In this document: one piece after another, positions 1 to 64,000 of the stretch
How positions within the stretch are numbered: position 1 is the first letter of the stretch
How the letters are laid out: each line of letters starts with the position of its first letter
From: Dechloromonas sp.
GTDB lineage: Bacteria; Pseudomonadota; Gammaproteobacteria; Burkholderiales; Rhodocyclaceae
Assembly: GCA_011391255.1 (NCBI GenBank)
Contig: JAABQV010000001.1
Span: 62,001 to 126,000, forward strand
DNA: 64,000 nucleotides
Direction of reading: 5' to 3'
Position numbers and translations under genes: made by a program
The notes under the pieces: model-generated
Seen by the model: the letters and a program-made list of their open reading frames with translations, nothing else
What the model was told of the DNA's origin: nothing
Databases searched by the model: none

Positions 1-1274
1 ACCAGACGCAGGTTGGCTTCGGTCATTTCACGCTTGGCGCGGCGGGCTTTGGCTTCGCCGGTAGACATCTGTTTATTGATGTCTTTCAGATCCCTGAGCG
101 GAATGCCGATGTGAGCTTGCAGGGCGAGCAGGCGCTTTTGCTCTTCCTTGATCGCCGGGCCGTTGCGGGTCAGGATGGCAACGTAGATCTTGGGGGCGGC
201 GGCAATTTCAGCGTCAGACCAGTCAAGATTGACTTCATTGCCCGGGAAGGACTGGATGAAATGCGGGCGTGGCATCTTGACGCGGTCAACGCAGATTTGC
301 TGGATTTTTCTTTCAGCGCGGCGCACGGTATCCACCATGCCACGCACACTGTCGCAGAGGCGTTCGATCGAGCGCGAAGTAAAGCGGATGTTGAGCAGTT
401 CGTTGGAGAGTTGCTGTTGCAGCTTGAGGTAAGCCTTATCTTGGGGGCCTTTGCTGTGCAGCAGTTTTTGCATTTTAGCGTGCAGGCCGCGAATGATCGT
501 GAAGCGCTCAAGGGCTTCTGTTTTTAGTTGCAGCAGTGACGCAGAAACGGCGCCGGCGCCGCCGTCGTCTTCGACTTCCTCGTCATCTTCTTCGCCGAGC
601 TCTTCGGGTAGTCCGGCGAGCGGCGGGGCTTCCACCGCGTTGGGGTCGATGACGCCGTCGACCAGTTCGTCGATGCGCATTTCTTCGCTCTCGACCTTGG
701 CGACCAGTTCGAGGATGTCGGTGATTGTTGTCGGGCAGGCGGAAATAGCCTGAACCATGTGTTTGAGGCCGTCTTCGATACGCTTGGCGATTTCGATTTC
801 GCCCTCGCGGGTGAGCAGTTCAACCGTGCCCATTTCGCGCATGTACATGCGCACCGGGTCAGTTGTCCGGCCAAACTCGGAGTCGACCGTGGACAGGGCC
901 TGTTCGGCCTGTTCTTCAACATCGTCGTCATTGGCGGCGGCGGCGGTGTCGGTCATCAGCATGTCTTCGGCAGCCGGGGCTTCATCGAAAACTTTGATGC
1001 TCATGTCGCTGAAGGTCGAGATGATGGCTTCGATGCTCTCGGCATCAACCACGTCGTCCGGCAGGTGGTCGTTGATTTCGGCGTAAGTCAGGTAACCGCG
1101 ATCCTTGCCCAGCTTGATCAGCGCCTTGAGACGCGTTTTACGCGCTTCAGCGTCGAGTGGTTCGGGCTTCTCTGCCATTGCACCACGGAGCAGGGCTTTT
1201 TCAGCAGCTCGCTCCTTTGCCTTGCTCAGGCGGGGCTTGGGAGCTTCTTCGACGGTGTCTGTTGCCTTAACCAT
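1..1274 (-). CDS. rpoD: RNA polymerase primary sigma factor RpoD (sigma-70), partial: C-terminus beyond left edge
   Basis: Housekeeping sigma factor that directs RNA polymerase to -35/-10 promoters. Reading from ATG at 1274 the frame stays open for 424 codons to the window edge. The protein starts MVKATDTVEEAPKPRLSKAK, has the N-terminal region 1.1-like acidic part, region 1.2 (DPVRMYMREMGTVELLTREG), the long non-conserved region with an acidic stretch (EEDDEEVEDD), and ends at the edge within MTEANLRLV of region 2.1. Regions 2.2 to 4 are outside the window. It lies 56 bp downstream of dnaG on the same strand, the classical macromolecular-synthesis operon order. Identity is certain; only the C-terminus is missing. 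Confidence 0.96.
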   Translation of the reverse strand, partial: MVKATDTVEEAPKPRLSKAKERAAEKALLRGAMAEKPEPLDAEARKTRLKALIKLGKDRGYLTYAEINDHLPDDVVDAESIEAIISTFSDMSIKVFDEAPAAEDMLMTDTAAAANDDDVEEQAEQALSTVDSEFGRTTDPVRMYMREMGTVELLTREGEIEIAKRIEDGLKHMVQAISACPTTITDILELVAKVESEEMRIDELVDGVIDPNAVEAPPLAGLPEELGEEDDEEVEDDGGAGAVSASLLQLKTEALERFTIIRGLHAKMQKLLHSKGPQDKAYLKLQQQLSNELLNIRFTSRSIERLCDSVRGMVDTVRRAERKIQQICVDRVKMPRPHFIQSFPGNEVNLDWSDAEIAAAPKIYVAILTRNGPAIKEEQKRLLALQAHIGIPLRDLKDINKQMSTGEAKARRAKREMTEANLRL

Positions 1275-1330
1275 GAATGCAATTCCTTGAATTTCGGAAA
1301 ACCGAAGATTTTACCATAACTTAGCTCATT

Positions 1331-3079
1331 TTATTCTTGTGACTGGCCGTGCTTGCCAAGCTTGCCCAGGAAAACGAGATACGCCGCCTTTTCGTCGGCA
1401 CTCAGGCCGGTGACGCCAAATTGCTGTGCCTTGGCCTGTAGCTTGGCGAAGTCCCGCTTCTCGCCGCCTTCCTGCAGGCGCGCCAGCGTGTCCTTGAATT
1501 CGCGCTCCGCTTCTGCTTCGTCAAACGCATCGCCGAGAAGTTCCGAAGCAGCTTGTTCAATTTGTGATTCTTCGGGTAGTCCGCGCAGTTGCTCGCGCAG
1601 GCCGGCGTAACTTGAGGCTTCCTGGTTGGCGGTGACCAGGCCGTGCAGGCGGATCAGGGCGGCGCGTTCGGGGTTGTCGGGCAGCAGATCAACCGGCAAT
1701 CGGGTCGCCAGTTGCGGCTTGTTGAGAATAATGCGCAACAGGTTGCGGGTCAGTGACGGTGCTGTGCGCTTTGCCTTGGCCGGTGCGGCAGGTGTATAGG
1801 ATTTGAGTTCGCAAAGGCGTTCAACTTCGCTCTGGGCAAAGCCGCTGGCTTCGGCGAGGCGTTTGACCAGTTGCAGGCGCAGCAGTGGCGTTGGCAATTT
1901 GAGCAGCAAGGGTTTGGCTTCGTAGATCAGTTGTGCCTTGCCTTCGGAGCTGGTCAGGTCACAGCGCTGGCCTAGCTCGCGCAGCAGGAAGTCGGAGAGC
2001 GGCATCGCCTGCTTGACCAGCGTATCGAATTCATCCTTGCCGTGGGCGCGGATGTAGCTGTCGGGGTCGTCGTCCTGCGGCAGAAAGATGAAGCCGAGGC
2101 GTTTGTTGTCGGCGAGCGCTTCGAGCGAATTTTCCAGCGCCCGCCAGGCCGCCTTACGCCCGGCGTTGTCGCCATCAAAGCAAAAAACGATACGGTCAAC
2201 CTGCCTTAATAGCTTGGTGACATGGGTCGCTGTGGTCGCCGTCCCGAGCGTCGCGACGGCGTTGCCGACACCGTTTTGCGCTAGGGCGATGACGTCCATG
2301 TAGCCCTCAGTGACAATGGCGGTGTTGGTGTCGCGCAGAGCCTGACGGGCTTGCGGCAGTCCGAAGACTTCGCGGCCTTTTTCGAAGAGCGGGGTTTCCG
2401 GCGAGTTGAGGTATTTCGGCTCGCCCTGATCGATGATGCGGCCACCAAAACCGATGATGTCGCCCTTGGGGTTGATGATCGGGATCATCAGGCGGTCGCG
2501 GAAGCGGTCGTAGCGTCGACCGGCTTCGTTCTCGATTACCAGGCCGGCAACTTTTAGTTCTTCGGCGTTGTAGTCGCTGAAAATGGCCTGCAGATTTTGC
2601 CAGCCATCGGGTGCGTAACCCATCCCGAAGCGAGCAGCCACTTCGCCGGTCAGGCCGCGTTTTTTGCAGTAGTCGACGGCGCGCGGAGTGGCCTTGAGCT
2701 GGTCTTTGTAATACTGCGCGGCGCGCGCCATGATCTCGATCAGTGCGCGGGTCTGGCCCGGTTTTTCGTCGTTGACGCTGCGCCCTTCGGATTCCGGCAC
2801 CTGCATGCCGGCTTTGCCGGCCAGTTCCTTGATCGCATCGACAAAGCCCATGCCCTGATATTCCATGACGAAGCTGATCGCCGTGCCGTGTGCGCCGCAG
2901 CCGAAGCAGTGGTAGAACTGCTTGGTCGGACTGACCGTGAAAGAAGGTGATTTCTCGTTATGGAAGGGGCAGCAGGCGGCGTAATTGGCACCAGCCTTCT
3001 TCAACGGGACGTAGGTATCCACCAGTTCGACAATGTCGACCCGGGCCAGCAAATCCTGAATGAATGAATCGGGAATCAT
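1331..3079 (-). CDS. dnaG: DNA primase DnaG
   Basis: Synthesises the RNA primers for lagging-strand replication. 582 residues, the usual full length. The N-terminal CHC2 zinc-binding domain shows C37-P-F-H40 and C58-x2-C61. The TOPRIM catalytic core follows, with EGYMD and the metal-binding DGDNAGRKA. The last ~150 residues form the variable helicase (DnaB)-interacting domain. The start MIPDSFIQDLLARVDIVELV is typical of the family. It sits between yqeY and rpoD in the macromolecular-synthesis operon. The 75 bp upstream of it hold an AT-rich repeat (see separate entry). Confidence 0.98.
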   Translation of the reverse strand: MIPDSFIQDLLARVDIVELVDTYVPLKKAGANYAACCPFHNEKSPSFTVSPTKQFYHCFGCGAHGTAISFVMEYQGMGFVDAIKELAGKAGMQVPESEGRSVNDEKPGQTRALIEIMARAAQYYKDQLKATPRAVDYCKKRGLTGEVAARFGMGYAPDGWQNLQAIFSDYNAEELKVAGLVIENEAGRRYDRFRDRLMIPIINPKGDIIGFGGRIIDQGEPKYLNSPETPLFEKGREVFGLPQARQALRDTNTAIVTEGYMDVIALAQNGVGNAVATLGTATTATHVTKLLRQVDRIVFCFDGDNAGRKAAWRALENSLEALADNKRLGFIFLPQDDDPDSYIRAHGKDEFDTLVKQAMPLSDFLLRELGQRCDLTSSEGKAQLIYEAKPLLLKLPTPLLRLQLVKRLAEASGFAQSEVERLCELKSYTPAAPAKAKRTAPSLTRNLLRIILNKPQLATRLPVDLLPDNPERAALIRLHGLVTANQEASSYAGLREQLRGLPEESQIEQAASELLGDAFDEAEAEREFKDTLARLQEGGEKRDFAKLQAKAQQFGVTGLSADEKAAYLVFLGKLGKHGQSQE

Positions 3080-3085
3080 GGTTGG

Positions 3086-3157
3086 TTGGTGAGGCGTAAT
3101 TGGTGATTAGTGAGGGGTAATTGGTTTTCCCAATCACTAATCCCTAATTCCCATTTA
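3086..3157. repeat. AT-rich dispersed intergenic repeat, copy A
   Basis: Between yqeY and dnaG lies a run built from short related words: GGTAATTGGT, GATTAGTGAGGGGTAATTGG and then CCAATCACTAATCCCTAATTCC, which is partly the reverse complement of the first half and so could fold imperfectly. The same words recur in the gap before the decarboxylase gene at 53.2 kb. It contains no reading frame of note and would be transcribed within the operon. Confidence 0.5.
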
Positions 3158-3598
3158 CTGCAGTGCCGCCTTGACCAGCTTGGAGACTTCGGCCATATCG
3201 GCTTTGCCAGCCAGGCGTGGCTTCAGGACGGCCATCAGTTTGCCCATGTCGGCCGGACCTTTGGCACCGGTTTCGGCGACGGCTGCAAGGACGATGGCGC
3301 TGGTTTCTTCCGTGCTCATCTTTTCCGGCAGGTAGGCACCGAGAACGGCGATTTCAAATTTTTCGGCATCAGCCAGATCCTGACGGCCGGCGGCTTCGTA
3401 TTGGGTAAAGCTGTCTTTGCGCTGCTTGGTCAGCTTTTCAATGATCGCGATCACGGCGGCGTCATCGAGTTCGACGCGCTCATCGACTTCTTTTTGCTTG
3501 AGGGCGGCGAGCAGTAGGCGAATCGCGCCCAGCTTGGCGGTTTCCTTGGCCTTCATGGCCGTTTTCATGTCGTCGGTAATGCGGGCTTTGAGGCTCAT
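3155..3598 (-). CDS. yqeY: GatB/YqeY domain protein
   Basis: 147-residue stand-alone YqeY protein, homologous to the C-terminal tRNA-binding domain of GatB, the amidotransferase subunit. It starts MSLKARITDDMKTAMKAKET and has the typical AIRLLLAALKQKEVDER and LGAYLPEKMS segments. Its function as a free protein is not well defined; a role in tRNA amidation or translation is the usual suggestion. It lies between rpsU and dnaG, a common insertion in the macromolecular-synthesis operon of beta- and gammaproteobacteria. Confidence 0.93.
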   Translation of the reverse strand: MSLKARITDDMKTAMKAKETAKLGAIRLLLAALKQKEVDERVELDDAAVIAIIEKLTKQRKDSFTQYEAAGRQDLADAEKFEIAVLGAYLPEKMSTEETSAIVLAAVAETGAKGPADMGKLMAVLKPRLAGKADMAEVSKLVKAALQ

Positions 3599-3618
3599 TT
3601 TCGGCTTTCTTAAAGCAA

Positions 3619-3648
3619 AGAGCCGCCAGCTGTTGGGCGGGCGGCTCT
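3619..3648 (-). terminator. Hairpin between rpsU and yqeY (likely partial terminator)
   Basis: AGAGCCGCC and GGCGGCTCT form a perfect 9-bp stem around a 12-nt loop. On the minus strand it is followed by TTTGCTTT, a weak U-rich tail. It lies just after the rpsU stop codon. An intra-operon terminator here would allow much more S21 than primase and sigma to be made, as known for the E. coli operon. Confidence 0.65.
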
Positions 3649-3672
3649 TCTGGTGCTGCGAAATTTTCTGGA

Positions 3673-3885
3673 TTAGAAAAGTTTCGGCGGCAGGGTCAGG
3701 CTACGGAGGCGCTTGTGCTGACGTTTGACAGCAGCGGCAGCCTTACGCTTACGCTCGGCGGTGGGCTTTTCGTAAAACTCACGGGCGCGCAGCTCGGTCA
3801 ACAGGCCAGTTTTTTCAACTGTGCGCTTGAAACGACGAATAGCAACTTCGAACGGCTCATTTTCCTTGACACGAATGTTCGGCAT
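3673..3885 (-). CDS. rpsU: 30S ribosomal protein S21
   Basis: 70-residue basic small-subunit protein starting [20 protein letters not shown], with the conserved [14 protein letters not shown] segment. The start is the ATG at 3885 rather than the GTG nine bases upstream, because AAGGGGGTGA, a very strong Shine-Dalgarno sequence, overlaps that GTG and is well spaced for the ATG. First gene of the macromolecular-synthesis operon; tsaD is divergent upstream, sharing a 140-bp intergenic region that must hold the operon promoter. Confidence 0.97.
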
Positions 3886-4025
3886 ATAAATCACCCCCTT
3901 CCGTAAGGCGCCTGCCAGGTCAAGTAAAAGGCAGTGCGCGCAAATTTGTTTTGTCCGCTAGATTGCGGAAAGCCAAGCAGTATATGCCAAAAAACCTTTT
4001 GCTCAAAATGTTAATATGTGCGCCT

Positions 4026-5060
4026 ATGTTGGTGCTTGGTATTGAATCTTCCTGCGACGAAACCGGTATTGCGCTTTACGACAGCGCCGCCGGGCTGTTG
4101 TCGCACGCGCTTTATTCGCAGGTGGCGATGCACGCAGAGTACGGCGGCGTCGTGCCGGAGTTGGCGTCGCGCGACCATATCCGGCGTGTGGTACCGCTGT
4201 TGCGGGAAACCCTGATCAAAGCCGGGCGCAAGCTTGACGATGTCGATGCGGTGGCCTACACGCGCGGCCCCGGTTTGGCCGGCGCGTTGCTGGTCGGCTG
4301 TGCGTTTGCCGAAGCATTGGCGGTGGCGCTCGATAAGCCGACGATTCCGGTGCATCACCTCGAAGGCCATTTGTTGTCGCCGCTGCTCTCAAGCGATCCG
4401 CCGACTTTTCCGTTTGTTGCCTTGCTGGTTTCCGGCGGCCATACACAGTTGATGCGGGTTGAGGGGGTGGGCCGGTATGAAATGCTTGGCGAAACGCTCG
4501 ATGACGCCGCCGGCGAAGCTTTCGACAAAAGCGGCAAGCTGCTCGGCCTGCCTTATCCCGGCGGTGCCCTGTTGTCGAAACTGGCCGAGCAGGGTAGGCC
4601 GGAAGTCTATATGTTGCCGCGCCCGATGTTGCATTCCGGCGATCTCAATTTCAGCTTTTCCGGCTTGAAGACGGCGGTGTTGATGCTGGTGCGCGAGCAG
4701 GGCGAAACTTTGACCGCCGAATTCAAGGCCAATGCAGCGCGCGCTTTTCAGGAGGCGATGGTTGAAGTGCTGCTGAAAAAATCGCTCAAGGCGCTCAAGC
4801 AGAACGGCCTCAAGCGTCTGGTGGTGGCCGGCGGGGTGGGCGCCAACAAACAGTTGCGGTCAACGCTGAATAGCGAGGCAAAACGCAAAGGCTTTCGCGT
4901 CCATTACCCGGAGCTGGATTTTTGTACCGACAACGGCGCGATGATTGCGCTTGCCGGTTGTCTGCGTTTGCAGTCGGGAACGCCGGCAAAGGAAGCGGGG
5001 CAATTCGCGATTCAGCCGCGCTGGCCGTTGATGGAAATGTCGGATCAGCGCACGGCGTAA
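4026..5060 (+). CDS. tsaD: tRNA N6-threonylcarbamoyladenosine transferase TsaD
   Basis: Catalytic subunit that transfers the threonylcarbamoyl group to A37 of ANN-decoding tRNAs, working with TsaB and TsaE. 344 residues from the ATG that gives [14 protein letters not shown], the conserved N-terminus of the family. The metal-binding HHLEGH motif and the VSGGHTQL nucleotide-binding segment are present. Earlier in-frame ATGs exist (for example at 4009 and 3983) but add residues not typical of the family. It is divergent from rpsU, a conserved arrangement. Confidence 0.97.
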
Positions 5061-5080
5061 AAAATCGGCTTAAATTCGCC

Positions 5081-5092
5081 ATTGACCGCAAC
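5081..5092. repeat. ATTGACCGCAAC, near copy (11/12) of the recurrent 12-mer at a convergent junction
   Basis: Located in the 34-bp gap between the convergent tsaD and plsY stop codons. It differs from GTTGACCGCAAC at one base only. Confidence 0.6.
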
Positions 5093-5094
5093 AA

Positions 5095-5691
5095 TCAAGT
5101 ATTTTTCTTGCTGCCGATCTTGGACTCCTGCCCGGCAACAAGGCGCTGCATGTTCTGCCAGTGCTTGCCGATCAGCGCCATCGAGATGATGCCGACTACA
5201 AATATTTGGCTGCCGGCGCCATGCATCAATGCCGAAAACATTGGTGCCATTGCAGCGGCCAGTACTGCGGCTAGTGATGAGTAGCGCGAAACATAAGCGA
5301 CCAGCAGCCAGGTGCCTAGAACGGCCATGCCGAGCAAGGGGTCGAGGGCAAGTAGCACGCCGGCGGCGGTAGCGACACCTTTACCACCCTTGAATTTAAG
5401 AAAAACCGGGTAAAGGTGGCCAAGAAAAACGGCAAGCGCAACGAGGCCAACCAGCGCATCGGAAAAGCCCAGGCTTTGTGCGATGAAAACGGCGGCCCAG
5501 CCCTTGAAGCCGTCGCCAATCAGGGTCAGCAGCGCCGCCTTCTTGTTGCCGCTGCGCAAAACATTGGTCGCGCCAGGGTTGCCCGAGCCGTAACTGCGCG
5601 GATCAGCGAGCCCGAAAATTTTCGACGAAATCATCGCGAAGGGCACTGAGCCGAGCAGGTAGGCGGCGAGGATGGCGAGGGCGTTTTGCAT
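5095..5691 (-). CDS. plsY: Acyl-phosphate:glycerol-3-phosphate acyltransferase PlsY
   Basis: Integral membrane enzyme that transfers an acyl chain from acyl-phosphate to glycerol-3-phosphate, the first step of phospholipid synthesis (PlsX supplies the acyl-phosphate). 198 residues with about five hydrophobic segments. The glycine-rich motifs GSGNPGATNVLR and FKGGKGVATAAG, characteristic of PlsY, are both present. It starts MQNALAILAAYLLGSVPFA. Convergent with tsaD, divergent from folB. Confidence 0.96.
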   Translation of the reverse strand: MQNALAILAAYLLGSVPFAMISSKIFGLADPRSYGSGNPGATNVLRSGNKKAALLTLIGDGFKGWAAVFIAQSLGFSDALVGLVALAVFLGHLYPVFLKFKGGKGVATAAGVLLALDPLLGMAVLGTWLLVAYVSRYSSLAAVLAAAMAPMFSALMHGAGSQIFVVGIISMALIGKHWQNMQRLVAGQESKIGSKKNT

Positions 5692-5757
5692 GGGTCTTTA
5701 GGGTCGCTGAGGTACAATCGCGGCCAATTTTACACCGCTGCTACGGTCGACTGCCTT

Positions 5758-6108
5758 ATGGACATCATTTTCATCGAAGAGCTACGCGCCGAGACGTGGA
5801 TAGGGATTTATCCGCGTGAGAAAGCGATGCCGCAGACTGTCGAAATTTCTTTGCGAATTGGCGTGTCGACCGTATCTGCCGGCGCCAGCGACGATATTCG
5901 TGACACCGTCGATTACGCGGTGGTTGTCGAGCGTCTGCGCGGCGATCTTTCCTCCAGTCACTTCAATTTGCTCGAAGCCCTGGCCGAGCATGTGGCGACC
6001 TATCTTCTCGAAACCTTTGCCGTGCATTGGGTGCGCGTTTCGATCGCCAAGCTGGGGATGATGCCGGGCGTCAAGCGCGTTGGCGTGGTCATCGAACGTA
6101 CCCTCTGA
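5758..6108 (+). CDS. folB: Dihydroneopterin aldolase FolB
   Basis: Converts 7,8-dihydroneopterin to 6-hydroxymethyl-dihydropterin in folate synthesis. 116 residues, starting MDIIFIEELRAETWIGIYPRE, with the family pattern DTVDYAVVVERLR and the C-terminal VSIAKLGMMPGVKRVGV. The start is the ATG at 5758; the frame is open 72 bp further up but that part resembles nothing and includes a TACAAT that could be a -10 element. Divergent from plsY, as often seen in proteobacteria. Confidence 0.95.
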   Translation: MDIIFIEELRAETWIGIYPREKAMPQTVEISLRIGVSTVSAGASDDIRDTVDYAVVVERLRGDLSSSHFNLLEALAEHVATYLLETFAVHWVRVSIAKLGMMPGVKRVGVVIERTL

Positions 6109-6146
6109 GAGCTGCGGGGTCACAGGATTTTCGGCCGGTTTCCGGC

Positions 6147-6158
6147 GTTGACCGCAAT
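6147..6158. repeat. GTTGACCGCAAT, near copy (11/12) of the recurrent 12-mer at a convergent junction
   Basis: Located between the convergent stop codons of folB and the ZIP transporter. Flanking GGC on the left matches the extended form GTTGCGGTCAACGCC read on the minus strand. Confidence 0.6.
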
Positions 6159-6161
6159 TCC

Positions 6162-7037
6162 TCAGTAAATCGCGGCGAGCGCCGTCATCGCCGCAAACCC
6201 CGCGCCCAATCCGGCTGTGCCGGCAGATATCCTTCCAGCTTTGAGCGAGGCGGGAATCATTTCGTGGCTGACCACCCAGAGCATGGCGCCAGCCGCCGCG
6301 GCCAGGGCAAGCGGCAAAGTCACTTCGGCGAGACTGCCGGCAAGCGCGCCGAACAAGCCGCCAACCGGCTCGACCAGGCCAGTGGCAAGCGCAATAAGGG
6401 CGGCGCGCACCGGAGCGACACCGAGGGCGAGCATCGCGCTGGCAACAATCCAGCCTTCCGGGATGTTCTGCAAGGCAATGCCAAGACTCATGCCGTGATC
6501 TATCCCGGCCGTTGCCGCAATGCCGACGGCCAGCCCCTCGGGCAGATTGTGGATGGCGATGGCGGCAACAACGAGCTGCAACTGTGGCTGACGCAGGCTG
6601 CTTTCGACTTCCTCGACATGCGCATGTGGCCACAGACGGTCAAGATTCTGCATCGCCGTAACGCCCGCCAGAAAGGCGATTCCGCTAGCGGCGGCGAGCA
6701 ATCCGACGTTGGCGCTGGCGCTGACTGCCTGAACGGCCGGAACCAGCAAGGAAAAAAGGCTGGCGGCTAGCATCATGCCGCCGGCGAGGCCAAGCATCGG
6801 CGCCATCATGCGTTCAGATGGCCGGCGCATGAAGAGTAGCGGAAGCGCTCCGATACCGGTTGCGGCACCAGCGAAAAGACTGGCTTCGAGCCCTTTTAGC
6901 GCCTGCGGGTGGGCGGCAAACCATTGCACCCCTTGAGCGATCAGAAAAGCCAGGCTGACGGCAGTCATCGTGAGGCCAACCCAAAGCGGGAGGCGGCTTT
7001 GCGGCTTGGCGTAATGCTGAATAACGAGTTGGGTCAT
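6162..7037 (-). CDS. ZIP family metal (zinc) transporter, ZupT-like
   Basis: Inner-membrane transporter of the ZIP family, which moves Zn2+ or related divalent metals into the cytoplasm. About eight hydrophobic segments. The signature metal-site motifs of helices IV and V are visible: HNLPEGLAVG and QNIPEGW, plus EPVGG further on. A short histidine-bearing loop (WPHAHVEEVE) precedes them. The start at 7037 (MTQLVIQHYAKP) is chosen because GGAG sits 8 nt before it and overlaps the upstream in-frame GTG. 291 residues. Substrate specificity cannot be read from sequence alone. Confidence 0.9.
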   Translation of the reverse strand: MTQLVIQHYAKPQSRLPLWVGLTMTAVSLAFLIAQGVQWFAAHPQALKGLEASLFAGAATGIGALPLLFMRRPSERMMAPMLGLAGGMMLAASLFSLLVPAVQAVSASANVGLLAAASGIAFLAGVTAMQNLDRLWPHAHVEEVESSLRQPQLQLVVAAIAIHNLPEGLAVGIAATAGIDHGMSLGIALQNIPEGWIVASAMLALGVAPVRAALIALATGLVEPVGGLFGALAGSLAEVTLPLALAAAAGAMLWVVSHEMIPASLKAGRISAGTAGLGAGFAAMTALAAIY

Positions 7038-7129
7038 GGCGGGCACTCCTTTGTCTTGAGTGCCACTTTAAGTTTTTGCCGGCAATAGCGCCAATGGATA
7101 GATTTAATCTGGTCGATTGCGAATGGCAA

Positions 7130-7621
7130 TCACGACTTGAGGGCGACTGCGACCGTGGTTGGATTCAGCGTGCGCACGATATCATGCGGATGCACGCCCA
7201 CTAAAAAGCCTCGCTTGCCGCCGTTGATATAGATCAGAGCCAGGTCAAGGATGCTCTTCTCGAGATAGACCGGCATTTGTTTTTTGGTGCCGAAGGGGCT
7301 GGTTCCGCCGACCAGGAACCCGGTGTGGCGGTTGGCGACTTCCGGCTTGCAAGGCTCGACTTTCTTGCAGCCGATCTGGCGTGCCAGCTCCTTGGTCGAT
7401 ACCTTGCAGTCGCCGTGCATCAGAACGATCAGCGGCTTGGCGTTTTCGTCTTCAAAGACCAGCGTTTTAACCACCGAATGCTCGGCAACATTCAGTTCGC
7501 GCGCCGACACTTTGGTGCCGCCATGTTCCTCATAGGCGTAAAGATGGCTGGAAAAAGCGATTTTGTGCGCCTTCAAAAATTTCGTCGCAGGCGTTTCGGG
7601 GGCGTATTCGTTCTTGGTCAT
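7130..7621 (-). CDS. ybaK: Cys-tRNA(Pro)/Cys-tRNA(Cys) deacylase YbaK/EbsC
   Basis: Trans-editing enzyme that hydrolyses Cys mischarged onto tRNA(Pro). 163 residues. The YbaK fold signatures are seen: KTLVFEDENAKPLIVLMHGD, the conserved lysine region VSTKELARQIGCKKVE, and GFLVGGTSPFGTKK. It lies 9 bp downstream of xerD on the same strand and is probably cotranscribed with ogt and xerD. Confidence 0.95.
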   Translation of the reverse strand: MTKNEYAPETPATKFLKAHKIAFSSHLYAYEEHGGTKVSARELNVAEHSVVKTLVFEDENAKPLIVLMHGDCKVSTKELARQIGCKKVEPCKPEVANRHTGFLVGGTSPFGTKKQMPVYLEKSILDLALIYINGGKRGFLVGVHPHDIVRTLNPTTVAVALKS

Positions 7622-7630
7622 GGGCGTATT

Positions 7631-8554
7631 TTATCCACGTGGATGGTGCATCGCGTGTAGCGATTTCAGACGTTCGCGGGCGACGTGAGTATAAATTTGC
7701 GTGGTTGAGATGTCGGCGTGGCCGAGCAGCAGTTGGACGACGCGCAGGTCGGCACCGTGGTTGAGCAAATGCGTCGCGAAGGCGTGGCGCAGGACGTGCG
7801 GCGAGAGTTTGGCCGGGGCGATGCCGGCAATCAATGCGTAGCGTTTGATCAGTTGCCAGAAGGCCTGACGGGTCATCGCGCCACCGCGCGCCGTAACGAA
7901 TAGCGACTCGCTTTGCTGGCCTTTAAGAATCTCCGGGCGGGCTTCGTTGAGGTAACGGGTGAGCCAGTCGATGGCCTGCTCGCCAAGCGGTACCAGGCGC
8001 TCCTTGCTGCCTTTGCCGAGGGCGCGGACAACGCCTTCGTTGAAGCCGACTTCATGGATCTTCAGATTGACCAGCTCGGAGACACGCAGGCCGCTGGCGT
8101 AGAGGGTTTCGAGCATGGCGCGGTCGCGCAGGCCGAGCGGGGTGTCAAGATCGGGGGCGGCGAGCAGGTGGTCGACCTGCTTCTCCGACATCACTTTGGG
8201 CAGCCGTGAGGGGCGCGCCGGGTTGGCCAGTTTCAAGGTCGGGTCGACAAAAATCCGGCCGCGCCCGAGTTGCCAGCGGTAGAAGCGGCGCAGCGTCGAC
8301 AAGTAACGCGATTGCGAGCTGGCGCGGGTTTGCCGCGAGAGCTCGGCAATGAAGGCGCTGAGCGTGGTTTCGCGCAGGTCGAGCAGACTTTCGCCGGCGT
8401 TATTGACCAGCCACAGCGAGAGGCGGCCGAGATCGGAGCGATAGCTGTCCAGCGTCGCCTTGGCCAGGCCGTCTTCCAGCCAAAGCGCGTCGCAGAAGTT
8501 GTCGACTTCGGCGAGATCAGCCGCGCGTGCTGGAAAATTCGCTGTTGTTTTCAT
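7631..8554 (-). CDS. xerD: Site-specific tyrosine recombinase XerD
   Basis: Tyrosine recombinase that, with XerC, resolves chromosome dimers at dif near the division septum. 307 residues: an N-terminal core-binding SAM-like domain ([12 protein letters not shown] onward) and a C-terminal catalytic domain with the RHRH-Y residues, visible as [33 protein letters not shown] and the nucleophile in IYTHV. It starts inside the 3' end of ogt (38-bp overlap), which implies translational coupling. XerD rather than XerC is judged from overall similarity and is less certain than the family. Confidence 0.9.
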
Positions 8555-9023
8555 GGGTCAGTAGCCAGCGTTTGATGTCCAGCAGCAGGCCGCCACGCTC
8601 GCCGGCAAAGCCGCCTAGTTTCTTGTCACCCGTACCGCCGGTGGCGACGACGCGGTGACAGGGAACGACCAGCGGAAACGGGTTGGCTCCGCAGGCTTGG
8701 CCGACGGCTCGCGGTGCATTTTTGAGCCTTTTTGCCAGTTGACCGTAAGTGTCTGTCCGGCCGCAGGGAATTCCCGAAATTTGTTCCCAGACGCGGCGCT
8801 GGAATATTGTGCCACTGGGGCGCAAGGGCAGGCTGAATTCAAAGGCCGGGTCGCTCAGGTAGTTGCGCAATTGACGTGCCGCTTCGCCAGCCAGCAAGGT
8901 GCCTGGCGTTTGCTCGGGCTGCGCTTCGAGAAAGTCGATACGAGTGATTTCATCCTCAGTGCAGCAAATGCCCAGCGCAAAGCCGGGGGCGGCGACGATG
9001 GCTTGATAGGGGATGGTATTCAT
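8517..9023 (-). CDS. ogt: Methylated-DNA--protein-cysteine methyltransferase Ogt
   Basis: Suicide repair enzyme that moves the methyl group from O6-methylguanine (or O4-methylthymine) to its own cysteine. 168 residues from the ATG giving MNTIPYQAIVAAPGFALGIC. The active-site PCHRVV is present, with the helix-turn-helix segment TDTYGQLAKRL before it and GANPFPLV just upstream. The frame is open for another 46 codons upstream but that extension overlaps the divergent MFS gene and is not conserved in character. Overlaps xerD by 38 bp. Confidence 0.93.
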   Translation of the reverse strand: MNTIPYQAIVAAPGFALGICCTEDEITRIDFLEAQPEQTPGTLLAGEAARQLRNYLSDPAFEFSLPLRPSGTIFQRRVWEQISGIPCGRTDTYGQLAKRLKNAPRAVGQACGANPFPLVVPCHRVVATGGTGDKKLGGFAGERGGLLLDIKRWLLTHENNSEFSSTRG

Positions 9024-9090
9024 GACAACTCTGTTCCGAACGGAGTGGTAGATTATCATGCGCCGGAAGCGACTTTGAGATGAGGCGGCG

Positions 9091-10293
9091 ATGAGTGAAC
9101 TGAAGCAAAAAGAAAATTCCTCCGGTGCGCTGGTGCTCGGTGGTGTGCAGTTTTTGTTCACGCTGGGATGGACGGTCTATGTCATCTACTTGCCGGAGCT
9201 ACTCAAGGGAGCCGGCATCGCGGCTAGCTGGCTGCCCTGGCTATTGATGGCCGATCAACTGGTCTTTGCGCTGATGGATATTGGTTTCGGTGTCGTTGCC
9301 GACCGTATCAGCGAAGGCTATCGCAAACTGGCGCATCTGTTGTTGTGGCTGACCACCGTCTCGGCCGGCGCATTTTTGCTGCTGCCCCTGGTCGGCGGCA
9401 CTTCTCCCGCCTTGTTGCTGGGCGTTTTGGCGATCTGGGTGCTTTCTGCTTCTGTCGTGCGCGCGCCGACGCTGGTTTTGCTGGCCAAACGGGCGAAGCC
9501 TATGCAACAGGGGCGACTGGTTTTCTGGTACGCCGGCGGGATAGCGCTGGCCTCGGCGCTCTCACCATTTCTCGGCTTGTGGCTCAAAGGGGCTGACCCA
9601 CGCCTGCCGTTTGCCCTCTCGGCGCTGGCTTTGCTGGCGGCGGTTGTGGTCTTGCTGCGCACTTCAGCCAGCCAAACGGTAGTGCCAGAAAAGGATTTGC
9701 CGGCGCCGATTCCCTTTGCTACCTACCTGCCGCTGTTGATCGTGCTTGCCCTGGCCAGCTTTGGTTTCCAGATCCATAGCTCGGTCAATGCCGGGCCGCT
9801 CTATCTGGCGCATGTCGCCAAGGAAAATTTGCCCTGGTTTCTGCCTCTGCTCTGGGTCGGCTTTTTCGCTGCTTTGCTAGGTGTCGGCTCACTGGTCAAG
9901 CGTTTTGCTGCCTTGCCGGTGGCAAGTGCGGGTGTCCTCTTGGCGGCAATCGCAAGTTACGCCTCGGTTGCGGTCGACGGCATAAATTGGCTGATTTTTA
10001 TGCAGCTGCTGGTTGGCGCCGGCTGGGCACTGACTTTTGCCGGCTTGATGGAACAGGCGACAGCAGATGGCACGCGTGGTGCCGAAGGCTTGTTCATGGG
10101 CGGCTTTTTCGCCATCACCGCGATCAGCACGTTTGCCCGCATCGGCTTTGCGACACAGTTCCTGCCGGACTGGAAAGGCGTTCAGTTTCAATTGCCGGCG
10201 CTCTTGTTGCTCAGCGCCTTGTTAATTGTAGCGGTCTACATCGTTAAGAGGCGGCAATCCCCGTCTGCGCCCGCCCGTGAATCAGGGCGCTAA
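9091..10293 (+). CDS. MFS transporter of unknown substrate
   Basis: 400-residue integral membrane protein with about twelve hydrophobic segments and a cytoplasmic loop after helix 6, the major facilitator layout. The A-motif-like loop reads DIGFGVVADRISEGYRK (between helices 2 and 3). No motif points to a substrate. GAGG precedes the ATG. Divergent from ogt with a short shared promoter region. Its last codons overlap, on the other strand, a relic of an acyl-CoA dehydrogenase (next entry), so the natural C-terminus may have been altered. Confidence 0.85.
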   Translation: MSELKQKENSSGALVLGGVQFLFTLGWTVYVIYLPELLKGAGIAASWLPWLLMADQLVFALMDIGFGVVADRISEGYRKLAHLLLWLTTVSAGAFLLLPLVGGTSPALLLGVLAIWVLSASVVRAPTLVLLAKRAKPMQQGRLVFWYAGGIALASALSPFLGLWLKGADPRLPFALSALALLAAVVVLLRTSASQTVVPEKDLPAPIPFATYLPLLIVLALASFGFQIHSSVNAGPLYLAHVAKENLPWFLPLLWVGFFAALLGVGSLVKRFAALPVASAGVLLAAIASYASVAVDGINWLIFMQLLVGAGWALTFAGLMEQATADGTRGAEGLFMGGFFAITAISTFARIGFATQFLPDWKGVQFQLPALLLLSALLIVAVYIVKRRQSPSAPARESGR

Positions 10294-10360
10294 TATCGTG
10301 GGTGCCTTCGCAGGCATGCACGAGTTCAACTAAAACGGGTCTTGCCAGGTGAACGACGGT
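10244..10360 (-). pseudogene. 3' relic of an acyl-CoA dehydrogenase (glutaryl-CoA dehydrogenase-like)
   Basis: On the minus strand, starting just after the proA stop codon and ending with TAA at 10244, one frame reads VELVHACEGTHDISALIHGR followed by AQTGIAAS and the stop. This matches the well-known C-terminal tail of acyl-CoA dehydrogenases of the GcdH type (EGTHDIHALILGRAQTGI-like). No start codon or upstream catalytic domain is present: the sequence upstream is proA. It therefore looks like the last ~30 codons of a deleted gene, overlapping the 3' end of the MFS gene. Confidence 0.6.
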
Positions 10361-11617
10361 TTATGCGCGGACGTGCCCATCACCGAGCACAATCCACTTC
10401 TGGCTGGTCAGTCCTTCAAGTCCAACCGGGCCGCGTGCGTGGATCTTGTCGGTCGAGATGCCGATTTCGGCGCCTAGACCGTACTCAAATCCATCGGCAA
10501 AGCGCGTCGAAGCGTTAATCATGACCGAGGCCGAATCAACTTCGCGCAGGAAGCGCATGGCTTTCGGGTGATTGTCGGTGACGATGGCTTCGGTGTGGTG
10601 CGATGAGTACTGGTTGATGTGGGTGATCGCCTCATTAATGCCGGCAACGACCTTGACTGAAATTATCGGTGCCAGGAATTCAGTGTAGTAATCCTCATCG
10701 CTGGCTGCGACGGCTTCCTTGACGATCGCGCAGGTTTCCACGCAACCACGGATTTCAACGCCCTTGGCGCTCAGCATGTGGGCAATCGGCGGCAGCAGCA
10801 TGGCTGCCACGCTGCGGTCAACGAGCAGCGACTCGGCCGTGTTGCAGGTGCCATAGCGCTGGGTCTTGGCGTTCTCGACGATTTTCAACGCCTTGTTCGG
10901 ATCGGCTTCTTCTTCGAGATAAACGTGGCAGTTGCCGTCAAGGTGCTGGATCATCGGCACGCGCGATTCGGCGAGCAGGCGGGCGATCAGGCCTTTGCCG
11001 CCACGCGGGACGATGACGTCGACGAACTCGCGCATGGTGATTAGTTCGCCAACCGCAGCGCGGTCGGTAGTATCGATGACCTGCACGCATTCGGCGGGCA
11101 ATCCGGCGGCTTTCAGGCCCTCCTGAATCAGCGCGGCGATCGCCCGGTTGGAGCGGATCGCTTCGGAACCGCCGCGCAGGATGGCGGCATTGCCGGATTT
11201 GAGGCAGAGCGCCGCAGCATCGGCGGTGACGTTCGGCCGCGCTTCATAAATGATGCCGATGACGCCGAGCGGCACGCGCATTTTGCCAACCTGAATGCCG
11301 GACGGGCGGAACTTGAATTCGCCCATTTCACCAATCGGGTCAGGCAGCTTGGCGACTTGTTCAACGCCTTCGGCCATGCTGTCGACACCCTTTTCGGTTA
11401 GCGTCAGGCGATCAAGCATGGCGCTTTCGAGGCCGGCAGCACGGGCGGCGGCGAGGTCCTCCTGATTGGCGGCTACCAGCGCAGCTTTTTCGCGGCGAAT
11501 GGCGGCGGCGATGTGCAACAAAGCGGCGTTCTTTTCAGCCGTCGATGCCATTGCCGTGCGTCGTGAGGCTGCGCGCGCCTGGCGGCCGACAGTCTGCATA
11601 TAATCTTTGATATCCAT
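10361..11617 (-). CDS. proA: Gamma-glutamyl phosphate reductase ProA
   Basis: Reduces gamma-glutamyl phosphate to glutamate-5-semialdehyde with NADPH, the second step of proline synthesis. 418 residues, the standard length. The aldehyde dehydrogenase-fold catalytic cysteine lies in [32 protein letters not shown] and [11 protein letters not shown] are family signatures. In many betaproteobacteria it follows holA; here a small gene on the other strand separates the two. Confidence 0.97.
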
Positions 11618-11731
11618 GATTTTCGGGATTTAGCGTAAAGACTAATTATAGCCAGCTAAATTACTGGGAACTTCCCGAAGCGGCTAAACTCTTACCCGCA
11701 CCAGAAACATGGGTTTTTACTAGAGGGTCAC

Positions 11732-11971
11732 ATGGCTGAAAAATTGATATTACCGACCGAGGTCAAGGTTTGCGCTACTTGCAGTTTTTGGGATGGTGAG
11801 CGCCAAGTTGATCCGGAAGCGATGGTGGTCGTGGTGGGTGAGGAATGTCAGGGCGAATGTCTGGTCACCGAAACCAGCAAAAGCAGCCTGCATCACATGA
11901 GTTGTGAAGAGGCCTGTTTGTGGGAAGACGTTGTTCCTGATGAACTGGCTGACCCGAAGCCAGCAAGCTAG
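11732..11971 (+). CDS. Small six-cysteine protein of unknown function
   Basis: 79 residues with no signal peptide or membrane segment. The cysteines fall in three pairs: C14-x2-C17 (CATCSFW), C39-x3-C43 (CQGEC) and C58-x3-C62 (CEEAC), with two adjacent histidines (H54-H55) between the second and third. This spacing suggests a metal or iron-sulfur site, which is inference. It is read opposite to proA and holA and ends 3 bp before the holA stop codon, interrupting what is otherwise a common gene order. I do not recognise a named family. Confidence 0.75.
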   Translation: MAEKLILPTEVKVCATCSFWDGERQVDPEAMVVVVGEECQGECLVTETSKSSLHHMSCEEACLWEDVVPDELADPKPAS

Positions 11972-11974
11972 TTT

Positions 11975-12985
11975 TTATTTGGTGCCGGCGCTGAGGCGCA
12001 AACCAAGGCGCAAAAATTCTTCCCAGATATTCCCGCGGCCGATGCCTTTGGCCAGCAAGTCGATTTTTCCGGCGTGTTGCAGCGCCGCTTCAAGGGTTGC
12101 GGTCGACAGCCTTTGCAGCGCCTTTTTTATCGGCATTGCGCGCGGCCCCCAAACCTTCGCCTCCTTGAGCAGCAGGTCGGTTGATTTGCCGGCATCGATG
12201 CCGCTGCGTATCACCGTCAAGGCGCGGATTTCTTCGCTCATTGCCCAAAGCACCAGCGGCGGCGCTTCGCCTTCGTGCATCAGGCCGTCGAGCGTGCGCG
12301 AAAGGCGCGCGACATCGCCGGTGAGCAAGGCATCGCGCAGGCCGTCGATGTCGTAACGCGCGACATTGAGCACCGCTTCGCGGATTTGCGTGGCGTTCAA
12401 CTGGCCGGCCGGATAAAGCAGGCCGAGTTTCAGGATTTCCTGATGGGCAGCAAGCAGGTTGCCTTCGACACGCTCGGCAATGAACTTGAGGCTATCGAGG
12501 TCGGCGCTTTGCTGCTGTTGGCGCAGGCGGCCGGCGATCCAGCCCGGCAACTCGGCGAGCGGTGGCGCCATCAATTTGATTGCAACGCCGGCATTGACCA
12601 GCGCGGTGAACCAGACGGCCTTTTCCTCGCGCCAGTCGAGTTCGGGCAGGGTGATCAGCAGCAGGTTGTCCATCGACAGGTTCTGGCACCACTGCTGAAG
12701 CGCCGAGCTGCCTTCCTTGCCGACCTTGCCGGTTGGCACACGCAGGTCGATCAGCTTTTTATCGCCGAACAAAGACATGTTGCCGCCGGCAGCGAGCAAT
12801 TGCCCCCAGTCGAACTGCGGTAGCACGGTCAGCACTTCGCGTTCGCTGTAGCCCTGCTGGCGCGATTTGGTGCGGATCGCGTCAGCAGCCTCAATGACCA
12901 GCAGCGGCTCGTCGCCATAGACAACGTAAAGCGGGCGCAAGTCGCGTTCGAGGTGGCCGGCGAGCTGCTCGCCCTTGAGCAGCAT
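11975..12985 (-). CDS. holA: DNA polymerase III delta subunit HolA
   Basis: Clamp-loader subunit that opens the beta sliding clamp. 336 residues. It starts MLLKGEQLAGHLERDLRPLYVVYGDEPLL, with the typical ERE(V)LTV and SLFGDKKLIDLRVPTGKVGK segments of the delta fold; the C-terminal collar domain follows. The ATG overlaps the lptE stop codon by one base, so translation is coupled. leuS-lptE-holA form one operon. Confidence 0.94.
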   Translation of the reverse strand: MLLKGEQLAGHLERDLRPLYVVYGDEPLLVIEAADAIRTKSRQQGYSEREVLTVLPQFDWGQLLAAGGNMSLFGDKKLIDLRVPTGKVGKEGSSALQQWCQNLSMDNLLLITLPELDWREEKAVWFTALVNAGVAIKLMAPPLAELPGWIAGRLRQQQQSADLDSLKFIAERVEGNLLAAHQEILKLGLLYPAGQLNATQIREAVLNVARYDIDGLRDALLTGDVARLSRTLDGLMHEGEAPPLVLWAMSEEIRALTVIRSGIDAGKSTDLLLKEAKVWGPRAMPIKKALQRLSTATLEAALQHAGKIDLLAKGIGRGNIWEEFLRLGLRLSAGTK

Positions 12986-13509
12986 TATTCGTCTTCTTCC
13001 TCGTCCGGATTCTTCGGCTTGATGATGCTCAGGCGGCGCATGATCTGATTGACTAGATCATTGGTCATGTCGCGCCACAAGAGGTTTTCTTCGAGATCTT
13101 TTGCCAGCACGTTCGAATCATCGAAAGTGATGTCGCGCGACAGGCTGATCTCGTTCGGTGCAATTAGTACCTGCCCCTTGGGGTTGATCATGCGGAAACT
13201 GTAGTTCAGTTGCAGGCGGTATTCGCGCACACGACCCTGAGCATTGACGCTGAGAATGGTCTTTTGGCGGCTGTCGGTGAGTTGCTGGAAGGTCGCGTCG
13301 GCCAGTTTGGCATCGTCGACAATCTCGCTGCTGCCCGCCGCGTTGATGTAACGCTCAAGCCAGATGCGGACATCGGAGGTTTCCGGCAGGGCGATGAAGA
13401 TCGTCTTGTAGGGCAGGTTGCCGCTTTTTGTGCCGCGCAACTGGAAGCCGCAGCCGGCTAGCGCGAGAGCGGGAAGAGCAACGAGCAGGCGGCGGCGGGA
13501 GATGGGCAT
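12985..13509 (-). CDS. lptE: LPS-assembly lipoprotein LptE
   Basis: Outer-membrane lipoprotein that plugs the LptD barrel and helps insert lipopolysaccharide into the outer leaflet. 174 residues with a twin-arginine-rich n-region, a hydrophobic core and a lipobox LAGC with the lipidated C20, then GFQLRG, the family hallmark after the cysteine. A C-terminal acidic tail (NPDEEEDE) is an add-on. It starts 9 bp after leuS ends and overlaps holA. Confidence 0.93.
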   Translation of the reverse strand: MPISRRRLLVALPALALAGCGFQLRGTKSGNLPYKTIFIALPETSDVRIWLERYINAAGSSEIVDDAKLADATFQQLTDSRQKTILSVNAQGRVREYRLQLNYSFRMINPKGQVLIAPNEISLSRDITFDDSNVLAKDLEENLLWRDMTNDLVNQIMRRLSIIKPKNPDEEEDE

Positions 13510-13518
13510 GGTATGAGC

Positions 13519-16230
<2,712 letters not shown>

Positions 16231-16260
16231 TTATACCGGTTGAACCTGTTTGGAGAGGCG

Positions 16261-17136
16261 ATGAGGGCAAGGCTGAGAAGTTGTCTGGTAATTTTGGGGG
16301 TGTTTTCGGCGTTGACCGCAACCGCCGCGCCAAACGCGCTGATTGACGCTGTTCAGTCGCCCGCTTGGGTTGTCCGTGGCGAGAAGCGCTTACCACTGGT
16401 GCCGGGAATGGAGCTGGAGAATCGTGACCGGGTGCTGACCGGCATCGGTGCGCGCGCTGTCATTCAGTTGGCCGATGGTTCGGCGGTCAAACTGGGTGAA
16501 AACGTGAATGTTGCGGTCAACGCGATGAATCAGCCAAAAAATGCCCCTTTTTCAGCAGCGCTCGATGTTGCCAAGGGTGCTTTCAGGTTGACGACCGACA
16601 TTTTCCGCAAGTTTCAAAGTCAGCGTTCAATCAATGTTCGCACAGGCACCGTAACCATCGGCATTCGTGGCACTGATCTTTGGGGGCGTTCCGATCAGGA
16701 AAAAGATTTCGTTTGTCTGATCGAAGGGCGTATTACCGTCAGTCATCCGCAGGGCGAGCCGGCAGAATTGACCGAGCCGCTGCAGTTCTACGGAGCGAAC
16801 AAGGGACAGGCGCCGGGGCCGGTGGCAGCGGTTGAAAAGTCGCAACTGGCCATTTGGGCGATGGAAACCGAGCTTCAGGATGGCACCGGCATCCGCCAAC
16901 AGGGCGGACGCTGGGTGCTGAATTTCGGGATGTACGGCAAGGAAGATGTGCTCGGCCTTTACGACCGCATGACGGAAGCCGGCTACGCGGTCAGAGTCAG
17001 ACCGGTTCGCGCTGCCGGCGCGTACCAATATCAATTGCGCCTGGGGCAAATCGTGACCGAACGCGAGGCGCGTGCGCTAGCCGACAGGTTGGTGCGGGAC
17101 CTGCAAGTCCCCGCGCCAACCGTGAGTCGGGGCTAG
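16261..17136 (+). CDS. Secreted FecR-domain protein with C-terminal SPOR-like domain
   Basis: 291 residues from ATG 16261, which has GGAGAG 5 nt upstream. Residues 1-23 form a signal peptide (RSCLVILGVFSALTATAAP). A FecR domain follows (about 30-150), with the hallmark TVTIGIRGTDLW. The C-terminal ~75 residues (WVLNFGMYGKEDVLGLYDRM ... YQYQLRLGQIVTEREARALAD) resemble a SPOR fold, which binds denuded peptidoglycan. FecR domains sense or bind ligands in the periplasm. No sigma factor gene or TonB receptor is adjacent, so it is not a standard Fec signalling unit. The frame is open further upstream but that overlaps leuS. Confidence 0.8.
   Translation: MRARLRSCLVILGVFSALTATAAPNALIDAVQSPAWVVRGEKRLPLVPGMELENRDRVLTGIGARAVIQLADGSAVKLGENVNVAVNAMNQPKNAPFSAALDVAKGAFRLTTDIFRKFQSQRSINVRTGTVTIGIRGTDLWGRSDQEKDFVCLIEGRITVSHPQGEPAELTEPLQFYGANKGQAPGPVAAVEKSQLAIWAMETELQDGTGIRQQGGRWVLNFGMYGKEDVLGLYDRMTEAGYAVRVRPVRAAGAYQYQLRLGQIVTEREARALADRLVRDLQVPAPTVSRG
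16311..16322. repeat. GTTGACCGCAAC, exact copy of the recurrent 12-mer
   Basis: Within the signal-peptide codons of the FecR-SPOR gene, read there as Leu-Thr-Ala-Thr. Confidence 0.7.
16510..16521. repeat. GTTGCGGTCAAC, exact copy of the recurrent 12-mer
   Basis: Second copy in the same FecR-SPOR gene, 190 bp on, in the opposite orientation and in a different frame (Val-Ala-Val-Asn). Confidence 0.7.
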
Positions 17137-17146
17137 CGTCGCCCGG

Positions 17147-17488
17147 TCACGCGGCTTTTTTTGCCAGCTGGTTGCTGCCCCAGGTGTTCTGCCAGAATTG
17201 GTAGGCGTTTTGCGCAGCCATCAATGAGAGCAGCGACATCCGGGTTTGGTGCTGCCACATCCATGATAGACGGGGAGCGGGCGTTAGGTTGTAGGTTGGC
17301 GTGCTGCCGACCTCATTCTCGACGATACTGAGAAAGCGCTCGACGGCCAGGCTCCAGTATTCGGAGCCTTCGCATTTGCCGGTCAGGTGTTCGGCTTCGG
17401 AGATGGCGCGACGCCATAGTTTGAGTGCCAGTTCATCGCTGATACCGGCCTTGCGGGCGATCCAGGGTAGGATTTTGGGTGCTTTCAT
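17147..17488 (-). CDS. Small protein of unknown function (possible granule- or PHA-associated)
   Basis: 113 residues, rich in Trp and with an amphipathic C-terminal half (SWMWQHQTRMSLLSLMAAQN then AYQFWQNTW). No signal peptide or clear transmembrane helix. The N-terminal half (WIARKAGISDELALKLWRRA) looks helical. Preceded by TTGTTTCTC... and an SD-like AAGGAGTAA just before the ATG. The upstream region holds paired TTGTGCA/TGCACAA palindromes that recall PhaR-type operators of phasin genes; with the small amphipathic product this suggests a link to polyhydroxyalkanoate granules, but that is only inference. Confidence 0.7.
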   Translation of the reverse strand: MKAPKILPWIARKAGISDELALKLWRRAISEAEHLTGKCEGSEYWSLAVERFLSIVENEVGSTPTYNLTPAPRLSWMWQHQTRMSLLSLMAAQNAYQFWQNTWGSNQLAKKAA

Positions 17489-17555
17489 GCTGTTACTCCT
17501 TGTTTCTCAGTGGGGGTGTCCACTTGCTGTTTGATTGCCTCATGGGCGAAAAGTT

Positions 17556-17672
17556 TTGTGCAGTGCACAATTTGTTTTGAGAAGTATACTTCTGCCTCAA
17601 GCGGGGAAGTGTGAAATATTGTGCAAGTTAATTGCTGCGTTGCACAATAACAACAAATTGGTATTACCAATT
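17556..17672. promoter_or_regulatory. Palindrome-rich promoter/operator region between the small gene and uvrD
   Basis: Four symmetric elements lie in 117 bp: TTGTGCAGTGCACAA (17556-17570, perfect), GAAGTATACTTC (17581-17592, perfect), ATTGTGCAA paired with TTGCACAAT (17618-17626 and 17640-17648) and AATTGGTATTACCAATT (17656-17672, perfect). The TTGTGCA half-site therefore occurs four times. Such density points to a DNA-binding regulator acting on the divergent small gene (and perhaps uvrD). Confidence 0.65.
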
Positions 17673-17734
17673 GCCGTTTCCGGATTTTTGCGCGCCATCT
17701 TATATGCCTTTTGAACTAATTTTTTGGTTGATTC

Positions 17735-19882
17735 ATGTCTGATTTGCTTGCCAATTTAAACCCGCCTCAATTGCAGGCGGTGACCTTGCCGCCGGTTCAT
17801 GCCTTGATCCTTGCTGGTGCCGGTAGCGGTAAAACGCGGGTGCTGACGACGCGCATCGCCTGGCTGATGTCGACCAACCAGGTCGGCCCGCACGGGATTC
17901 TGGCGGTGACTTTTACCAACAAGGCAGCCAAGGAGATGACGGCGCGGCTAGCGGCGCTGGTGCCGATCAACACGCGCGGCATGTGGATTGGCACCTTCCA
18001 TGGTCTCTGTAACCGCCTATTACGTGCGCACTATCGAGAAGCCGGCCTGCCGCAGACTTTTCAAATTCTCGATTCGGCCGACCAGCTGGCAATGGTCAAG
18101 CGCCTGCTGAAGAATCTCAACGTTGATGATGAAAAATATCCGCCGCGTGAATTGTGCCATTTCATCAGTGCGCACAAGGAGCAGGGTATCCGTGCTGCCC
18201 AGGCTGAGACCTACGACAATTACACGCAAAAGCGCGTCGAGTTGTATGCCGAATATGAGGCGCAGTGCAATCGAGAGGGCGTCGTCGATTTTGCCGAATT
18301 ACTGCTGCGCTGTTACGAGCTGTTGCAGCGTAACGAGCCGTTGCGTAAGCATTATCAGGAGCGTTTTCGCTACATTCTTGTTGATGAAGTGCAGGACACC
18401 AACAAGCTGCAATACGCTTGGCTGCAGTTAATTGCCGCTGACGGGGCAAAAATTTTCGCCGTTGGTGACGACGACCAGAGTATTTACGCCTTCCGTGGTG
18501 CCGAGGTTGGCAATATGCGCGATTTCGAGCGCGATTTCGCCGGTGCCAACGTTATTCGCCTCGAACAAAACTACCGTTCGCACGGCAATATTCTGGCTGC
18601 CGCCAATGCCCTGATCAAAAACAACCGTGCCCGGCTGGGCAAGAATTTATGGACGGAAGCCGGCGACGGCGAGCCGATACGCGCTTTTGAAGGCTATTCG
18701 GATATCGACGAAGCGCGTTTCATTGTTGAAGAAATCCGCGAGCTGGTGCGTGACGGTGTCTCGCCGACCCAGATGGCGATTCTTTACCGTTCCAACGCGC
18801 AATCCCGCTTGCTTGAACATGAACTCTTCGCCAAGGCGGTGCCTTATAAAGTCTATGGTGGTCTGCGCTTCTTCGAGCGCCAGGAAATCAAGCACGCGCT
18901 GGCTTACCTTCGCCTGTTGGGCAATCCGGATGACGATACGGCTTTCCTGCGCGTCGTTAACTTTCCGACGCGCGGCATTGGTGCCCGCTCGCTGGAAAAT
19001 CTCCAGGCATTGGCGCATCAGACCAATTCCAGTCTTTACAACGCAGCTGCCTCGTTAAGTGGCAAGGCGGGGCAAGCGGTGGGTGCTTTCATTCGCTTGA
19101 TCGAAAGCTTGCGTCAGGAAACCGAAAGTCTCCCCTTGCCCGAGATCGTCGAGCATGTTCTTGAAAAATCCGGTCTCACGCAGCACTACCGGATCGACAA
19201 GGAAGGTCAGGAGCGTCTCGAAAATCTTGATGAACTGATCAATGCCGCCGCCAGCTTCATCGATGATGATGGTGTCGTTCTCGGCCATCAGGCCGAAGGT
19301 GGCGCGCTGGTTTCCTTCCTCACTCATGCCTCGCTGGAAGCCGGCGAGCATCAGGCCGGTGAGGGACAGGAGGCGGTGCAGTTGATGACGGTGCACTCGG
19401 CAAAAGGGCTGGAATTCGATGTGGTCTTCATCAGCGGTCTGGAACAGGGGCTGTTTCCGCATGAAAACTCGGTGGCGCAAGGCCAGGAGGGTCTCGAGGA
19501 GGAGCGCCGGCTGATGTATGTGGCGCTGACCCGCGCCCGTCTGCGGCTATACGTTTCCTGCGCGCAGTCACGCATGCTGCATGGCCAGACGCGCTATTGC
19601 GTACCGTCGTCCTTTCTTGATGAGATCCCGGAAAATCTGCTGCTAAAACTCAACAAAAAGGCTGCCCCGGTCGCCAGCGTGTCTTCATTCGGTGGGGGGT
19701 ATCGGGCCGAAGCGGAGGCTGGCAGTTTGCGTATCGGTCAGAATGTTGAGCACAGCAAGTTCGGCATTGGCGTCATTGTTTCCACAGAAGGCCGCGGTTC
19801 CGATGCTCGGGTACAGGTTAATTTTGGCAGCAGTGGGATGAAATGGCTGGCGCTGGAATACGCCAAACTGACACCGATTTAA
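17735..19882 (+). CDS. uvrD: DNA helicase II UvrD
   Basis: Superfamily 1A 3'-5' helicase for nucleotide-excision and mismatch repair. 715 residues, matching UvrD length. It begins MSDLLANLNPPQLQAVT (Q motif), with Walker A AGAGSGKT at about 27-34, motif Ia VTFTNKAAKEM, Walker B-type LVDEVQDTN, motif III GDDDQSIYAFRGA, motif V MTVHSAKGLEFDVV and motif VI YVALTRAR. The C-terminal tail QNVEHSKFGIGVI ... YAKLTPI is the UvrD-type RNA-polymerase-interacting end. Its stop overlaps the convergent HD-GYP gene by 4 bp. Confidence 0.96.
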   Translation: MSDLLANLNPPQLQAVTLPPVHALILAGAGSGKTRVLTTRIAWLMSTNQVGPHGILAVTFTNKAAKEMTARLAALVPINTRGMWIGTFHGLCNRLLRAHYREAGLPQTFQILDSADQLAMVKRLLKNLNVDDEKYPPRELCHFISAHKEQGIRAAQAETYDNYTQKRVELYAEYEAQCNREGVVDFAELLLRCYELLQRNEPLRKHYQERFRYILVDEVQDTNKLQYAWLQLIAADGAKIFAVGDDDQSIYAFRGAEVGNMRDFERDFAGANVIRLEQNYRSHGNILAAANALIKNNRARLGKNLWTEAGDGEPIRAFEGYSDIDEARFIVEEIRELVRDGVSPTQMAILYRSNAQSRLLEHELFAKAVPYKVYGGLRFFERQEIKHALAYLRLLGNPDDDTAFLRVVNFPTRGIGARSLENLQALAHQTNSSLYNAAASLSGKAGQAVGAFIRLIESLRQETESLPLPEIVEHVLEKSGLTQHYRIDKEGQERLENLDELINAAASFIDDDGVVLGHQAEGGALVSFLTHASLEAGEHQAGEGQEAVQLMTVHSAKGLEFDVVFISGLEQGLFPHENSVAQGQEGLEEERRLMYVALTRARLRLYVSCAQSRMLHGQTRYCVPSSFLDEIPENLLLKLNKKAAPVASVSSFGGGYRAEAEAGSLRIGQNVEHSKFGIGVIVSTEGRGSDARVQVNFGSSGMKWLALEYAKLTPI

Positions 19883-21156
19883 GCCTTGCCGGCGGCGATT
19901 GAGGCAAGCAGGAAGTAATGCATTGCCTGTTCGCGCAACTTCTCACTGAGTTCGCTTTCCCGTGCCTGACCAATGCTGGCGTACATGGCCGGGCAGATTT
20001 CGATAAAGCGGGTGACCAGTTTTGGATCGAAGTGCGTGCCGGCATCTTTCTCAATAATGCCGAGCGACGTTTCCATCGACATTGGCTCCTTGTAGGGGCG
20101 GCGCGAAGTCAATGCGTCGAAAACATCGACAATCGCGAAAATTCTAGCGTTGAGGGGGATCTCCTCGCCTTTTTGCCCGCGCAGGTAGCCTTTTCCGTCA
20201 AATTTCTCATGATGCCCTTCAATCACCTCAAGGGCGCCTTGAAGCCAGTCCGACTTGGCGATGATGTCCGCGCCGAGCGCCACATGATTGCGCATGATGC
20301 TGAATTCTTCATCCGTCAATTTGCCTGGCTTGAGGAGGATGTTGTCACTGATACCGATTTTGCCAACATCGTGCAGGAAGGCGCCAAGAATTAGCTGGCG
20401 CATGGCAGTGGCTTCAAGTCCGCAGGCTTCCCCAAGTTTGATTGCATAGAGCGTGACGCGGAAATTATGGTCGCCGGTATCCGAGTCGCGCTTGGCAATC
20501 GCGGCGCCGAGTACCGAGGCCATCTCAAGGTTGCCTTTTAGAACCTCTTGAGAGAAACGGACAACGTTGCGGTTAAGCGAAATAATTACGGGGTAAAGAA
20601 GCAGGCTGGTTGCCAGAACTGCGATAAGAACAGCACTCAGGTTGTGCCAGAGCTGATGGCGGAAGGCCTCGATTGTGTCAGGGTCAACAACGAAAACACC
20701 CTCAAAATAACCGGCATTCCCACCCAGTTTGCTGGGTAACGGGACCAATACCAGAACGACGGTATCGTCACCGAAGTAATGTTTTTCGTAGTGGCTGGCG
20801 TTGTCGAGCGGGAACTGGTGTTTGAATTGCTTGAGCTGTTTTTCAATGTACTCATATTTTGGATTGACCGCTTCGATAACCCGTTTTTTATCACGATCAT
20901 AGATTTCAATGACGACAAAGTTGTGCCGGACAAAGGTTTCAGCCTGTTCGCTGAGTTTTGCCAATTCTTCCGGACTACGTTTTCCGGTATCCAGCCCTTC
21001 TGGAGCAAAGTCTTTCGCTTGGGATGCGGCCAGCGCGACGATCGCCTCATCAATCTTTTCTGTTTCCAAGTAATACGTAATGCCGCCTATCAAAAACGAG
21101 ACAATTAGCCAGGCGGCGACCAGTCGGCGGAGTACGATGCGGTGGATTGAAATCAT
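19879..21156 (-). CDS. Membrane-anchored HD-GYP domain phosphodiesterase
   Basis: 425 residues. A membrane helix at about 8-27 and a second near 178-200 flank a periplasmic sensor domain of ~150 residues. The C-terminal HD-GYP domain has the intact HD dyad (FLHDVGKIGISDNILLKPG) and HHEKFDGKGYLRG, where the GYP tripeptide reads GYL. Active members hydrolyse c-di-GMP to GMP. The ligand of the periplasmic domain is unknown. Convergent with uvrD; divergent from qor with a 58-bp gap. Confidence 0.88.
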   Translation of the reverse strand: MISIHRIVLRRLVAAWLIVSFLIGGITYYLETEKIDEAIVALAASQAKDFAPEGLDTGKRSPEELAKLSEQAETFVRHNFVVIEIYDRDKKRVIEAVNPKYEYIEKQLKQFKHQFPLDNASHYEKHYFGDDTVVLVLVPLPSKLGGNAGYFEGVFVVDPDTIEAFRHQLWHNLSAVLIAVLATSLLLYPVIISLNRNVVRFSQEVLKGNLEMASVLGAAIAKRDSDTGDHNFRVTLYAIKLGEACGLEATAMRQLILGAFLHDVGKIGISDNILLKPGKLTDEEFSIMRNHVALGADIIAKSDWLQGALEVIEGHHEKFDGKGYLRGQKGEEIPLNARIFAIVDVFDALTSRRPYKEPMSMETSLGIIEKDAGTHFDPKLVTRFIEICPAMYASIGQARESELSEKLREQAMHYFLLASIAAGKA

Positions 21157-21214
21157 GGGCTAATGATACGCTCAGGGTTTGGCGAAAAATTACGAAAAAC
21201 TTAAGGAGAGAATC

Positions 21215-22189
21215 ATGACCCACGCCATTAGAGTTCACAAGACCGGAGGTCCTGAGGTATTGTCCTGGGAAAGTGTCGATTTACCTGCGCCTGCAGCCGG
21301 TGAGGCACGAGTTCGCCACCTTGCAGTCGGCCTTAATTTTATTGATACCTACCATCGCACCGGACTCTATCCGCTGCCGCTTCCGTCAGGTATTGGCCTT
21401 GAGGGAGCTGGTGTGGTTGAGGAAATTGGCGCTGGTGTTTCTGAGGTCAGCATTGGTGATCGTGTCGCTTATGCCGGCGGCCCGGTTGGTGCCTATGCCC
21501 AAGCGCGCAATATGCCGGCACATCGCCTGCTCAAACTGCCCGATAGCATCAGTTTCGATAGCGCTGCAGCAATGATGTTGCAGGGCCTGACGGCGGCTTA
21601 TCTGCTGCGCAAAACTTACCGAGTGCAAGCCGGTGATGCGGTCTTGATCCATGCCGCCGCAGGTGGCGTTGGACTGATTGCCTGCCAGTGGGCAAAGGCG
21701 TTGGGGGCAACCGTGATCGGAACCGTTGGTTCGGCGGCCAAAGGTGAATTGGCAAAGGCGCATGGCTGTGACCATGTGATCAATTACAGCACTGAAAATT
21801 TTACCCAGAGGGTACGCGAAATTACCGGCGGCGAAGGGGTGCCTGTTGTTTATGACGGCGTTGGAAAAGATACTTTCATGGGGTCGCTCGACAGTCTGCG
21901 CCCGCTTGGCATGATGGTTTCTTACGGCAACGCTTCAGGTCCGGTGCCGCCATTTGATCTCTTGCTGCTTTCGCAAAAAGGTTCGCTGTTCATCACCCGG
22001 CCAACGGTGGCTGGCTATACAGCAAAGCGCAGTGATCTTGAGGAGCTGGGGAGCGAGTTATTTGCTGTCGTGGCATCGGGCCAGGTACAAATCGAGGTGC
22101 ATCAGCGCTACGCTCTCAAAGATGCAGCTCAGGCGCATCGTGATCTGGAGGCACGCAAAACCACAGGCTCGACCATACTGGTGCCATGA
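21215..22189 (+). CDS. qor: NADPH:quinone oxidoreductase (zinc-free MDR family)
   Basis: 324 residues; medium-chain dehydrogenase/reductase of the quinone reductase (Qor) branch. It starts MTHAIRVHKTGGPEVLSWES, with GLNFIDTYHRTGLYPLPLPS typical of Qor, and the Rossmann motif AAAGGVGLIACQWAKALGA. AAGGAG lies 7 nt before the ATG. The stop codon overlaps the start of the TAXI gene in ATGA, so the three genes qor-TAXI-parA are translationally coupled. Confidence 0.93.
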   Translation: MTHAIRVHKTGGPEVLSWESVDLPAPAAGEARVRHLAVGLNFIDTYHRTGLYPLPLPSGIGLEGAGVVEEIGAGVSEVSIGDRVAYAGGPVGAYAQARNMPAHRLLKLPDSISFDSAAAMMLQGLTAAYLLRKTYRVQAGDAVLIHAAAGGVGLIACQWAKALGATVIGTVGSAAKGELAKAHGCDHVINYSTENFTQRVREITGGEGVPVVYDGVGKDTFMGSLDSLRPLGMMVSYGNASGPVPPFDLLLLSQKGSLFITRPTVAGYTAKRSDLEELGSELFAVVASGQVQIEVHQRYALKDAAQAHRDLEARKTTGSTILVP

Positions 22190-23511
22190 TGACTAAATTC
22201 AAGGCGGGTCTTCTGTCATTGCGTGATCTTTTCGCTACCGCTTGGTGGATCATTTTAATTGTGGGTGTCGGTTTCGTGGTGGCCTATCAGTTTGTTCAGC
22301 CCGCCCCGCCGAAAAAAATCAGCATTTCAACGGGAGGTGACTCTGGCGCTTACTACCATTATGCGATGCGCTACGCGACGATTCTGGCGCGCAACGGCGT
22401 TACGTTAGAGGTAAAGACATCTGCCGGTTCCTTGGAGAACTTGGAGCGCCTCAAGAACGGCGATGTGGAGGTTGGCTTTGTTCAGGGCGGCGTGGTGACA
22501 CCGAAAGAGGATCAGGATCCACCGAATGAGTCCGGCCTGCTTTCGCTGGGAAGCCTATTCTACGAACCTGTTTGGGTTTTTTATCGTGACGACAGGCGTT
22601 TGGAACGCTTGAGTGACCTGCGTGGCAAGCGGCTTGCGATTGGTCAGGAGGGTTCTGGCGTTCGTCAGTTGGCGCAACAGTTATTGAGCGCTAACGAGAT
22701 ACCGATCAATAACAAGTTGCTTTCGCTATCCGGCTTGCAGGCGGCTGAAGCTTTGCAGCAAGGGCGGATCGATGCCGCTTTCATTATCGCTGCCGAAACT
22801 GCATCGGTGGTGCAGGTGCTGGTACGCTCGCCAGGTATCAAGGTGATGAGTTTTGCGCAGGCCGGCGCATATCAACGGCGCTTTCCCTTTCTGACCAAAC
22901 TGACCTTCCCGCAGGGCGTCGCCGATCTGGTGCGCAACTATCCCCCGGAAGACATCAAGTTGCTGGCTTCTACCGCCAACCTGATTGTTCGCGATGATCT
23001 GCATCCTGCTTTGCAGAGTCTGCTATTGCAGGCGGCTAGCGAAGTGCATGGGCAATCCGGGTTTTTTCAGGATGTCGGCGAGTTTCCATCCTACAAAGAT
23101 CGCCTGCTTCCCTTGTCTCCTGAGGCCGGGCGCTACTTCAAATCGGGCGCGCCGTTCCTTCAACGCTATTTGCCATTCTGGCTGGCGGTGCTGATTGATC
23201 GTCTGATTGTTCTACTGATCCCGATCATTGCCTTGCTGATTCCTCTGCTCAGAATTGCCCCGGCGATCTACAACTGGCGGGTGCGCTCCAAGATTTTCCG
23301 CAGCTACGGCGAGCTGAAATTTCTTGAGGATGATCTCGGCCACCGTTTTGATCCGGCCAAAGTTGCTGATTACCGTACCCGCCTTGATGCGCTTGACGAA
23401 GATGCGGCACAACTCAGTGTGCCTCTAGCCTTTACTGATCTGGTTTATACCCTGCGCGAACACGTTAATCTTGTCCGGCGGATCCTCGACAAGAAGGAGT
23501 CCCAGGCATGA
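22186..23511 (+). CDS. TAXI-family TRAP-type solute-binding protein, membrane-anchored
   Basis: 441 residues. A membrane helix lies at about 18-36, a TAXI (TRAP-associated extracytoplasmic immunogenic) binding domain at about 40-315 (SISTGGDSGAYYHYAMRYAT, VGFVQGG, LRGKRLAIGQEGSGVR), then a second hydrophobic segment near 327-355 and a ~85-residue cytoplasmic tail. Free TAXI proteins feed TRAP permeases, but no DctM/DctQ-like gene is near. A binding domain tethered at both ends with a cytoplasmic tail suggests a sensor or a transport component that differs from TRAP; this is inference. Confidence 0.85.
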   Translation: MMTKFKAGLLSLRDLFATAWWIILIVGVGFVVAYQFVQPAPPKKISISTGGDSGAYYHYAMRYATILARNGVTLEVKTSAGSLENLERLKNGDVEVGFVQGGVVTPKEDQDPPNESGLLSLGSLFYEPVWVFYRDDRRLERLSDLRGKRLAIGQEGSGVRQLAQQLLSANEIPINNKLLSLSGLQAAEALQQGRIDAAFIIAAETASVVQVLVRSPGIKVMSFAQAGAYQRRFPFLTKLTFPQGVADLVRNYPPEDIKLLASTANLIVRDDLHPALQSLLLQAASEVHGQSGFFQDVGEFPSYKDRLLPLSPEAGRYFKSGAPFLQRYLPFWLAVLIDRLIVLLIPIIALLIPLLRIAPAIYNWRVRSKIFRSYGELKFLEDDLGHRFDPAKVADYRTRLDALDEDAAQLSVPLAFTDLVYTLREHVNLVRRILDKKESQA

Positions 23512-24146
23512 AAGCCTTTCTCGTCGCCAATCCAAAAGGCGGCTCAGGTAAAAGTACCCTGGCTACCAATCTTGCTGGCTATTTTGCATCACGCAAGCAC
23601 GAGGTGATGCTAGGCGATATTGACCGCCAGCAATCTTCCCGCGAATGGCTGGCAATGCGGCCCTTCGAATTGCCCAGCATCGACACCTGGGAGGTTGGTG
23701 CCGACAATATCTCGCGCCCACCCAAAGGGGCGACGCACGTCGTTCTCGACACTCCGGCCGGCCTGCATGGCAAGATGCTTGAGCGGGTACTGAAGCTATC
23801 AACGCGGATGATCATTCCGGTGCAGCCTTCGATGTTCGACATGCTGGCGACCCGCCACTTCCTGCAAGCCTTGCTCGCTGAAAAGTCGGTACGTAAGGGC
23901 AAGATCGATGTTGCGGTCATCGGCATGCGGGTTGACGCGCGAACCCGCGCTGCCAGCGAGCTGGAAAAATTCTTTGCCACTTTTGATTTGCCGGTGCTGG
24001 CTTACCTGCGCGACACACAAGTTTACGTTCAGGCGACGGCGGCCGGGATGACCCTCTTTGATCTGCCACCGTCACGCGCCGGGCGGGATATTGAGCAATG
24101 GCAGGCAATCATCGATTGGGTGCAGGCAGAAGACGGCGCCGACTAA
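23508..24146 (+). CDS. ParA-family ATPase without ParB
   Basis: 212 residues. The deviant Walker A reads NPKGGSGKST near the N-terminus, and the Walker B region is HVVLDTPAGLHGK. ParA-type ATPases dimerise with ATP on DNA or membranes and position cargo. No parB or obvious cargo gene is adjacent; its partner may be the TAXI protein whose stop codon overlaps its start (ATGA). It could also be MinD/MipZ-like; I cannot separate these from sequence. Confidence 0.88.
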   Translation: MKAFLVANPKGGSGKSTLATNLAGYFASRKHEVMLGDIDRQQSSREWLAMRPFELPSIDTWEVGADNISRPPKGATHVVLDTPAGLHGKMLERVLKLSTRMIIPVQPSMFDMLATRHFLQALLAEKSVRKGKIDVAVIGMRVDARTRAASELEKFFATFDLPVLAYLRDTQVYVQATAAGMTLFDLPPSRAGRDIEQWQAIIDWVQAEDGAD

Positions 24147-24169
24147 GTCCAGCTGGTGGTTTAGGGATT

Positions 24170-24181
24170 GTTGCGGTCAAC
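24170..24181. repeat. GTTGCGGTCAAC, exact copy at the parA/EAL convergent junction
   Basis: The word spans the stop codon of the EAL gene (TCA at 24177-24179 on the plus strand) in the 30-bp convergent gap. Confidence 0.7.
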
Positions 24182-25505
24182 CGCCGGAATGAGCCGAAAA
24201 ATTACCCGCCTGGTTTGCCGAATAATTGTTCCACCAGTCGATGAAGTCCGGCAGTGCAACGGGCTTTGAGAAAAAGTAACCTTGAGCAAAGCGACAGCCC
24301 AATGAGGTGATCATGCTGAGGACTTCGGCGCTTTCAACCCCCTCGGCGACGGTGTCCATCTTTAGCCGGTTGGCTAGCTGAGTCACCGCTGTAACGATTT
24401 CGCGAGCCTTATCGGAACTTACCACCTCGCCAACGAACATCCGGTCGATCTTGACCTCCTGTACCGGCAGGCGTTGCAGGTAACTCATGCCGGCGTAGCC
24501 CGTCCCGAAGTCGTCGATAGATAGACGCAGGCCGAGTTCGCGCATCCGGTTCAAAACATCCATGACTTGCGAACTTTCTTCAACCATCAAGGTTTCGGTG
24601 ATTTCAAGCAGGATTTTCTCGGGCTCGATTTCCCAGGTGGCCAGTGACTGCGCGATCAGGTCGGGCAACTCGATGTCGAGCAGATCGTTTGCCGAAAGAT
24701 TGATCGCCAGCACAATGTTGATACCCGCGTTGGCGAGTTGCAACTGGATCTGGGTCGCCTGTTGCAGCAACCAGCGATTGAAAACCTGGCGCATGCCGAG
24801 CCGGTCGATGGCCTCAAGAATGCGCGGCGGGGTGATCCATTCTCCGCTATTGCGCTGCCAGCGCAGCAAGGCCTCGGCGCCGGTGCACTGATTGCTGGCG
24901 ATTTCCATCTGCGGCTGTAGATAAAGCGCTAGCCCGCTGTTGAGGTGAAGGGCGAGACGCAATTCGTTGCGCAGGCCATGTTCGTCCTCGGTTTCTCCCT
25001 CCATTTCGGGCGTATAACTTTGGATGCCGGTACTGCTCTGCTCGGCGAAATGGCGTGCAATGCGCGCCGACTGGATCAGGAACAGCGGGTCGTTACTCTC
25101 ATCAGGCCACTGAGCCGAGCCGATCGCCAGGCGCGGCAGGTGGGTTAGTCCTTCAAGGCCATCAAGTGCTGTCAAGCCATCGCGCAAGTGAATCATCGCC
25201 AGGGTCAGGGCTGCGCTGCTGATCAGGTTGGGCAAAACAATCAGCCACTCACGCTGGCTGATCGCGTAAATGCGATCTTGTGCGCGCAGCAGCGACGAAA
25301 TGTGGCGCGAGGCTTCAATGCGCAATTTGTTGACTGAATCGGCTGAGCGCCGGAACAGTTGTGAGTCGGGTACGACGGCCAGTGCCAAGACACCCAGAAC
25401 GCGACCGGCCTGGTTCTCGCGCATCAATTGGCTGAGATCGGCGAGGGCGCCGGCCATGCGCGGCAAGCCGGTGGCCACGTCGACGCGATCGGCGAGGCGA
25501 ATCAT
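24177..25505 (-). CDS. Degenerate GGDEF plus EAL domain c-di-GMP phosphodiesterase
   Basis: About 442 residues from MIRLADRVDVATG (ATG at 25505; an in-frame ATG at 25565 would add 20 residues and overlap the upstream gene by 41 bp). The N-terminal ~170 residues have a GGDEF-like fold but no GGDEF signature. The EAL domain is complete: GAEALLRW, INLSANDL, EITET, DDFGTGYAGMSYLQRLP, KIDRMFV and AEGVES. It should hydrolyse c-di-GMP to pGpG. No membrane helix. It lies directly downstream of an HD-GYP gene, in the same operon. Confidence 0.9.
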   Translation of the reverse strand: MIRLADRVDVATGLPRMAGALADLSQLMRENQAGRVLGVLALAVVPDSQLFRRSADSVNKLRIEASRHISSLLRAQDRIYAISQREWLIVLPNLISSAALTLAMIHLRDGLTALDGLEGLTHLPRLAIGSAQWPDESNDPLFLIQSARIARHFAEQSSTGIQSYTPEMEGETEDEHGLRNELRLALHLNSGLALYLQPQMEIASNQCTGAEALLRWQRNSGEWITPPRILEAIDRLGMRQVFNRWLLQQATQIQLQLANAGINIVLAINLSANDLLDIELPDLIAQSLATWEIEPEKILLEITETLMVEESSQVMDVLNRMRELGLRLSIDDFGTGYAGMSYLQRLPVQEVKIDRMFVGEVVSSDKAREIVTAVTQLANRLKMDTVAEGVESAEVLSMITSLGCRFAQGYFFSKPVALPDFIDWWNNYSANQAGNFSAHSGG

Positions 25506-25524
25506 AAAGTGCCCGGAACTGTCG

Positions 25525-26841
25525 TCAGCCAAGGTAGAACTCGCTGGGATCGATCCCGTAAGCATCGGTCGGCAGGGCTTTCAAAATTCGGTACGGCGTG
25601 CCTTCTAAGGTCAGCGGATCCATCATCAGATCCAGTGTGACCGGGTAGCGCTCGACGCTTTTGTCAGTCGCCAGAATGATCAACAGGCGTGGTTTAAGGC
25701 GCCGTACCTGATTTTGCTGAATAACGACGCCGACTTCGCCGCTATTCAGTTCAACCAGACTGCCGATTGGATAAAGGCCGATGCACTGGATAAACTGGTC
25801 GACGATTGATTCGCGGAACTTGCCGCCGCGCATGTGAATCAGGGTTTCGAGCGCCTTTTGCGAGGAAATTGCCGGGCCGTAGGGGCGGACGCGGGTCATC
25901 GCGCAGTAGCTATCGACGAGACCGGCAAGTTCGCCGAGAAAGCCGATGCGTTCGCCCTTGAGCCTTCGCGGGTAGCCGCTGCCGTCGCTGCGCTCATGGT
26001 GGCTGGCGACAATTTCGAGGACAGTGGTAGCGAAGCCATCCTGGCCAAGCAACATCTCGAGAGAACTGGCGACGTGCGATTTCACCAGTTCATATTCTTC
26101 TTCGGTCAGGTCGCCCGGCTTGGCGAGAATCTCCGGTGGAATGTCGATCTTGCCGATGTCCTGCATCATCCCGGCAAGGCCGGCACGCTCGACATCCTTG
26201 GCCGGCAAGCCAAGAAAACGGGCGAAAACCATCAGGTGCACCGAAACATCGAGCGCGTGATCATAGGAGTACTGGTCGGCCGAGCGCAGGCGTGCCAGCC
26301 AGAGCATGGCGTCGGCGTTGCGCTCAACGGCGCGTGCCAGTTCGGAAACCTGCCCGGCGATCTCCTTGAGCGAGATGTTGCGCGACTCGACCAGGGCATC
26401 ACGGATGTTCTTTAAGGTATTTTTGACGTCATCGATCAGCGGTGCCGAGTAAAGGAGTTCCGGCTCCAAGCGGCTTTGCTGGTCGTTGCTGAGTTCCGGG
26501 GCGTAGCGGTAACGGCGGGTGTAGGTTTCGCCATGTAGTTGCCGGCAAATGCTGGCGAAGTCATCTGGTTGTGCGTCGCTTGCCTGGCGAAAGGTCGCTG
26601 GCATTCCAGGCGTGCGCGGCAAGTCTTTACCATTGGAGCGGGCGGCGTAGGCATCGCCGGTTGAGCGGCTTCGATCAACCGTTACCGTTTTGCAAAAATG
26701 TTGCAGGGTGGCAATCTGGGTCTCGTTTTCAATTAGCAGACCCTGCATCAGAAAAGGTGTCTCGATCCACGGACGATCAATGTCGCTGACAAACATGCCT
26801 GGCAGGAGATCAATAACAGGGAGTGTGACTATGTGGGGCAT
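25525..26841 (-). CDS. DUF3391/HD-GYP domain protein with altered HD motif
   Basis: 438 residues. N-terminal DUF3391-type region (PVIDLLPGMFVSDIDRPW, then TPFLMQGLLI), central linker, and an HD-GYP domain from about 175. The HHERSDGSGYPRRLKG segment with GYP is intact, but where the family has HD the protein reads MMQDIGKIDIPPEIL: the metal-binding His is Gln. Catalysis may be lost or altered, leaving a c-di-GMP sensor. C-terminal ~110 residues hold a further small domain (VELNSGEVGVVIQQNQ). Cytoplasmic. Upstream partner of the EAL gene. Confidence 0.88.
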   Translation of the reverse strand: MPHIVTLPVIDLLPGMFVSDIDRPWIETPFLMQGLLIENETQIATLQHFCKTVTVDRSRSTGDAYAARSNGKDLPRTPGMPATFRQASDAQPDDFASICRQLHGETYTRRYRYAPELSNDQQSRLEPELLYSAPLIDDVKNTLKNIRDALVESRNISLKEIAGQVSELARAVERNADAMLWLARLRSADQYSYDHALDVSVHLMVFARFLGLPAKDVERAGLAGMMQDIGKIDIPPEILAKPGDLTEEEYELVKSHVASSLEMLLGQDGFATTVLEIVASHHERSDGSGYPRRLKGERIGFLGELAGLVDSYCAMTRVRPYGPAISSQKALETLIHMRGGKFRESIVDQFIQCIGLYPIGSLVELNSGEVGVVIQQNQVRRLKPRLLIILATDKSVERYPVTLDLMMDPLTLEGTPYRILKALPTDAYGIDPSEFYLG

Positions 26842-26942
26842 GCCGGGGATGCTCAGGGCGGATCTTTATTCTACAGTGCAGAATGGCCTTGGAGTCGGTC
26901 AAGAGTAAATATCGTAATGACCCTGGGATAGTCGGTGGCGGA

Positions 26943-29900
26943 TTAGTTTCCGCCGTCACCAATCAGCGCGTAAGGCGCCCAGAACATCGGGTGGGCATAG
27001 GCGAAGCTGATTTTTCCTTCTTTGCCTTCGGCGGCCATGACCGCGAGCATTGAATGGCGAAGTGCTTCGGCACGAATCATCCCGGGGGCTTTGCTTAGTT
27101 CATTGAAAACGCCAATCACCAATTTTTGTGCCGAAGCGGTTTCGACCGGCCAGTGGGTGACCAGCAATGAGCGGCTGCCACTGTAGAAAAAGCCGCGCCC
27201 GAGGCCGGAAATTGCTTCGCCGCCGCGCCCGTCGCCGGCGGCCGTATTGCAGGCCGAGAGGACAACCCAGTCGGCGTCAAGCTTGAGGGTCAGAATGTCA
27301 TCGAGGGTCAGCAGGCCATGCTGGCTGCTGCCAGGATTGGCGAGGGCCAGCGCCGGCTGGTCGACGCCTGGATATTCGCCGGCAATCAGGCCATGGGTAG
27401 CAAAGGCGACGATGCGCCGCTGGCTAAGATCGGTCTGTAGCACATTGTTTCGGCTGGCTTGCTTGCCCAGGAAAACATCCTGTGCCGGGTTGGCATTGAG
27501 TGCCTTGGCCAAGGCGAGGATTTCCTCCCGGGTATCAGGCAGGGCCGCAATGCTGCCGTAATCCACCGCGCTGGCCTGGGCGCTTCCCGCAAAGGGCACC
27601 TGACGGAAACGCCGGGTTGTCGCCGCCTTGGCCGGCTTGCCGTCGCCACGAAAGTCCGGGTCGCCAAAGCCGATGAAGTTGCTGCGTGTGCTAGCACCGG
27701 CGGGCATGTGGCGCAATGTCAGCAGTGAAGATGCCGATGGTAGTTGGCTGATCGCCAGCATGTTGATCAGCCACGGCCAATTCCGATAGGCGGTGTAGGG
27801 CAGGCCGTTGACCTTGCCTTCTTCGTTTGCCGGCGCCGTCAATAAGACGGCAAACGGCAGGCGAGCCAGGGCACCGCCAGTGGCTACCAGGAGATGCTGT
27901 GACCCTTGCCAGCCCGGCGCGACCGGCTCAAGGAGCTGGGTGTAAAGGCGGTGAGCGATGACCGGGTCAAAGCGCGGCAGGTTTTCCAGTTGTGCGGCGG
28001 CGCCGGGGTCGAGCGCCGACCTGAGGGTGTTGACCGAGGTTTCGATCGCCTGCCGGCCAAGTTCGATTACGGCAAAACTGCTTTTACCCTGAGCAGGGAT
28101 GGCCCAGATGAAGGACTGCTCTTCGGTTGTCAGAATGCTGAGCAGCGCTTCGCCGGGGCGCAGCGCCGTCTGGGTTGCCCTGATGTCAGGCGGTCTGGGA
28201 GTGATCAAGTCGGCATAGGCGGGAAAGCGTTCGCGGATGGATTGCATTGCCGTCCGCTCGGTAAGCTCAAGTTCGCTGCTGCGCTGGCGCATCCGGGCAA
28301 TGGTTTGCGGCAGCACCTGGTCGGCGGGGCGTGAGAGCAGGTCGGCGAGAATGGCGTAGAGCGCGTTACGTTCCTGACGGCTGTCCTGCTCCTGGCGCAC
28401 CAGTTCGGCTAGTTCGGGCGAGCCGGCGGCGGCGCGTGCCGAAGATGCCAGCATGGCTTGTTGCACGGCTTGCCCGCGCAGGGCATCGGCAACGACAAAG
28501 GCCTCGCCGGCAGCGTCAATGCCAAGGCTGGATTCCAGCGCTGTACCACGAATCCGCGCGAGGACTTTGAGGTAGCGACTGATGATGTAGTTAAGGCGGG
28601 TAAAGCGCAGGCCGGAGCGGTCGCTTTCCTGGGCGAGGGCCGGAACCATGATGGCAAGTGCCTTCTGTAGCGTCGGAATGGCCTCCTCGTCCCGCTTCAG
28701 GGTGACCAGAATGGCGCCGATGTAGGCTTGCGTTTCGGCGGTTTCGTAAGCACTGGCACCAACGCGTTTGAGCAATTGCTGGTGTAGCTCGCGCGCTTTG
28801 ACGAGTGCCTCTTCCGGTCGCTTTAGTTGCCCCAGTGCCCTGATCCAGCCTATGCTGGGGCGGCTAAATCTGGCGGTGAGCTGATCGTCGTTGGTGACTA
28901 CCTTGGCTGATGCTTCGTACTCAGTCAGCGCTTCACTCCAGCGCCCGAGGCCGCTGAGCGCGCCGGCACGCATCCGGCGATTCTGGGCAAAAAGCGGGGA
29001 GTCTGGTGCAACACCGGTACGCTGGAATATCCCGGCGGCTCGATCAATCAAGGCCAGGGATTCGGCAAAGCGCCCCTGATCACTCATGATGCCGGCTAGT
29101 GTATGCAGCATTCTCGCCACCTGGATGCCGTCCTGCCCACCCCGTCCGATCGCACTCAGTACAGCGCGGCGAGCGTAGGTTTCGGCTTCGGCCAGCTGCC
29201 CGCGCTTGGCCAATGTCGTTGCCAGCCAGCCGATCATGCTGTCCAGTCTCGATTCGAGCTGCTCTTGCGTGGGGGCATCGTCGCCCTGATCCATTTTGGC
29301 GAGTAGTCGCTCGTTATCCTGCTCCTTGAGGAGAATCGCGCGGCGAAAACGGGCTTCGGCTTCAGCGTAGTGGCCGGCGGTAAATTCGACGTGACCGAGC
29401 GCATCTTCGAGATTGGCTTCCCAGCCGAGATGCTTTTCGTCCCAGTTGGGGCTCTTGCGCAGACGTTGAAGGATCGCCTCGGCTTCCCGCACGGTCTGGC
29501 GCGCCTTGTCGAATTCGCCCAGCTGACGGTACAACTTGGCCAGCGCAGCGTAGTTTCCCGGCAACTGCCCGGGGCGTTTCGCGGGCGTCAGGGCAATTGC
29601 CTGCAGACGCGCTTCGATCGCCGGCCGGATATTGCCGGCGCTATGTTCGGCGCTGCTCAGTTCGCGCCAGGCACGCGCCGGGTTGTTTCCGCCACCCAGG
29701 GCGATCAGTGCCCGTAGTTCGTCGATGCGGACTTGTGCCAGTCCGAGCTCCTGAGCGGCGCGGGCGCGCTGCAGGCGAAGTGCGGCCAGCTCAGTGTTGC
29801 TGCTTGACTCTGGCAGTGGGGCGTTGAGTATTTGCTGCGCGGCCTCGCGCTTCACCTCGTTCACCGGGTATTTATCCAGCGCCGCCATGATTTCCTGAAC

Positions 29901-29975
29901 CGAGCGCGAGTCCGCTGCGGCCATGCACAAGCCGGGAACGAGGAGGGCGAAGACGAGAAGGTGGCGGCGGATCAT
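26943..29975 (-). CDS. Secreted TPR-CHAT protein (caspase-like protease domain)
   Basis: 1010 residues. Residues 1-20 form a signal peptide (HLLVFALLVPGLCMAAAD). About 30-470 consist of tetratricopeptide-like repeats (for example LGHVEFTAGHYAEAEARFRR). The C-terminal ~330 residues form a CHAT domain with the catalytic dyad His861 (FATHGLIAGEYPG) and Cys909 (VVLSACNTAAGDG), followed by the conserved VTHWPV. CHAT domains are caspase/separase-like proteases. A periplasmic or surface location is implied by the signal peptide. Starts 6 bp after the LysR gene ends, on the same strand. Target unknown. Confidence 0.88.
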   Translation of the reverse strand: MIRRHLLVFALLVPGLCMAAADSRSVQEIMAALDKYPVNEVKREAAQQILNAPLPESSSNTELAALRLQRARAAQELGLAQVRIDELRALIALGGGNNPARAWRELSSAEHSAGNIRPAIEARLQAIALTPAKRPGQLPGNYAALAKLYRQLGEFDKARQTVREAEAILQRLRKSPNWDEKHLGWEANLEDALGHVEFTAGHYAEAEARFRRAILLKEQDNERLLAKMDQGDDAPTQEQLESRLDSMIGWLATTLAKRGQLAEAETYARRAVLSAIGRGGQDGIQVARMLHTLAGIMSDQGRFAESLALIDRAAGIFQRTGVAPDSPLFAQNRRMRAGALSGLGRWSEALTEYEASAKVVTNDDQLTARFSRPSIGWIRALGQLKRPEEALVKARELHQQLLKRVGASAYETAETQAYIGAILVTLKRDEEAIPTLQKALAIMVPALAQESDRSGLRFTRLNYIISRYLKVLARIRGTALESSLGIDAAGEAFVVADALRGQAVQQAMLASSARAAAGSPELAELVRQEQDSRQERNALYAILADLLSRPADQVLPQTIARMRQRSSELELTERTAMQSIRERFPAYADLITPRPPDIRATQTALRPGEALLSILTTEEQSFIWAIPAQGKSSFAVIELGRQAIETSVNTLRSALDPGAAAQLENLPRFDPVIAHRLYTQLLEPVAPGWQGSQHLLVATGGALARLPFAVLLTAPANEEGKVNGLPYTAYRNWPWLINMLAISQLPSASSLLTLRHMPAGASTRSNFIGFGDPDFRGDGKPAKAATTRRFRQVPFAGSAQASAVDYGSIAALPDTREEILALAKALNANPAQDVFLGKQASRNNVLQTDLSQRRIVAFATHGLIAGEYPGVDQPALALANPGSSQHGLLTLDDILTLKLDADWVVLSACNTAAGDGRGGEAISGLGRGFFYSGSRSLLVTHWPVETASAQKLVIGVFNELSKAPGMIRAEALRHSMLAVMAAEGKEGKISFAYAHPMFWAPYALIGDGGN

Positions 29976-29981
29976 GTGAAT

Positions 29982-30890
29982 TTAAAGTTTTGCGGTCAAC
30001 GCCGAAATTTGCTCGATTTTTGCGAGCTCGTCGAGAAACCATTTCAGCGCATTGCCGACCTGACGGCTACGCCAGGCGATGTGACAGGGCATGGCCTGGC
30101 GAGTTTCGCTGAGTTTCATTTCAACCAGTCGTCCCGCCTCGATTTCCGGGTCGGCCAGCCAGTGCGGCAAGTGGCCGACGCCAAGGCCGGCGATCTGGGC
30201 GCTGGCCTTGGCGCGCATGTCGGGGACGCGCAGTGTGTCCTGCCCGTCAAGCAGGCCGATGGTGCGGGCACTCAGTTCGCGTGAGGTGTCGGCGATGACG
30301 ACGGCACGATGTTGGCGCAGTTCGTTGTTGGGAATCGGCCCGGAATGGCGAGCCAGCGGATGGTTCGGGGCAATGGCAAAGATCAGCTGGGCGTGGCCGA
30401 GCAGGCGACTCATGATGCCGCTGCGTGCCGGCATATCACCGGCCGCACCAATCACCAGATCAGCGCGCCCGGTTGCCAGTGCATCCCAACTGCCGCCGAG
30501 CGCCTCGTTCATCAGGCGAATCCGCGTGCTGTGGCCGGCGGCGTAAAAGCGCTTGATCATCGGGTAAAGGCGCTCGACGGGAATGATCATGTCTACGGCA
30601 ATCCGCAATTCTGCCTCCCAGCCGGTGGCGATGCGCTGTACCCGGCGCTCCAGTTCGTCGGCAGCGCGCAGCAGGTGGCGGCCATCTTCGAGCAGTGCGC
30701 GCCCGGCATCGTTGAGCGTGGCGCGGCGTCCTTCGCGGATGAACAACTGGAGATCAAGATCACTTTCCAGCTTGGCAATCGCATGCGAGAGCGCCGAGGG
30801 CACCCGGTGCAGGGCGACGGCAGCAGCCGAAAAACTGCCATGGCGATCAATGGCGTCGAGCATATGCAGCAGGTCGAGGGTGATTTTCAT
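29982..30890 (-). CDS. LysR-family transcriptional regulator
   Basis: 302 residues. N-terminal winged helix-turn-helix (MLDAIDRHGSFSAAAVALHR, VPSALSHAIAKLESDL) and a C-terminal periplasmic-binding-like effector domain. It is divergent from pirin and the WrbA-like gene across a 104-bp gap; LysR-pirin-flavoprotein is a common arrangement in which the regulator controls the two divergent genes in response to electrophiles or oxidative stress. CHAT lies downstream on the same strand and may be read through. Confidence 0.92.
   Translation of the reverse strand: MKITLDLLHMLDAIDRHGSFSAAAVALHRVPSALSHAIAKLESDLDLQLFIREGRRATLNDAGRALLEDGRHLLRAADELERRVQRIATGWEAELRIAVDMIIPVERLYPMIKRFYAAGHSTRIRLMNEALGGSWDALATGRADLVIGAAGDMPARSGIMSRLLGHAQLIFAIAPNHPLARHSGPIPNNELRQHRAVVIADTSRELSARTIGLLDGQDTLRVPDMRAKASAQIAGLGVGHLPHWLADPEIEAGRLVEMKLSETRQAMPCHIAWRSRQVGNALKWFLDELAKIEQISALTAKL
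29989..30000. repeat. TTTGCGGTCAAC, near copy (11/12) at the 3' end of the LysR gene
   Basis: Encodes the last residues (LTAKL) before the LysR stop codon and continues GCC, matching the extended GTTGCGGTCAACGCC form. Confidence 0.55.
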
Positions 30891-30994
30891 GTGAATTTAA
30901 TTGAACGATTTGTCCATAATTATTCGCTGGAATGCTTTGAACTGTACGCCTAGTATGGCAACTAAGCTATATCACTAATTCACAAGGAGTTCCC

Positions 30995-31696
30995 ATGATT
31001 GCCCTGCGCCCCTCTGCTGAACGCGGCTATGCCGATCACGGCTGGCTCAAGGCCAAACACAGTTTTTCATTTGCCGGTTATTACGACCCGGCTGAAATGG
31101 GTTGGGGTGCCCTGCGCGTGATCAACGAGGATCGCGTTGCGCCGGGTATGGGCTTCGGTACGCACGGCCATCGCGACATGGAGATCGTTACCTATATTTT
31201 GTCTGGTGCGCTGGCGCACAAAGACAGCCTGGGCAGCGGCGGCATTATCAAGCGTGGCGAGGTGCAGCGCATGAGCGCCGGCAAGGGCGTCATGCACAGC
31301 GAGTTCAATCCGTCGCCGAATGAAGAAACCCATTTGCTGCAAATCTGGATAGCGCCGGCACAGCACGGCACCTCGGCAAGTTACGAGCAACAAGAGCTGG
31401 CTCTGGAGTCTGGTGTCTGGCGTTTGATTGCTTCGCCCGACGGCGCTGATGGCAGTACGACCATCGGCCAAGATGCGCGAATTCTGGCCACCGTGCTTGG
31501 CGTCGGCGAACGTATCAATCATCGCCTGAGCACCGGCCGCTTGGCTTACGTGCAAGTTGTTCGCGGTCAACTTGATATAAACGGCAAAAAACTGAGCGCC
31601 GGTGACGGCGCCAAGATTGCCGATGAAAGTGAGCTTCAATTTCAGGCAGACGAAGAAGCGGAATTCCTGCTCTTTGACCTGCCGCCGCAAGTCTGA
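30995..31696 (+). CDS. Pirin family protein (YhhW-like quercetinase)
   Basis: 233-residue bicupin. It opens MIALRPSAERGYADHGWLKA, typical of the YhhW branch. Metal ligands of the N-terminal cupin are visible in GTHGHRDMEIVTYILSGALAHKDS and KGVMHSEFNP. E. coli YhhW has quercetinase activity; the physiological role is uncertain. AAGGAG precedes the ATG. First gene of a two-gene unit with the WrbA-like protein. Confidence 0.94.
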   Translation: MIALRPSAERGYADHGWLKAKHSFSFAGYYDPAEMGWGALRVINEDRVAPGMGFGTHGHRDMEIVTYILSGALAHKDSLGSGGIIKRGEVQRMSAGKGVMHSEFNPSPNEETHLLQIWIAPAQHGTSASYEQQELALESGVWRLIASPDGADGSTTIGQDARILATVLGVGERINHRLSTGRLAYVQVVRGQLDINGKKLSAGDGAKIADESELQFQADEEAEFLLFDLPPQV

Positions 31697-31731
31697 TTTA
31701 CCCCAATACCAATACATTAAAGGAAAACACC

Positions 31732-32286
31732 ATGAGCAAAGTTATCGTTGTCTTTCACTCCGGCTACGGCCACACCAAGCGCGTTGCCGAATTTGTCGCC
31801 GAAGGCGCCGGCGCAGAGCTGCTCGCCATTGATGCCGAAGGTAATCTGCCGGAAGGCGGCTGGGAAAAGCTCGCTGCCGCCGATGCGATCATTTTCGGCA
31901 CGCCAACCTACATGGGCGGCGCCAGCTGGCAGTTCAAGAAATTCGCCGATGCCTCCTCCAAACCCTGGTACGGCCGCGCCTGGCAGGACAAGGTGTTTGG
32001 CGGCTTCACCAACAGCGCCAGTCTCAACGGCGACAAGGCTGTGACCTTGATCGGCCTGCAAACCCTGGCCTCACAGCACGGCGGCATCTGGGTCAGCCTC
32101 GGTCTGCTGCCAAGCAACAGCAAGGCGGCAGCGCGTACCGACATCAACAATCTTGGTGGCTCGGTTGGCCTGCTCGTCCAGTCGCCATCCGATGCCGGCG
32201 TTGATGAAATCCCGCAGGGCGACCTCGATACCGCCAAGCGCTACGGTCAGCGTGTTGCCGAAGTGGCGGCCAAGCTGCGCGGCTAG
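31732..32286 (+). CDS. Flavodoxin-fold NAD(P)H:quinone oxidoreductase, WrbA-like
   Basis: 184 residues. FMN-binding loops: VFHSGYGHTKRVAE (phosphate), FGTPTYMGGASWQFKKF and TNSASLNGDK. Reduces quinones with two electrons, limiting radical formation. 35 bp after pirin with AAAGGA before the ATG. Downstream, 32287-32559 holds no convincing gene; a minus-strand frame there contains VVDDGKTPLIQLALLH, which faintly resembles an ankyrin repeat and may be a remnant. Confidence 0.93.
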   Translation: MSKVIVVFHSGYGHTKRVAEFVAEGAGAELLAIDAEGNLPEGGWEKLAAADAIIFGTPTYMGGASWQFKKFADASSKPWYGRAWQDKVFGGFTNSASLNGDKAVTLIGLQTLASQHGGIWVSLGLLPSNSKAAARTDINNLGGSVGLLVQSPSDAGVDEIPQGDLDTAKRYGQRVAEVAAKLRG

Positions 32287-32559
32287 GCGCTTGCTGATAC
32301 AGTGCGGTTGGCAGTCGAATTGTTGCAGAGCAGCATGGTTGATCTGTTTGTCACCGAATACATCTGCATGCAAAGCTGGCCAAACGTACCACCGCTCCTG
32401 ATGTAGAAGCGCGAGCTGGATCAGGGGTGTCTTGCCGTCGTCGACCACGCCGGCGTTTCTGCTGTTTGCGTACTCTTGGCTGTCAGGGTGGCGTATCAAG
32501 GTCGGAGTGGCTGGGTAGAAGGGCGTTTTCTCGTTGAAGCGCCTTGCGCTCGGCCGGTG

Positions 32560-33108
32560 TTAGCGAATCCGTGAAGCGGCCTGCCGCGTTATCAACCGGC
32601 GCCCGACAATAAGCAATGCCAGCAAAACGAGTAGCGGATCAAACAAGGCATCCCACAGATTGACGAACAAGCCGCTGGCGTAGCCGGCGAGGTCGATGGC
32701 GAGAATGATCAGCCAGATGTTCAGGCGTCGCCACCACAGGGCGGCAGCAACCGGCACCAGCGCCGTGAGCAGCGGTAAAGGCTGATAGCCCGATGCGTAA
32801 GGGTCAAATGCGCCAAGCCCTAACGCGGCTGGATAAAACAGGGCGGCAAACAAGATCAGCCCCAAGGCCGGACGAGTGCTAAATGGTGATGGTGTCTTGT
32901 TGGCCAGTTGCAGCACGGCCAGCTGCAAAAGCGTCAATGACGGCAGGCCAAACATCCCGTGCAGGTAAGGCGCAATGCCCACAGCCAGCGCCAGGCCGGT
33001 GGCCAGCAGTGCCGCTCTGGCGCGTAATTCGCCAAGCGGCAGCAAGGAAACGATGGCGCCAAAAATCAGGGCATGGGCGAGCAGGCCGTAGGCGGCGACG
33101 GCGTTCAT
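32560..33108 (-). CDS. Integral membrane protein of unknown function
   Basis: 182 residues, mostly hydrophobic, with about five to six membrane segments, starting MNAVAAYGLLAHALIFGAIV. Ends in a basic tail (GRRLITRQAASRIR). Its ATG overlaps the stop codon of the sialidase-like gene (4 bp), so it belongs to the three-gene operon with the sialidase-like and ArnT-like genes. Just beyond its stop an alternate frame continues (TPAERKALQRENA...), which might mean a frameshifted C-terminus, but this is weak. Family not recognised. Confidence 0.75.
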   Translation of the reverse strand: MNAVAAYGLLAHALIFGAIVSLLPLGELRARAALLATGLALAVGIAPYLHGMFGLPSLTLLQLAVLQLANKTPSPFSTRPALGLILFAALFYPAALGLGAFDPYASGYQPLPLLTALVPVAAALWWRRLNIWLIILAIDLAGYASGLFVNLWDALFDPLLVLLALLIVGRRLITRQAASRIR

Positions 33109-34238
33109 GGCGCCCCCTCGTCCAGCCAGGCTTCGCTGAAGGCCGCATGTTTGATGCCCTGGCGGCGCCAGGTGTAGGCCAGATGGATGCGTCCGTCGCG
33201 TCCAAGTAGCAGGGATGGATAGGAAAATTCTGCGCCACCATCCGGCGATGATTCAATCGTCCGGCTGGCTTGCCAGGTTTTTCCTTCGTTGGCCGAAATC
33301 CATAAGAGCAGTGCCTCGCGCCCGTTTTGTGGATTGCCAGCTTGTAACAGGCGGCCGCTACGCAAGCGAATCATGGCAACCGATGCGTTCGGGTTGGGCA
33401 CCGGCAGGGCGGCGCCCGCCTGCCAGCTATGTCCGCCGTCTGTTGTCGACGTGATTTGAACTTTGCCCGGGCCGCCTCCGGCATCACGCAACAGCGCAAT
33501 GGCACGTTGTTCATCGAGCGCTGCAACGGCCGGCTGTAGTGTTCGAACACCGTGTGTCATGCGTACTTTGTCGAGAATCCGGCCGGTTGCAGAGATACGC
33601 AGCCACTCCCCGTGTTTGGCAAAGAATTCGTGATAGACCGGCAGCCCCAGACCGCCGTCCGCCAGTGCTAGCGGGGCAGCGCGGGCGAGGGTGCTGATGT
33701 TGGCGAGGGGTGAGGTCTGGAGCTTTTCGGGTTTTGACCAGGTTTTTCCGCCATCGGTTGATGTGCTGTGGTTGAGCGAACTGCCAGCCCAACCGCCCAC
33801 CGCAACGCTGACATACCAGAGATGCAGCCAGCTGCCTTCAGCGTAGAGCACCGGATTACCAAGCTTGCGGACATGTGCAAAGGTGCCGCCGGCGGTGCTT
33901 TCACGGTTGGCGATCGGCTGTGGTGTGCTCCAGCCCTCTTTGCCTTGGACGCTGAACCAGATGGCAACGTCGGCAGCACCTTCGCGGCTGCCGGCAAACC
34001 AGGCGGCAACGATGCGCCCGTCGGGAAGTTGAGCGAGACTGGCGGCGTGTGCCGATTCGGCGGCTCTTGGTAAGCTTTCGGCCGAAAAAGCCGAGGCCAG
34101 CAGCGATGGGCTGGCCGCTGGCGGGGCGACAAAAGCCGGTGCATCGGGTAGCGGGGCACGCCATAACGCTGCGCCCAGTGCCAATCCAAAAAGGAGTAGC
34201 GGTAACCAGCGTAGCAGGGGGCGGGAAACGGTGCTCAT
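33105..34238 (-). CDS. BNR-repeat (sialidase-like) exported protein
   Basis: 377 residues. An N-terminal hydrophobic segment (LLRWLPLLLFGLALGAALW) acts as signal or anchor. A six-bladed propeller of the BNR_2/GH33-like type follows with Asp-box motifs STDGGKTWS, TTDGGHSWQ and SANEGKTWQ, and an early arginine-bearing strand AAWFAGSREGAADVAIWFS. Members include sialidases but many in bacteria act on other sugars, so the substrate is open. Overlaps both neighbours by 4 bp, so it is coupled to the ArnT-like glycosyltransferase. Confidence 0.85.
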   Translation of the reverse strand: MSTVSRPLLRWLPLLLFGLALGAALWRAPLPDAPAFVAPPAASPSLLASAFSAESLPRAAESAHAASLAQLPDGRIVAAWFAGSREGAADVAIWFSVQGKEGWSTPQPIANRESTAGGTFAHVRKLGNPVLYAEGSWLHLWYVSVAVGGWAGSSLNHSTSTDGGKTWSKPEKLQTSPLANISTLARAAPLALADGGLGLPVYHEFFAKHGEWLRISATGRILDKVRMTHGVRTLQPAVAALDEQRAIALLRDAGGGPGKVQITSTTDGGHSWQAGAALPVPNPNASVAMIRLRSGRLLQAGNPQNGREALLLWISANEGKTWQASRTIESSPDGGAEFSYPSLLLGRDGRIHLAYTWRRQGIKHAAFSEAWLDEGAP

Positions 34239-35842
34239 GGTTGGCTGATCTCGAACCAGATAATCCGGGTCATCAGGGGATCAAGACTGCGGCTGGTGAA
34301 TGCATGCTTCCAATCCTCGCTAGTGGTTCCGACGCGCGCAAAGCGCAGACCAGAACCATGTGAGGCTAGCGTCTGATAGCTGCCCAGTTCGTGGGCGCTA
34401 TAGCCGGTTGCGGTCAACGCCTGTTTGAAGCGGGAAATATCCTTTTCTTCGAGGAAGACCGGCGTTTTAAGCGAGCTCAGTTCGGCTAGATCGAAGTTAT
34501 CGAGTTGCCGGTAATGCCGATGAGCCTGCTGGCTCAGAATCGGCAGCAGAGCCGGCTGCGGGCCATCGAACATGGCGACAGCCCTGGATTTTCCCAGTTC
34601 AACGACGGCAGCTGGCACCGCATTGACACCAATTGCCGGGAAAACTCCCCAGAGCAGCGCCATCCAGAAAATAGCCGGTGCTGCGAGCCGGTGTCCGAGG
34701 CTACGCTGCGGCCACCAGGCCCAGAGCAGGTAGGCAGACGGCAAAATCAGCCAGTACCAAGCGCCGAGCCCGAACCAGAAACAGAATCCCGCCAGCGTGG
34801 CGCCGAATAGCAGCGCCAGCATTCCGCCGATGCGGAATGGCCAGCGCTCGCTGATTTGCGGCAGAACGAGAGCGAGAAAAATGGCGAGCGGGACCAGTGA
34901 GCCGATCAGGTAACGGTCAAAACTCTTGATCAACAGGAAGGGTAGAAAAGTCGCCGCAAACCAGATCAGCGCAATACGCGGCGAGCCGTTTTGGTGACGC
35001 ATTTTCCAGGCGGCGAAAACAAAGACAATGACCCAGGGTAGGGCAATATTGAGAAGTCCCAAGACAATGCCGGGCGATAGATTAAAAAACTGGCGCGACT
35101 CCAGCTCATCAGCCAGCACCAGATTGGCCGCCTCCGGGTAGAGCGTCCGGACGATGAAAAACCAGGGAAGCGAGAGGGCGGCCCAAAGCAGTCCGTTGCC
35201 GCCCAGAAGTCGCCAGTACCGGCGCAATTCGTCGATGCTCAGCCGCTGACTGATGAGCAGCGCCATTATGCCGCCGCCGAAGACCAGCGCAACGATCGGG
35301 CCTTTGGTCATAAAGCCGGCGGCGAGTAGCAGGCTTGTTGCGGTCAACCAGATGGGACGGCGCGATTCCTGCCAGGCAAGAAAACTCCAGAATGCGGCAG
35401 TCGACAAAGCTGCGACCGGAACATCGAGCATGAAGCGCCGCCCCTCACTGGCCATCCCGAGGCAACCCAAAAGAATGCAGCCAGCGATCCAGCCGGCTTC
35501 ACTACGTCCTGAAAATCGCCGTGCAATAGCGGCGGTTGAGACGATCAGCAAGGCGGCGAAAAGGACGCTGACGAGGCGGGCGCTGACGATCGAGATGCCG
35601 AATATTTCATAGCTCGTCCGGCCCAGCCAGTACAGCATAGGTGGCTTGCGTATGCGAGGTGCGCCGTCGATGAAGGGCACTAGCCAGTGATTGCCTTCGA
35701 TCATTTCCATCGGCGTCCGCAGACCGAGGAAGAATTCGTCCTTGCCGGTCAGCCCGGTTGCTTCCCAGATGCCGGGGAAGAGGACGGCAAGCGCGAGCAG
35801 AAAAAGCAGCAGGGTTTGGCGGGTAGCGGCGTAGGCATGCAT
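34235..35842 (-). CDS. ArnT/PMT-like membrane glycosyltransferase
   Basis: 535 residues with about ten to twelve membrane segments, GT83/GT39 family. The first periplasmic loop has the catalytic acid motif in TGKDEFFLGLRTPMEMIEGN and the RIRKPPMLYWLG segment typical of ArnT-like enzymes, which move a sugar from a polyprenyl phosphate to a periplasmic acceptor such as lipid A. The C-terminal ~150 residues are soluble. Likely starts the operon with the sialidase-like and membrane-protein genes. Confidence 0.87.
   Translation of the reverse strand: MHAYAATRQTLLLFLLALAVLFPGIWEATGLTGKDEFFLGLRTPMEMIEGNHWLVPFIDGAPRIRKPPMLYWLGRTSYEIFGISIVSARLVSVLFAALLIVSTAAIARRFSGRSEAGWIAGCILLGCLGMASEGRRFMLDVPVAALSTAAFWSFLAWQESRRPIWLTATSLLLAAGFMTKGPIVALVFGGGIMALLISQRLSIDELRRYWRLLGGNGLLWAALSLPWFFIVRTLYPEAANLVLADELESRQFFNLSPGIVLGLLNIALPWVIVFVFAAWKMRHQNGSPRIALIWFAATFLPFLLIKSFDRYLIGSLVPLAIFLALVLPQISERWPFRIGGMLALLFGATLAGFCFWFGLGAWYWLILPSAYLLWAWWPQRSLGHRLAAPAIFWMALLWGVFPAIGVNAVPAAVVELGKSRAVAMFDGPQPALLPILSQQAHRHYRQLDNFDLAELSSLKTPVFLEEKDISRFKQALTATGYSAHELGSYQTLASHGSGLRFARVGTTSEDWKHAFTSRSLDPLMTRIIWFEISQP
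34407..34418. repeat. GTTGCGGTCAAC, exact copy of the recurrent 12-mer
   Basis: Inside the ArnT-like gene, followed by GCC; read on the minus strand as Leu-Thr-Ala. Confidence 0.7.
35337..35348. repeat. GTTGCGGTCAAC, exact copy of the recurrent 12-mer
   Basis: Second copy in the ArnT-like gene, 930 bp away, same orientation; also read as Leu-Thr-Ala-Thr. Confidence 0.7.
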
Positions 35843-35919
35843 AAGCCGGAATTCTAACCCGCTTCAGCAGCCCGTTTTGCTCTTACTACTTTTGTCATAT
35901 TTGCAGCAACGGTCAAGTA

Positions 35920-37512
35920 GTGAGATATTTGCATCAATGGAGTCACACCATTCCCTATCTTAAGCTCCGCCCCAGCCTGATTGTCTTGTTAGCGGCATCG
36001 CTAGGCGTTATCGTGTTCGCAATTCACATGTTGATGACAGCCCAGATCAGCCGCTGGGAGCGACAATTTGATGATGGCGTCCGCTTGATAGTCAGCGACG
36101 TCAAGAGCAAGCTGGATACCAATGAAGCGGTGCTGTCTGGTTTTTCCGCCTTTCTGCAAGCCGTTGATCGTGGTGATGCCGAGGCTGCCAGACGCTATGC
36201 AGCGTCGACGACCGCAGCCTATCCGCATATCTACATGATTGAAGTCGCCCGTCGGGTACCTGTCGCCGAGGAGGCAGCTTTCGAGACTTCGTTACGCGAA
36301 GGTTGGCGCGCCAGTTTTACCCTCAAGAACTTTCCGGGTGTTGCCTATCGTTCTTCAAAAGACGAAGGGGAAAAGAGCGATACCTGGCCGATTATCTTTA
36401 TGTACCCATCATTGCCTGAAGCTCAGGCAATCTATGGGGTTCGTCTGGAAACTGTCGACCATCTGTCTTATTCGCTGGCACTTTCTGAAGGTAACAGCAG
36501 GCCAGTTGTTTCTCCGGTTTTTGAGTTGTATGAAGGTGGCGGTGCCTATATTTTGCTGAAAGAGGTTTTGCGGCCATTTCAGAAAGCCTCAGCGGAACTG
36601 AATTTTTTCGGTAGCACGATGATGGCGATGCTGGTAATCAAGACTAAGTCTTTGTACGCTGAGGAAAATAAAATTGAAGGAAATCCGAGAATGCGTTTTT
36701 CGGCCTACCTGTCTTCATCGAACAACGTCGATAGCCTGTTGTTTGATCATGGTTCGCTCGGAGGGGCAGCCCTGAATGGCGCATTCCTGCCGAAGTTCGA
36801 ACGTAATCTGCGGATCGAGAATGCTTCACAGCCAATAAGCATGCACTTTGAGCGGCAGTTGTTGTGGAGCGAATTGTTGAGCACCGAGATGCCGGCGATG
36901 CTTGTTTTCGTTGTGGGTGCCCTGTTTCTTATTCCGTGGCTGACGATGCGCCACTATTTGTCACTTGATCGGGCCGCGATCGAGCACGAGCGAGCGGCTT
37001 ATCTGGCTACCCATGATCTTCTTACCGAACTGCCGAACCGTTTTCTCTTCGTTGATCGCTTTAATCAGGCTCATATCAACCGGCAGCGGAACGGAAATTC
37101 CTTTGCCTTGTTGCTCCTCGATCTGGATTATTTCAAGGCGGTGAACGACAATTACGGGCATGAAGTGGGTGATCAGGTACTGATTGCAGCAGCCCAGCGA
37201 ATGACCAAGGAACTGCGTTCCGGTGACACAGTCGCGCGGCACGGTGGTGATGAGTTCGTGATACTTCTCGTCAATATTCTCAGTGAGGATGACGCCAAAA
37301 TGGTTGGCGAAAAGTTGCTTGCATCCATCGCCGAGCCTATCGAGACTGCAGTCGGGATGCTCAAAATATCTTGCAGCATAGGCATTGCGGTTTGCCCGCC
37401 GCATGGCGAGGATATTGATGTGTTGCGCAAGCATGCCGATCAGGCAATGTATCAATCCAAGGCTTCAGGGCGAAACAGCGTTTCGGTGTTTGCTGCTGAA
37501 GTCCTTCAGTAA
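35920..37512 (+). CDS. CHASE-GGDEF diguanylate cyclase
   Basis: 530 residues from GTG 35920. Membrane helices at about 18-38 and 328-348 flank a periplasmic CHASE sensor domain (EVARRVPVAEEAAFE, VYGVRLETVDHL-like segment). The C-terminal GGDEF domain is intact: DLLTELPNRFLF, DLDYFKAVNDNYGH and RHGGDEF. It should make c-di-GMP from two GTP in response to an unknown periplasmic signal. Stand-alone gene, divergent from the ArnT-like operon. Confidence 0.92.
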   Translation: MRYLHQWSHTIPYLKLRPSLIVLLAASLGVIVFAIHMLMTAQISRWERQFDDGVRLIVSDVKSKLDTNEAVLSGFSAFLQAVDRGDAEAARRYAASTTAAYPHIYMIEVARRVPVAEEAAFETSLREGWRASFTLKNFPGVAYRSSKDEGEKSDTWPIIFMYPSLPEAQAIYGVRLETVDHLSYSLALSEGNSRPVVSPVFELYEGGGAYILLKEVLRPFQKASAELNFFGSTMMAMLVIKTKSLYAEENKIEGNPRMRFSAYLSSSNNVDSLLFDHGSLGGAALNGAFLPKFERNLRIENASQPISMHFERQLLWSELLSTEMPAMLVFVVGALFLIPWLTMRHYLSLDRAAIEHERAAYLATHDLLTELPNRFLFVDRFNQAHINRQRNGNSFALLLLDLDYFKAVNDNYGHEVGDQVLIAAAQRMTKELRSGDTVARHGGDEFVILLVNILSEDDAKMVGEKLLASIAEPIETAVGMLKISCSIGIAVCPPHGEDIDVLRKHADQAMYQSKASGRNSVSVFAAEVLQ

Positions 37513-37572
37513 AGACCGCTTGCCACTGCGCAAAGCCATCGCGCCAGCCGCTGGCGCGGTAAAATGCCGTGC

Positions 37573-40500
37573 ATGAATCTTCCGCGCTACGTTCACCTCC
37601 GTCTCCATTCCGAATACTCAGTGACTGACGGCATCGTCCGCCTTGGTGACGCCGTCAAGCGTGCCGCCAGTGATGGCATGCCGGCGCTGGCACTGACTGA
37701 TCTTGGCAACCTGTTTGGCCTCGTCAAGTTCTACACCGGCGCGCGTGGCAAGGGCGTCAAGCCGATTGCCGGGGCGGATGTCTGGATCACCAATCCGGAA
37801 GCGCCGGAAGATGCCTGCCGTTTATTGCTGCTGGCGCGAAATCGCACGGGATACCAGCAGTTATGTGAGTTGCTGAGCCGAGCTTATCTTGTTGAGGGGC
37901 GCCGTGATCGCGCCGAAATTCGTCGCGAATGGTTTCTTGAGCTTGGCAGCGATGGCCTGATTGCGCTTTCCGGTGGGCATCTCGGCGATGTTGGCGAGGC
38001 GCTGCTCAACGGAAATTTTGATCTCGCCGGTGAGCGTGCCAAAGCCTGGGAGGCGCTGTTTCCCGGGGCTTTTTATCTGGAAGTTCAGCGTTACGGTCAG
38101 CCGCAGCAGGAAGCCATTGTTCAGCAAACGGCAGATATCGCCGGTGAGCTGGGTTTGCCGCTAGTCGCGACGCATCCGATTCAGTTTATGGAGCGCGACG
38201 ACTTCCGCGCCCACGAAGCGCGCGTCTGCATTGCTGAAGGCTATGTGCTGGGCGACACGCGACGCCCCAAAACCTATACCGAAGAACAGTATTTCAAGAG
38301 TCAGGCGGAGATGGTCGAGTTATTCGCCGATCTGCCGGAAGCGTTGGAAAACTCGCTGGAAATTGCCAAGCGCTGCAATATCGAGATGACGCTGGGCAAG
38401 AACTTTCTGCCCGATTTCCCGATTCCGCCGGGCATGACCATCGACGAGTATCTGGTGGCCGAAGCGGAGAAGGGTCTTGAGGTTCGCCTCGTCGAGTTGT
38501 ATCCCGATCCTCAAGTGCGCGCCCAGCGCCGGCCGGAATACGATGAACGTCTGGTATTTGAGTGCAAAACCATTCTCCAGATGGGTTTTCCCGGTTACTT
38601 CCTGATCGTTGCCGACTTCATCAACTGGGCGAAAAACAATGGCGTGCCGGTTGGCCCCGGCCGGGGTTCCGGTGCTGGGTCGTTGGTCGCCTACAGCATG
38701 CGGATTACCGACCTTGATCCGCTTGCCTACGCCCTGCTTTTTGAACGATTCCTCAATCCGGAACGGGTCTCGATGCCCGACTTCGACATCGATTTTTGTC
38801 AGGACAACCGTTGGCGCGTCATCGAATACGTGCGTCAGCATTACGGGGCGCAGGCGGTCAGCCAGATTGTTACTTTCGGGACGATGTCGTCGAAGGCGGT
38901 GATCCGCGACGTCGGCCGCGTTTTCGGGCTGCCGTATTCAATGTGCGACCGGATTTCAAAACTGATTCCCATCGTCCAGAACAAGCCGGTGTCGCTGGCC
39001 GAGGCGCTGGAGCAGGAGCCGCAGCTCAAGGAGATGATGCAGGGCGACGGCGATGGCGAGACCATCCGCGAATTGTTCGACCTCGCCAGCCGCCTTGAGG
39101 ATTTGACGCGCAACGTCGGCATGCACGCCGGCGGCGTTTTGATCGCGCCGGGCAAGATCACCGATTTCTGCCCGATCTACCAGGCCACCGGCAGCGACGC
39201 GTCGACGGTCTCGCAATTTGACAAGGACGACGTCGAGAAGGTCGGCCTCGTCAAGTTCGACTTCCTCGGCCTGCGCAACTTGACGATTATCGAGCTGGCC
39301 GTCGAGTACATCCGCCGGATGACCGGCGAAAAGCTCGACCTGATGTCGCTCGGCTTTACCGATCCCGCTGCCTACCAGATTCTCAAGGATGCCAATACGA
39401 CGGCGATCTTCCAGGTTGAATCGGACGGCATGAAGAAGCTGCTCAAGAAGCTCGGCCCCGACCGCTTCGAGGACATCATCGCCGTATTGGCCCTGTATCG
39501 CCCTGGCCCGCTCGGCTCCGGCATGGTTGACGACTTTATTCTGCGCAAAAAGGGGCAGCAGAAGATCGACTATTTCCACCCAGACCTCACCGCCTGCCTG
39601 TCACCAACCTACGGCGTCATCGTCTATCAGGAACAGGTGATGCAGATTTCCCAGGTGATTGGCGGCTATACCTTGGGTGGCGCTGACATGCTGCGCCGGG
39701 CAATGGGCAAGAAGAAGCCTGAGGAAATGGCAAAGCACCGCGAGACTATCGCTCAGGGGGCTAAGGAAAAAGGCTACGATCCTGCGCTCGCCGAGCAACT
39801 GTTCGACCTGATGACCAAGTTCGCCGAGTACGGCTTCAACAAGTCGCACACCGCCGCCTATGCCGTCGTCACCTACCATACTGCCTGGTTGAAGGCTCAC
39901 CATTGCTCGGCCTTCATGGCGGCAACCATGTCATCGGACATGGACAACACCGACTCGGTGAAGATCTTCTACGAAGATACCGTTGCCAACAAAGTCAAGG
40001 TGCTTGGGCCGGACGTCAATGCGTCAAATTACCGTTTTGAGCCGGTCGACCGCAGCACTATCCGCTTCGGACTGGGGGCAGTCAAAGGTACCGGCGAGCA
40101 GGCGGTCAACGTGATTCTTAAGGCGCGTGAAGCCGGCGGGCCGTTCAAGGATCTATTTGATTTCTGCCAGCGTTGCGATAAACGCATGGTCAATCGCCGC
40201 ACGACTGAGGCCTTGATCAAGGCAGGCGCGTTTGACAGCATTGACGTGGGCCGCCATAAGTTGCTTGCTTCGGTTGGCGTCGCAATGGATTTTGCCGAGC
40301 AGGCTGAGCGCAACTCGATGCAGAGTAGCTTGTTCGACATGGGCGCTGCGGCCGAAGAGCATGCGCCGCAATACATCACGGTCAAACCATGGGATGAAAA
40401 AGAACAGCTCATGCAGGAAAAGACGGCGCTCGGATTCTTCTTCTCTGGCCACCCTTACAACACCTGTAAAAAAGAACTTTCACGCTTTGTACGGCGGCCA

Positions 40501-41019
40501 CTTAATCGCTTGGAACCGGCCAAGGAGATAACGACGCTGGCCGGCGTCGTCGTTGGTGTGCGCACGCAAATGACCCGGCGCGGCAAGATGTTGTTTGTTC
40601 AGCTCGACGATGGCACCGGGATGATTGAGGTCTCGGTATTCAACGAACTGTTCGAGGCCGAACGCGCCAAGGTGGGTACTGATGAGGTGCTAATCGTCGA
40701 GGGTAAAGTCAGCTATGACGATTTTTCCGGTGGTAATCGCGTCGTGGCCGACAAGTTGATGACGCTTGGCGAGGCGCGCGCACGTTTTGCCAAACATTTA
40801 TTGCTGCGAATGAACGGCACAGCCGACGCGCGCAAGCTGAAATCCCTGCTGATGCCTTTTGTGCCGGGAACAGCACAGGTTCGAATTCACTACGCGAACA
40901 GCGACGCCGAATGCATGCTGACTTTGGGCGAGGCGATTCGCGTCCGCCTTGACGATTTGTTGCTCGAAGCACTCGCTAGTTGGCTGAAGCCGGAAAATGT
41001 CGAAATTGTTTATGGCTAA
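37573..41019 (+). CDS. dnaE: DNA polymerase III alpha subunit DnaE
   Basis: Replicative polymerase. 1148 residues from ATG 37573 (MNLPRYVHLRLHSEYSVTDG); an ATG three codons upstream is also possible. N-terminal PHP domain (HLRLHSEYS), polymerase motif GPGRGSGAGSLVAY, catalytic aspartates in MPDFDIDFCQDNR, YQEQVMQISQVIGGY, then a helix-hairpin-helix region and OB fold. A TAAAAT 7 bp before the ATG could be a -10 box, which would make the message nearly leaderless; no Shine-Dalgarno is seen. Confidence 0.97.
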   Translation: MNLPRYVHLRLHSEYSVTDGIVRLGDAVKRAASDGMPALALTDLGNLFGLVKFYTGARGKGVKPIAGADVWITNPEAPEDACRLLLLARNRTGYQQLCELLSRAYLVEGRRDRAEIRREWFLELGSDGLIALSGGHLGDVGEALLNGNFDLAGERAKAWEALFPGAFYLEVQRYGQPQQEAIVQQTADIAGELGLPLVATHPIQFMERDDFRAHEARVCIAEGYVLGDTRRPKTYTEEQYFKSQAEMVELFADLPEALENSLEIAKRCNIEMTLGKNFLPDFPIPPGMTIDEYLVAEAEKGLEVRLVELYPDPQVRAQRRPEYDERLVFECKTILQMGFPGYFLIVADFINWAKNNGVPVGPGRGSGAGSLVAYSMRITDLDPLAYALLFERFLNPERVSMPDFDIDFCQDNRWRVIEYVRQHYGAQAVSQIVTFGTMSSKAVIRDVGRVFGLPYSMCDRISKLIPIVQNKPVSLAEALEQEPQLKEMMQGDGDGETIRELFDLASRLEDLTRNVGMHAGGVLIAPGKITDFCPIYQATGSDASTVSQFDKDDVEKVGLVKFDFLGLRNLTIIELAVEYIRRMTGEKLDLMSLGFTDPAAYQILKDANTTAIFQVESDGMKKLLKKLGPDRFEDIIAVLALYRPGPLGSGMVDDFILRKKGQQKIDYFHPDLTACLSPTYGVIVYQEQVMQISQVIGGYTLGGADMLRRAMGKKKPEEMAKHRETIAQGAKEKGYDPALAEQLFDLMTKFAEYGFNKSHTAAYAVVTYHTAWLKAHHCSAFMAATMSSDMDNTDSVKIFYEDTVANKVKVLGPDVNASNYRFEPVDRSTIRFGLGAVKGTGEQAVNVILKAREAGGPFKDLFDFCQRCDKRMVNRRTTEALIKAGAFDSIDVGRHKLLASVGVAMDFAEQAERNSMQSSLFDMGAAAEEHAPQYITVKPWDEKEQLMQEKTALGFFFSGHPYNTCKKELSRFVRRPLNRLEPAKEITTLAGVVVGVRTQMTRRGKMLFVQLDDGTGMIEVSVFNELFEAERAKVGTDEVLIVEGKVSYDDFSGGNRVVADKLMTLGEARARFAKHLLLRMNGTADARKLKSLLMPFVPGTAQVRIHYANSDAECMLTLGEAIRVRLDDLLLEALASWLKPENVEIVYG

Positions 41020-41049
41020 AAATTTTGGCACCCGCAGGTGCCAGAATTT
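41020..41049. terminator. Terminator hairpin after dnaE
   Basis: AAATTTTGGCACC (41020-41032) pairs with GGTGCCAGAATTT (41037-41049) around a CGCA tetraloop; one G-T wobble in a 13-bp stem. It begins at the dnaE stop codon. There is no long T run after it, but the AT-rich outer stem gives a U-rich end. The rest of the gap to 41160 holds no gene. Confidence 0.65.
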
Positions 41050-41160
41050 GCCGCAAAAATCGGGTTGACCGCGCCCCGCAGGAATCCACAGCGACGCGCC
41101 AGCCTTGCCGGCGGTCTTGCTGTGCAGGGCTTTATCAGTACCCTTGGGGTGCAACAGAGC

Positions 41161-42678
41161 CTAAATTACCAGATCCGTCTTGAAACCAATGCGCACTGCA
41201 CCCCAATGGCGACCGCCGATGGTGATTGGCATCGACAAATCATTGAGGATTTCTCCGGTATCGCGAACATAAGTCTGGAACAGAGAAGGCTTCTGGTTCT
41301 TCGCCAATTTGAGGCCGACCGGATCATTGAAAATGCGTTTGTGCCGGCTCTTGGCCAGATCAACGACTGGATCACCGCTCGGCGGGTTCGAAAAAATGCC
41401 GTTGTGCGCCGGCGCATAACCGTTGCTGTCGACTGAAAGAGAGTAAGTCAGCCCCTGAAAATCGCCTAGCAAATCATCGTAGATGCGGGTTAGTTCGCTG
41501 TCACACTGGTTGTCGTAAGCCGTGGTGTAGCGCTTGGGATTGGAGCCGGGGATTTCCTTGTACTGCTGGTCAAAAATATTGACCCCCCGTTCATTGAGGC
41601 GTTGCAGGACGCTGCTAACCTGATCGCGAAACTGCGTACATCTGTCGTGCAGGGTATCGAACATGCTGTTGCCGGTGCGGAAATCAGCCAGCGTGCATTG
41701 CAGATCCTCGGTCGATTCGCGCAGGGTTTTGGCGGAATCCTGGCATTGCTTCATGCGTCCGGAGATGTCGAACGAGTGATTGCGGATTTCTTCAACCTCG
41801 CCATGGATCGTCTGATTGCTCTCGCGCAGATTACTGATCGCGTCGGAGATCGTCGCTAACTGCTCGGTCGTTCGCTTGAAATCACCGACCATGGTGCCCA
41901 AATCCGCTGCCGAGGCCTCGACGTAGCCGTTGGCCTTGGTTACTTCACTGACAATGGTTTGCGTTTTGGCCGAGGTGTCGGCGACCAGGTTGATCATCGA
42001 CTGCGTGTTCTGCCCGATCACCTCGGTGGCTTTCTTGACCTTCTCTGCCAGCTTGCGCACTTCGTCGGCAACCACCGCAAAGCCACGCCCGGCTTCGCCG
42101 GCGCGTGCTGCTTCAATGGCGGCGTTGAGCGCCAGCAAATTGGTTTGGTCGGAGATGTCGTTGATCAGCGAGACTATTTCGTTGATCTTCATCGAGTTGC
42201 TGTGGAGCTCGGTTACCGTCGAAGAAAAATGCTCAATGTGCTGGTTGGTCGAGCGCATGGTCGAGGCGACCGTTTCCATCTGTTCCAGCGAGCGTTCGGC
42301 CAAATGGAGGTTGTTCAGGGTCGAACCTTGAATCGCCTCTGAATTGAGCGAGACAGCGCTGACCGCTTGATTGACCCGGTTGCTTGACTCGAATACGTCG
42401 CCGGCCAGCGCCTCCTGACGCCGCACGGCATCGCCGGTGAGTTGCACCAGGTGATTCATACGTGCCGCATCTGCGGCAATGCTGACACTACGTTCGCGGG
42501 CATGTGAAATCAGGCCACGAACGCGGCTGAAGAAGCGATTGATGTTGCCTGAAACCCGCCCGGCCGCGTCATTACCAGTGTTGCCGACGAGCAGTGAAAG
42601 ATCAGCATTGCCATCAGCAATGTCGGCGATGTCGCGGTCGAGTTTGTCGAGCGCTGCGTTATTTCCAAAAAAGCCCAC
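41161..42678 (-). CDS. Soluble methyl-accepting chemotaxis protein with C-terminal sensor domain
   Basis: 505 residues with no membrane helix. A HAMP-like N-terminus ([18 protein letters not shown]) leads into the signalling coiled coil, whose tip is [20 protein letters not shown] followed by [17 protein letters not shown]. After ~residue 350 comes a separate domain ([19 protein letters not shown] ... [20 protein letters not shown] ... [13 protein letters not shown] ... [11 protein letters not shown]), a sensor module found at the C-terminus of some chemoreceptors. It would signal to CheA from the cytoplasm. Ligand unknown; no che genes nearby. Confidence 0.9.
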
Positions 42679-42801
42679 GCGTTGTCCCCATTGAATAAGT
42701 TTTGATTTGCCAGCCTTAGCGGGTTGAGGTGACGCTACCTTACGCTCTATTGGGAGGGTTTGTCATCATGGGGTGGGCATATTTTCAGGACAAAGGCTTG
42801 A

Positions 42802-43143
42802 TCAGGCTTTTTTGACAAACATTGACTTCAATTGCATGGCGCCGATACCGTCAATTTTGCAATCAATGTCGTGATCGCCGTCAATCAGGCGGATATTCTT
42901 TACCTTGGTGCCAACTTTGACTACTGAGGACGATCCCTTGATCTTCAAATCCTTGATAACCGTCACGCTGTCGCCATCCTGCAAGGTATTGCCGTTGGCA
43001 TCCTGCCAGACGCGCTCCTGCTCGCCACCGTCGGCTACCGCATTCTGGCTCCATTCGTGCGCACACTCCGGGCAGACATACATATTGCCCTGCTCGTAGG
43101 TATATTCAGAGCTGCAGGCGGGGCATTTGGGCAGGGCGCTCAT
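42802..43143 (-). CDS. yjdM: Zinc-ribbon protein YjdM (PhnA)
   Basis: 113 residues. N-terminal zinc ribbon with CPAC and CPEC, and a C-terminal KOW/SH3-like domain ([20 protein letters not shown]). The family was once called PhnA but is not the phosphonoacetate hydrolase; its function is unclear. Its start lies 38 bp inside the 3' end of the SulP gene, which suggests coupling. Confidence 0.93.
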
Positions 43144-44845
43144 GGGGTTTCCTTGTTAGTAATTGTTGGCTCTCGCCCATCAGTCCAGGTAGCAGAATGT
43201 AGGCACGGCTCAGGGCGTTGTCGATATCGCTGCAAACGTTGTCGTTCCCCATGTGCTCGATGAAGCCCGAGCGATAGAGCAATTGGCTGGGTTGGGCATT
43301 GAGGCCGCAAACGAGCAGGGCGCAATTGCGTTTTTTCAAATTCTCGAGCAGGCTCTCAAGACCTTCGAGGCCGGTGTTGTCGAGCTGGATCAGTTGTCGC
43401 ATATCAAGAATGACAACTTCCGGATGGCCGGCATCCGGATCGAGCAAGGCGTCCAGTTTGTTGACTGCACCGAAGAAAAGCGAGCCAAAGAGTTGCCAGG
43501 CGGCGACGCGCATTGAGCCATCCGTGTAAAAGAATTTTGGCTCATCGGCTGCTTCATGCAGCGGCCGGCGCTCGATGCGGGTTAGCTCCGACATCCGGTA
43601 GATAAAGAACAGGCTGGCCAGAACCATGCCGAGTTCAACGGCAATGGTCAGGTCGAAAACAACAGTCACAAAAAAGGTGGTCAGCAGCACGGTTTGGTAA
43701 CCAATGCTGAAGCGGAGCAGGTTCTTGAACTCGTGCCATTCGCCCATATTGAGCGCCACCACCATGACGATTGCCGAGAGTGTGGCGAGCGGGACGTAAG
43801 AGGCCAGAGGTGCAGCGACCAGCACAACGCCGAGCAGAACCAGCGCGTGGATGATGCCGGCAATCGGCGTCCGCCCGCCGGTCTTGACGTTGGTACTGGT
43901 GCGGGCAATGGCACCGGTCGCTGCGAAGCCGCCAAAGAGCGGGGCTGCGATATTGGAGAGGCCTTGGGCGATTAATTCCTGGTTGGGGTCGTGGCGATCA
44001 TCGATCTGGCTATCGGCGACGCGCGCCGAGAGCAGCGACTCGATGGCACCGAGCAGCGCAATTGTCATGGCTGGCGAAATCAGCTTGCCAAAATCAGAAA
44101 TCGACAAATCGGGAAAGCCGATATCCGGGAATCCTTGGGGGATGCCGTTGAAACGGCTGCCTATGGTTTCAACTGGCAGGTTGAACAGGTAGGAAATCAG
44201 CGTCCCGACCAGCAATACCGCGAGCGGCCCGGGGGCACGACGCAAAAGGGCAAAGCGGATGGCGAGGCGGTTGTAAAAGAGCAGGAAAACGAAACAGGTT
44301 GTGGCAAGTGACAACGTTGGCAGATCGACGGTGTGCGCATGGGCTGCCAATGTCTTGATGCGATGGAAAAACTCGGCGGGCAGGCTGTCAATTTTTAGAC
44401 CGAAGAAATCCTTGATTTGTGCCAGAAAAATAACCACGGCAATACCATTTGTGAAGCCAATGACCACAGTGACCGGGATGAAGCGAATCATCTGCCCCAT
44501 GCGCGCAATGCCCATGGCGAGCAAAAAAACGCCGGCCAGCATCGTCGCCCCCAAGAGGTTGGCGTAGCCATGAGCCGCAACAATGCCGTAAATAATTGGG
44601 ATGAAAGCACCGGTCGGGCCACCGATTTGCACCCGTGAACCTCCCAGTGCGGCGGTAATCAGGCCGGCAACAATCGCCGTCCAGATACCGGCTGCCGGTG
44701 AGACGCCTGAAGCGATGGCAAAGGCCATCGCCAGCGGTAGCGCCAGGATGCCAACGGTGATGCCAGCAGCGAGGTCTTTCCCGAATTGTTCGCGGTTATA
44801 ACCCGGCAGACAATCCAGTAGTTTGGGACGAAATGCAATTTTCAA
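43106..44845 (-). CDS. SulP-family anion permease with STAS domain
   Basis: 579 residues: about twelve to fourteen membrane segments from residue ~25 to 410 ([35 protein letters not shown]) and a cytoplasmic STAS domain (about 440-555; [20 protein letters not shown]). SulP proteins carry sulfate, bicarbonate or other anions; the substrate cannot be read here. Its 3' end overlaps yjdM. Confidence 0.92.
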
Positions 44846-44892
44846 GGTGACTTTACGCTTTAGGCAAACCGGGCAGTACGGAATAGGCTCAG

Positions 44893-45201
44893 TTAGAGCT
44901 TCTTGTCGGGGTGGTTTTTAGCTAGGTAGAGGCGGTATTTTGCATCCATCTCGGCTGACTGCTTGGAGATTTCTCGAAGGATGCGGGATACCGCCCAGAT
45001 CATGATCGCCGCGCCACCCGCTGAGCAAACAACGGCCTCTGCGGTCGACGTCGGAAAACTGGCCAAAATTGCACCTTTGCCGGCGGCAAACCAACTGGCG
45101 CCGATACCGACACAGGAAAGGCCGAAAACGTCGAGCATGCCGTACCAAAATATAGGGCCGGTCAGGCGTGGCCGAGGGGGACGATTGGCATTGTTGAGCA
45201 T
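44893..45201 (-). CDS. Small membrane protein of unknown function
   Basis: 102 residues with two predicted membrane helices (about 20-42 and 53-72) and a charged C-terminal tail (ISKQSAEMDAKYRLYLAKNH). Located 47 bp upstream of sulP on the same strand and may be cotranscribed. No family recognised. Confidence 0.7.
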   Translation of the reverse strand: MLNNANRPPRPRLTGPIFWYGMLDVFGLSCVGIGASWFAAGKGAILASFPTSTAEAVVCSAGGAAIMIWAVSRILREISKQSAEMDAKYRLYLAKNHPDKKL

Positions 45202-45698
45202 TTTTTGGTTAAGAATCCCGAAATTATCTGTGGGCTTAAGGCTTGGAAAACTTTAAAAAGAGTGATTGCTTCGGCCAGAACGGCCTGAAAACGAGCTCGC
45301 TAATTTTTTTACGGAAAGATAGTCTTTTTAGAGAAAAATATTTGATGTCAAGACTTGACTTGTACACAGAAGCGGAAATGTTGAGTTTCTTACTTAGGAT
45401 ATTACCCGAGCCAGGGTATTTCACTAAAAAATACAAATAAATCATTATTAATCAATGGTTTGAAAAATAGCTCAAGTTTCAGGCAAGGCAAGAAAAAGCC
45501 TTGTGATACGGTCACTTAGGTTCTTTGCCCAAGATTAATTCACAGACTTATCCACAGTTTTTGTGGATAGATATAAAACCCTTAAACAGTATGGCTAATT
45601 GAGCCCGTAAGTTAAAGTGATACATGAACTTCAAGTACAAGAATGCTGCGCTGCAATATGTTCGGCTACTCCAAATGCAATATTTGTAGAAGCTATGA
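45202..45698. other. AT-rich gene-free region, 497 bp
   Basis: Base composition shifts to clearly AT-rich against GC-rich neighbours. Short open frames exist (65-69 codons on both strands, about 45236-45445) but lack ribosome sites or recognisable products. It holds an inverted repeat CAAGGC/GCCTTG (45484-45503) and paired DnaA boxes (next entry). It may be a remnant of a mobile element or a functional DNA site. Confidence 0.6.
45548..45570. promoter_or_regulatory. Two inverted DnaA boxes
   Basis: TTATCCACA (45548-45556) is a perfect consensus DnaA box; 5 bp on, TGTGGATAG is the reverse complement of CTATCCACA, one mismatch from consensus. Together TATCCACA/TGTGGATA also form an 8-bp hairpin with a T-rich loop. 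No dnaA, dnaN or rep gene is in the window. Confidence 0.5.
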
Positions 45699-47789
45699 TT
45701 ACTTGACACGCATGCCCGGCTGAGCACCGGTATCGGGCGACAGGAGGAAAATTCCCGGTGTTTTCCCTTCGCCGTCAGAGGCGGCCAGCACCATCCCTTC
45801 GGAAATTCCGAATTTCATTTTGCGCGGCGCCAGGTTGGCAACCATCACCGTCATCCGGCCGATCAGCAGCGCCGGGTCGTAGGCCGACTTAATGCCGGCA
45901 AAGATGTTGCGCGTTTCGTTGTTACCGACATCGAGCGTCAGGCGTACCAGTTTGTCGGCACCTTCAACGTGTTCGGCATTGGCGATACGGACAATGCGCA
46001 GATCAACCTTCATGAAATCATTGATGTCGCAGAACGGCTCCCAGGTGCTTTCGGCTTTGACTTCATGTTGCTGATGCTCGGCATGGCGTTGGGGCGAAAT
46101 GGCCTCGGGTGTCGGGGCGAGGGATTCCTTGTTGGCTTCAACCAGATTGACGATCAGTTTGGGATCAACGCGGGTCATCAGGTGCTCGTAGGTGTTGATG
46201 ACGTGGCCGGCGGCGAGCAGGCTGCCCGTGTCGGCCCAAATCAGCGGGGCGATATTGAGGAATTTCTCGACTTGCGCGGCAACCATCGGCAGCACCGGCT
46301 TGAGCAGAATACTGAGCAGGCGGAAGAGATTGAGCGCGTTGCTACAGGCGGCGTGCAGTTCGACCTCCATGCCCTCTTTTTTGGCCAGCTCCCAGGGTCT
46401 GACGCTATCGACGTACTGGTTGGCGGCATCGGCGAGCAGCATGATTTCGCGCATTGCCTTGGCAAACTCGCGGGTTTCGTAAAGGTCGGCGATGCGCCCG
46501 GCGGCATCCTGAATTGCCTTGATCGCCGGGAGCTCGGCGGCAGCTGGTGCCAGCTGGCCGTTGAAACGCTTGGCGATGAAGCCGGCCGAGCGGCTGGCGA
46601 TGTTCACATATTTGCCGACCAGATCGGAGTTGACGCGGGCGCAGAAGTCTTCCAGATTGAGGTCGATGTCTTCCATGCTCGCTGACAACTTGGCCGCGTA
46701 GTAATAGCGCAGCCATTCCGGGTTGAGGCCGGTGTCGAGGTAGCTTTGGGCAGTGATGAAAGTGCCGCGCGATTTCGACATCTTTGCGCCGTCGACCGTA
46801 AGAAAGCCATGCGCGAAGATTTTGGTCGGCGTGCGGTAGCCGGCGTGCTGCAATTCAGCAGGCCAGAACAGGGCGTGAAAATAAAGAATATCCTTGCCAA
46901 TGAAGTGATAAAGCTCGGTCTTGGAATCCGGCTTGAAGTATTCATCGAAATCGAGGCCATTCTTGCCGCAAAGGTTGCGGAAGGAGCCCATGTAACCAAT
47001 TGGCGCATCAAGCCAGACGTAATAATACTTGCCCGGCGCATCGGGGATTTCGAAGCCGAAATAGGGCGCGTCGCGGGAAATGTCCCAGTCGGTCAGCTTG
47101 TTATCGCCGGGCGTGCCCAGCCATTCCTGCATCTTGTTGGCAGCTTCGTTTTGCAGAACACCATTTTCGCGGCTGGTGTATTGACGCAGGAAGGCCTCGC
47201 AGCGTGGGTCGGAGAGTTTGAAAAAATAATGCTCGGAAGTGCGCAATTCCGGCTTGGCACCGGAAATCGCCGAATAGGGGTCTTTCAGGTCGGTTGGCGC
47301 GTAAGCTGCACCGCAGGACTCGCAATTGTCGCCATATTGATCTTTGGCGCCACACTTCGGGCATTCGCCCTTGATGAAGCGGTCGGGCAGGAAGAGTTGT
47401 TTGAGCGGGTCGTAATACTGCTCGATGGTGCGCGTTTCGATCAGGCCGGCGGCGCGCAGTTTGAGGTAAATGTCGTCAGCGCAGGCGCGGGTTTCGTCGG
47501 AATGCGTGCTGTAGTAATTGTCGAAACCGACGTTAAAGCCGGCGAAATCGCGCGAATGCTCGCCATGGACGCGGGCGATCAATTGCTCCGGCGTGATGCC
47601 TTCCTTCTCTGCGCGCAGCATGATCGGCGTGCCGTGCGTGTCGTCGGCGCAAACGTACCAGCATTCATTGCCGGCCATTTTTTGGTAGCGAACCCATATA
47701 TCGGTCTGGATGTATTCAACCAGATGGCCAAGATGGATGGCGCCGTTGGCGTAAGGGAGTGCGGACGTGACCAGAATTTTGCGCGACAT
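45699..47789 (-). CDS. metG: Methionyl-tRNA synthetase MetG
   Basis: Charges tRNA(Met). 696 residues. HIGH-type HLGH ([15 protein letters not shown]), zinc knuckle [23 protein letters not shown] ([11 protein letters not shown]), and the C-terminal EMAP/tRNA-binding dimerisation domain from about 590 ([20 protein letters not shown]). A proline/Gln/His-rich linker ([19 protein letters not shown]) joins them. Divergent from apbC, a common proteobacterial arrangement. Confidence 0.97.
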
Positions 47790-47918
47790 GAGCGGATCAG
47801 ACGGAAGAAAAAACGCGATTTTACCGCGTCAAGCCGGCTTTCCGTGGCTAGGGGGGAATCATTTTGGCGTTTAAATGCTCATGATTCATTACTGGGGCCG
47901 CAGTGCTACCAAGGATGA

Positions 47919-47949
47919 TTGTCTATTGGCCGTTCCAAGGATTATACTG
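47919..47949 (+). promoter_or_regulatory. Possible sigma-70 promoter of apbC
   Basis: TTGTCT and TATACT (47944-47949) are spaced by 19 bp, about 52 bp ahead of the apbC start. The spacer is longer than ideal, so this is a tentative call within the metG/apbC divergent region. Confidence 0.3.
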
Positions 47950-48001
47950 GACAGAATTACTCGGGTATTTTCCCGGATTTCCAACCTGAACCGGAGTTTT
48001 C

Positions 48002-49093
48002 ATGAGTTTCACTGAACAGCAGATTAAGGCCGCCATCGCTGTTGCGGTCGACCCGAATACGGGCAAAGATTTCGTCGCCGGCAAGGCGCTCAAAAATATC
48101 AAGATTGACGGTGCCGATGTTTCTTTCGACATCGAGCTTGGCTACCCGGCAAAAACCCAGATCGACGGCATTCGCAAACAGGTGATCGCTGCCGTGCGCA
48201 CGCTGCCGGGGGTTGGTAATGTCTCGGCGAATGTATTTACCAAGATCGTTGCGCATTCGGTTCAGCAGGGCGTCAAGCTGGTTCCCGGCGTCAAGAACAT
48301 CATCGCCGTCGCCTCCGGCAAGGGTGGTGTCGGCAAGAGCACGACGGCGGTCAATCTGGCTTTGGCGCTGGTTCAGGAAGGTGCCAGTGTTGGCATTCTT
48401 GATGCCGATATTTACGGCCCGTCGCAGCCGCAAATGCTCGGTCTGGCCGGCGAGCAGCCGCAATCAACCGACGGTACCAGCATGGAGCCGCTTGAGGCTT
48501 ACGGTTTGCAGGCGATGTCGATCGGCTTCATGGTTGATGTCGAAACGCCGATGGTCTGGCGCGGCCCGATGGTTGCCCAGGCGCTCGATCAGCTGCTCGG
48601 TCAGACCAACTGGCGCGACATCGATTATTTGATCGTCGACATGCCGCCGGGTACCGGTGATATTCAGTTGTCGCTGGCGCAGAAAGTGCCGGTAACCGGT
48701 GCCGTGATCGTCACGACGCCGCAGGACATCGCGCTGCTCGACGCGCGCAAGGGTCTCAAGATGTTCGAGAAGGTGAATATTCCGATCCTTGGCATCGTCG
48801 AAAACATGAGCATCCATATTTGCTCCAAGTGCGGTCACGAAGAGCATATCTTCGGCAAAGGCGGTGGCGCGCAAATGAGTGACGACTACGACGTCGAACT
48901 CCTCGGCAGCCTGCCGCTGGAAATGGCGATCCGCGAGATGGCTGACAGTGGCGAGCCAACGGTTGTCGGTGACCCGGATTCCCGAACCGCTGAAATTTAT
49001 CGCACAATCGCCCGCCGTGTGGCGGTCAAGGTGGCCGAGAAGGCCAAGGACATGACCTCCAAGTTTCCGAATATCGTCGTCCAGAACACTTGA
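48002..49093 (+). CDS. apbC: Iron-sulfur cluster carrier ATPase ApbC/Mrp
   Basis: 363 residues. N-terminal MIP18-like domain (about 1-85), then a P-loop NTPase with deviant Walker A GKGGVGKST and DADIYGPSQPQMLG. The cluster-binding CSKC pair (HICSKCGHEEHIFG) is present. Transfers Fe-S clusters to target proteins. GGAG lies 6 nt before the ATG. Confidence 0.96.
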   Translation: MSFTEQQIKAAIAVAVDPNTGKDFVAGKALKNIKIDGADVSFDIELGYPAKTQIDGIRKQVIAAVRTLPGVGNVSANVFTKIVAHSVQQGVKLVPGVKNIIAVASGKGGVGKSTTAVNLALALVQEGASVGILDADIYGPSQPQMLGLAGEQPQSTDGTSMEPLEAYGLQAMSIGFMVDVETPMVWRGPMVAQALDQLLGQTNWRDIDYLIVDMPPGTGDIQLSLAQKVPVTGAVIVTTPQDIALLDARKGLKMFEKVNIPILGIVENMSIHICSKCGHEEHIFGKGGGAQMSDDYDVELLGSLPLEMAIREMADSGEPTVVGDPDSRTAEIYRTIARRVAVKVAEKAKDMTSKFPNIVVQNT

Positions 49094-49105
49094 AAATCAC
49101 CAGAG

Positions 49106-49136
49106 ACGGGTTATCATACGTCGTATGACAGCCCGT
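49106..49136. promoter_or_regulatory. 31-bp palindromic operator upstream of the RHH/PIN genes
   Basis: TCATACG-T-CGTATGA (49114-49128) is a perfect palindrome. ACGGG (49106-49110) and CCCGT (49132-49136) sit at equal distances from the same centre (49121). It lies 2 bp before the antitoxin start, where RHH proteins usually repress their own operon. As a hairpin followed by TTTAT it might also end apbC transcription. Confidence 0.65.
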
Positions 49137-49138
49137 TT

Positions 49139-49426
49139 ATGGTGAACATCATGCGCGTCAATGCCCGTCTTGAAGATTCTTACCAAGCTAAAATCGACTA
49201 CATCGTCGAGGCTCATCATTTGACAGTATCCGATGTGGTGCGTGATGCCATTGATCACTACTACGAAGCCGTTAAAGCTGAACGGGCACGCCAAGGCTCC
49301 TCACTTGACGAGTTGGTTGGTGCTTTTGAGGGGCGTCCCGATACGCCAGCGGATTTGTCGGCGAATTACAAGAATTATATCGGTCTGGTGATCGAAGAAA
49401 AATATTCGCAACATGGTTCTCGCTGA
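49139..49426 (+). CDS. Ribbon-helix-helix antitoxin
   Basis: 95 residues. The RHH core is MRVNARLEDSYQAKIDYIVE followed by AHHLTVSDVVRDAIDHYYE. The C-terminal part (SSLDELVGAFEGRPDTPADL) would wrap the toxin. ATG 49139 or ATG 49151 are both possible; the second gives the more typical N-terminus. It overlaps the PIN gene by 14 bp. Confidence 0.85.
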   Translation: MVNIMRVNARLEDSYQAKIDYIVEAHHLTVSDVVRDAIDHYYEAVKAERARQGSSLDELVGAFEGRPDTPADLSANYKNYIGLVIEEKYSQHGSR

Positions 49427-49838
49427 TACCGGGTTTTGGGTCGCGCTACTCTGGCGTAAGGATAAGTGGCACAAGCCGGCGCGAGTAGCCTATGAGCGGT
49501 ATGGTGCGGATGGCTTGATCTCCACCTGGCCAGTCATTACAGAGGCCTGTTACCTGCTAGGGAAGTTTCTGGGTGAAGAGGCCAAGGCTGCATTTGTAGA
49601 TCGAGTGGCTGACCAATCTATCCTTGTTCACCCGATTTCAGCCTCAGATATGCAGCGTGCGGCAGTCCTAATTCGACGCTTCGCTGATTTGCCGATGGAT
49701 CTTGCTGATGCCTCGCTGGTTATTTTGGCTGAGCACCTTGGCCATGGGCGCATTCTTTCGACGGATATGCGCGATTTTCGCGCATATCGCTGGAAGTGCC
49801 AAAAACCATTCGATAATTTGCTGTTGCCGGAGGGTTGA
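49413..49838 (+). CDS. PIN-domain toxin (VapC-like ribonuclease)
   Basis: 141 residues. PIN acidic residues are visible: D5 in LADTGFWVALL, the Glu in STWPVITEACYLLG, the Asp in DLADASLVILAE, and the last in STDMRDF. Predicted metal-dependent RNase neutralised by the RHH protein. Classical bicistronic type II toxin-antitoxin layout. Confidence 0.88.
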   Translation: MVLADTGFWVALLWRKDKWHKPARVAYERYGADGLISTWPVITEACYLLGKFLGEEAKAAFVDRVADQSILVHPISASDMQRAAVLIRRFADLPMDLADASLVILAEHLGHGRILSTDMRDFRAYRWKCQKPFDNLLLPEG

Positions 49839-49876
49839 TCGCGCCGGTATCCCTTGTCATTAACGGTGCTCTCTTC

Positions 49877-49909
49877 CCGTAGAATTTTGGCGTCGACAAA
49901 ATTCTACGG
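49877..49909. terminator. Perfect 13-bp hairpin between convergent PIN and acyltransferase genes
   Basis: CCGTAGAATTTTG and CAAAATTCTACGG form an uninterrupted 13-bp stem with the loop GCGTCGA. No T run follows on either strand, so it is an atypical terminator; it could serve both converging transcripts. Confidence 0.55.
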
Positions 49910-49932
49910 ATTTACGGCGCCGAAAACGCTTG

Positions 49933-52005
49933 TCATGGTGCCATGCTTTGTCGGCCGGCTATCGCTTTCAGCAAATAGGGTGCGATAAATCTAGATCCTT
50001 CTTCGGACAAGTGGTCATCATCCCGATAGAGTAATCGTCCATTCTTCATTGCCCAGCAATATTCATTGTCGCAAAACGGTGCGGCGGCATCGAAGGCGAT
50101 CACCTTGGGGAAGTCCTTGAGAACGGAAAAAACCAGTTCGCGATAGGCGTGATTGCGTTCGTCGAAATCAGCCCGCGATAGTGCGCAAGGGGACTTGATG
50201 CGCGCAGTTAGGCGCAAGGGGCGACTATCAAGGCACAATCTTGGGTCGAAGCCGAGTTCAGGTACATCAATGACAAAAACGATTGTTTTGCCAGTGGCGA
50301 GTAGACGCTGCAAGGTATAACGCATTGCCTGCTCGAAAATTTCTGGGTTGTTTGCGGTTTTTTCTGCGCGGGAAAAGCTAATAAATCGGTCATGACTCTT
50401 CTCGCCTGGCTCTTCTCCAAATCCCTTTCCGCTGAGATAAAGCGAGCCGCGACTGGATAGAATCAAGGTTTTAATGTCGGGATTTTTTTCGGCAGTCTGT
50501 AGGACTTGATTTGTGCTGTTTCGGCAAACGTCCAGTTGGGTTTTTGGGGCGCTTTCTGTATCAAAGAATGGCAGGCATCCACCGTTGGCAATATTTGCGA
50601 TATTTCCAGGCGAAAGTCTTGCAAGCCTAGGCCACAAGTGATTGCTGTGTGAGTCGCCGACGAGCAGTATTGTCGCGAGTTTCTCCTCGTCATGGACTCT
50701 GCAGTGATCGACTTTTGCGGTGATCAGAGGAAATAGTGCGGCGCAAGTTTCAGATTTTGAGTTTTTTCCCCAGTTGAGTAGGTTTGTGTTTTTATTTGCA
50801 TGCTTGAGTCGAAATCCCAATCCGTCTCTTGTAAAAGTGTTGTACCCCGTATAACCAATCGCTGCCGCCAGTAGGCAGAGCGCCGCCGTTTTTACTTGGA
50901 TGGTGCGCCCGAACCGGATCGGTTTTTCAATTAGCCTATAGGTTGCCCAGGCGAGCAGAAAACTTATTGCAACAGCAGCGAGACGAATGTTTCGCGATGG
51001 AGTTTCACTCTCGACAATACGAGCCAACGAGAGCAACGGCCAGTGCCAAAGGTAAAGTGGGTAGCTGATCAGGCCGATCCAGACCATCAGGCGATTGCCG
51101 AAAATGTGTCGATTTATCCATGACTCCGGCCCGGAGCGAATGAGTAGTACAGTGCCGACTACGGGTAGCAAGGCCCACCAACCAGGAAAAGACATCGCTT
51201 TGTTGATTCCGGTAATCGCGCCTGCCAAGAGCAGGATACCAAGCGCGCCGAGTGCGTTGTTGAACAAATTTGCCTGCTTTTCCGGTGCCGGTGGTTTTCG
51301 GAAGATGATCGGGTGGAAAAGAAGTTTTTCCAGCTGTTGTTGTAATTGTTCTTTGTGAAAGAGAGTCTGGTAGGCCAGCAGGCTGCCGGCCAGCAGTTCC
51401 CAAAAGCGCGTTTGCGGCATGAAAAATGTCATCACGGCATCTTTTTTAATGCCACGCAAATTTAACCAGAAGGAGAGCAGAGCGAGGCCGATAATTAAGG
51501 TCAGCGCATTTAGCCCAAGTCGCCATGCACACCAAACAAGGATAGGGAAAACGATGTAAAACTGCTCTTCGATCCCTAGAGACCAGAGGTGCATTAACGG
51601 CTTCAGTTCGCTCGCTGTATCGAAGTACCCCGCTTCTTTCCACAGCAAAACGTTTTGCACAAAGCCGGTTCCGGCAGCCATGTGTTTGCCGAGTTGTTTG
51701 AATTCGTCTGGAAGCAGCGAAAACCAGCCAATAACGTAGACCGCGCTTAGGATAAAGATCAATGCCGGGAATATCCGTTTAATGCGATGGGCGTAGAACT
51801 CGGTGAAGCTGAAGTCGTTGCGTTCCAGACTTTTGAAAATGATGTTGGAGATCAGAAAGCCAGAGATGACAAAAAATATGTCGACACCTACAAATCCGCC
51901 AGGCAGGTGCGATGGAAAGGCGTGGAAGATAACGACGGAAAGAATAGCAAGGGCGCGCAGGCCATCGATGTCAGCCCTGTAAGCTGGGTGGAAATTGTGG
52001 GGCAT
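49933..52005 (-). CDS. OafA/YrhL-type O-acyltransferase with SGNH domain
   Basis: 690 residues. The N-terminal acyltransferase-3 domain (about 1-380, ten or so membrane helices) starts with YRADIDGLRALAILSVVIFH and GFVGVDIFFVISGFLIS. The periplasmic SGNH hydrolase-like domain (about 430-685) has LLVGDSHSNHLW and DDDHLSEEGSRF. Such fusions acetylate cell-surface sugars (O-antigen, exopolysaccharide). Codon use looks more AT-rich than in neighbours, and it lies next to a toxin-antitoxin pair; horizontal gain is possible. Confidence 0.92.
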   Translation of the reverse strand: MPHNFHPAYRADIDGLRALAILSVVIFHAFPSHLPGGFVGVDIFFVISGFLISNIIFKSLERNDFSFTEFYAHRIKRIFPALIFILSAVYVIGWFSLLPDEFKQLGKHMAAGTGFVQNVLLWKEAGYFDTASELKPLMHLWSLGIEEQFYIVFPILVWCAWRLGLNALTLIIGLALLSFWLNLRGIKKDAVMTFFMPQTRFWELLAGSLLAYQTLFHKEQLQQQLEKLLFHPIIFRKPPAPEKQANLFNNALGALGILLLAGAITGINKAMSFPGWWALLPVVGTVLLIRSGPESWINRHIFGNRLMVWIGLISYPLYLWHWPLLSLARIVESETPSRNIRLAAVAISFLLAWATYRLIEKPIRFGRTIQVKTAALCLLAAAIGYTGYNTFTRDGLGFRLKHANKNTNLLNWGKNSKSETCAALFPLITAKVDHCRVHDEEKLATILLVGDSHSNHLWPRLARLSPGNIANIANGGCLPFFDTESAPKTQLDVCRNSTNQVLQTAEKNPDIKTLILSSRGSLYLSGKGFGEEPGEKSHDRFISFSRAEKTANNPEIFEQAMRYTLQRLLATGKTIVFVIDVPELGFDPRLCLDSRPLRLTARIKSPCALSRADFDERNHAYRELVFSVLKDFPKVIAFDAAAPFCDNEYCWAMKNGRLLYRDDDHLSEEGSRFIAPYLLKAIAGRQSMAP

Positions 52006-52058
52006 TGCGAGACCTTTTGAAGGTGCGCCTGGGGCTAACTGTAGCCGGTGAGCAAAAC

Positions 52059-52135
52059 GTAACTAAAGTTCAGTTAACTTTTGATTATGTATCCCGGTTA
52101 CGTAACTGGTCAACACGAAAGTTACGCTTTGTTAC
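52059..52135 (+). promoter_or_regulatory. Cluster of GTTAC/GTAAC boxes upstream of the small regulator
   Basis: GTAAC at 52059, the palindrome GTTACGTAAC at 52097-52106, GTTAC at 52121 and GTTAC at 52131 (touching the ATG), with GTTAAC at 52073. Five copies in 77 bp, just before a DNA-binding protein gene, suggest autoregulation. Two copies are 10 bp apart, one helical turn. Confidence 0.55.
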
Positions 52136-52537
52136 ATGGATCCCAAAAAATCATTCTTCGCAAAGCAGTTGGGTGAGGCTATGTCGGCTCGTGGCTTTGA
52201 GGCCAAGCCGGGCGTTTTGGAGCGTGAATTTAATTTGCGCTACTGGGGCAAGCCCATGACATTGCACGGTGTTCGCCGCTGGTTGCGGGGGGAAACGCTA
52301 CCATCCGGAGGTAAATTGCTTGTGTTGATGGAGTGGTTACAGCTTTCGCCTGAGCAACTAGGGCTAAACAAATTAGATTCGGTGCTACAGTCGCCGGAGA
52401 AGAACTGGATCGAAGAGGTCGGTTACGCTGATCGTGAGGTGCTGGAGGCTTTTATGGCGCTTCCGGTTCCACAGCGGCGAGTGGTAAGGGAGGTTATTTT
52501 GACTTTTGCTAGGCAATATCAGGTGGTCAAGCCATAA
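52136..52537 (+). CDS. Small helix-turn-helix regulator (phage repressor-like)
   Basis: 133 residues. The N-terminal part (FFAKQLGEAMSARGF, then MTLHGVRRWLRGETLPSGGK) has the pattern of an XRE/lambda-repressor-like HTH with the recognition helix around GVRRWLRGE. No effector domain beyond ~60 further residues. It sits alone, with GTTAC boxes upstream. Family unnamed to me; may be a remnant of phage or island regulation. Confidence 0.72.
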   Translation: MDPKKSFFAKQLGEAMSARGFEAKPGVLEREFNLRYWGKPMTLHGVRRWLRGETLPSGGKLLVLMEWLQLSPEQLGLNKLDSVLQSPEKNWIEEVGYADREVLEAFMALPVPQRRVVREVILTFARQYQVVKP

Positions 52538-52636
52538 GCGGGATGTTTTGTGCGCTTTATCCCTGTTATTTAACAAAATTTATCCTGACGCCGAGTAAAA
52601 TGTGGTTCTTTAATTTTTGGCACAGCGCACCTCTTT

Positions 52637-53203
52637 ATGACCATCAAATCAGATAAATGGATACGCCGTATGGCGGCTGAACACGGCATGATCGAGCCGT
52701 TTTCGCCGGAACTCGTGCGCGAGCAGAATGGCCAGAAGATCGTTTCCTACGGCACTTCCAGCTACGGCTACGATATTCGCTGTGCGCGCGAGTTCAAGGT
52801 GTTCACTAATATCAATTCGACCGTGGTTGATCCGAAGAACTTTGATCCGAAGTCTTTCGTCGAGATTGAGTCCGACGTCTGCATCATTCCGCCCAACTCG
52901 TTTGTGCTGGCGCGCACCATGGAATATTTCCGGATTCCGCGCTCGGTGCTGACTGTTTGCCTGGGTAAATCGACCTACGCGCGCTGCGGCATCATCGTCA
53001 ACGTGACGCCGTTCGAGCCGGAATGGGAGGGTTATGTGACGCTGGAATTCTCCAATACGACACCGCTGCCGGCCAAAATTTACGCCGGAGAAGGCTGCGC
53101 CCAGGTTCTGTTCTTCGAGTCCGATGAAGTCTGCGAGACTTCCTACAAGGATAGAGGCGGCAAATACCAGGGTCAGGTCGGCGTGACTTTGCCCAAAATC
53201 TGA
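52637..53203 (+). CDS. dcd: dCTP deaminase Dcd
   Basis: Deaminates dCTP to dUTP for thymidylate synthesis. 188 residues starting [19 protein letters not shown], with [18 protein letters not shown], the catalytic-site motif [20 protein letters not shown] and the C-terminal [17 protein letters not shown]. Family length is ~188-193. Confidence 0.97.
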
Positions 53204-53211
53204 TGCGGCGG

Positions 53212-53309
53212 GATTGGTTATGGGTAATTGGTCATTGGTGAAAACCGCCTCTTTCCCAATTGCTAATCCCCCCTCACCCATCCCTAATCCCTAATTCCGC
53301 CTTACCAAT
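53212..53309. repeat. AT-rich dispersed intergenic repeat, copy B
   Basis: Contains GGGTAATTGGT, TCATTGGTG, CCCAATTGCTAATCCC and TAATCCCTAATTCC, the same words as copy A between yqeY and dnaG. It fills the dcd-decarboxylase gap and would be part of the leader of the downstream message. Confidence 0.5.
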
Positions 53310-53313
53310 AACC

Positions 53314-55542
53314 ATGCGCTTCCATTTCCCGATCATCATCATTGACGAAGACTTCCGCTCCGAGAATACCTCCGGCCTGGGTATCCGCGCTTTGGCCGAC
53401 GCGCTGGAAAAGGAAGGGCTGGAAGTGCTCGGCGTCACCAGCTACGGCGATCTGACCTCATTCGCCCAGCAGCAATCCCGCGCCAGCGCCTTCATTTTGT
53501 CGATTGATGACGAAGAACTGGCTTTGGAGCCGGAAGAAACCCTTGCCGGTCTGCGCGCGTTTGTCTCCGAGATACGCAATCGCAACTCTGAAATTCCAAT
53601 TTTCCTGCATGGTGAAACCCGCACCTCGCGCCATATTCCGAACGATGTGCTGCGCGAATTGCATGGTTTTATTCACATGTTCGAAGATACCCCGGAGTTC
53701 ATCGCCCGCAACATCAAGCGCGAGGCCAATGCCTATCTTGACTCGCTGCCGCCGCCTTTCTTCCGCGCCTTGACGCATTACGCAGCGGATGGCTCTTACT
53801 CATGGCATTGCCCGGGGCACTCGGGCGGCGTCGCATTCTTGAAATCGCCGGTTGGGCAGATGTTCCACCAGTTTTTTGGTGAAAATATGCTCCGTGCGGA
53901 TGTCTGCAATGCCGTCGAAGAACTCGGCCAGTTGCTTGATCACACCGGCCCGGTCGCTGCTTCGGAGCGCAACGCGGCGCGCATCTTCAACGCGGATCAC
54001 CTGTATTTCGTCACCAACGGCACCTCGACCTCGAACAAGATTGTCTGGCACTCAACCGTTGCACCGGGCGACATCGTCGTCGTCGACCGCAACTGCCACA
54101 AGTCCATCCTGCATGCGATCATGATGACTGGTGCGATCCCGGTCTTCCTGATGCCGACGCGCAACAACTTCGGCATCATCGGGCCGATCCCGAAATCGGA
54201 GTTCCTCTGGGAGAACATCCAGAAAAAGATCGCCGCCAACCCCTTCATCATCGACAAGACGGCCAAGCCGCGCGTGCTGACCATCACCCAGTCCACCTAC
54301 GATGGCATCCTTTACAACGTTGAGGACATCAAGGAAGAACTTGATGGCAAGATCGATACCCTGCACTTTGACGAAGCCTGGCTGCCGCACGCCGCATTCC
54401 ATGACTTCTATGGCGATTACCACGCCATTGGCGCTGACCGCCCGCGCTGCAAGGAGTCGATGATATTCTCGACGCAATCGACGCACAAATTGCTTGCCGG
54501 CCTCAGTCAGGCCTCGCAAATTCTCGTACAGGACGCCGAAAATCATCAGCTTGACCGCGATATTTTCAACGAAGCCTATTTGATGCACACCTCTACGTCG
54601 CCGCAATATTCGATCATCGCCTCCTGCGATGTGGCGGCAGCGATGATGGAGGAGCCGGCAGGCACCGCGCTGGTTGAAGAATCGATTACCGAAGCCCTCG
54701 ATTTCCGCCGTGCCATGCGCAAGGTGGACGAGGAGTGGGGCGCCGACTGGTGGTTCAAGGTTTGGGGGCCGGACGATTTGTCCGAAGAGGGTATCGAGGA
54801 ACGGGATGCCTGGATGCTCAAACCGGGTGACCGCTGGCATGGCTTTGGCAATCTTGCCGATGGCTTCAATATGCTTGACCCGATCAAGGCGACCATTATC
54901 ACGCCGGGCCTCGACGTCGATGGCGATTTTGCCGACGACTTTGGCATTCCGGCAGCGATTGTCACCAAGTATCTCGCCGAACACGGCGTTATCGTCGAAA
55001 AGTGCGGCCTCTACAGCTTCTTCATCATGTTCACCATCGGCATCACCAAGGGTCGCTGGAATACGCTGGTGACGGCGCTGCAGCAGTTCAAGGACGATTA
55101 CGACAAAAACTTGCCGCTGTGGAAAATGCTGCCGGAGTTCGTGCAGAAGAACCCGCGCTACGAGCGCGTCGGTTTGCGCGACCTCTGTACCCAGATTCAC
55201 GGCGTGTACAAGAAAAACGACGTTGCCCGCCTGACCACCGAAATGTATTTGTCGGATATGGTGCCGGCCATGCGCCCGGCTGATGCCTTTGCCAAAATGG
55301 CACACCGTGAAATCGAGCGGGTAGCGATTGACGAACTCGAAGGCCGGATTACGGCGGTACTGCTGACTCCCTATCCGCCGGGTATTCCCCTGCTAATTCC
55401 GGGTGAGCGCTTCAATACAAAGATTTGCAATTATTTGAAATTTGTCCGTGAATTCAACGCAACCTTTCCCGGTTTCGAGACCGACACCCACGGACTGGTC
55501 AAGGATAGCGAAGGGCGGTATTACGTGGATTGCGTCCGGTAA
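53314..55542 (+). CDS. Arginine/lysine/ornithine decarboxylase
   Basis: 742-residue PLP enzyme of the large (AdiA/CadA/SpeC-type, fold III-like wing) family. N-terminal wing domain (FPIIIIDEDFRSENTSGLGI), catalytic domain with HCPGHSGGVAFLKSP and the PLP lysine in STHKLLAGLSQASQI; LHFDEAWLPHAAFHDFYGDY precedes it. Decarboxylates a basic amino acid for acid resistance or polyamine synthesis; which substrate is unclear. Start ATG 53314 chosen because MRFHFPIIII is the family N-terminus. Confidence 0.93.
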   Translation: MRFHFPIIIIDEDFRSENTSGLGIRALADALEKEGLEVLGVTSYGDLTSFAQQQSRASAFILSIDDEELALEPEETLAGLRAFVSEIRNRNSEIPIFLHGETRTSRHIPNDVLRELHGFIHMFEDTPEFIARNIKREANAYLDSLPPPFFRALTHYAADGSYSWHCPGHSGGVAFLKSPVGQMFHQFFGENMLRADVCNAVEELGQLLDHTGPVAASERNAARIFNADHLYFVTNGTSTSNKIVWHSTVAPGDIVVVDRNCHKSILHAIMMTGAIPVFLMPTRNNFGIIGPIPKSEFLWENIQKKIAANPFIIDKTAKPRVLTITQSTYDGILYNVEDIKEELDGKIDTLHFDEAWLPHAAFHDFYGDYHAIGADRPRCKESMIFSTQSTHKLLAGLSQASQILVQDAENHQLDRDIFNEAYLMHTSTSPQYSIIASCDVAAAMMEEPAGTALVEESITEALDFRRAMRKVDEEWGADWWFKVWGPDDLSEEGIEERDAWMLKPGDRWHGFGNLADGFNMLDPIKATIITPGLDVDGDFADDFGIPAAIVTKYLAEHGVIVEKCGLYSFFIMFTIGITKGRWNTLVTALQQFKDDYDKNLPLWKMLPEFVQKNPRYERVGLRDLCTQIHGVYKKNDVARLTTEMYLSDMVPAMRPADAFAKMAHREIERVAIDELEGRITAVLLTPYPPGIPLLIPGERFNTKICNYLKFVREFNATFPGFETDTHGLVKDSEGRYYVDCVR

Positions 55543-55548
55543 ATTAGC

Positions 55549-56310
55549 GTGAAGATTGCACCGCCGTTTTACCTTGTTTTCGGGGTTTTTCTGAGCTTTT
55601 TTGCAGCGAATCACGCACTCGCGGAGATGGCGGCGTCGGTGGTCTTTTTCTCGGGAAATCCGCAGTTGACCGCAGCAAACGGGGTTGTCCGCCCACTTCA
55701 GAGGGGCGATAGCCTCTCTGCCGGAGAAGCCATTGATGCAGCAGATGGCCGAGTGCAGTTGCGCTTCGCTGACGGCGCAAGCATGTCGCTCCAGCCGGGA
55801 ACGCAGTTCAAGGTTGATAGTTACCGCTTTTCCGGCAACGGCGAGCGTGCGGTTGCCGGCGATGGTGTCGTGATGACCCTCGTCAAAGGGACGTTGCGGA
55901 CAGTAACAGGCTGGTTGGGCAAGCAGGATCGATCTCAATACCGGATTGGGACGTCAGTGGCGACGATTGGTATTCGCGGAACCGAATTCGGGGCTACCAT
56001 GGACGGTTCCGGGCTAACGGTCAGTACTTACACGGGATTAGTCGAGGTGTGCAGCGAGGTCGGCTGTGTGCAGGTTGCCCCTTCTGAAACAGTTTGGGTG
56101 CGCTCATTGGGTTCACGTCCTGAATTGCGATCGAGTCTGGAGGGGCGAGGTTTCAAGCCAGCGGAAGTGATTCCGGACGTTCCGGTCAATCGTCAGGCGA
56201 TGCCTGTGCAGCAAACGGTTCAGCCTTTGCCGCAAATTACGTCGCCGATCCAGAATCAGCAACCGACTTATACGGCGTCGCCGACACACTCGCCAATGAC
56301 CGCTCCTTGA
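55549..56310 (+). CDS. Secreted FecR-domain protein
   Basis: 253 residues from GTG 55549. Signal peptide at about 1-25 (FGVFLSFFAANHALAE). FecR domain: GDSLSAGEAIDAADGRVQLR, MSLQPGTQFKVDSYRF and the hallmark VATIGIRGTEFG. The C-terminal ~70 residues are Pro/Gln/Thr-rich and likely disordered (PTYTASPTHSPMTAP). It is 6 bp after the decarboxylase and 34 bp before the Slam-like barrel gene, so it heads the envelope cluster. Contains a near copy (GTTGACCGCAGC, 55665) of the recurrent 12-mer. Confidence 0.85.
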   Translation: MKIAPPFYLVFGVFLSFFAANHALAEMAASVVFFSGNPQLTAANGVVRPLQRGDSLSAGEAIDAADGRVQLRFADGASMSLQPGTQFKVDSYRFSGNGERAVAGDGVVMTLVKGTLRTVTGWLGKQDRSQYRIGTSVATIGIRGTEFGATMDGSGLTVSTYTGLVEVCSEVGCVQVAPSETVWVRSLGSRPELRSSLEGRGFKPAEVIPDVPVNRQAMPVQQTVQPLPQITSPIQNQQPTYTASPTHSPMTAP

Positions 56311-56344
56311 GTTAAAGTGGCGCTGGCTAGCGCATGGGGGATGT

Positions 56345-57670
56345 ATGTTTATCAAAAAAATTCGGTTAGCAGGACTCGTTTCTGCATGTTTCGTCTGTTT
56401 TCAGCCAATATCGGTTTTTGCTGATCAGTTAACGGATGAGGCATTGGCCTTGCTCAACGCCAATAAGGGCAGCGCAGCTTATGCCTTGCTTGAGCCCCAG
56501 GAAAGCGCGCGGGCTGGAGACACTGGCTACGATTTCCTGCTCGGCCTGGCAGCGCTAGAAGTCGGGCAAAATACCCGCGCTGTCTTTGCCCTGGAGCGCG
56601 TGCTTGCGATTGATCCCACCAATGTTCGGGCGCGGGCAGAAATAGCCCGGGCTTACCTGGCTCTTGGTGAAGTCGAGACTGCGCAGCAGGAGTTCGAGAC
56701 GGTTCAGAAGCAAGGTGTGCCTGCCGACGTATCGCTAACCCTTGATCGATATATTGCTGCCGCCAAACGTATCGGAAATCAGAACAAGCCGACAGTGAAC
56801 GCTTATGTTGAAAGCGTTTTTGGCTACGATACCAATGTCAATGTGGGTCCGAACCGGAGTTCCGTTGTTATACCCGGGTTTAGTTCAACGCCGGCAATAC
56901 TCTCCAGCGACAGCCGGGCCAACAAGGATATTTACGGGCAACTTGGGGGCGGGTTAAATGCGCGGGTTCCTGTTTCCAAGGATGTTGCCTTGCTGGCCGG
57001 GTTTTCCGGGGCGCAGCGTTGGAATCAGGACGTGAGTCAGTTCGATATGGGTAACTTTGACGCCAATGCAGGCGTTGTCGTAACCGCCGAGAAAAACGTA
57101 TTTACGCTGATGGGGCAATTTGGTTCAGTCAGCATTGACAATGCGCGCTATCGCACAGCAGCCGGTGCGACCGGTCAGTGGCAATACAACCTTGATGCAC
57201 GAAATCAGATCAGTGGATTCGTGCAGTACAGCAATTTGCACTATGTCGTTCAGACGATTCGCGACGCCAACCGCTGGGTTGGCGGTGCAGCTTATGCGCA
57301 TATGTTGAAGGATGGCGTGGTCGGGTTTGGCAGTGTCTATCTGGTCAAGGAAAAGCCGCAAGAGGCAAGCGTCGACTTTATCGGATTCGATGGCGTCGGG
57401 TTCAGGCTGGGAGCCAAGGCTGATTTGTCTAGCAAAGCCACCTTGTTTGGCGGCTTGTCCTACGAGCATCGCAGCTACTCAGCCGTTGATCCTTCCTTCC
57501 TGGTTGAGCGCAAGGACGATCAGTACGGACTATTGCTCGGTGCAACCTACGGCTTTGCCAAGGACTGGACGGTGACACCACAGGTAACCCTGACGCGTAA
57601 TCAGTCCAATACTGAACTCAATGAATATCACCGCGAAGTGGTCTCCTTGGCCATTCGTCGCGAATTTTGA
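56345..57670 (+). CDS. TPR plus outer-membrane beta-barrel protein, Slam/DUF560 (type XI secretion) type
   Basis: 441 residues. Signal peptide (1-26, ending ISVFAD), a TPR region of about 30-145 (LLGLAALEVGQNTRAVFALE, AEIARAYLALGEVETAQQEF), and a C-terminal barrel from about 155 with repeated amphipathic strands, ending in VSLAIRREF (C-terminal Phe). The barrel opens with YVESVFGYDTNVNVGPN; a GYD-x-NVN sequence at this place is typical of DUF560/Slam proteins, which move lipoproteins or soluble TbpB-like cargo across the outer membrane. The gene lies directly between two FecR genes; the next one encodes a fitting cargo. Confidence 0.8.
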   Translation: MFIKKIRLAGLVSACFVCFQPISVFADQLTDEALALLNANKGSAAYALLEPQESARAGDTGYDFLLGLAALEVGQNTRAVFALERVLAIDPTNVRARAEIARAYLALGEVETAQQEFETVQKQGVPADVSLTLDRYIAAAKRIGNQNKPTVNAYVESVFGYDTNVNVGPNRSSVVIPGFSSTPAILSSDSRANKDIYGQLGGGLNARVPVSKDVALLAGFSGAQRWNQDVSQFDMGNFDANAGVVVTAEKNVFTLMGQFGSVSIDNARYRTAAGATGQWQYNLDARNQISGFVQYSNLHYVVQTIRDANRWVGGAAYAHMLKDGVVGFGSVYLVKEKPQEASVDFIGFDGVGFRLGAKADLSSKATLFGGLSYEHRSYSAVDPSFLVERKDDQYGLLLGATYGFAKDWTVTPQVTLTRNQSNTELNEYHREVVSLAIRREF

Positions 57671-57684
57671 TCAGGAGGCTCGTG

Positions 57685-59034
57685 ATGAAGCCGGTTTTTA
57701 AGCCCCGCAGCCACCTTTTGTTGATGGCGCTTGCCGCCTGTTATCCGGTCGTTGGTTATGGCGCCGGTACCGTGCGTTTGGATTTTGCCGTGGGATCTGT
57801 CGTTGCAGTCACCCCTTCGGGCACACAAAGACCTCTGGCCAAAGGCGCCGACGTTTTTTCAGGTGAAACAATCCGCACAGGCCCTGACGGTAGGGCTCAG
57901 TTGCGCTTTGACGATGGGGCAATGGTTTCCTTGCAGCCTCAATCGGAATTCCGTCTTGATAATTACCAGTTTTCCGGTACTCAAAACGGCCAGGAAAAGG
58001 GCTTCTTTTCCTTGTTGAAAGGTGGTTTCCGCACTCTGACCGGAATTGTCGGGCGGACAAACAAGGACAATTACAAGGTGACCACTGCGGTTGCCACCAT
58101 TGGTATTCGCGGCACCGAGTACACGATCTCATACCTTGATTCCAATGCCATTTCGATCTCCAACGGCGAGGGCTCCATTGAGGTGTGTAACGGCGCTGGC
58201 TGCGTGATTTTGCGCAGTGGCGACTCGGCAATTGTTGAAGGCCCCAATTCTCCATTGCGATTGACTGATACCCGGCCGCGTCTTGATCCGCCTCAGATTC
58301 CGCAACCGCTTCTTGCTACTTTTTCAACCAGTGAGGGGCGCAATCCTGACGGTTCTTTGGCTATAGCACCTCAAATGGTTTCCGGCCCTGGCTATACAAT
58401 GGCTTTTGCGGGCTTTGATACATCTGGCTCCAGTCTGTCCCCGGATACTCGCAGCGACGTGACGGCTCAATTTGATGCATCTAGCACGCTCACCTCGGCG
58501 ACCGGGGGGGGGAGTACATTTAATGTAGCTAGTATTGCTGGAGGGTTTTCGGCTGACGGAGTCATTGGCTGGGGACGTTGGTCGACCGGTACGGCAAGCA
58601 ATGTTGGAGGCTCCTCATCACTGGTTGATGTCAAAGACTTCCACTACGCGGTTGGTAAGACTACAGCTGCGGGCGAGTTGACGGCACTGGCAGGCCTGAC
58701 TGCTACATATAATATGATCGGTTACACGTTGCCAACGTCTTCCAGCGGAGGAGTTGGCGGAGCGCCAAGCGGTACGCTGACGGCGTCGTTTGGTGCATCA
58801 TTAATGAATTTGTCGTTGAACCTTACTGTTCCGTTTGGAGGGGTTTCCCACAACCTCTCTGGATCAACATCATCATTAGTCGCTCCGACGTTTGCACTAG
58901 ATTTAACCGGTACATCTGCGTTTGGGATTGCTTCAGGGTTTTTTGCTGGTACTAATGCTTCGCACGCTGGCATTTCATATAGGGTTAATGCAGGCAGTGA
59001 CACTATATCGGGTGCGGTCGCGTTCAAACGTTGA
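57685..59034 (+). CDS. FecR-domain protein with TbpB-like C-terminal barrel (candidate secreted cargo)
   Basis: 449 residues from ATG 57685 (AGGAGG 6 nt upstream; the ORF opens 18 bp earlier). Possible lipobox LAAC with C19, or signal-peptidase I cleavage near GYGA. FecR domain at about 30-190 (VSLQPQSEFRLDNYQFSGTQ, VATIGIRGTEYTI). From about 295 the pattern GWGRWS ... HYAVGKTT ... YNMIGYTLPT ... GFFAGTNASHAGISYRV ... GAVAFKR is the TbpB/lipoprotein-type barrel known from Slam cargo. A G9 tract (58504-58512) lies between the domains. It starts 14 bp after the Slam-like gene. Confidence 0.82.
   Translation: MKPVFKPRSHLLLMALAACYPVVGYGAGTVRLDFAVGSVVAVTPSGTQRPLAKGADVFSGETIRTGPDGRAQLRFDDGAMVSLQPQSEFRLDNYQFSGTQNGQEKGFFSLLKGGFRTLTGIVGRTNKDNYKVTTAVATIGIRGTEYTISYLDSNAISISNGEGSIEVCNGAGCVILRSGDSAIVEGPNSPLRLTDTRPRLDPPQIPQPLLATFSTSEGRNPDGSLAIAPQMVSGPGYTMAFAGFDTSGSSLSPDTRSDVTAQFDASSTLTSATGGGSTFNVASIAGGFSADGVIGWGRWSTGTASNVGGSSSLVDVKDFHYAVGKTTAAGELTALAGLTATYNMIGYTLPTSSSGGVGGAPSGTLTASFGASLMNLSLNLTVPFGGVSHNLSGSTSSLVAPTFALDLTGTSAFGIASGFFAGTNASHAGISYRVNAGSDTISGAVAFKR
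58504..58512 (+). repeat. G9 homopolymer tract in the cargo gene
   Basis: Nine consecutive G, the longest such run I see in the window, codes for Gly-Gly-Gly between the FecR and barrel domains. Slippage by one base would remove the barrel. Confidence 0.6.
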
Positions 59035-59986
59035 TTATCCAGTTGAGATAATCATTGCGCGCTTCGGTGCCACAGATTTTTTCGGCCGCCAGTCGTGCTG
59101 CTTTGCCGATGGCTTCGCGCTGATATGTATTTTTTCGCCAGGCCATCAACTGGTCGTACGCTTCTTCCTGGCTGCTAAACAGGCGGCCGTTTTCCCCGTT
59201 GTTGATCCAATGCAGGTAGCCCCCATGTTCGTGCGCCAGAACAGGTAGTCCGCTGGCCATGGCTTCAATGACTACAAGGCCTGCAGCTTCCGGAAGGGAA
59301 GCAGAAGTCCGGTAGAAAAATGCATCCAGGTTCCCGAGGAAATCTTCGGGGGGCAATGTTCCTGTCGGTAGCAAATTAACGTTTGGGGTCTGGCCAATGC
59401 TTGCTTTCAGCGAAGTTCCGCCCATTAGGCTGGTTTCGATGTTGTTCCAGGCCAGCATTTTGTAGAGCGATGGATCGTCTGGGTGATGCTTGTCCAACTC
59501 GTCCCGTGAGTGGCGGCCGATACGAAAGCGGGTTCCCTGTCTATGTCGGGAAGGATGGAATCGATTGAGATCAATCGGTGGCGAAGAAACTCTTCCTGGC
59601 AGCGCGAGCGTGGTTTTGAGCGTTTCCGAAACGAACTCCAGTTCGACTTTGGGTAAGGTCGGGCGCTCCAGAAACGATAGAAATGCAAAGGTTCGGGTCA
59701 GCGAGAAAAGGTTGCAGATCACGATCAGGCGCTTTGGGCGAACGTGATCAAGCCAGATGCCGGTATCGATATGCGTTCCCAGCAGGATGAGCGTGCCGCC
59801 GCGTGGCATCTGACCACTGAATGGGGAAATCGTCTTGGCGCGATGCTGGGTGGCAGCGCTGCTTGAGCGATCCGTCCACAGGATCGTCGGTGCGGCCGCG
59901 CTGAGCAGAGCGGCAAGTGATGATGCGTGAGCCTCGGTGCCGCCAATGCCATCGAAGCGCGTGACAATATGTATGGTGTCCGTCAT
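59024..59986 (-). CDS. GT4-family glycosyltransferase
   Basis: 320 residues from ATG 59986 (MTDTIHIVTRFDGIGGTEAH). GT-B fold with the glycine-rich N-terminal loop GIGGTEA and the C-terminal nucleotide-sugar motif SLPEAAGLVVIEAMASGLPV (E-x7-E) followed by HEHGGYLHWINNGENGRLF. Retaining transferase; donor and acceptor unknown. Its 3' end overlaps the FecR-barrel gene by 11 bp (convergent), and it is divergent from the O-GlcNAc transferase with 35 bp between. Confidence 0.85.
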   Translation of the reverse strand: MTDTIHIVTRFDGIGGTEAHASSLAALLSAAAPTILWTDRSSSAATQHRAKTISPFSGQMPRGGTLILLGTHIDTGIWLDHVRPKRLIVICNLFSLTRTFAFLSFLERPTLPKVELEFVSETLKTTLALPGRVSSPPIDLNRFHPSRHRQGTRFRIGRHSRDELDKHHPDDPSLYKMLAWNNIETSLMGGTSLKASIGQTPNVNLLPTGTLPPEDFLGNLDAFFYRTSASLPEAAGLVVIEAMASGLPVLAHEHGGYLHWINNGENGRLFSSQEEAYDQLMAWRKNTYQREAIGKAARLAAEKICGTEARNDYLNWIINV

Positions 59987-60021
59987 GATTCCAGTCCGTC
60001 CCGTGGAGATGAATTGTAACA

Positions 60022-62142
60022 ATGAGTGAGCGTGCAGAATCGCCCGAACAGCGCCTTGGTCTGGCTCTGAGTGACGGTGAGCAATTGGATCCCGCTGCCT
60101 GGTTTTCGCTGGGCGCGGAATTGCATCAGGCTGGCAGCCTTGAGGCGGGACTGACGGCTTTTGAGCGGTTTGTTCAACTTGTTCCCGACGATATTTCCGG
60201 TTGGCACGCCGTCACTGCCTTGCGCCTCGCACTGCGGCGACCGGCGTCGGCATTGTTGGCCTGCAATGAGGCGCTGAGCAGAAATCAGGATGACCCGGCA
60301 AGTCTCTTCAATGCAGCGGTAACGCTGGAGGCGCTTGGTGACCTTGAGGCGGCACTGCATGCTTATATTCGTGTTCTTGCGATTTCCCCGGGGCATCAGG
60401 GCGCACTGCTCAATCGTGTTCCCCTTTTGGCGCGATTGCTCCGCACCGCTGAAGCAATTGATGCCGGCGAGGCTGGCGTCTCGGCGCACCCTAATTCAAG
60501 TGATGCCTGGTTCAATCTGGGCGAGGCTTTCACGTCTGCCAGTCGTCATCAGGCGGCGCTGGATGCTTACGCCAAGGCGCTCGATCTCGATCCCGGCCTA
60601 GGCAAGGCGGATGTGGCGATGGCTGTGAGCGAAGCGGCTCTTGGGCATCTGTTGCGGTCAACGGCGAGATTTGAGCGAATTTTTCGCGAGCAACCCGAGG
60701 CACTTTCGGGTTTTGCCAGCCCTCTGCTGACTGATAAATTCAGTGCCTTTCCGGATCTGGAACCGGGGCGTATCGCGCTGATTTCAGTGTACGAGGCGTA
60801 TCGTGTTTGTGAGAAAAATGCCGCCCGAACACTAACCGGATTGTTTAAGCAGGTTATTGCGGGCGATGGATGTCGCCCGCTGGATAACCCTGATTTGCCC
60901 TTTCTGGCCATAGGCTTGCCCTTGTCTGGTGAAGACCGCCTGCGGGCTGCCAGGCAGGTTGCTGCACGCATTCAATCGAGCGTTGAGGGGCGTCAGCTGG
61001 TGAAGCACACACGCCGGAAAAGTGAGCACTTACGAATCGGGTATGTCTGCGGTGATTTTCGCATGCATGCGACCAGCCATCTGCTCGGCCGCTTGTTCGG
61101 CCTGCATGATCGGGAGCGTTTTGAGGTGTTTGGCTATTCGATCGGGCCTCAAGATGACAGTGCGCTTCGGGCCGAGGTGATTGCCGGGTTCGACAGCTTC
61201 GTCGATGCCCAAATCTATGACCCGCTGGCGCTGGCCCAGCGTGTTGCCCTGGATGGTATCGACATACTGGTTGATCTGTCTGGCTATACCCTCCATTCAA
61301 AGCCGGCGAGTTTCGCCTTGCGACCAGCACCGTTGCAGGTTTCTTACCTGGCTTATCTGCAAACCTCCGGTGTTAACTGGATCGACTATGTTTTCCTCGA
61401 CAGGCAGGTGTTGACCGCAACGGAACGCAGTTTCTGGCAGGAGAAAATCCTTTATCTCCCAGATACCCTTTATATCTGCGACGACACTCCCGTGGTCAGC
61501 GATGCGCGGCCAGCACGCGAGCAATTCGGGATTCCGGCCGATGCCTTTGTCTATTGCTGCCTCAGTGCCCCTTGGAAAATAGGCGAGGAAGATTTTGCCC
61601 TGTGGATGGAAGTTTTGCATGCTGTTCCGCAGGCGGTGCTATTTCTCTATGCCGATCCGCTTGCTGCCGCAACGCACTTGCAAGCCGCCGCCGTCGAGGC
61701 CGGGATTGATCCCGAACGCCTGATTTTTAGTGGACGATTGCCGCACCAGCAACACCTGGAACGGTTTATGGTCGCAGATCTATTTCTCGACACAAAAAAC
61801 TGCAATGCGCATACAACGGCGATTGAGGCACTGGCCGCCGGATTGCCGCTGTTGACGCGCCCGGGTGTAACCGTGCAGTCGCGGGTGGCAGCTGGCTTGC
61901 TGGCGGCGCACGGTGTCGAAGAACTGGTGGCGACGAGCGATCAGGAATATGTTGCCAAGGCGATACGCTTTTCGGCAGATGCGGGATGGCGCGAGAAATT
62001 GCGCGAATCGTTGTTACGCCGGGAGGGGTCCGGATTGTTTTGCACCGAAGCCAAGGTTCGCCAGATTGAGCGCGGCTATGAAATGATCTGGCAGCGTCAT
62101 TTGGCCGGACTGGCGCCAACGGATATGGATGTGCCCGGTTAG
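60022..62142 (+). CDS. SPINDLY-type O-linked glycosyltransferase (OGT family, GT41)
   Basis: 706 residues. N-terminal TPR array at about 20-230 (SDAWFNLGEAFTSASRHQAA then LDAYAKALDLDPGLGKADV), then the GT41 catalytic region: RIGYVCGDFRMHATSHLLGR, DILVDLSGYTLHSKPASFAL, LQVSYLAYLQTSGVNWIDYV, and the C-terminal LFLDTKNCNAHTTAIEALAA with GLPLLTRPG. Bacterial members glycosylate proteins (for example adhesins or flagellin). Neighbour to a secretion pair suggests a surface-protein substrate, which is inference. Holds two exact copies of the recurrent 12-mer. Confidence 0.88.
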   Translation: MSERAESPEQRLGLALSDGEQLDPAAWFSLGAELHQAGSLEAGLTAFERFVQLVPDDISGWHAVTALRLALRRPASALLACNEALSRNQDDPASLFNAAVTLEALGDLEAALHAYIRVLAISPGHQGALLNRVPLLARLLRTAEAIDAGEAGVSAHPNSSDAWFNLGEAFTSASRHQAALDAYAKALDLDPGLGKADVAMAVSEAALGHLLRSTARFERIFREQPEALSGFASPLLTDKFSAFPDLEPGRIALISVYEAYRVCEKNAARTLTGLFKQVIAGDGCRPLDNPDLPFLAIGLPLSGEDRLRAARQVAARIQSSVEGRQLVKHTRRKSEHLRIGYVCGDFRMHATSHLLGRLFGLHDRERFEVFGYSIGPQDDSALRAEVIAGFDSFVDAQIYDPLALAQRVALDGIDILVDLSGYTLHSKPASFALRPAPLQVSYLAYLQTSGVNWIDYVFLDRQVLTATERSFWQEKILYLPDTLYICDDTPVVSDARPAREQFGIPADAFVYCCLSAPWKIGEEDFALWMEVLHAVPQAVLFLYADPLAAATHLQAAAVEAGIDPERLIFSGRLPHQQHLERFMVADLFLDTKNCNAHTTAIEALAAGLPLLTRPGVTVQSRVAAGLLAAHGVEELVATSDQEYVAKAIRFSADAGWREKLRESLLRREGSGLFCTEAKVRQIERGYEMIWQRHLAGLAPTDMDVPG
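60651..60662. repeat. GTTGCGGTCAAC, exact copy of the recurrent 12-mer
   Basis: In the OGT gene, in a frame giving Leu-Arg-Ser-Thr. Confidence 0.7.
61410..61421. repeat. GTTGACCGCAAC, exact copy of the recurrent 12-mer
   Basis: Second copy in the OGT gene, 760 bp on, in the other orientation; reads Leu-Thr-Ala-Thr. Confidence 0.7.
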
Positions 62143-62657
62143 CTGCGACCGTAGGTGACGAAGGACGCACGCGTGCCATCGCCGCTTATTAGTGGCCTGC
62201 AGTTCAGAGCCTGCCAGTGGTCGGCGGAAAATTCAGGAAACCACGCGTCACCCTCGGGTTCAAAATCGACTTCGGTGATTTCCAGTCGGTCGGCGAAAGC
62301 CATCGCCTGCCGGTAAATCTGCTCGCCGCCGATGATGAAGGCAATGCTTGGCCCCGTACTCCCTTCGGTTGCGGTCGACACCGTTTTCAGGGCATTTTCC
62401 AGTGAGTCGGCAAGCTCGGCGCCGGTCGCCGGGAAATCTTTCTGACGGCTGATGACGATATTTCGCCGCCCCGGTAGCGGGCGAAAGCGCGGTGGTAGCG
62501 ACTCCCAGGTTTTTCGTCCCATGATGACTGTGTGTCCGGCGGTTAGCGCCTTGAAGTGCGCCATGTCTTCCGGGATGTTCCAGATCAGCTGATTGTCGCG
62601 GCCGATAACGCGGTTTTTGGCTACGGCGGCGATGATGACGATTTCAGGTTTGGACAT
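62139..62657 (-). CDS. folA: Dihydrofolate reductase FolA
   Basis: Reduces dihydrofolate to tetrahydrofolate. 172 residues from ATG 62657 (MSKPEIVIIAAVAKNRVIG). Catalytic acid in WNIPEDMAHFK, NADPH-binding MGRKTWESLP and the FIIGGEQIYRQAM segment. The frame is open upstream, but that would overlap glgA. Stops overlap the OGT stop by 3 bp. Confidence 0.95.
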   Translation of the reverse strand: MSKPEIVIIAAVAKNRVIGRDNQLIWNIPEDMAHFKALTAGHTVIMGRKTWESLPPRFRPLPGRRNIVISRQKDFPATGAELADSLENALKTVSTATEGSTGPSIAFIIGGEQIYRQAMAFADRLEITEVDFEPEGDAWFPEFSADHWQALNCRPLISGDGTRASFVTYGRS

Positions 62658-62658
62658 C

Positions 62659-64000
62659 TCAGTGGCGACTTGCGATGGCGTCCTGGTATAGCGCAATGTA
62701 TTCGTGCGCGGCTTGTGCCCACGAAAAATCGCGGCGCATGCCGTTTTGCTGGATGCGCTGCCAGAGCTTTTTGTCCTGCCATGCCTGGCTGACCCGCTCC
62801 ATCGCCAGCCACAGCGCATGCGGGGTTTCATCAAGAAGAACAAAACCATTTGCCGTCTTGTCGGCCAGCGTGTCTTCATTGACATCAATGACGGTATCGG
62901 CCAGTCCGCCGGTTGCACGCACAACCGGTGGGGTGCCGTAGCGCAGGCTGTACATCTGGTTAAGGCCGCAAGGCTCGAAGCGTGATGGCATCAGGAAGGC
63001 GTCGGCACCGGCTTCAATCCGGTGTGCCAGTGCGTCATCAAAACCCAGTTTGACAGCAATCTGGCCGGGGTAGCGCTTAGCCAGATCGGCAAAGCCCGCC
63101 TCCATCAATTTGTCGCCACTGCCGAGCAGCACAAGTTGTGCTGGCAGATGCGGGATGCCGTCAGCGATGGTTAGCAGCAGGTCGTGGCCTTTTTGACTAG
63201 TCAGGCGGCTGATGACGCCGAACAGCGGCCGGTCGGCGGCTTCAGCCAACCCCATTTCGCGTTGCAGGGCGGCCTTGTTGAGGCGCTTGGTGGCAAGCCG
63301 GTTGGCAGCGTATGGGTGCGGCAGCGCCGGGTCATTGGCGGGGTTCCAGATGGCGGTATCGACGCCATTTAGAATGCCGCGTAAATGATCGCGACGGTGG
63401 CGCAGCAAGGGGGCTAGTGCGTAGCCAAAATGCTCGTCCTGAATTTCGCGGGCGTAGGTCGGGCTGACCGTTGAAAGCTGGTTGGCGAGTTGCAGGCCGG
63501 CTTTGAGGAAGGATAGCTGGCCGTGGTACTCGATGCCATCAAAACGCCAGGAGAAATTGGGCAGGCCAAAGCCGGCGACCAGCGCCTCACCACCAAAGCA
63601 GCCCTGAAAGGCAATGTTGTGTACGGTCAATACGCTGGCCGCACCACCACCGTAATGAAGGAAGGCGGGCGCCATGGCGGTTTGCCAGTCGTTGGCGTGT
63701 ACCACATCGGCGCGCCAGGCTATTGGGGACTGTTCCTGCCCAAGTAGGGCAGCAACCCTTGAGAGCAGGCCAAAGCGGATGTGATTGTCGGCCCAGTCAT
63801 GGCCGAGCGGGTCAAGGTAAGGGTTGCCGGGGCGATCGTAAAGCCCCGGGCAATCCAGTAGCAACAATTGCAGGCCATCGGATTCGGCGGCCAGCAGGCG
63901 GGCGGCCGGTAGTGAAGGTGCCAAGGAGTGGATCTCGGCAAGCAGCGTCGCTTCAGGAAAGGCTTCTTTTATCGCCGGGTAAGCCGGAATCAGTACCCGC
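62659..64000 (-). CDS. glgA: Glycogen synthase GlgA, partial: N-terminus beyond right edge
   Basis: ADP-glucose:alpha-1,4-glucan transferase (GT5). Open to the window edge, where it reads RVLIPAYPAIKEAFPEA; about 40 N-terminal residues including the KTGGL ADP-glucose motif are outside. Seen: HANDWQTAMAP, LTVHNIAFQGCFGG, GVISRLTSQKGHDLL, PSRFEPCGLNQMYSLRYGTP and ATGGLADTV. Ends 1 bp before folA begins, so the two are likely cotranscribed. Confidence 0.95.
   Translation of the reverse strand, partial: RVLIPAYPAIKEAFPEATLLAEIHSLAPSLPAARLLAAESDGLQLLLLDCPGLYDRPGNPYLDPLGHDWADNHIRFGLLSRVAALLGQEQSPIAWRADVVHANDWQTAMAPAFLHYGGGAASVLTVHNIAFQGCFGGEALVAGFGLPNFSWRFDGIEYHGQLSFLKAGLQLANQLSTVSPTYAREIQDEHFGYALAPLLRHRRDHLRGILNGVDTAIWNPANDPALPHPYAANRLATKRLNKAALQREMGLAEAADRPLFGVISRLTSQKGHDLLLTIADGIPHLPAQLVLLGSGDKLMEAGFADLAKRYPGQIAVKLGFDDALAHRIEAGADAFLMPSRFEPCGLNQMYSLRYGTPPVVRATGGLADTVIDVNEDTLADKTANGFVLLDETPHALWLAMERVSQAWQDKKLWQRIQQNGMRRDFSWAQAAHEYIALYQDAIASRH

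Follow-up and report, generated by a model that had tools for sequence, protein, structure and literature searches.

A repeated word in a Dechloromonas genome is probably the core of a 33-base DNA-uptake signal of its genus

A 12-base word repeated along a 64,000-nucleotide stretch of a Dechloromonas genome (the window, meaning the whole stretch analysed) is the core of a longer, 33-base element, and we put at about 0.85 the probability that this element serves the genus Azonexus/Dechloromonas as a DNA-uptake signal sequence. An earlier note on the window had proposed a DNA uptake sequence, a chromosome-organisation site or a protein-binding site, and the evidence favours the first of these three candidates. 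What makes the case for an uptake signal is a pair of phased AT tracts beside the core, which that note overlooked.

Results

The repeated word lies at the core of a directional two-part element

The over-representation noted earlier is confirmed and extends across the genome, whose 3.29 Mb hold 264 copies of GTTGCGGTCRAC against 2 of its reversed control; within the window, an order-3 Markov model ranks the word and its sub-words highest among the 10-, 11- and 12-mers. When up to one mismatch to the 12-mer was allowed, the window yielded 20 matches; 100 dinucleotide shuffles averaged 0.40 and never exceeded 3. All seven exact and all five one-mismatch copies listed previously are present, but an eighth exact copy, at 4853, had been overlooked; likewise, the positions given for GTTGCGGTCGAC are correct at 9967, 12096 and 62368, whereas 48051 should be 48041 and a further copy at 54082 (- strand) was missed. 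A strict pattern finds 738 copies in the genome. For GTTGCGGTCAAC, 36 exact copies were counted against 58 with one mismatch, 22 of which are GTTGCGGTCGAC. The degenerate form TTRCGGTCRAC gave 93 perfect and 98 single-mismatch copies and its reversed control 1 and 47, that is, ~92 versus 51 above background; the lack of an excess of perfect copies before background subtraction was counted against the uptake reading.

Downstream of RTTRCGGTCRAC, the element has two AT tracts set one helical turn (11 bp) apart, at +17..19 and, more strongly, at +27..31, each preceded by GC-rich bases. The tracts are seen in the flanks of 36 exact 12-mers that were selected regardless of their flanks, and a profile of the element finds 174 sites in 449 kb of the genome, whereas three Markov simulations gave 3, 3 and 2. 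Since the AT tracts lie on one side of the core only, the element is directional, and the short inverted ends (GTTG...CAAC) to which attention had been drawn are beside the point. Within the core, CGG is almost invariant (95-99% of the genome's own sites). The opening position of GCGG varies: it is G in 70% and A in 28% of own sites and A in 80% of those of a relative (G061), and this too was counted against the uptake reading. The second AT tract was seen in all six tag-rich relatives profiled, and the first is weak in two genomes, G063 and G064. The profile sites of the window are listed below (genes named by eye).

279..311, + strand, core GACGCGGTCAAC with two AT tracts, 19.0 bits
4853..4885, + strand, exact core, overlooked earlier, 27.9 bits
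5060..5092, - strand, at convergent junction, 34.7 bits
5740..5772, + strand, GCTACGGTCGAC, 26.7 bits
5844..5876, - strand, GATACGGTCGAC, facing the site at 5740..5772, 21.7 bits
6126..6158, - strand, in convergent intergenic gap, 29.3 bits
8717..8749, - strand, CTTACGGTCAAC, 27.9 bits
9967..9999, + strand, GTTGCGGTCGAC, 35.9 bits
12096..12128, + strand, GTTGCGGTCGAC, 26.7 bits
14006..14038, + strand, within leucyl-tRNA synthetase gene, 22.6 bits
16290..16322, - strand, exact core, 37.3 bits
16510..16542, + strand, exact core, 32.0 bits
20677..20709, + strand, GTCAGGGTCAAC, 23.7 bits
24170..24202, + strand, exact core at convergent junction, overlapping the 3' end of a - strand gene, 33.5 bits
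29989..30021, + strand, TTTGCGGTCAAC, 32.6 bits
31560..31592, + strand, TTCGCGGTCAAC, 27.1 bits
34407..34439, + strand, exact core, 26.9 bits
35337..35369, + strand, exact core, 20.5 bits
40024..40056, - strand, within dnaE-like gene, 20.7 bits
41043..41075, - strand, in convergent intergenic gap, 26.8 bits
45038..45070, + strand, TCTGCGGTCGAC, 26.0 bits
46770..46802, - strand, CTTACGGTCGAC, 28.0 bits
48041..48073, + strand, GTTGCGGTCGAC, 26.7 bits
55644..55676, - strand, GCTGCGGTCAAC, intergenic, 29.3 bits
60651..60683, + strand, exact core, 35.7 bits
61389..61421, - strand, exact core, low score, 18.0 bits
62368..62400, + strand, GTTGCGGTCGAC, 29.4 bits

Sites are mostly genic, more evenly spaced than random and derived from existing sequence

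The convergent gene ends at which the word had been said to sit proved to be a tendency (10 of the 174 profile sites in 449 kb fall in the 44 convergent junctions, whose length would predict 1.6; P = 7e-6), but most sites are within genes. A first count placed 134 of the 174 there, split 67:67 between the gene strands and so without bias, and a second placed 140 in called genes. Only 18 of the 174 are read as Leu-Thr-Ala, with other frames and both strands also used, and codon usage is therefore not the cause. An origin in codon bias, or in a word linked to restriction-modification, would fit the presence of GTCRAC in the core and the palindromic CGGTCGACCG that is the top word of both G063 and G064. 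Given these reading frames, the excess at convergent ends and the one-sided AT tracts, we regard it as very improbable, and codon bias itself as rejected.

Little or no replication-strand bias of the sites was observed. In a relative, G063, 20 stretches spread round the chromosome gave a split by GC skew of 110:114. The genome under study has a mild strand excess, both by GC skew (100:74 on the G-rich strand) and over most of its contig C11 (79 + versus 50 - sites), which was counted against the uptake reading. Chi and KOPS are likewise over-represented chromosomal words, and they are polar relative to replication. A polar recombination or segregation motif of this type could account for the two excesses just described; however, the near-equal split in G063 led us to reject such polarity, and a 33-bp two-part form also speaks against a motif of this kind, to which we accord very little likelihood.

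The spacing of sites is more even than random (CV 0.74 versus 0.98, P = 0.0005), and no regional clustering was found in the 20 stretches of G063 (dispersion P = 0.25). Strict sites are absent from both mobile islands compared, a 23 kb region of the genome under study (0 versus 5.2 expected, its limits drawn after the gap was seen) and a 33.7 kb island of G002 (0 versus 5.8 expected). Among 49 alignments to relatives lacking the core, covering the 36 in-gene sites that were alignable, a gap was present in the relative in two and in the genome's own sequence in one, which indicates that the sites arose by substitution and not by insertion. A mobile repeat (REP-like or a transposon end), of which the sites would be copies or remnants, might also explain the abundance of near-perfect copies, but relatives without the core align straight through and 134 of the 174 sites are within genes; the rarity of gaps led to rejection of this origin, which we consider extremely improbable.

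The element is confined to one genus, in which it is patchy and changes dialect

The source genome, that of a betaproteobacterium, groups with Azonexus/Dechloromonas relatives, and it is to this single GTDB genus that the element is confined. Strict copies are bimodally distributed among 76 genomes of the genus (more than 150 in 39, 26-150 in 9 and 25 or fewer in 28) and reach 1004 per genome, with 0-6 in reversed controls, whereas none of the 297 genomes sampled elsewhere exceeds 10. Two tag-rich members, G031 and G065, have 523 and 421 strict copies. Presence is patchy, requiring 8-9 parsimony changes, or 11-16 losses after a single gain, and dialects vary between relatives, chiefly 5' of CGGTCRAC, with a GTTRCGG type and a TSCYRCGG type among them.

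The chromosome-organisation and protein-binding candidates of the earlier note are weakened, because there is no clear strand or regional bias, dialects shift, and the element has repeatedly been gained or lost within the genus. One version would have a genus-specific chromosome-organising or nucleoid-associated protein bending DNA at the phased AT tracts. The even spacing and bend-like tracts are consistent with such a protein, and Karlin, as quoted in PMC1939737, once read the Haemophilus USS similarly. We consider it unlikely, as sites in G063 show neither regional clustering nor strand bias, both mobile islands lack strict sites, presence in the genus is patchy and dialects differ between relatives.

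Competence genes and the search for a receptor

The genome carries an intact ComEC, a DprA and a type IV minor-pilin operon that includes a ComP_DUS-family pilin and a GspH-domain pilin. A PF16732 (ComP_DUS) pilin is found in 70 of the 76 genomes, both tag-rich and tag-poor. When pilins of seven genomes were clustered (the pilins being chosen by a simple motif script, with G070 covered only in part), no cluster of at least two genomes was free of a tag-poor member. The minor-pilin loci of 41 genomes, several of them short, have several layouts, and these sort neither with dialect nor with presence of the element, which was counted against the uptake reading. Because pilin presence, pilin clusters and minor-pilin layouts fail to sort with tags, presence/absence comparisons in up to 76 genomes did not identify the receptor.

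DprA, found in 75 of 76 genomes (absent from G019), carries no signal with respect to tags. Most tag-poor genomes retain both ComEC and DprA, another observation counted against the uptake reading. Loss of ComEC was considered as a cause of tag loss and set aside: it is broken in 7 of the 24 low genomes counted and in 4 of the 38 high ones, a difference that is not significant (Fisher P = 0.09, kinship ignored) in a hand tally that omits four low and one high genome without a ComEC match and nine intermediate genomes, scores G006 and G019 as broken (their matches stop at contig ends) and takes the partial matches of G073 and G074 as intact unchecked.

Discussion

Judged from sequence, the architecture of the element is that of the Pasteurellaceae USS with another core and another phasing. 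The USS (Hin AAGTGCGGT, Apl ACAAGCGGT), by which Haemophilus recognises DNA of its own kind and takes it up, also has CGGT in its core and two 3' AT-rich segments about a helical turn apart (centres separated by 12 bp in Hin and 11 bp here), and the two systems share copy numbers of hundreds to ~1000 per genome, origin by substitution, even spacing and dialects differing 5' of an invariant core. They differ in that the Azonexus core extends to CRAC and has a variable first G of GCGG, in that the host is a betaproteobacterium and not a member of the Pasteurellaceae, and in the frequent shifts of presence and dialect within one genus. The AT tracts lie ~6 bp farther downstream of the core than described for Haemophilus (Hin), a distance counted against the uptake reading. 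According to PMC2346458, uptake sequences are biased in their orientation inside genes, whereas the overall gene-strand split here is even. With uptake sequences in general the element shares strong genome-wide over-representation, origin by substitution, absence from acquired DNA (in the two islands compared), a lack of orientation bias round the chromosome of G063 and a host equipped with competence machinery.

The Neisseriaceae DUS (GCCGTCTGAA) likewise marks betaproteobacterial genomes throughout as a self tag and has dialects; according to PMC2397512, it is missing from recently acquired genes. A ComP_DUS-family pilin is present in the genome studied here. In contrast, its sequence is unrelated, its CTG inner core is absent here, it lacks flanking AT segments where the present element has two, and opposite-facing pairs within 120 bp number only 7 among our 174 sites.

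On the uptake reading, we infer that a receptor on the cell surface, for which a type IV minor pilin is the best candidate, would grip the core, and that the AT tracts, a helical turn apart, would let the DNA bend or melt. DNA in this state would be pulled sideways through an outer-membrane pore and would then enter via ComEC. Tag-bearing fragments would be preferentially taken up and recombined, and tagged alleles would therefore accumulate through point mutation and biased gene conversion. No uptake or transformation experiment in Azonexus/Dechloromonas was found in the literature, judged by the titles of the papers listed, and full-text searches for the exact sequence and for the subject returned no earlier report or name of the word or element among the matches listed.

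The element is probably a third, independently evolved uptake signal, which the type IV pilus/ComEC machinery would recognise. We further think it likely that this third lineage evolved self-tags on its own, converging on the Haemophilus design, and that it has switched dialect and repeatedly lost the system within a genus, so that receptor-tag coevolution could be traced in close relatives. If experiments confirm this, Azonexus/Dechloromonas would be the third bacterial group with a self-recognition code for DNA, and a third, environmental group with a two-part tag of the Haemophilus type (for context, see the 2025 paper PMC12616744). A core combined with phased AT tracts might then be a general way of drawing stiff DNA across the outer membrane. 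The genus, whose species may be rich in tags, poor in them or switched in dialect, would also be one where the receptor could be sought and the reasons for the origin and disappearance of such tags explored.

The 12-base word is the core of a longer element

Counting GTTGCGGTCAAC across the window recovered all seven exact copies listed in the earlier note and added an eighth, at 4853, that had been overlooked; allowing up to one mismatch gave 20 matches versus 0.40 expected. The over-representation claimed at first reading was borne out, as the word and its sub-words topped the window's 10-, 11- and 12-mer lists under an order-3 Markov model. Across the organism's own genome (3,294,249 bases in 60 contigs), GTTGCGGTCRAC occurred 130 + 134 times versus 2 + 0 for the reversed pattern.

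To this we added the flanks, using a sample of 449,353 bases (the window plus 385,353 further bases of the own genome). Its 36 exact 12-mers, picked without regard to their surroundings, had in common a 3′ flank in which GC-rich stretches at +13..14 and +22..25 alternated with AT-rich ones at +17..19 and +27..31, every copy having A or T at +28 and +29. Run over both strands of the sample with a threshold of 14 bits, an iterated weight profile of this 33-base element (core, then two AT tracts) identified 174 sites, 158 of which scored above 20 bits and 27 of which lay in the window, versus 3, 3 and 2 sites in three order-3 Markov simulations searched with the same profile. Extrapolation from the sample suggests ~1,280 profile sites per genome. 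Some core-word copies, among them those at 10811 and 54082, fell below the profile threshold. The real unit is longer than the 12-mer word.

Sites are more evenly spaced than random and enriched at convergent junctions

With genes called by a simple script rather than a standard annotation tool, 134 of the 174 sites in the 449-kb sample lay within genes (148.8 expected), in equal orientation to the gene strand (67:67); 18 of the 174 were read as Leu-Thr-Ala. TTRCGGTCRAC was present in 93 perfect and 98 single-mismatch copies, the perfect ones being in excess only once the reversed control (1 and 47) is taken off. Convergent junctions held 10 sites versus 1.6 expected by length, divergent gaps 4 versus 3.2, and co-directional gaps 18 versus 12.7 (P 0.09). 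The own genome showed a mild strand excess, 100:74 by GC skew, and 79 + versus 50 − sites on most of contig C11; in 20 stretches round the chromosome of a relative, G063, the split by GC skew was 110:114, and site counts there were not over-dispersed (P 0.25). Over 310 kb, spacing was more even than random (CV 0.74 versus 0.98, P 0.0005), the largest gap being 7.9 kb versus 12.5 kb. One source notes uptake sequences of Pasteurellaceae and Neisseriaceae as being without orientation bias round the chromosome, and gives their even spacing as reported by Karlin and qualified by its own author (PMC1939737). All seven neighbouring site pairs less than 120 bp apart (own sample, contig C11 and others) faced opposite ways.

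Of 79 alignments to relatives over 36 sites, 49 lacked the core; in these the alignment continued through the site, with a gap in the relative in 2/49 and in the own genome in 1/49.

The element is confined to part of one genus

A leucyl-tRNA synthetase (LeuS) was recognised by eye in the window. It shares 83-89% identity with its counterparts in records under the names Azonexus, Dechloromonas or Azonexaceae, and 91% with the one in a MAG whose label goes no further than Proteobacteria. When the own-genome profile (>14 bits) was run on 80 fetched LeuS-matched loci, matches numbered 17 in Dechloromonas sp. STC_125, 12 in Azonexus fungiphilus, 7 in D. denitrificans, 5 in MAG MnB_19 and 4 in Azonexaceae s22. 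The remaining 75 loci comprised 71 with zero, three with one and one (L056) with two. Several Azonexus/Dechloromonas loci (L004, L006, L010, L047) were without a match at this threshold.

A strict pattern, CGGTCRAC-N5-WWW-N7-DWWW, was then counted across 76 genomes of the genus (GTDB Azonexus/Dechloromonas). There were 738 copies in the own genome, 206-1004 in 39 genomes, 33-139 in 9 and 2-24 in 28, with reversed controls summing to 0-6 per genome. Among 300 genomes drawn from the order, all 297 outside the genus had at most 10 copies, within the spread of the reversed controls; the six among them that come from other genera of the family had 0-5.

On a LeuS tree of 63 genomes, a single gene and so weak evidence for exact numbers, presence and absence required 8-9 parsimony changes versus about 19-22 with shuffled labels, and a single gain would require 11-16 losses. 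The element was found in one of the genus's two deepest branches, and three outgroup records had zero profile matches within their fetched loci. One LeuS (G076:C13:17137-18719) was in pieces with a stop in one, possibly a sequencing error.

Dialects differ 5′ of a conserved core

Dialects were derived from unseeded word counts, and from refined profiles seeded with that of the own genome, in 80-398 kb of relatives. The variation lies in the bases 5′ of CGGTCRAC.

Dialects of the element
Own genome: TGTTRCGG
G061: TYACGG
G070, G084, G097: TSCYRCGG
G063, G064: looser cores; top word CGGTCGACCG

The CGGTCRAC part and second AT tract were kept in all six relatives profiled (G061, G070, G084, G097, G063, G064). 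The first AT tract was weak in G063 and G064, an extra A run lay near +33 in G070 and G084, and the G070 word list was headed by another repeat. Counts were 383 GTTRCGGTCRAC versus 145 TSCYRCGGTCRAC in the own genome and 31 versus 610 in G070; genus-wide counts of both words agreed with the dialects. The GTTR dialect turned up at several places on the LeuS tree. In five genomes with low or intermediate counts (G060, G035, G066, G069, G088), no word of this kind headed the list, and 80 kb of each gave 0-6 profile matches. In G069 (few tags; L193-L196), a different dispersed repeat, with CGTCATTCCC and CTGGATTCCC words, headed the list.

Mobile islands and competence genes

Strict sites were absent from a 23 kb mobile region of the own genome, its limits set after the gap was seen (5.2 expected), and from a 33.7 kb island of G002 (5.8 expected); DUS, the Neisseriaceae uptake sequences, are reported to be missing from recently acquired genes (PMC2397512). 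Judged by eye, the own region (contig C11, about 25.5-48.5 kb; L082-L083) combines a serine recombinase and an integrase-like gene with apparent genes for type I restriction; next comes a relaxase-like 1840-aa protein.

The own genome has an intact ComEC (788-codon open frame), DprA, and a minor-pilin operon encoding a ComP_DUS-family pilin, a GspH-domain pilin, PilW and a PilX-like protein that scores just below the Pfam cut-off. Since tag-poor genomes have such genes too, competence genes alone do not explain the element's pattern. A receptor search among genomes of the genus found no candidate, and searches of solved-structure sequences with the two pilins returned type IV pilins generally, and ribose-binding proteins at E >1. 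Minor-pilin locus layouts (L202, L211, L213, L223, L231, L234, L240, L306-L312, L329-L348) differed clearly within the genus, with a ComP-like pilin first, or a FimT-like one first and a PilE-like one last; these layouts are spread over tag-rich and tag-poor genomes.

Within the genus, comEC appears to be a hot spot for integration (L314-L321, L324-L326), and mobile elements may switch transformation off.

Interruptions of comEC, by own-protein residue
G029 (L320): about 253/254; 2.3 kb insert
G098 (L325): about 253/254; 5.3 kb insert with a TniB protein
G088 (L314-L315), G002 (L316-L317): about 270; 32-34 kb islands

The G088 island carries a large serine recombinase, and has few 20-mers in common with that of G002 (927/33,661). 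For G067, G099, G005, G018 and G019, the comEC part before the same interruption points did not turn up in the fetched stretch. A tag-rich genome has a comEC match with an internal stop (G008:C10:856383-856889), its fragments on two contigs.

Comparison with known uptake sequences

Among the matches listed in open-licence full texts, none reported the word, its sub-words or uptake sequences in the relevant taxa; an earlier report may exist elsewhere. The uptake signal sequence (USS) of Pasteurellaceae, as described in two sources, has a GCGG-containing core whose dialects (Hin AAGTGCGGT, Apl ACAAGCGGT) differ just 5′ of GCGG, followed by two 3′ AT-rich segments at roughly helical-turn spacing, suggested to permit kinking in uptake (PMC1626085, PMC12616744). 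Neisseria DUS lack flanking motifs (PMC1626085). The Azonexus element matches the USS in its parts, in how they are ordered and in the way its dialects vary. Three things set it apart from the USS: a core that extends as far as CRAC, variability at the first G of GCGG, and AT tracts whose start lies about 6 bp farther downstream of the core. The element does not belong to the USS family of Pasteurellaceae, and because of these three differences the sequence comparison argues for convergence more than descent as the origin of its USS-like design. By analogy, it looks as if the element works like a USS in DNA uptake.
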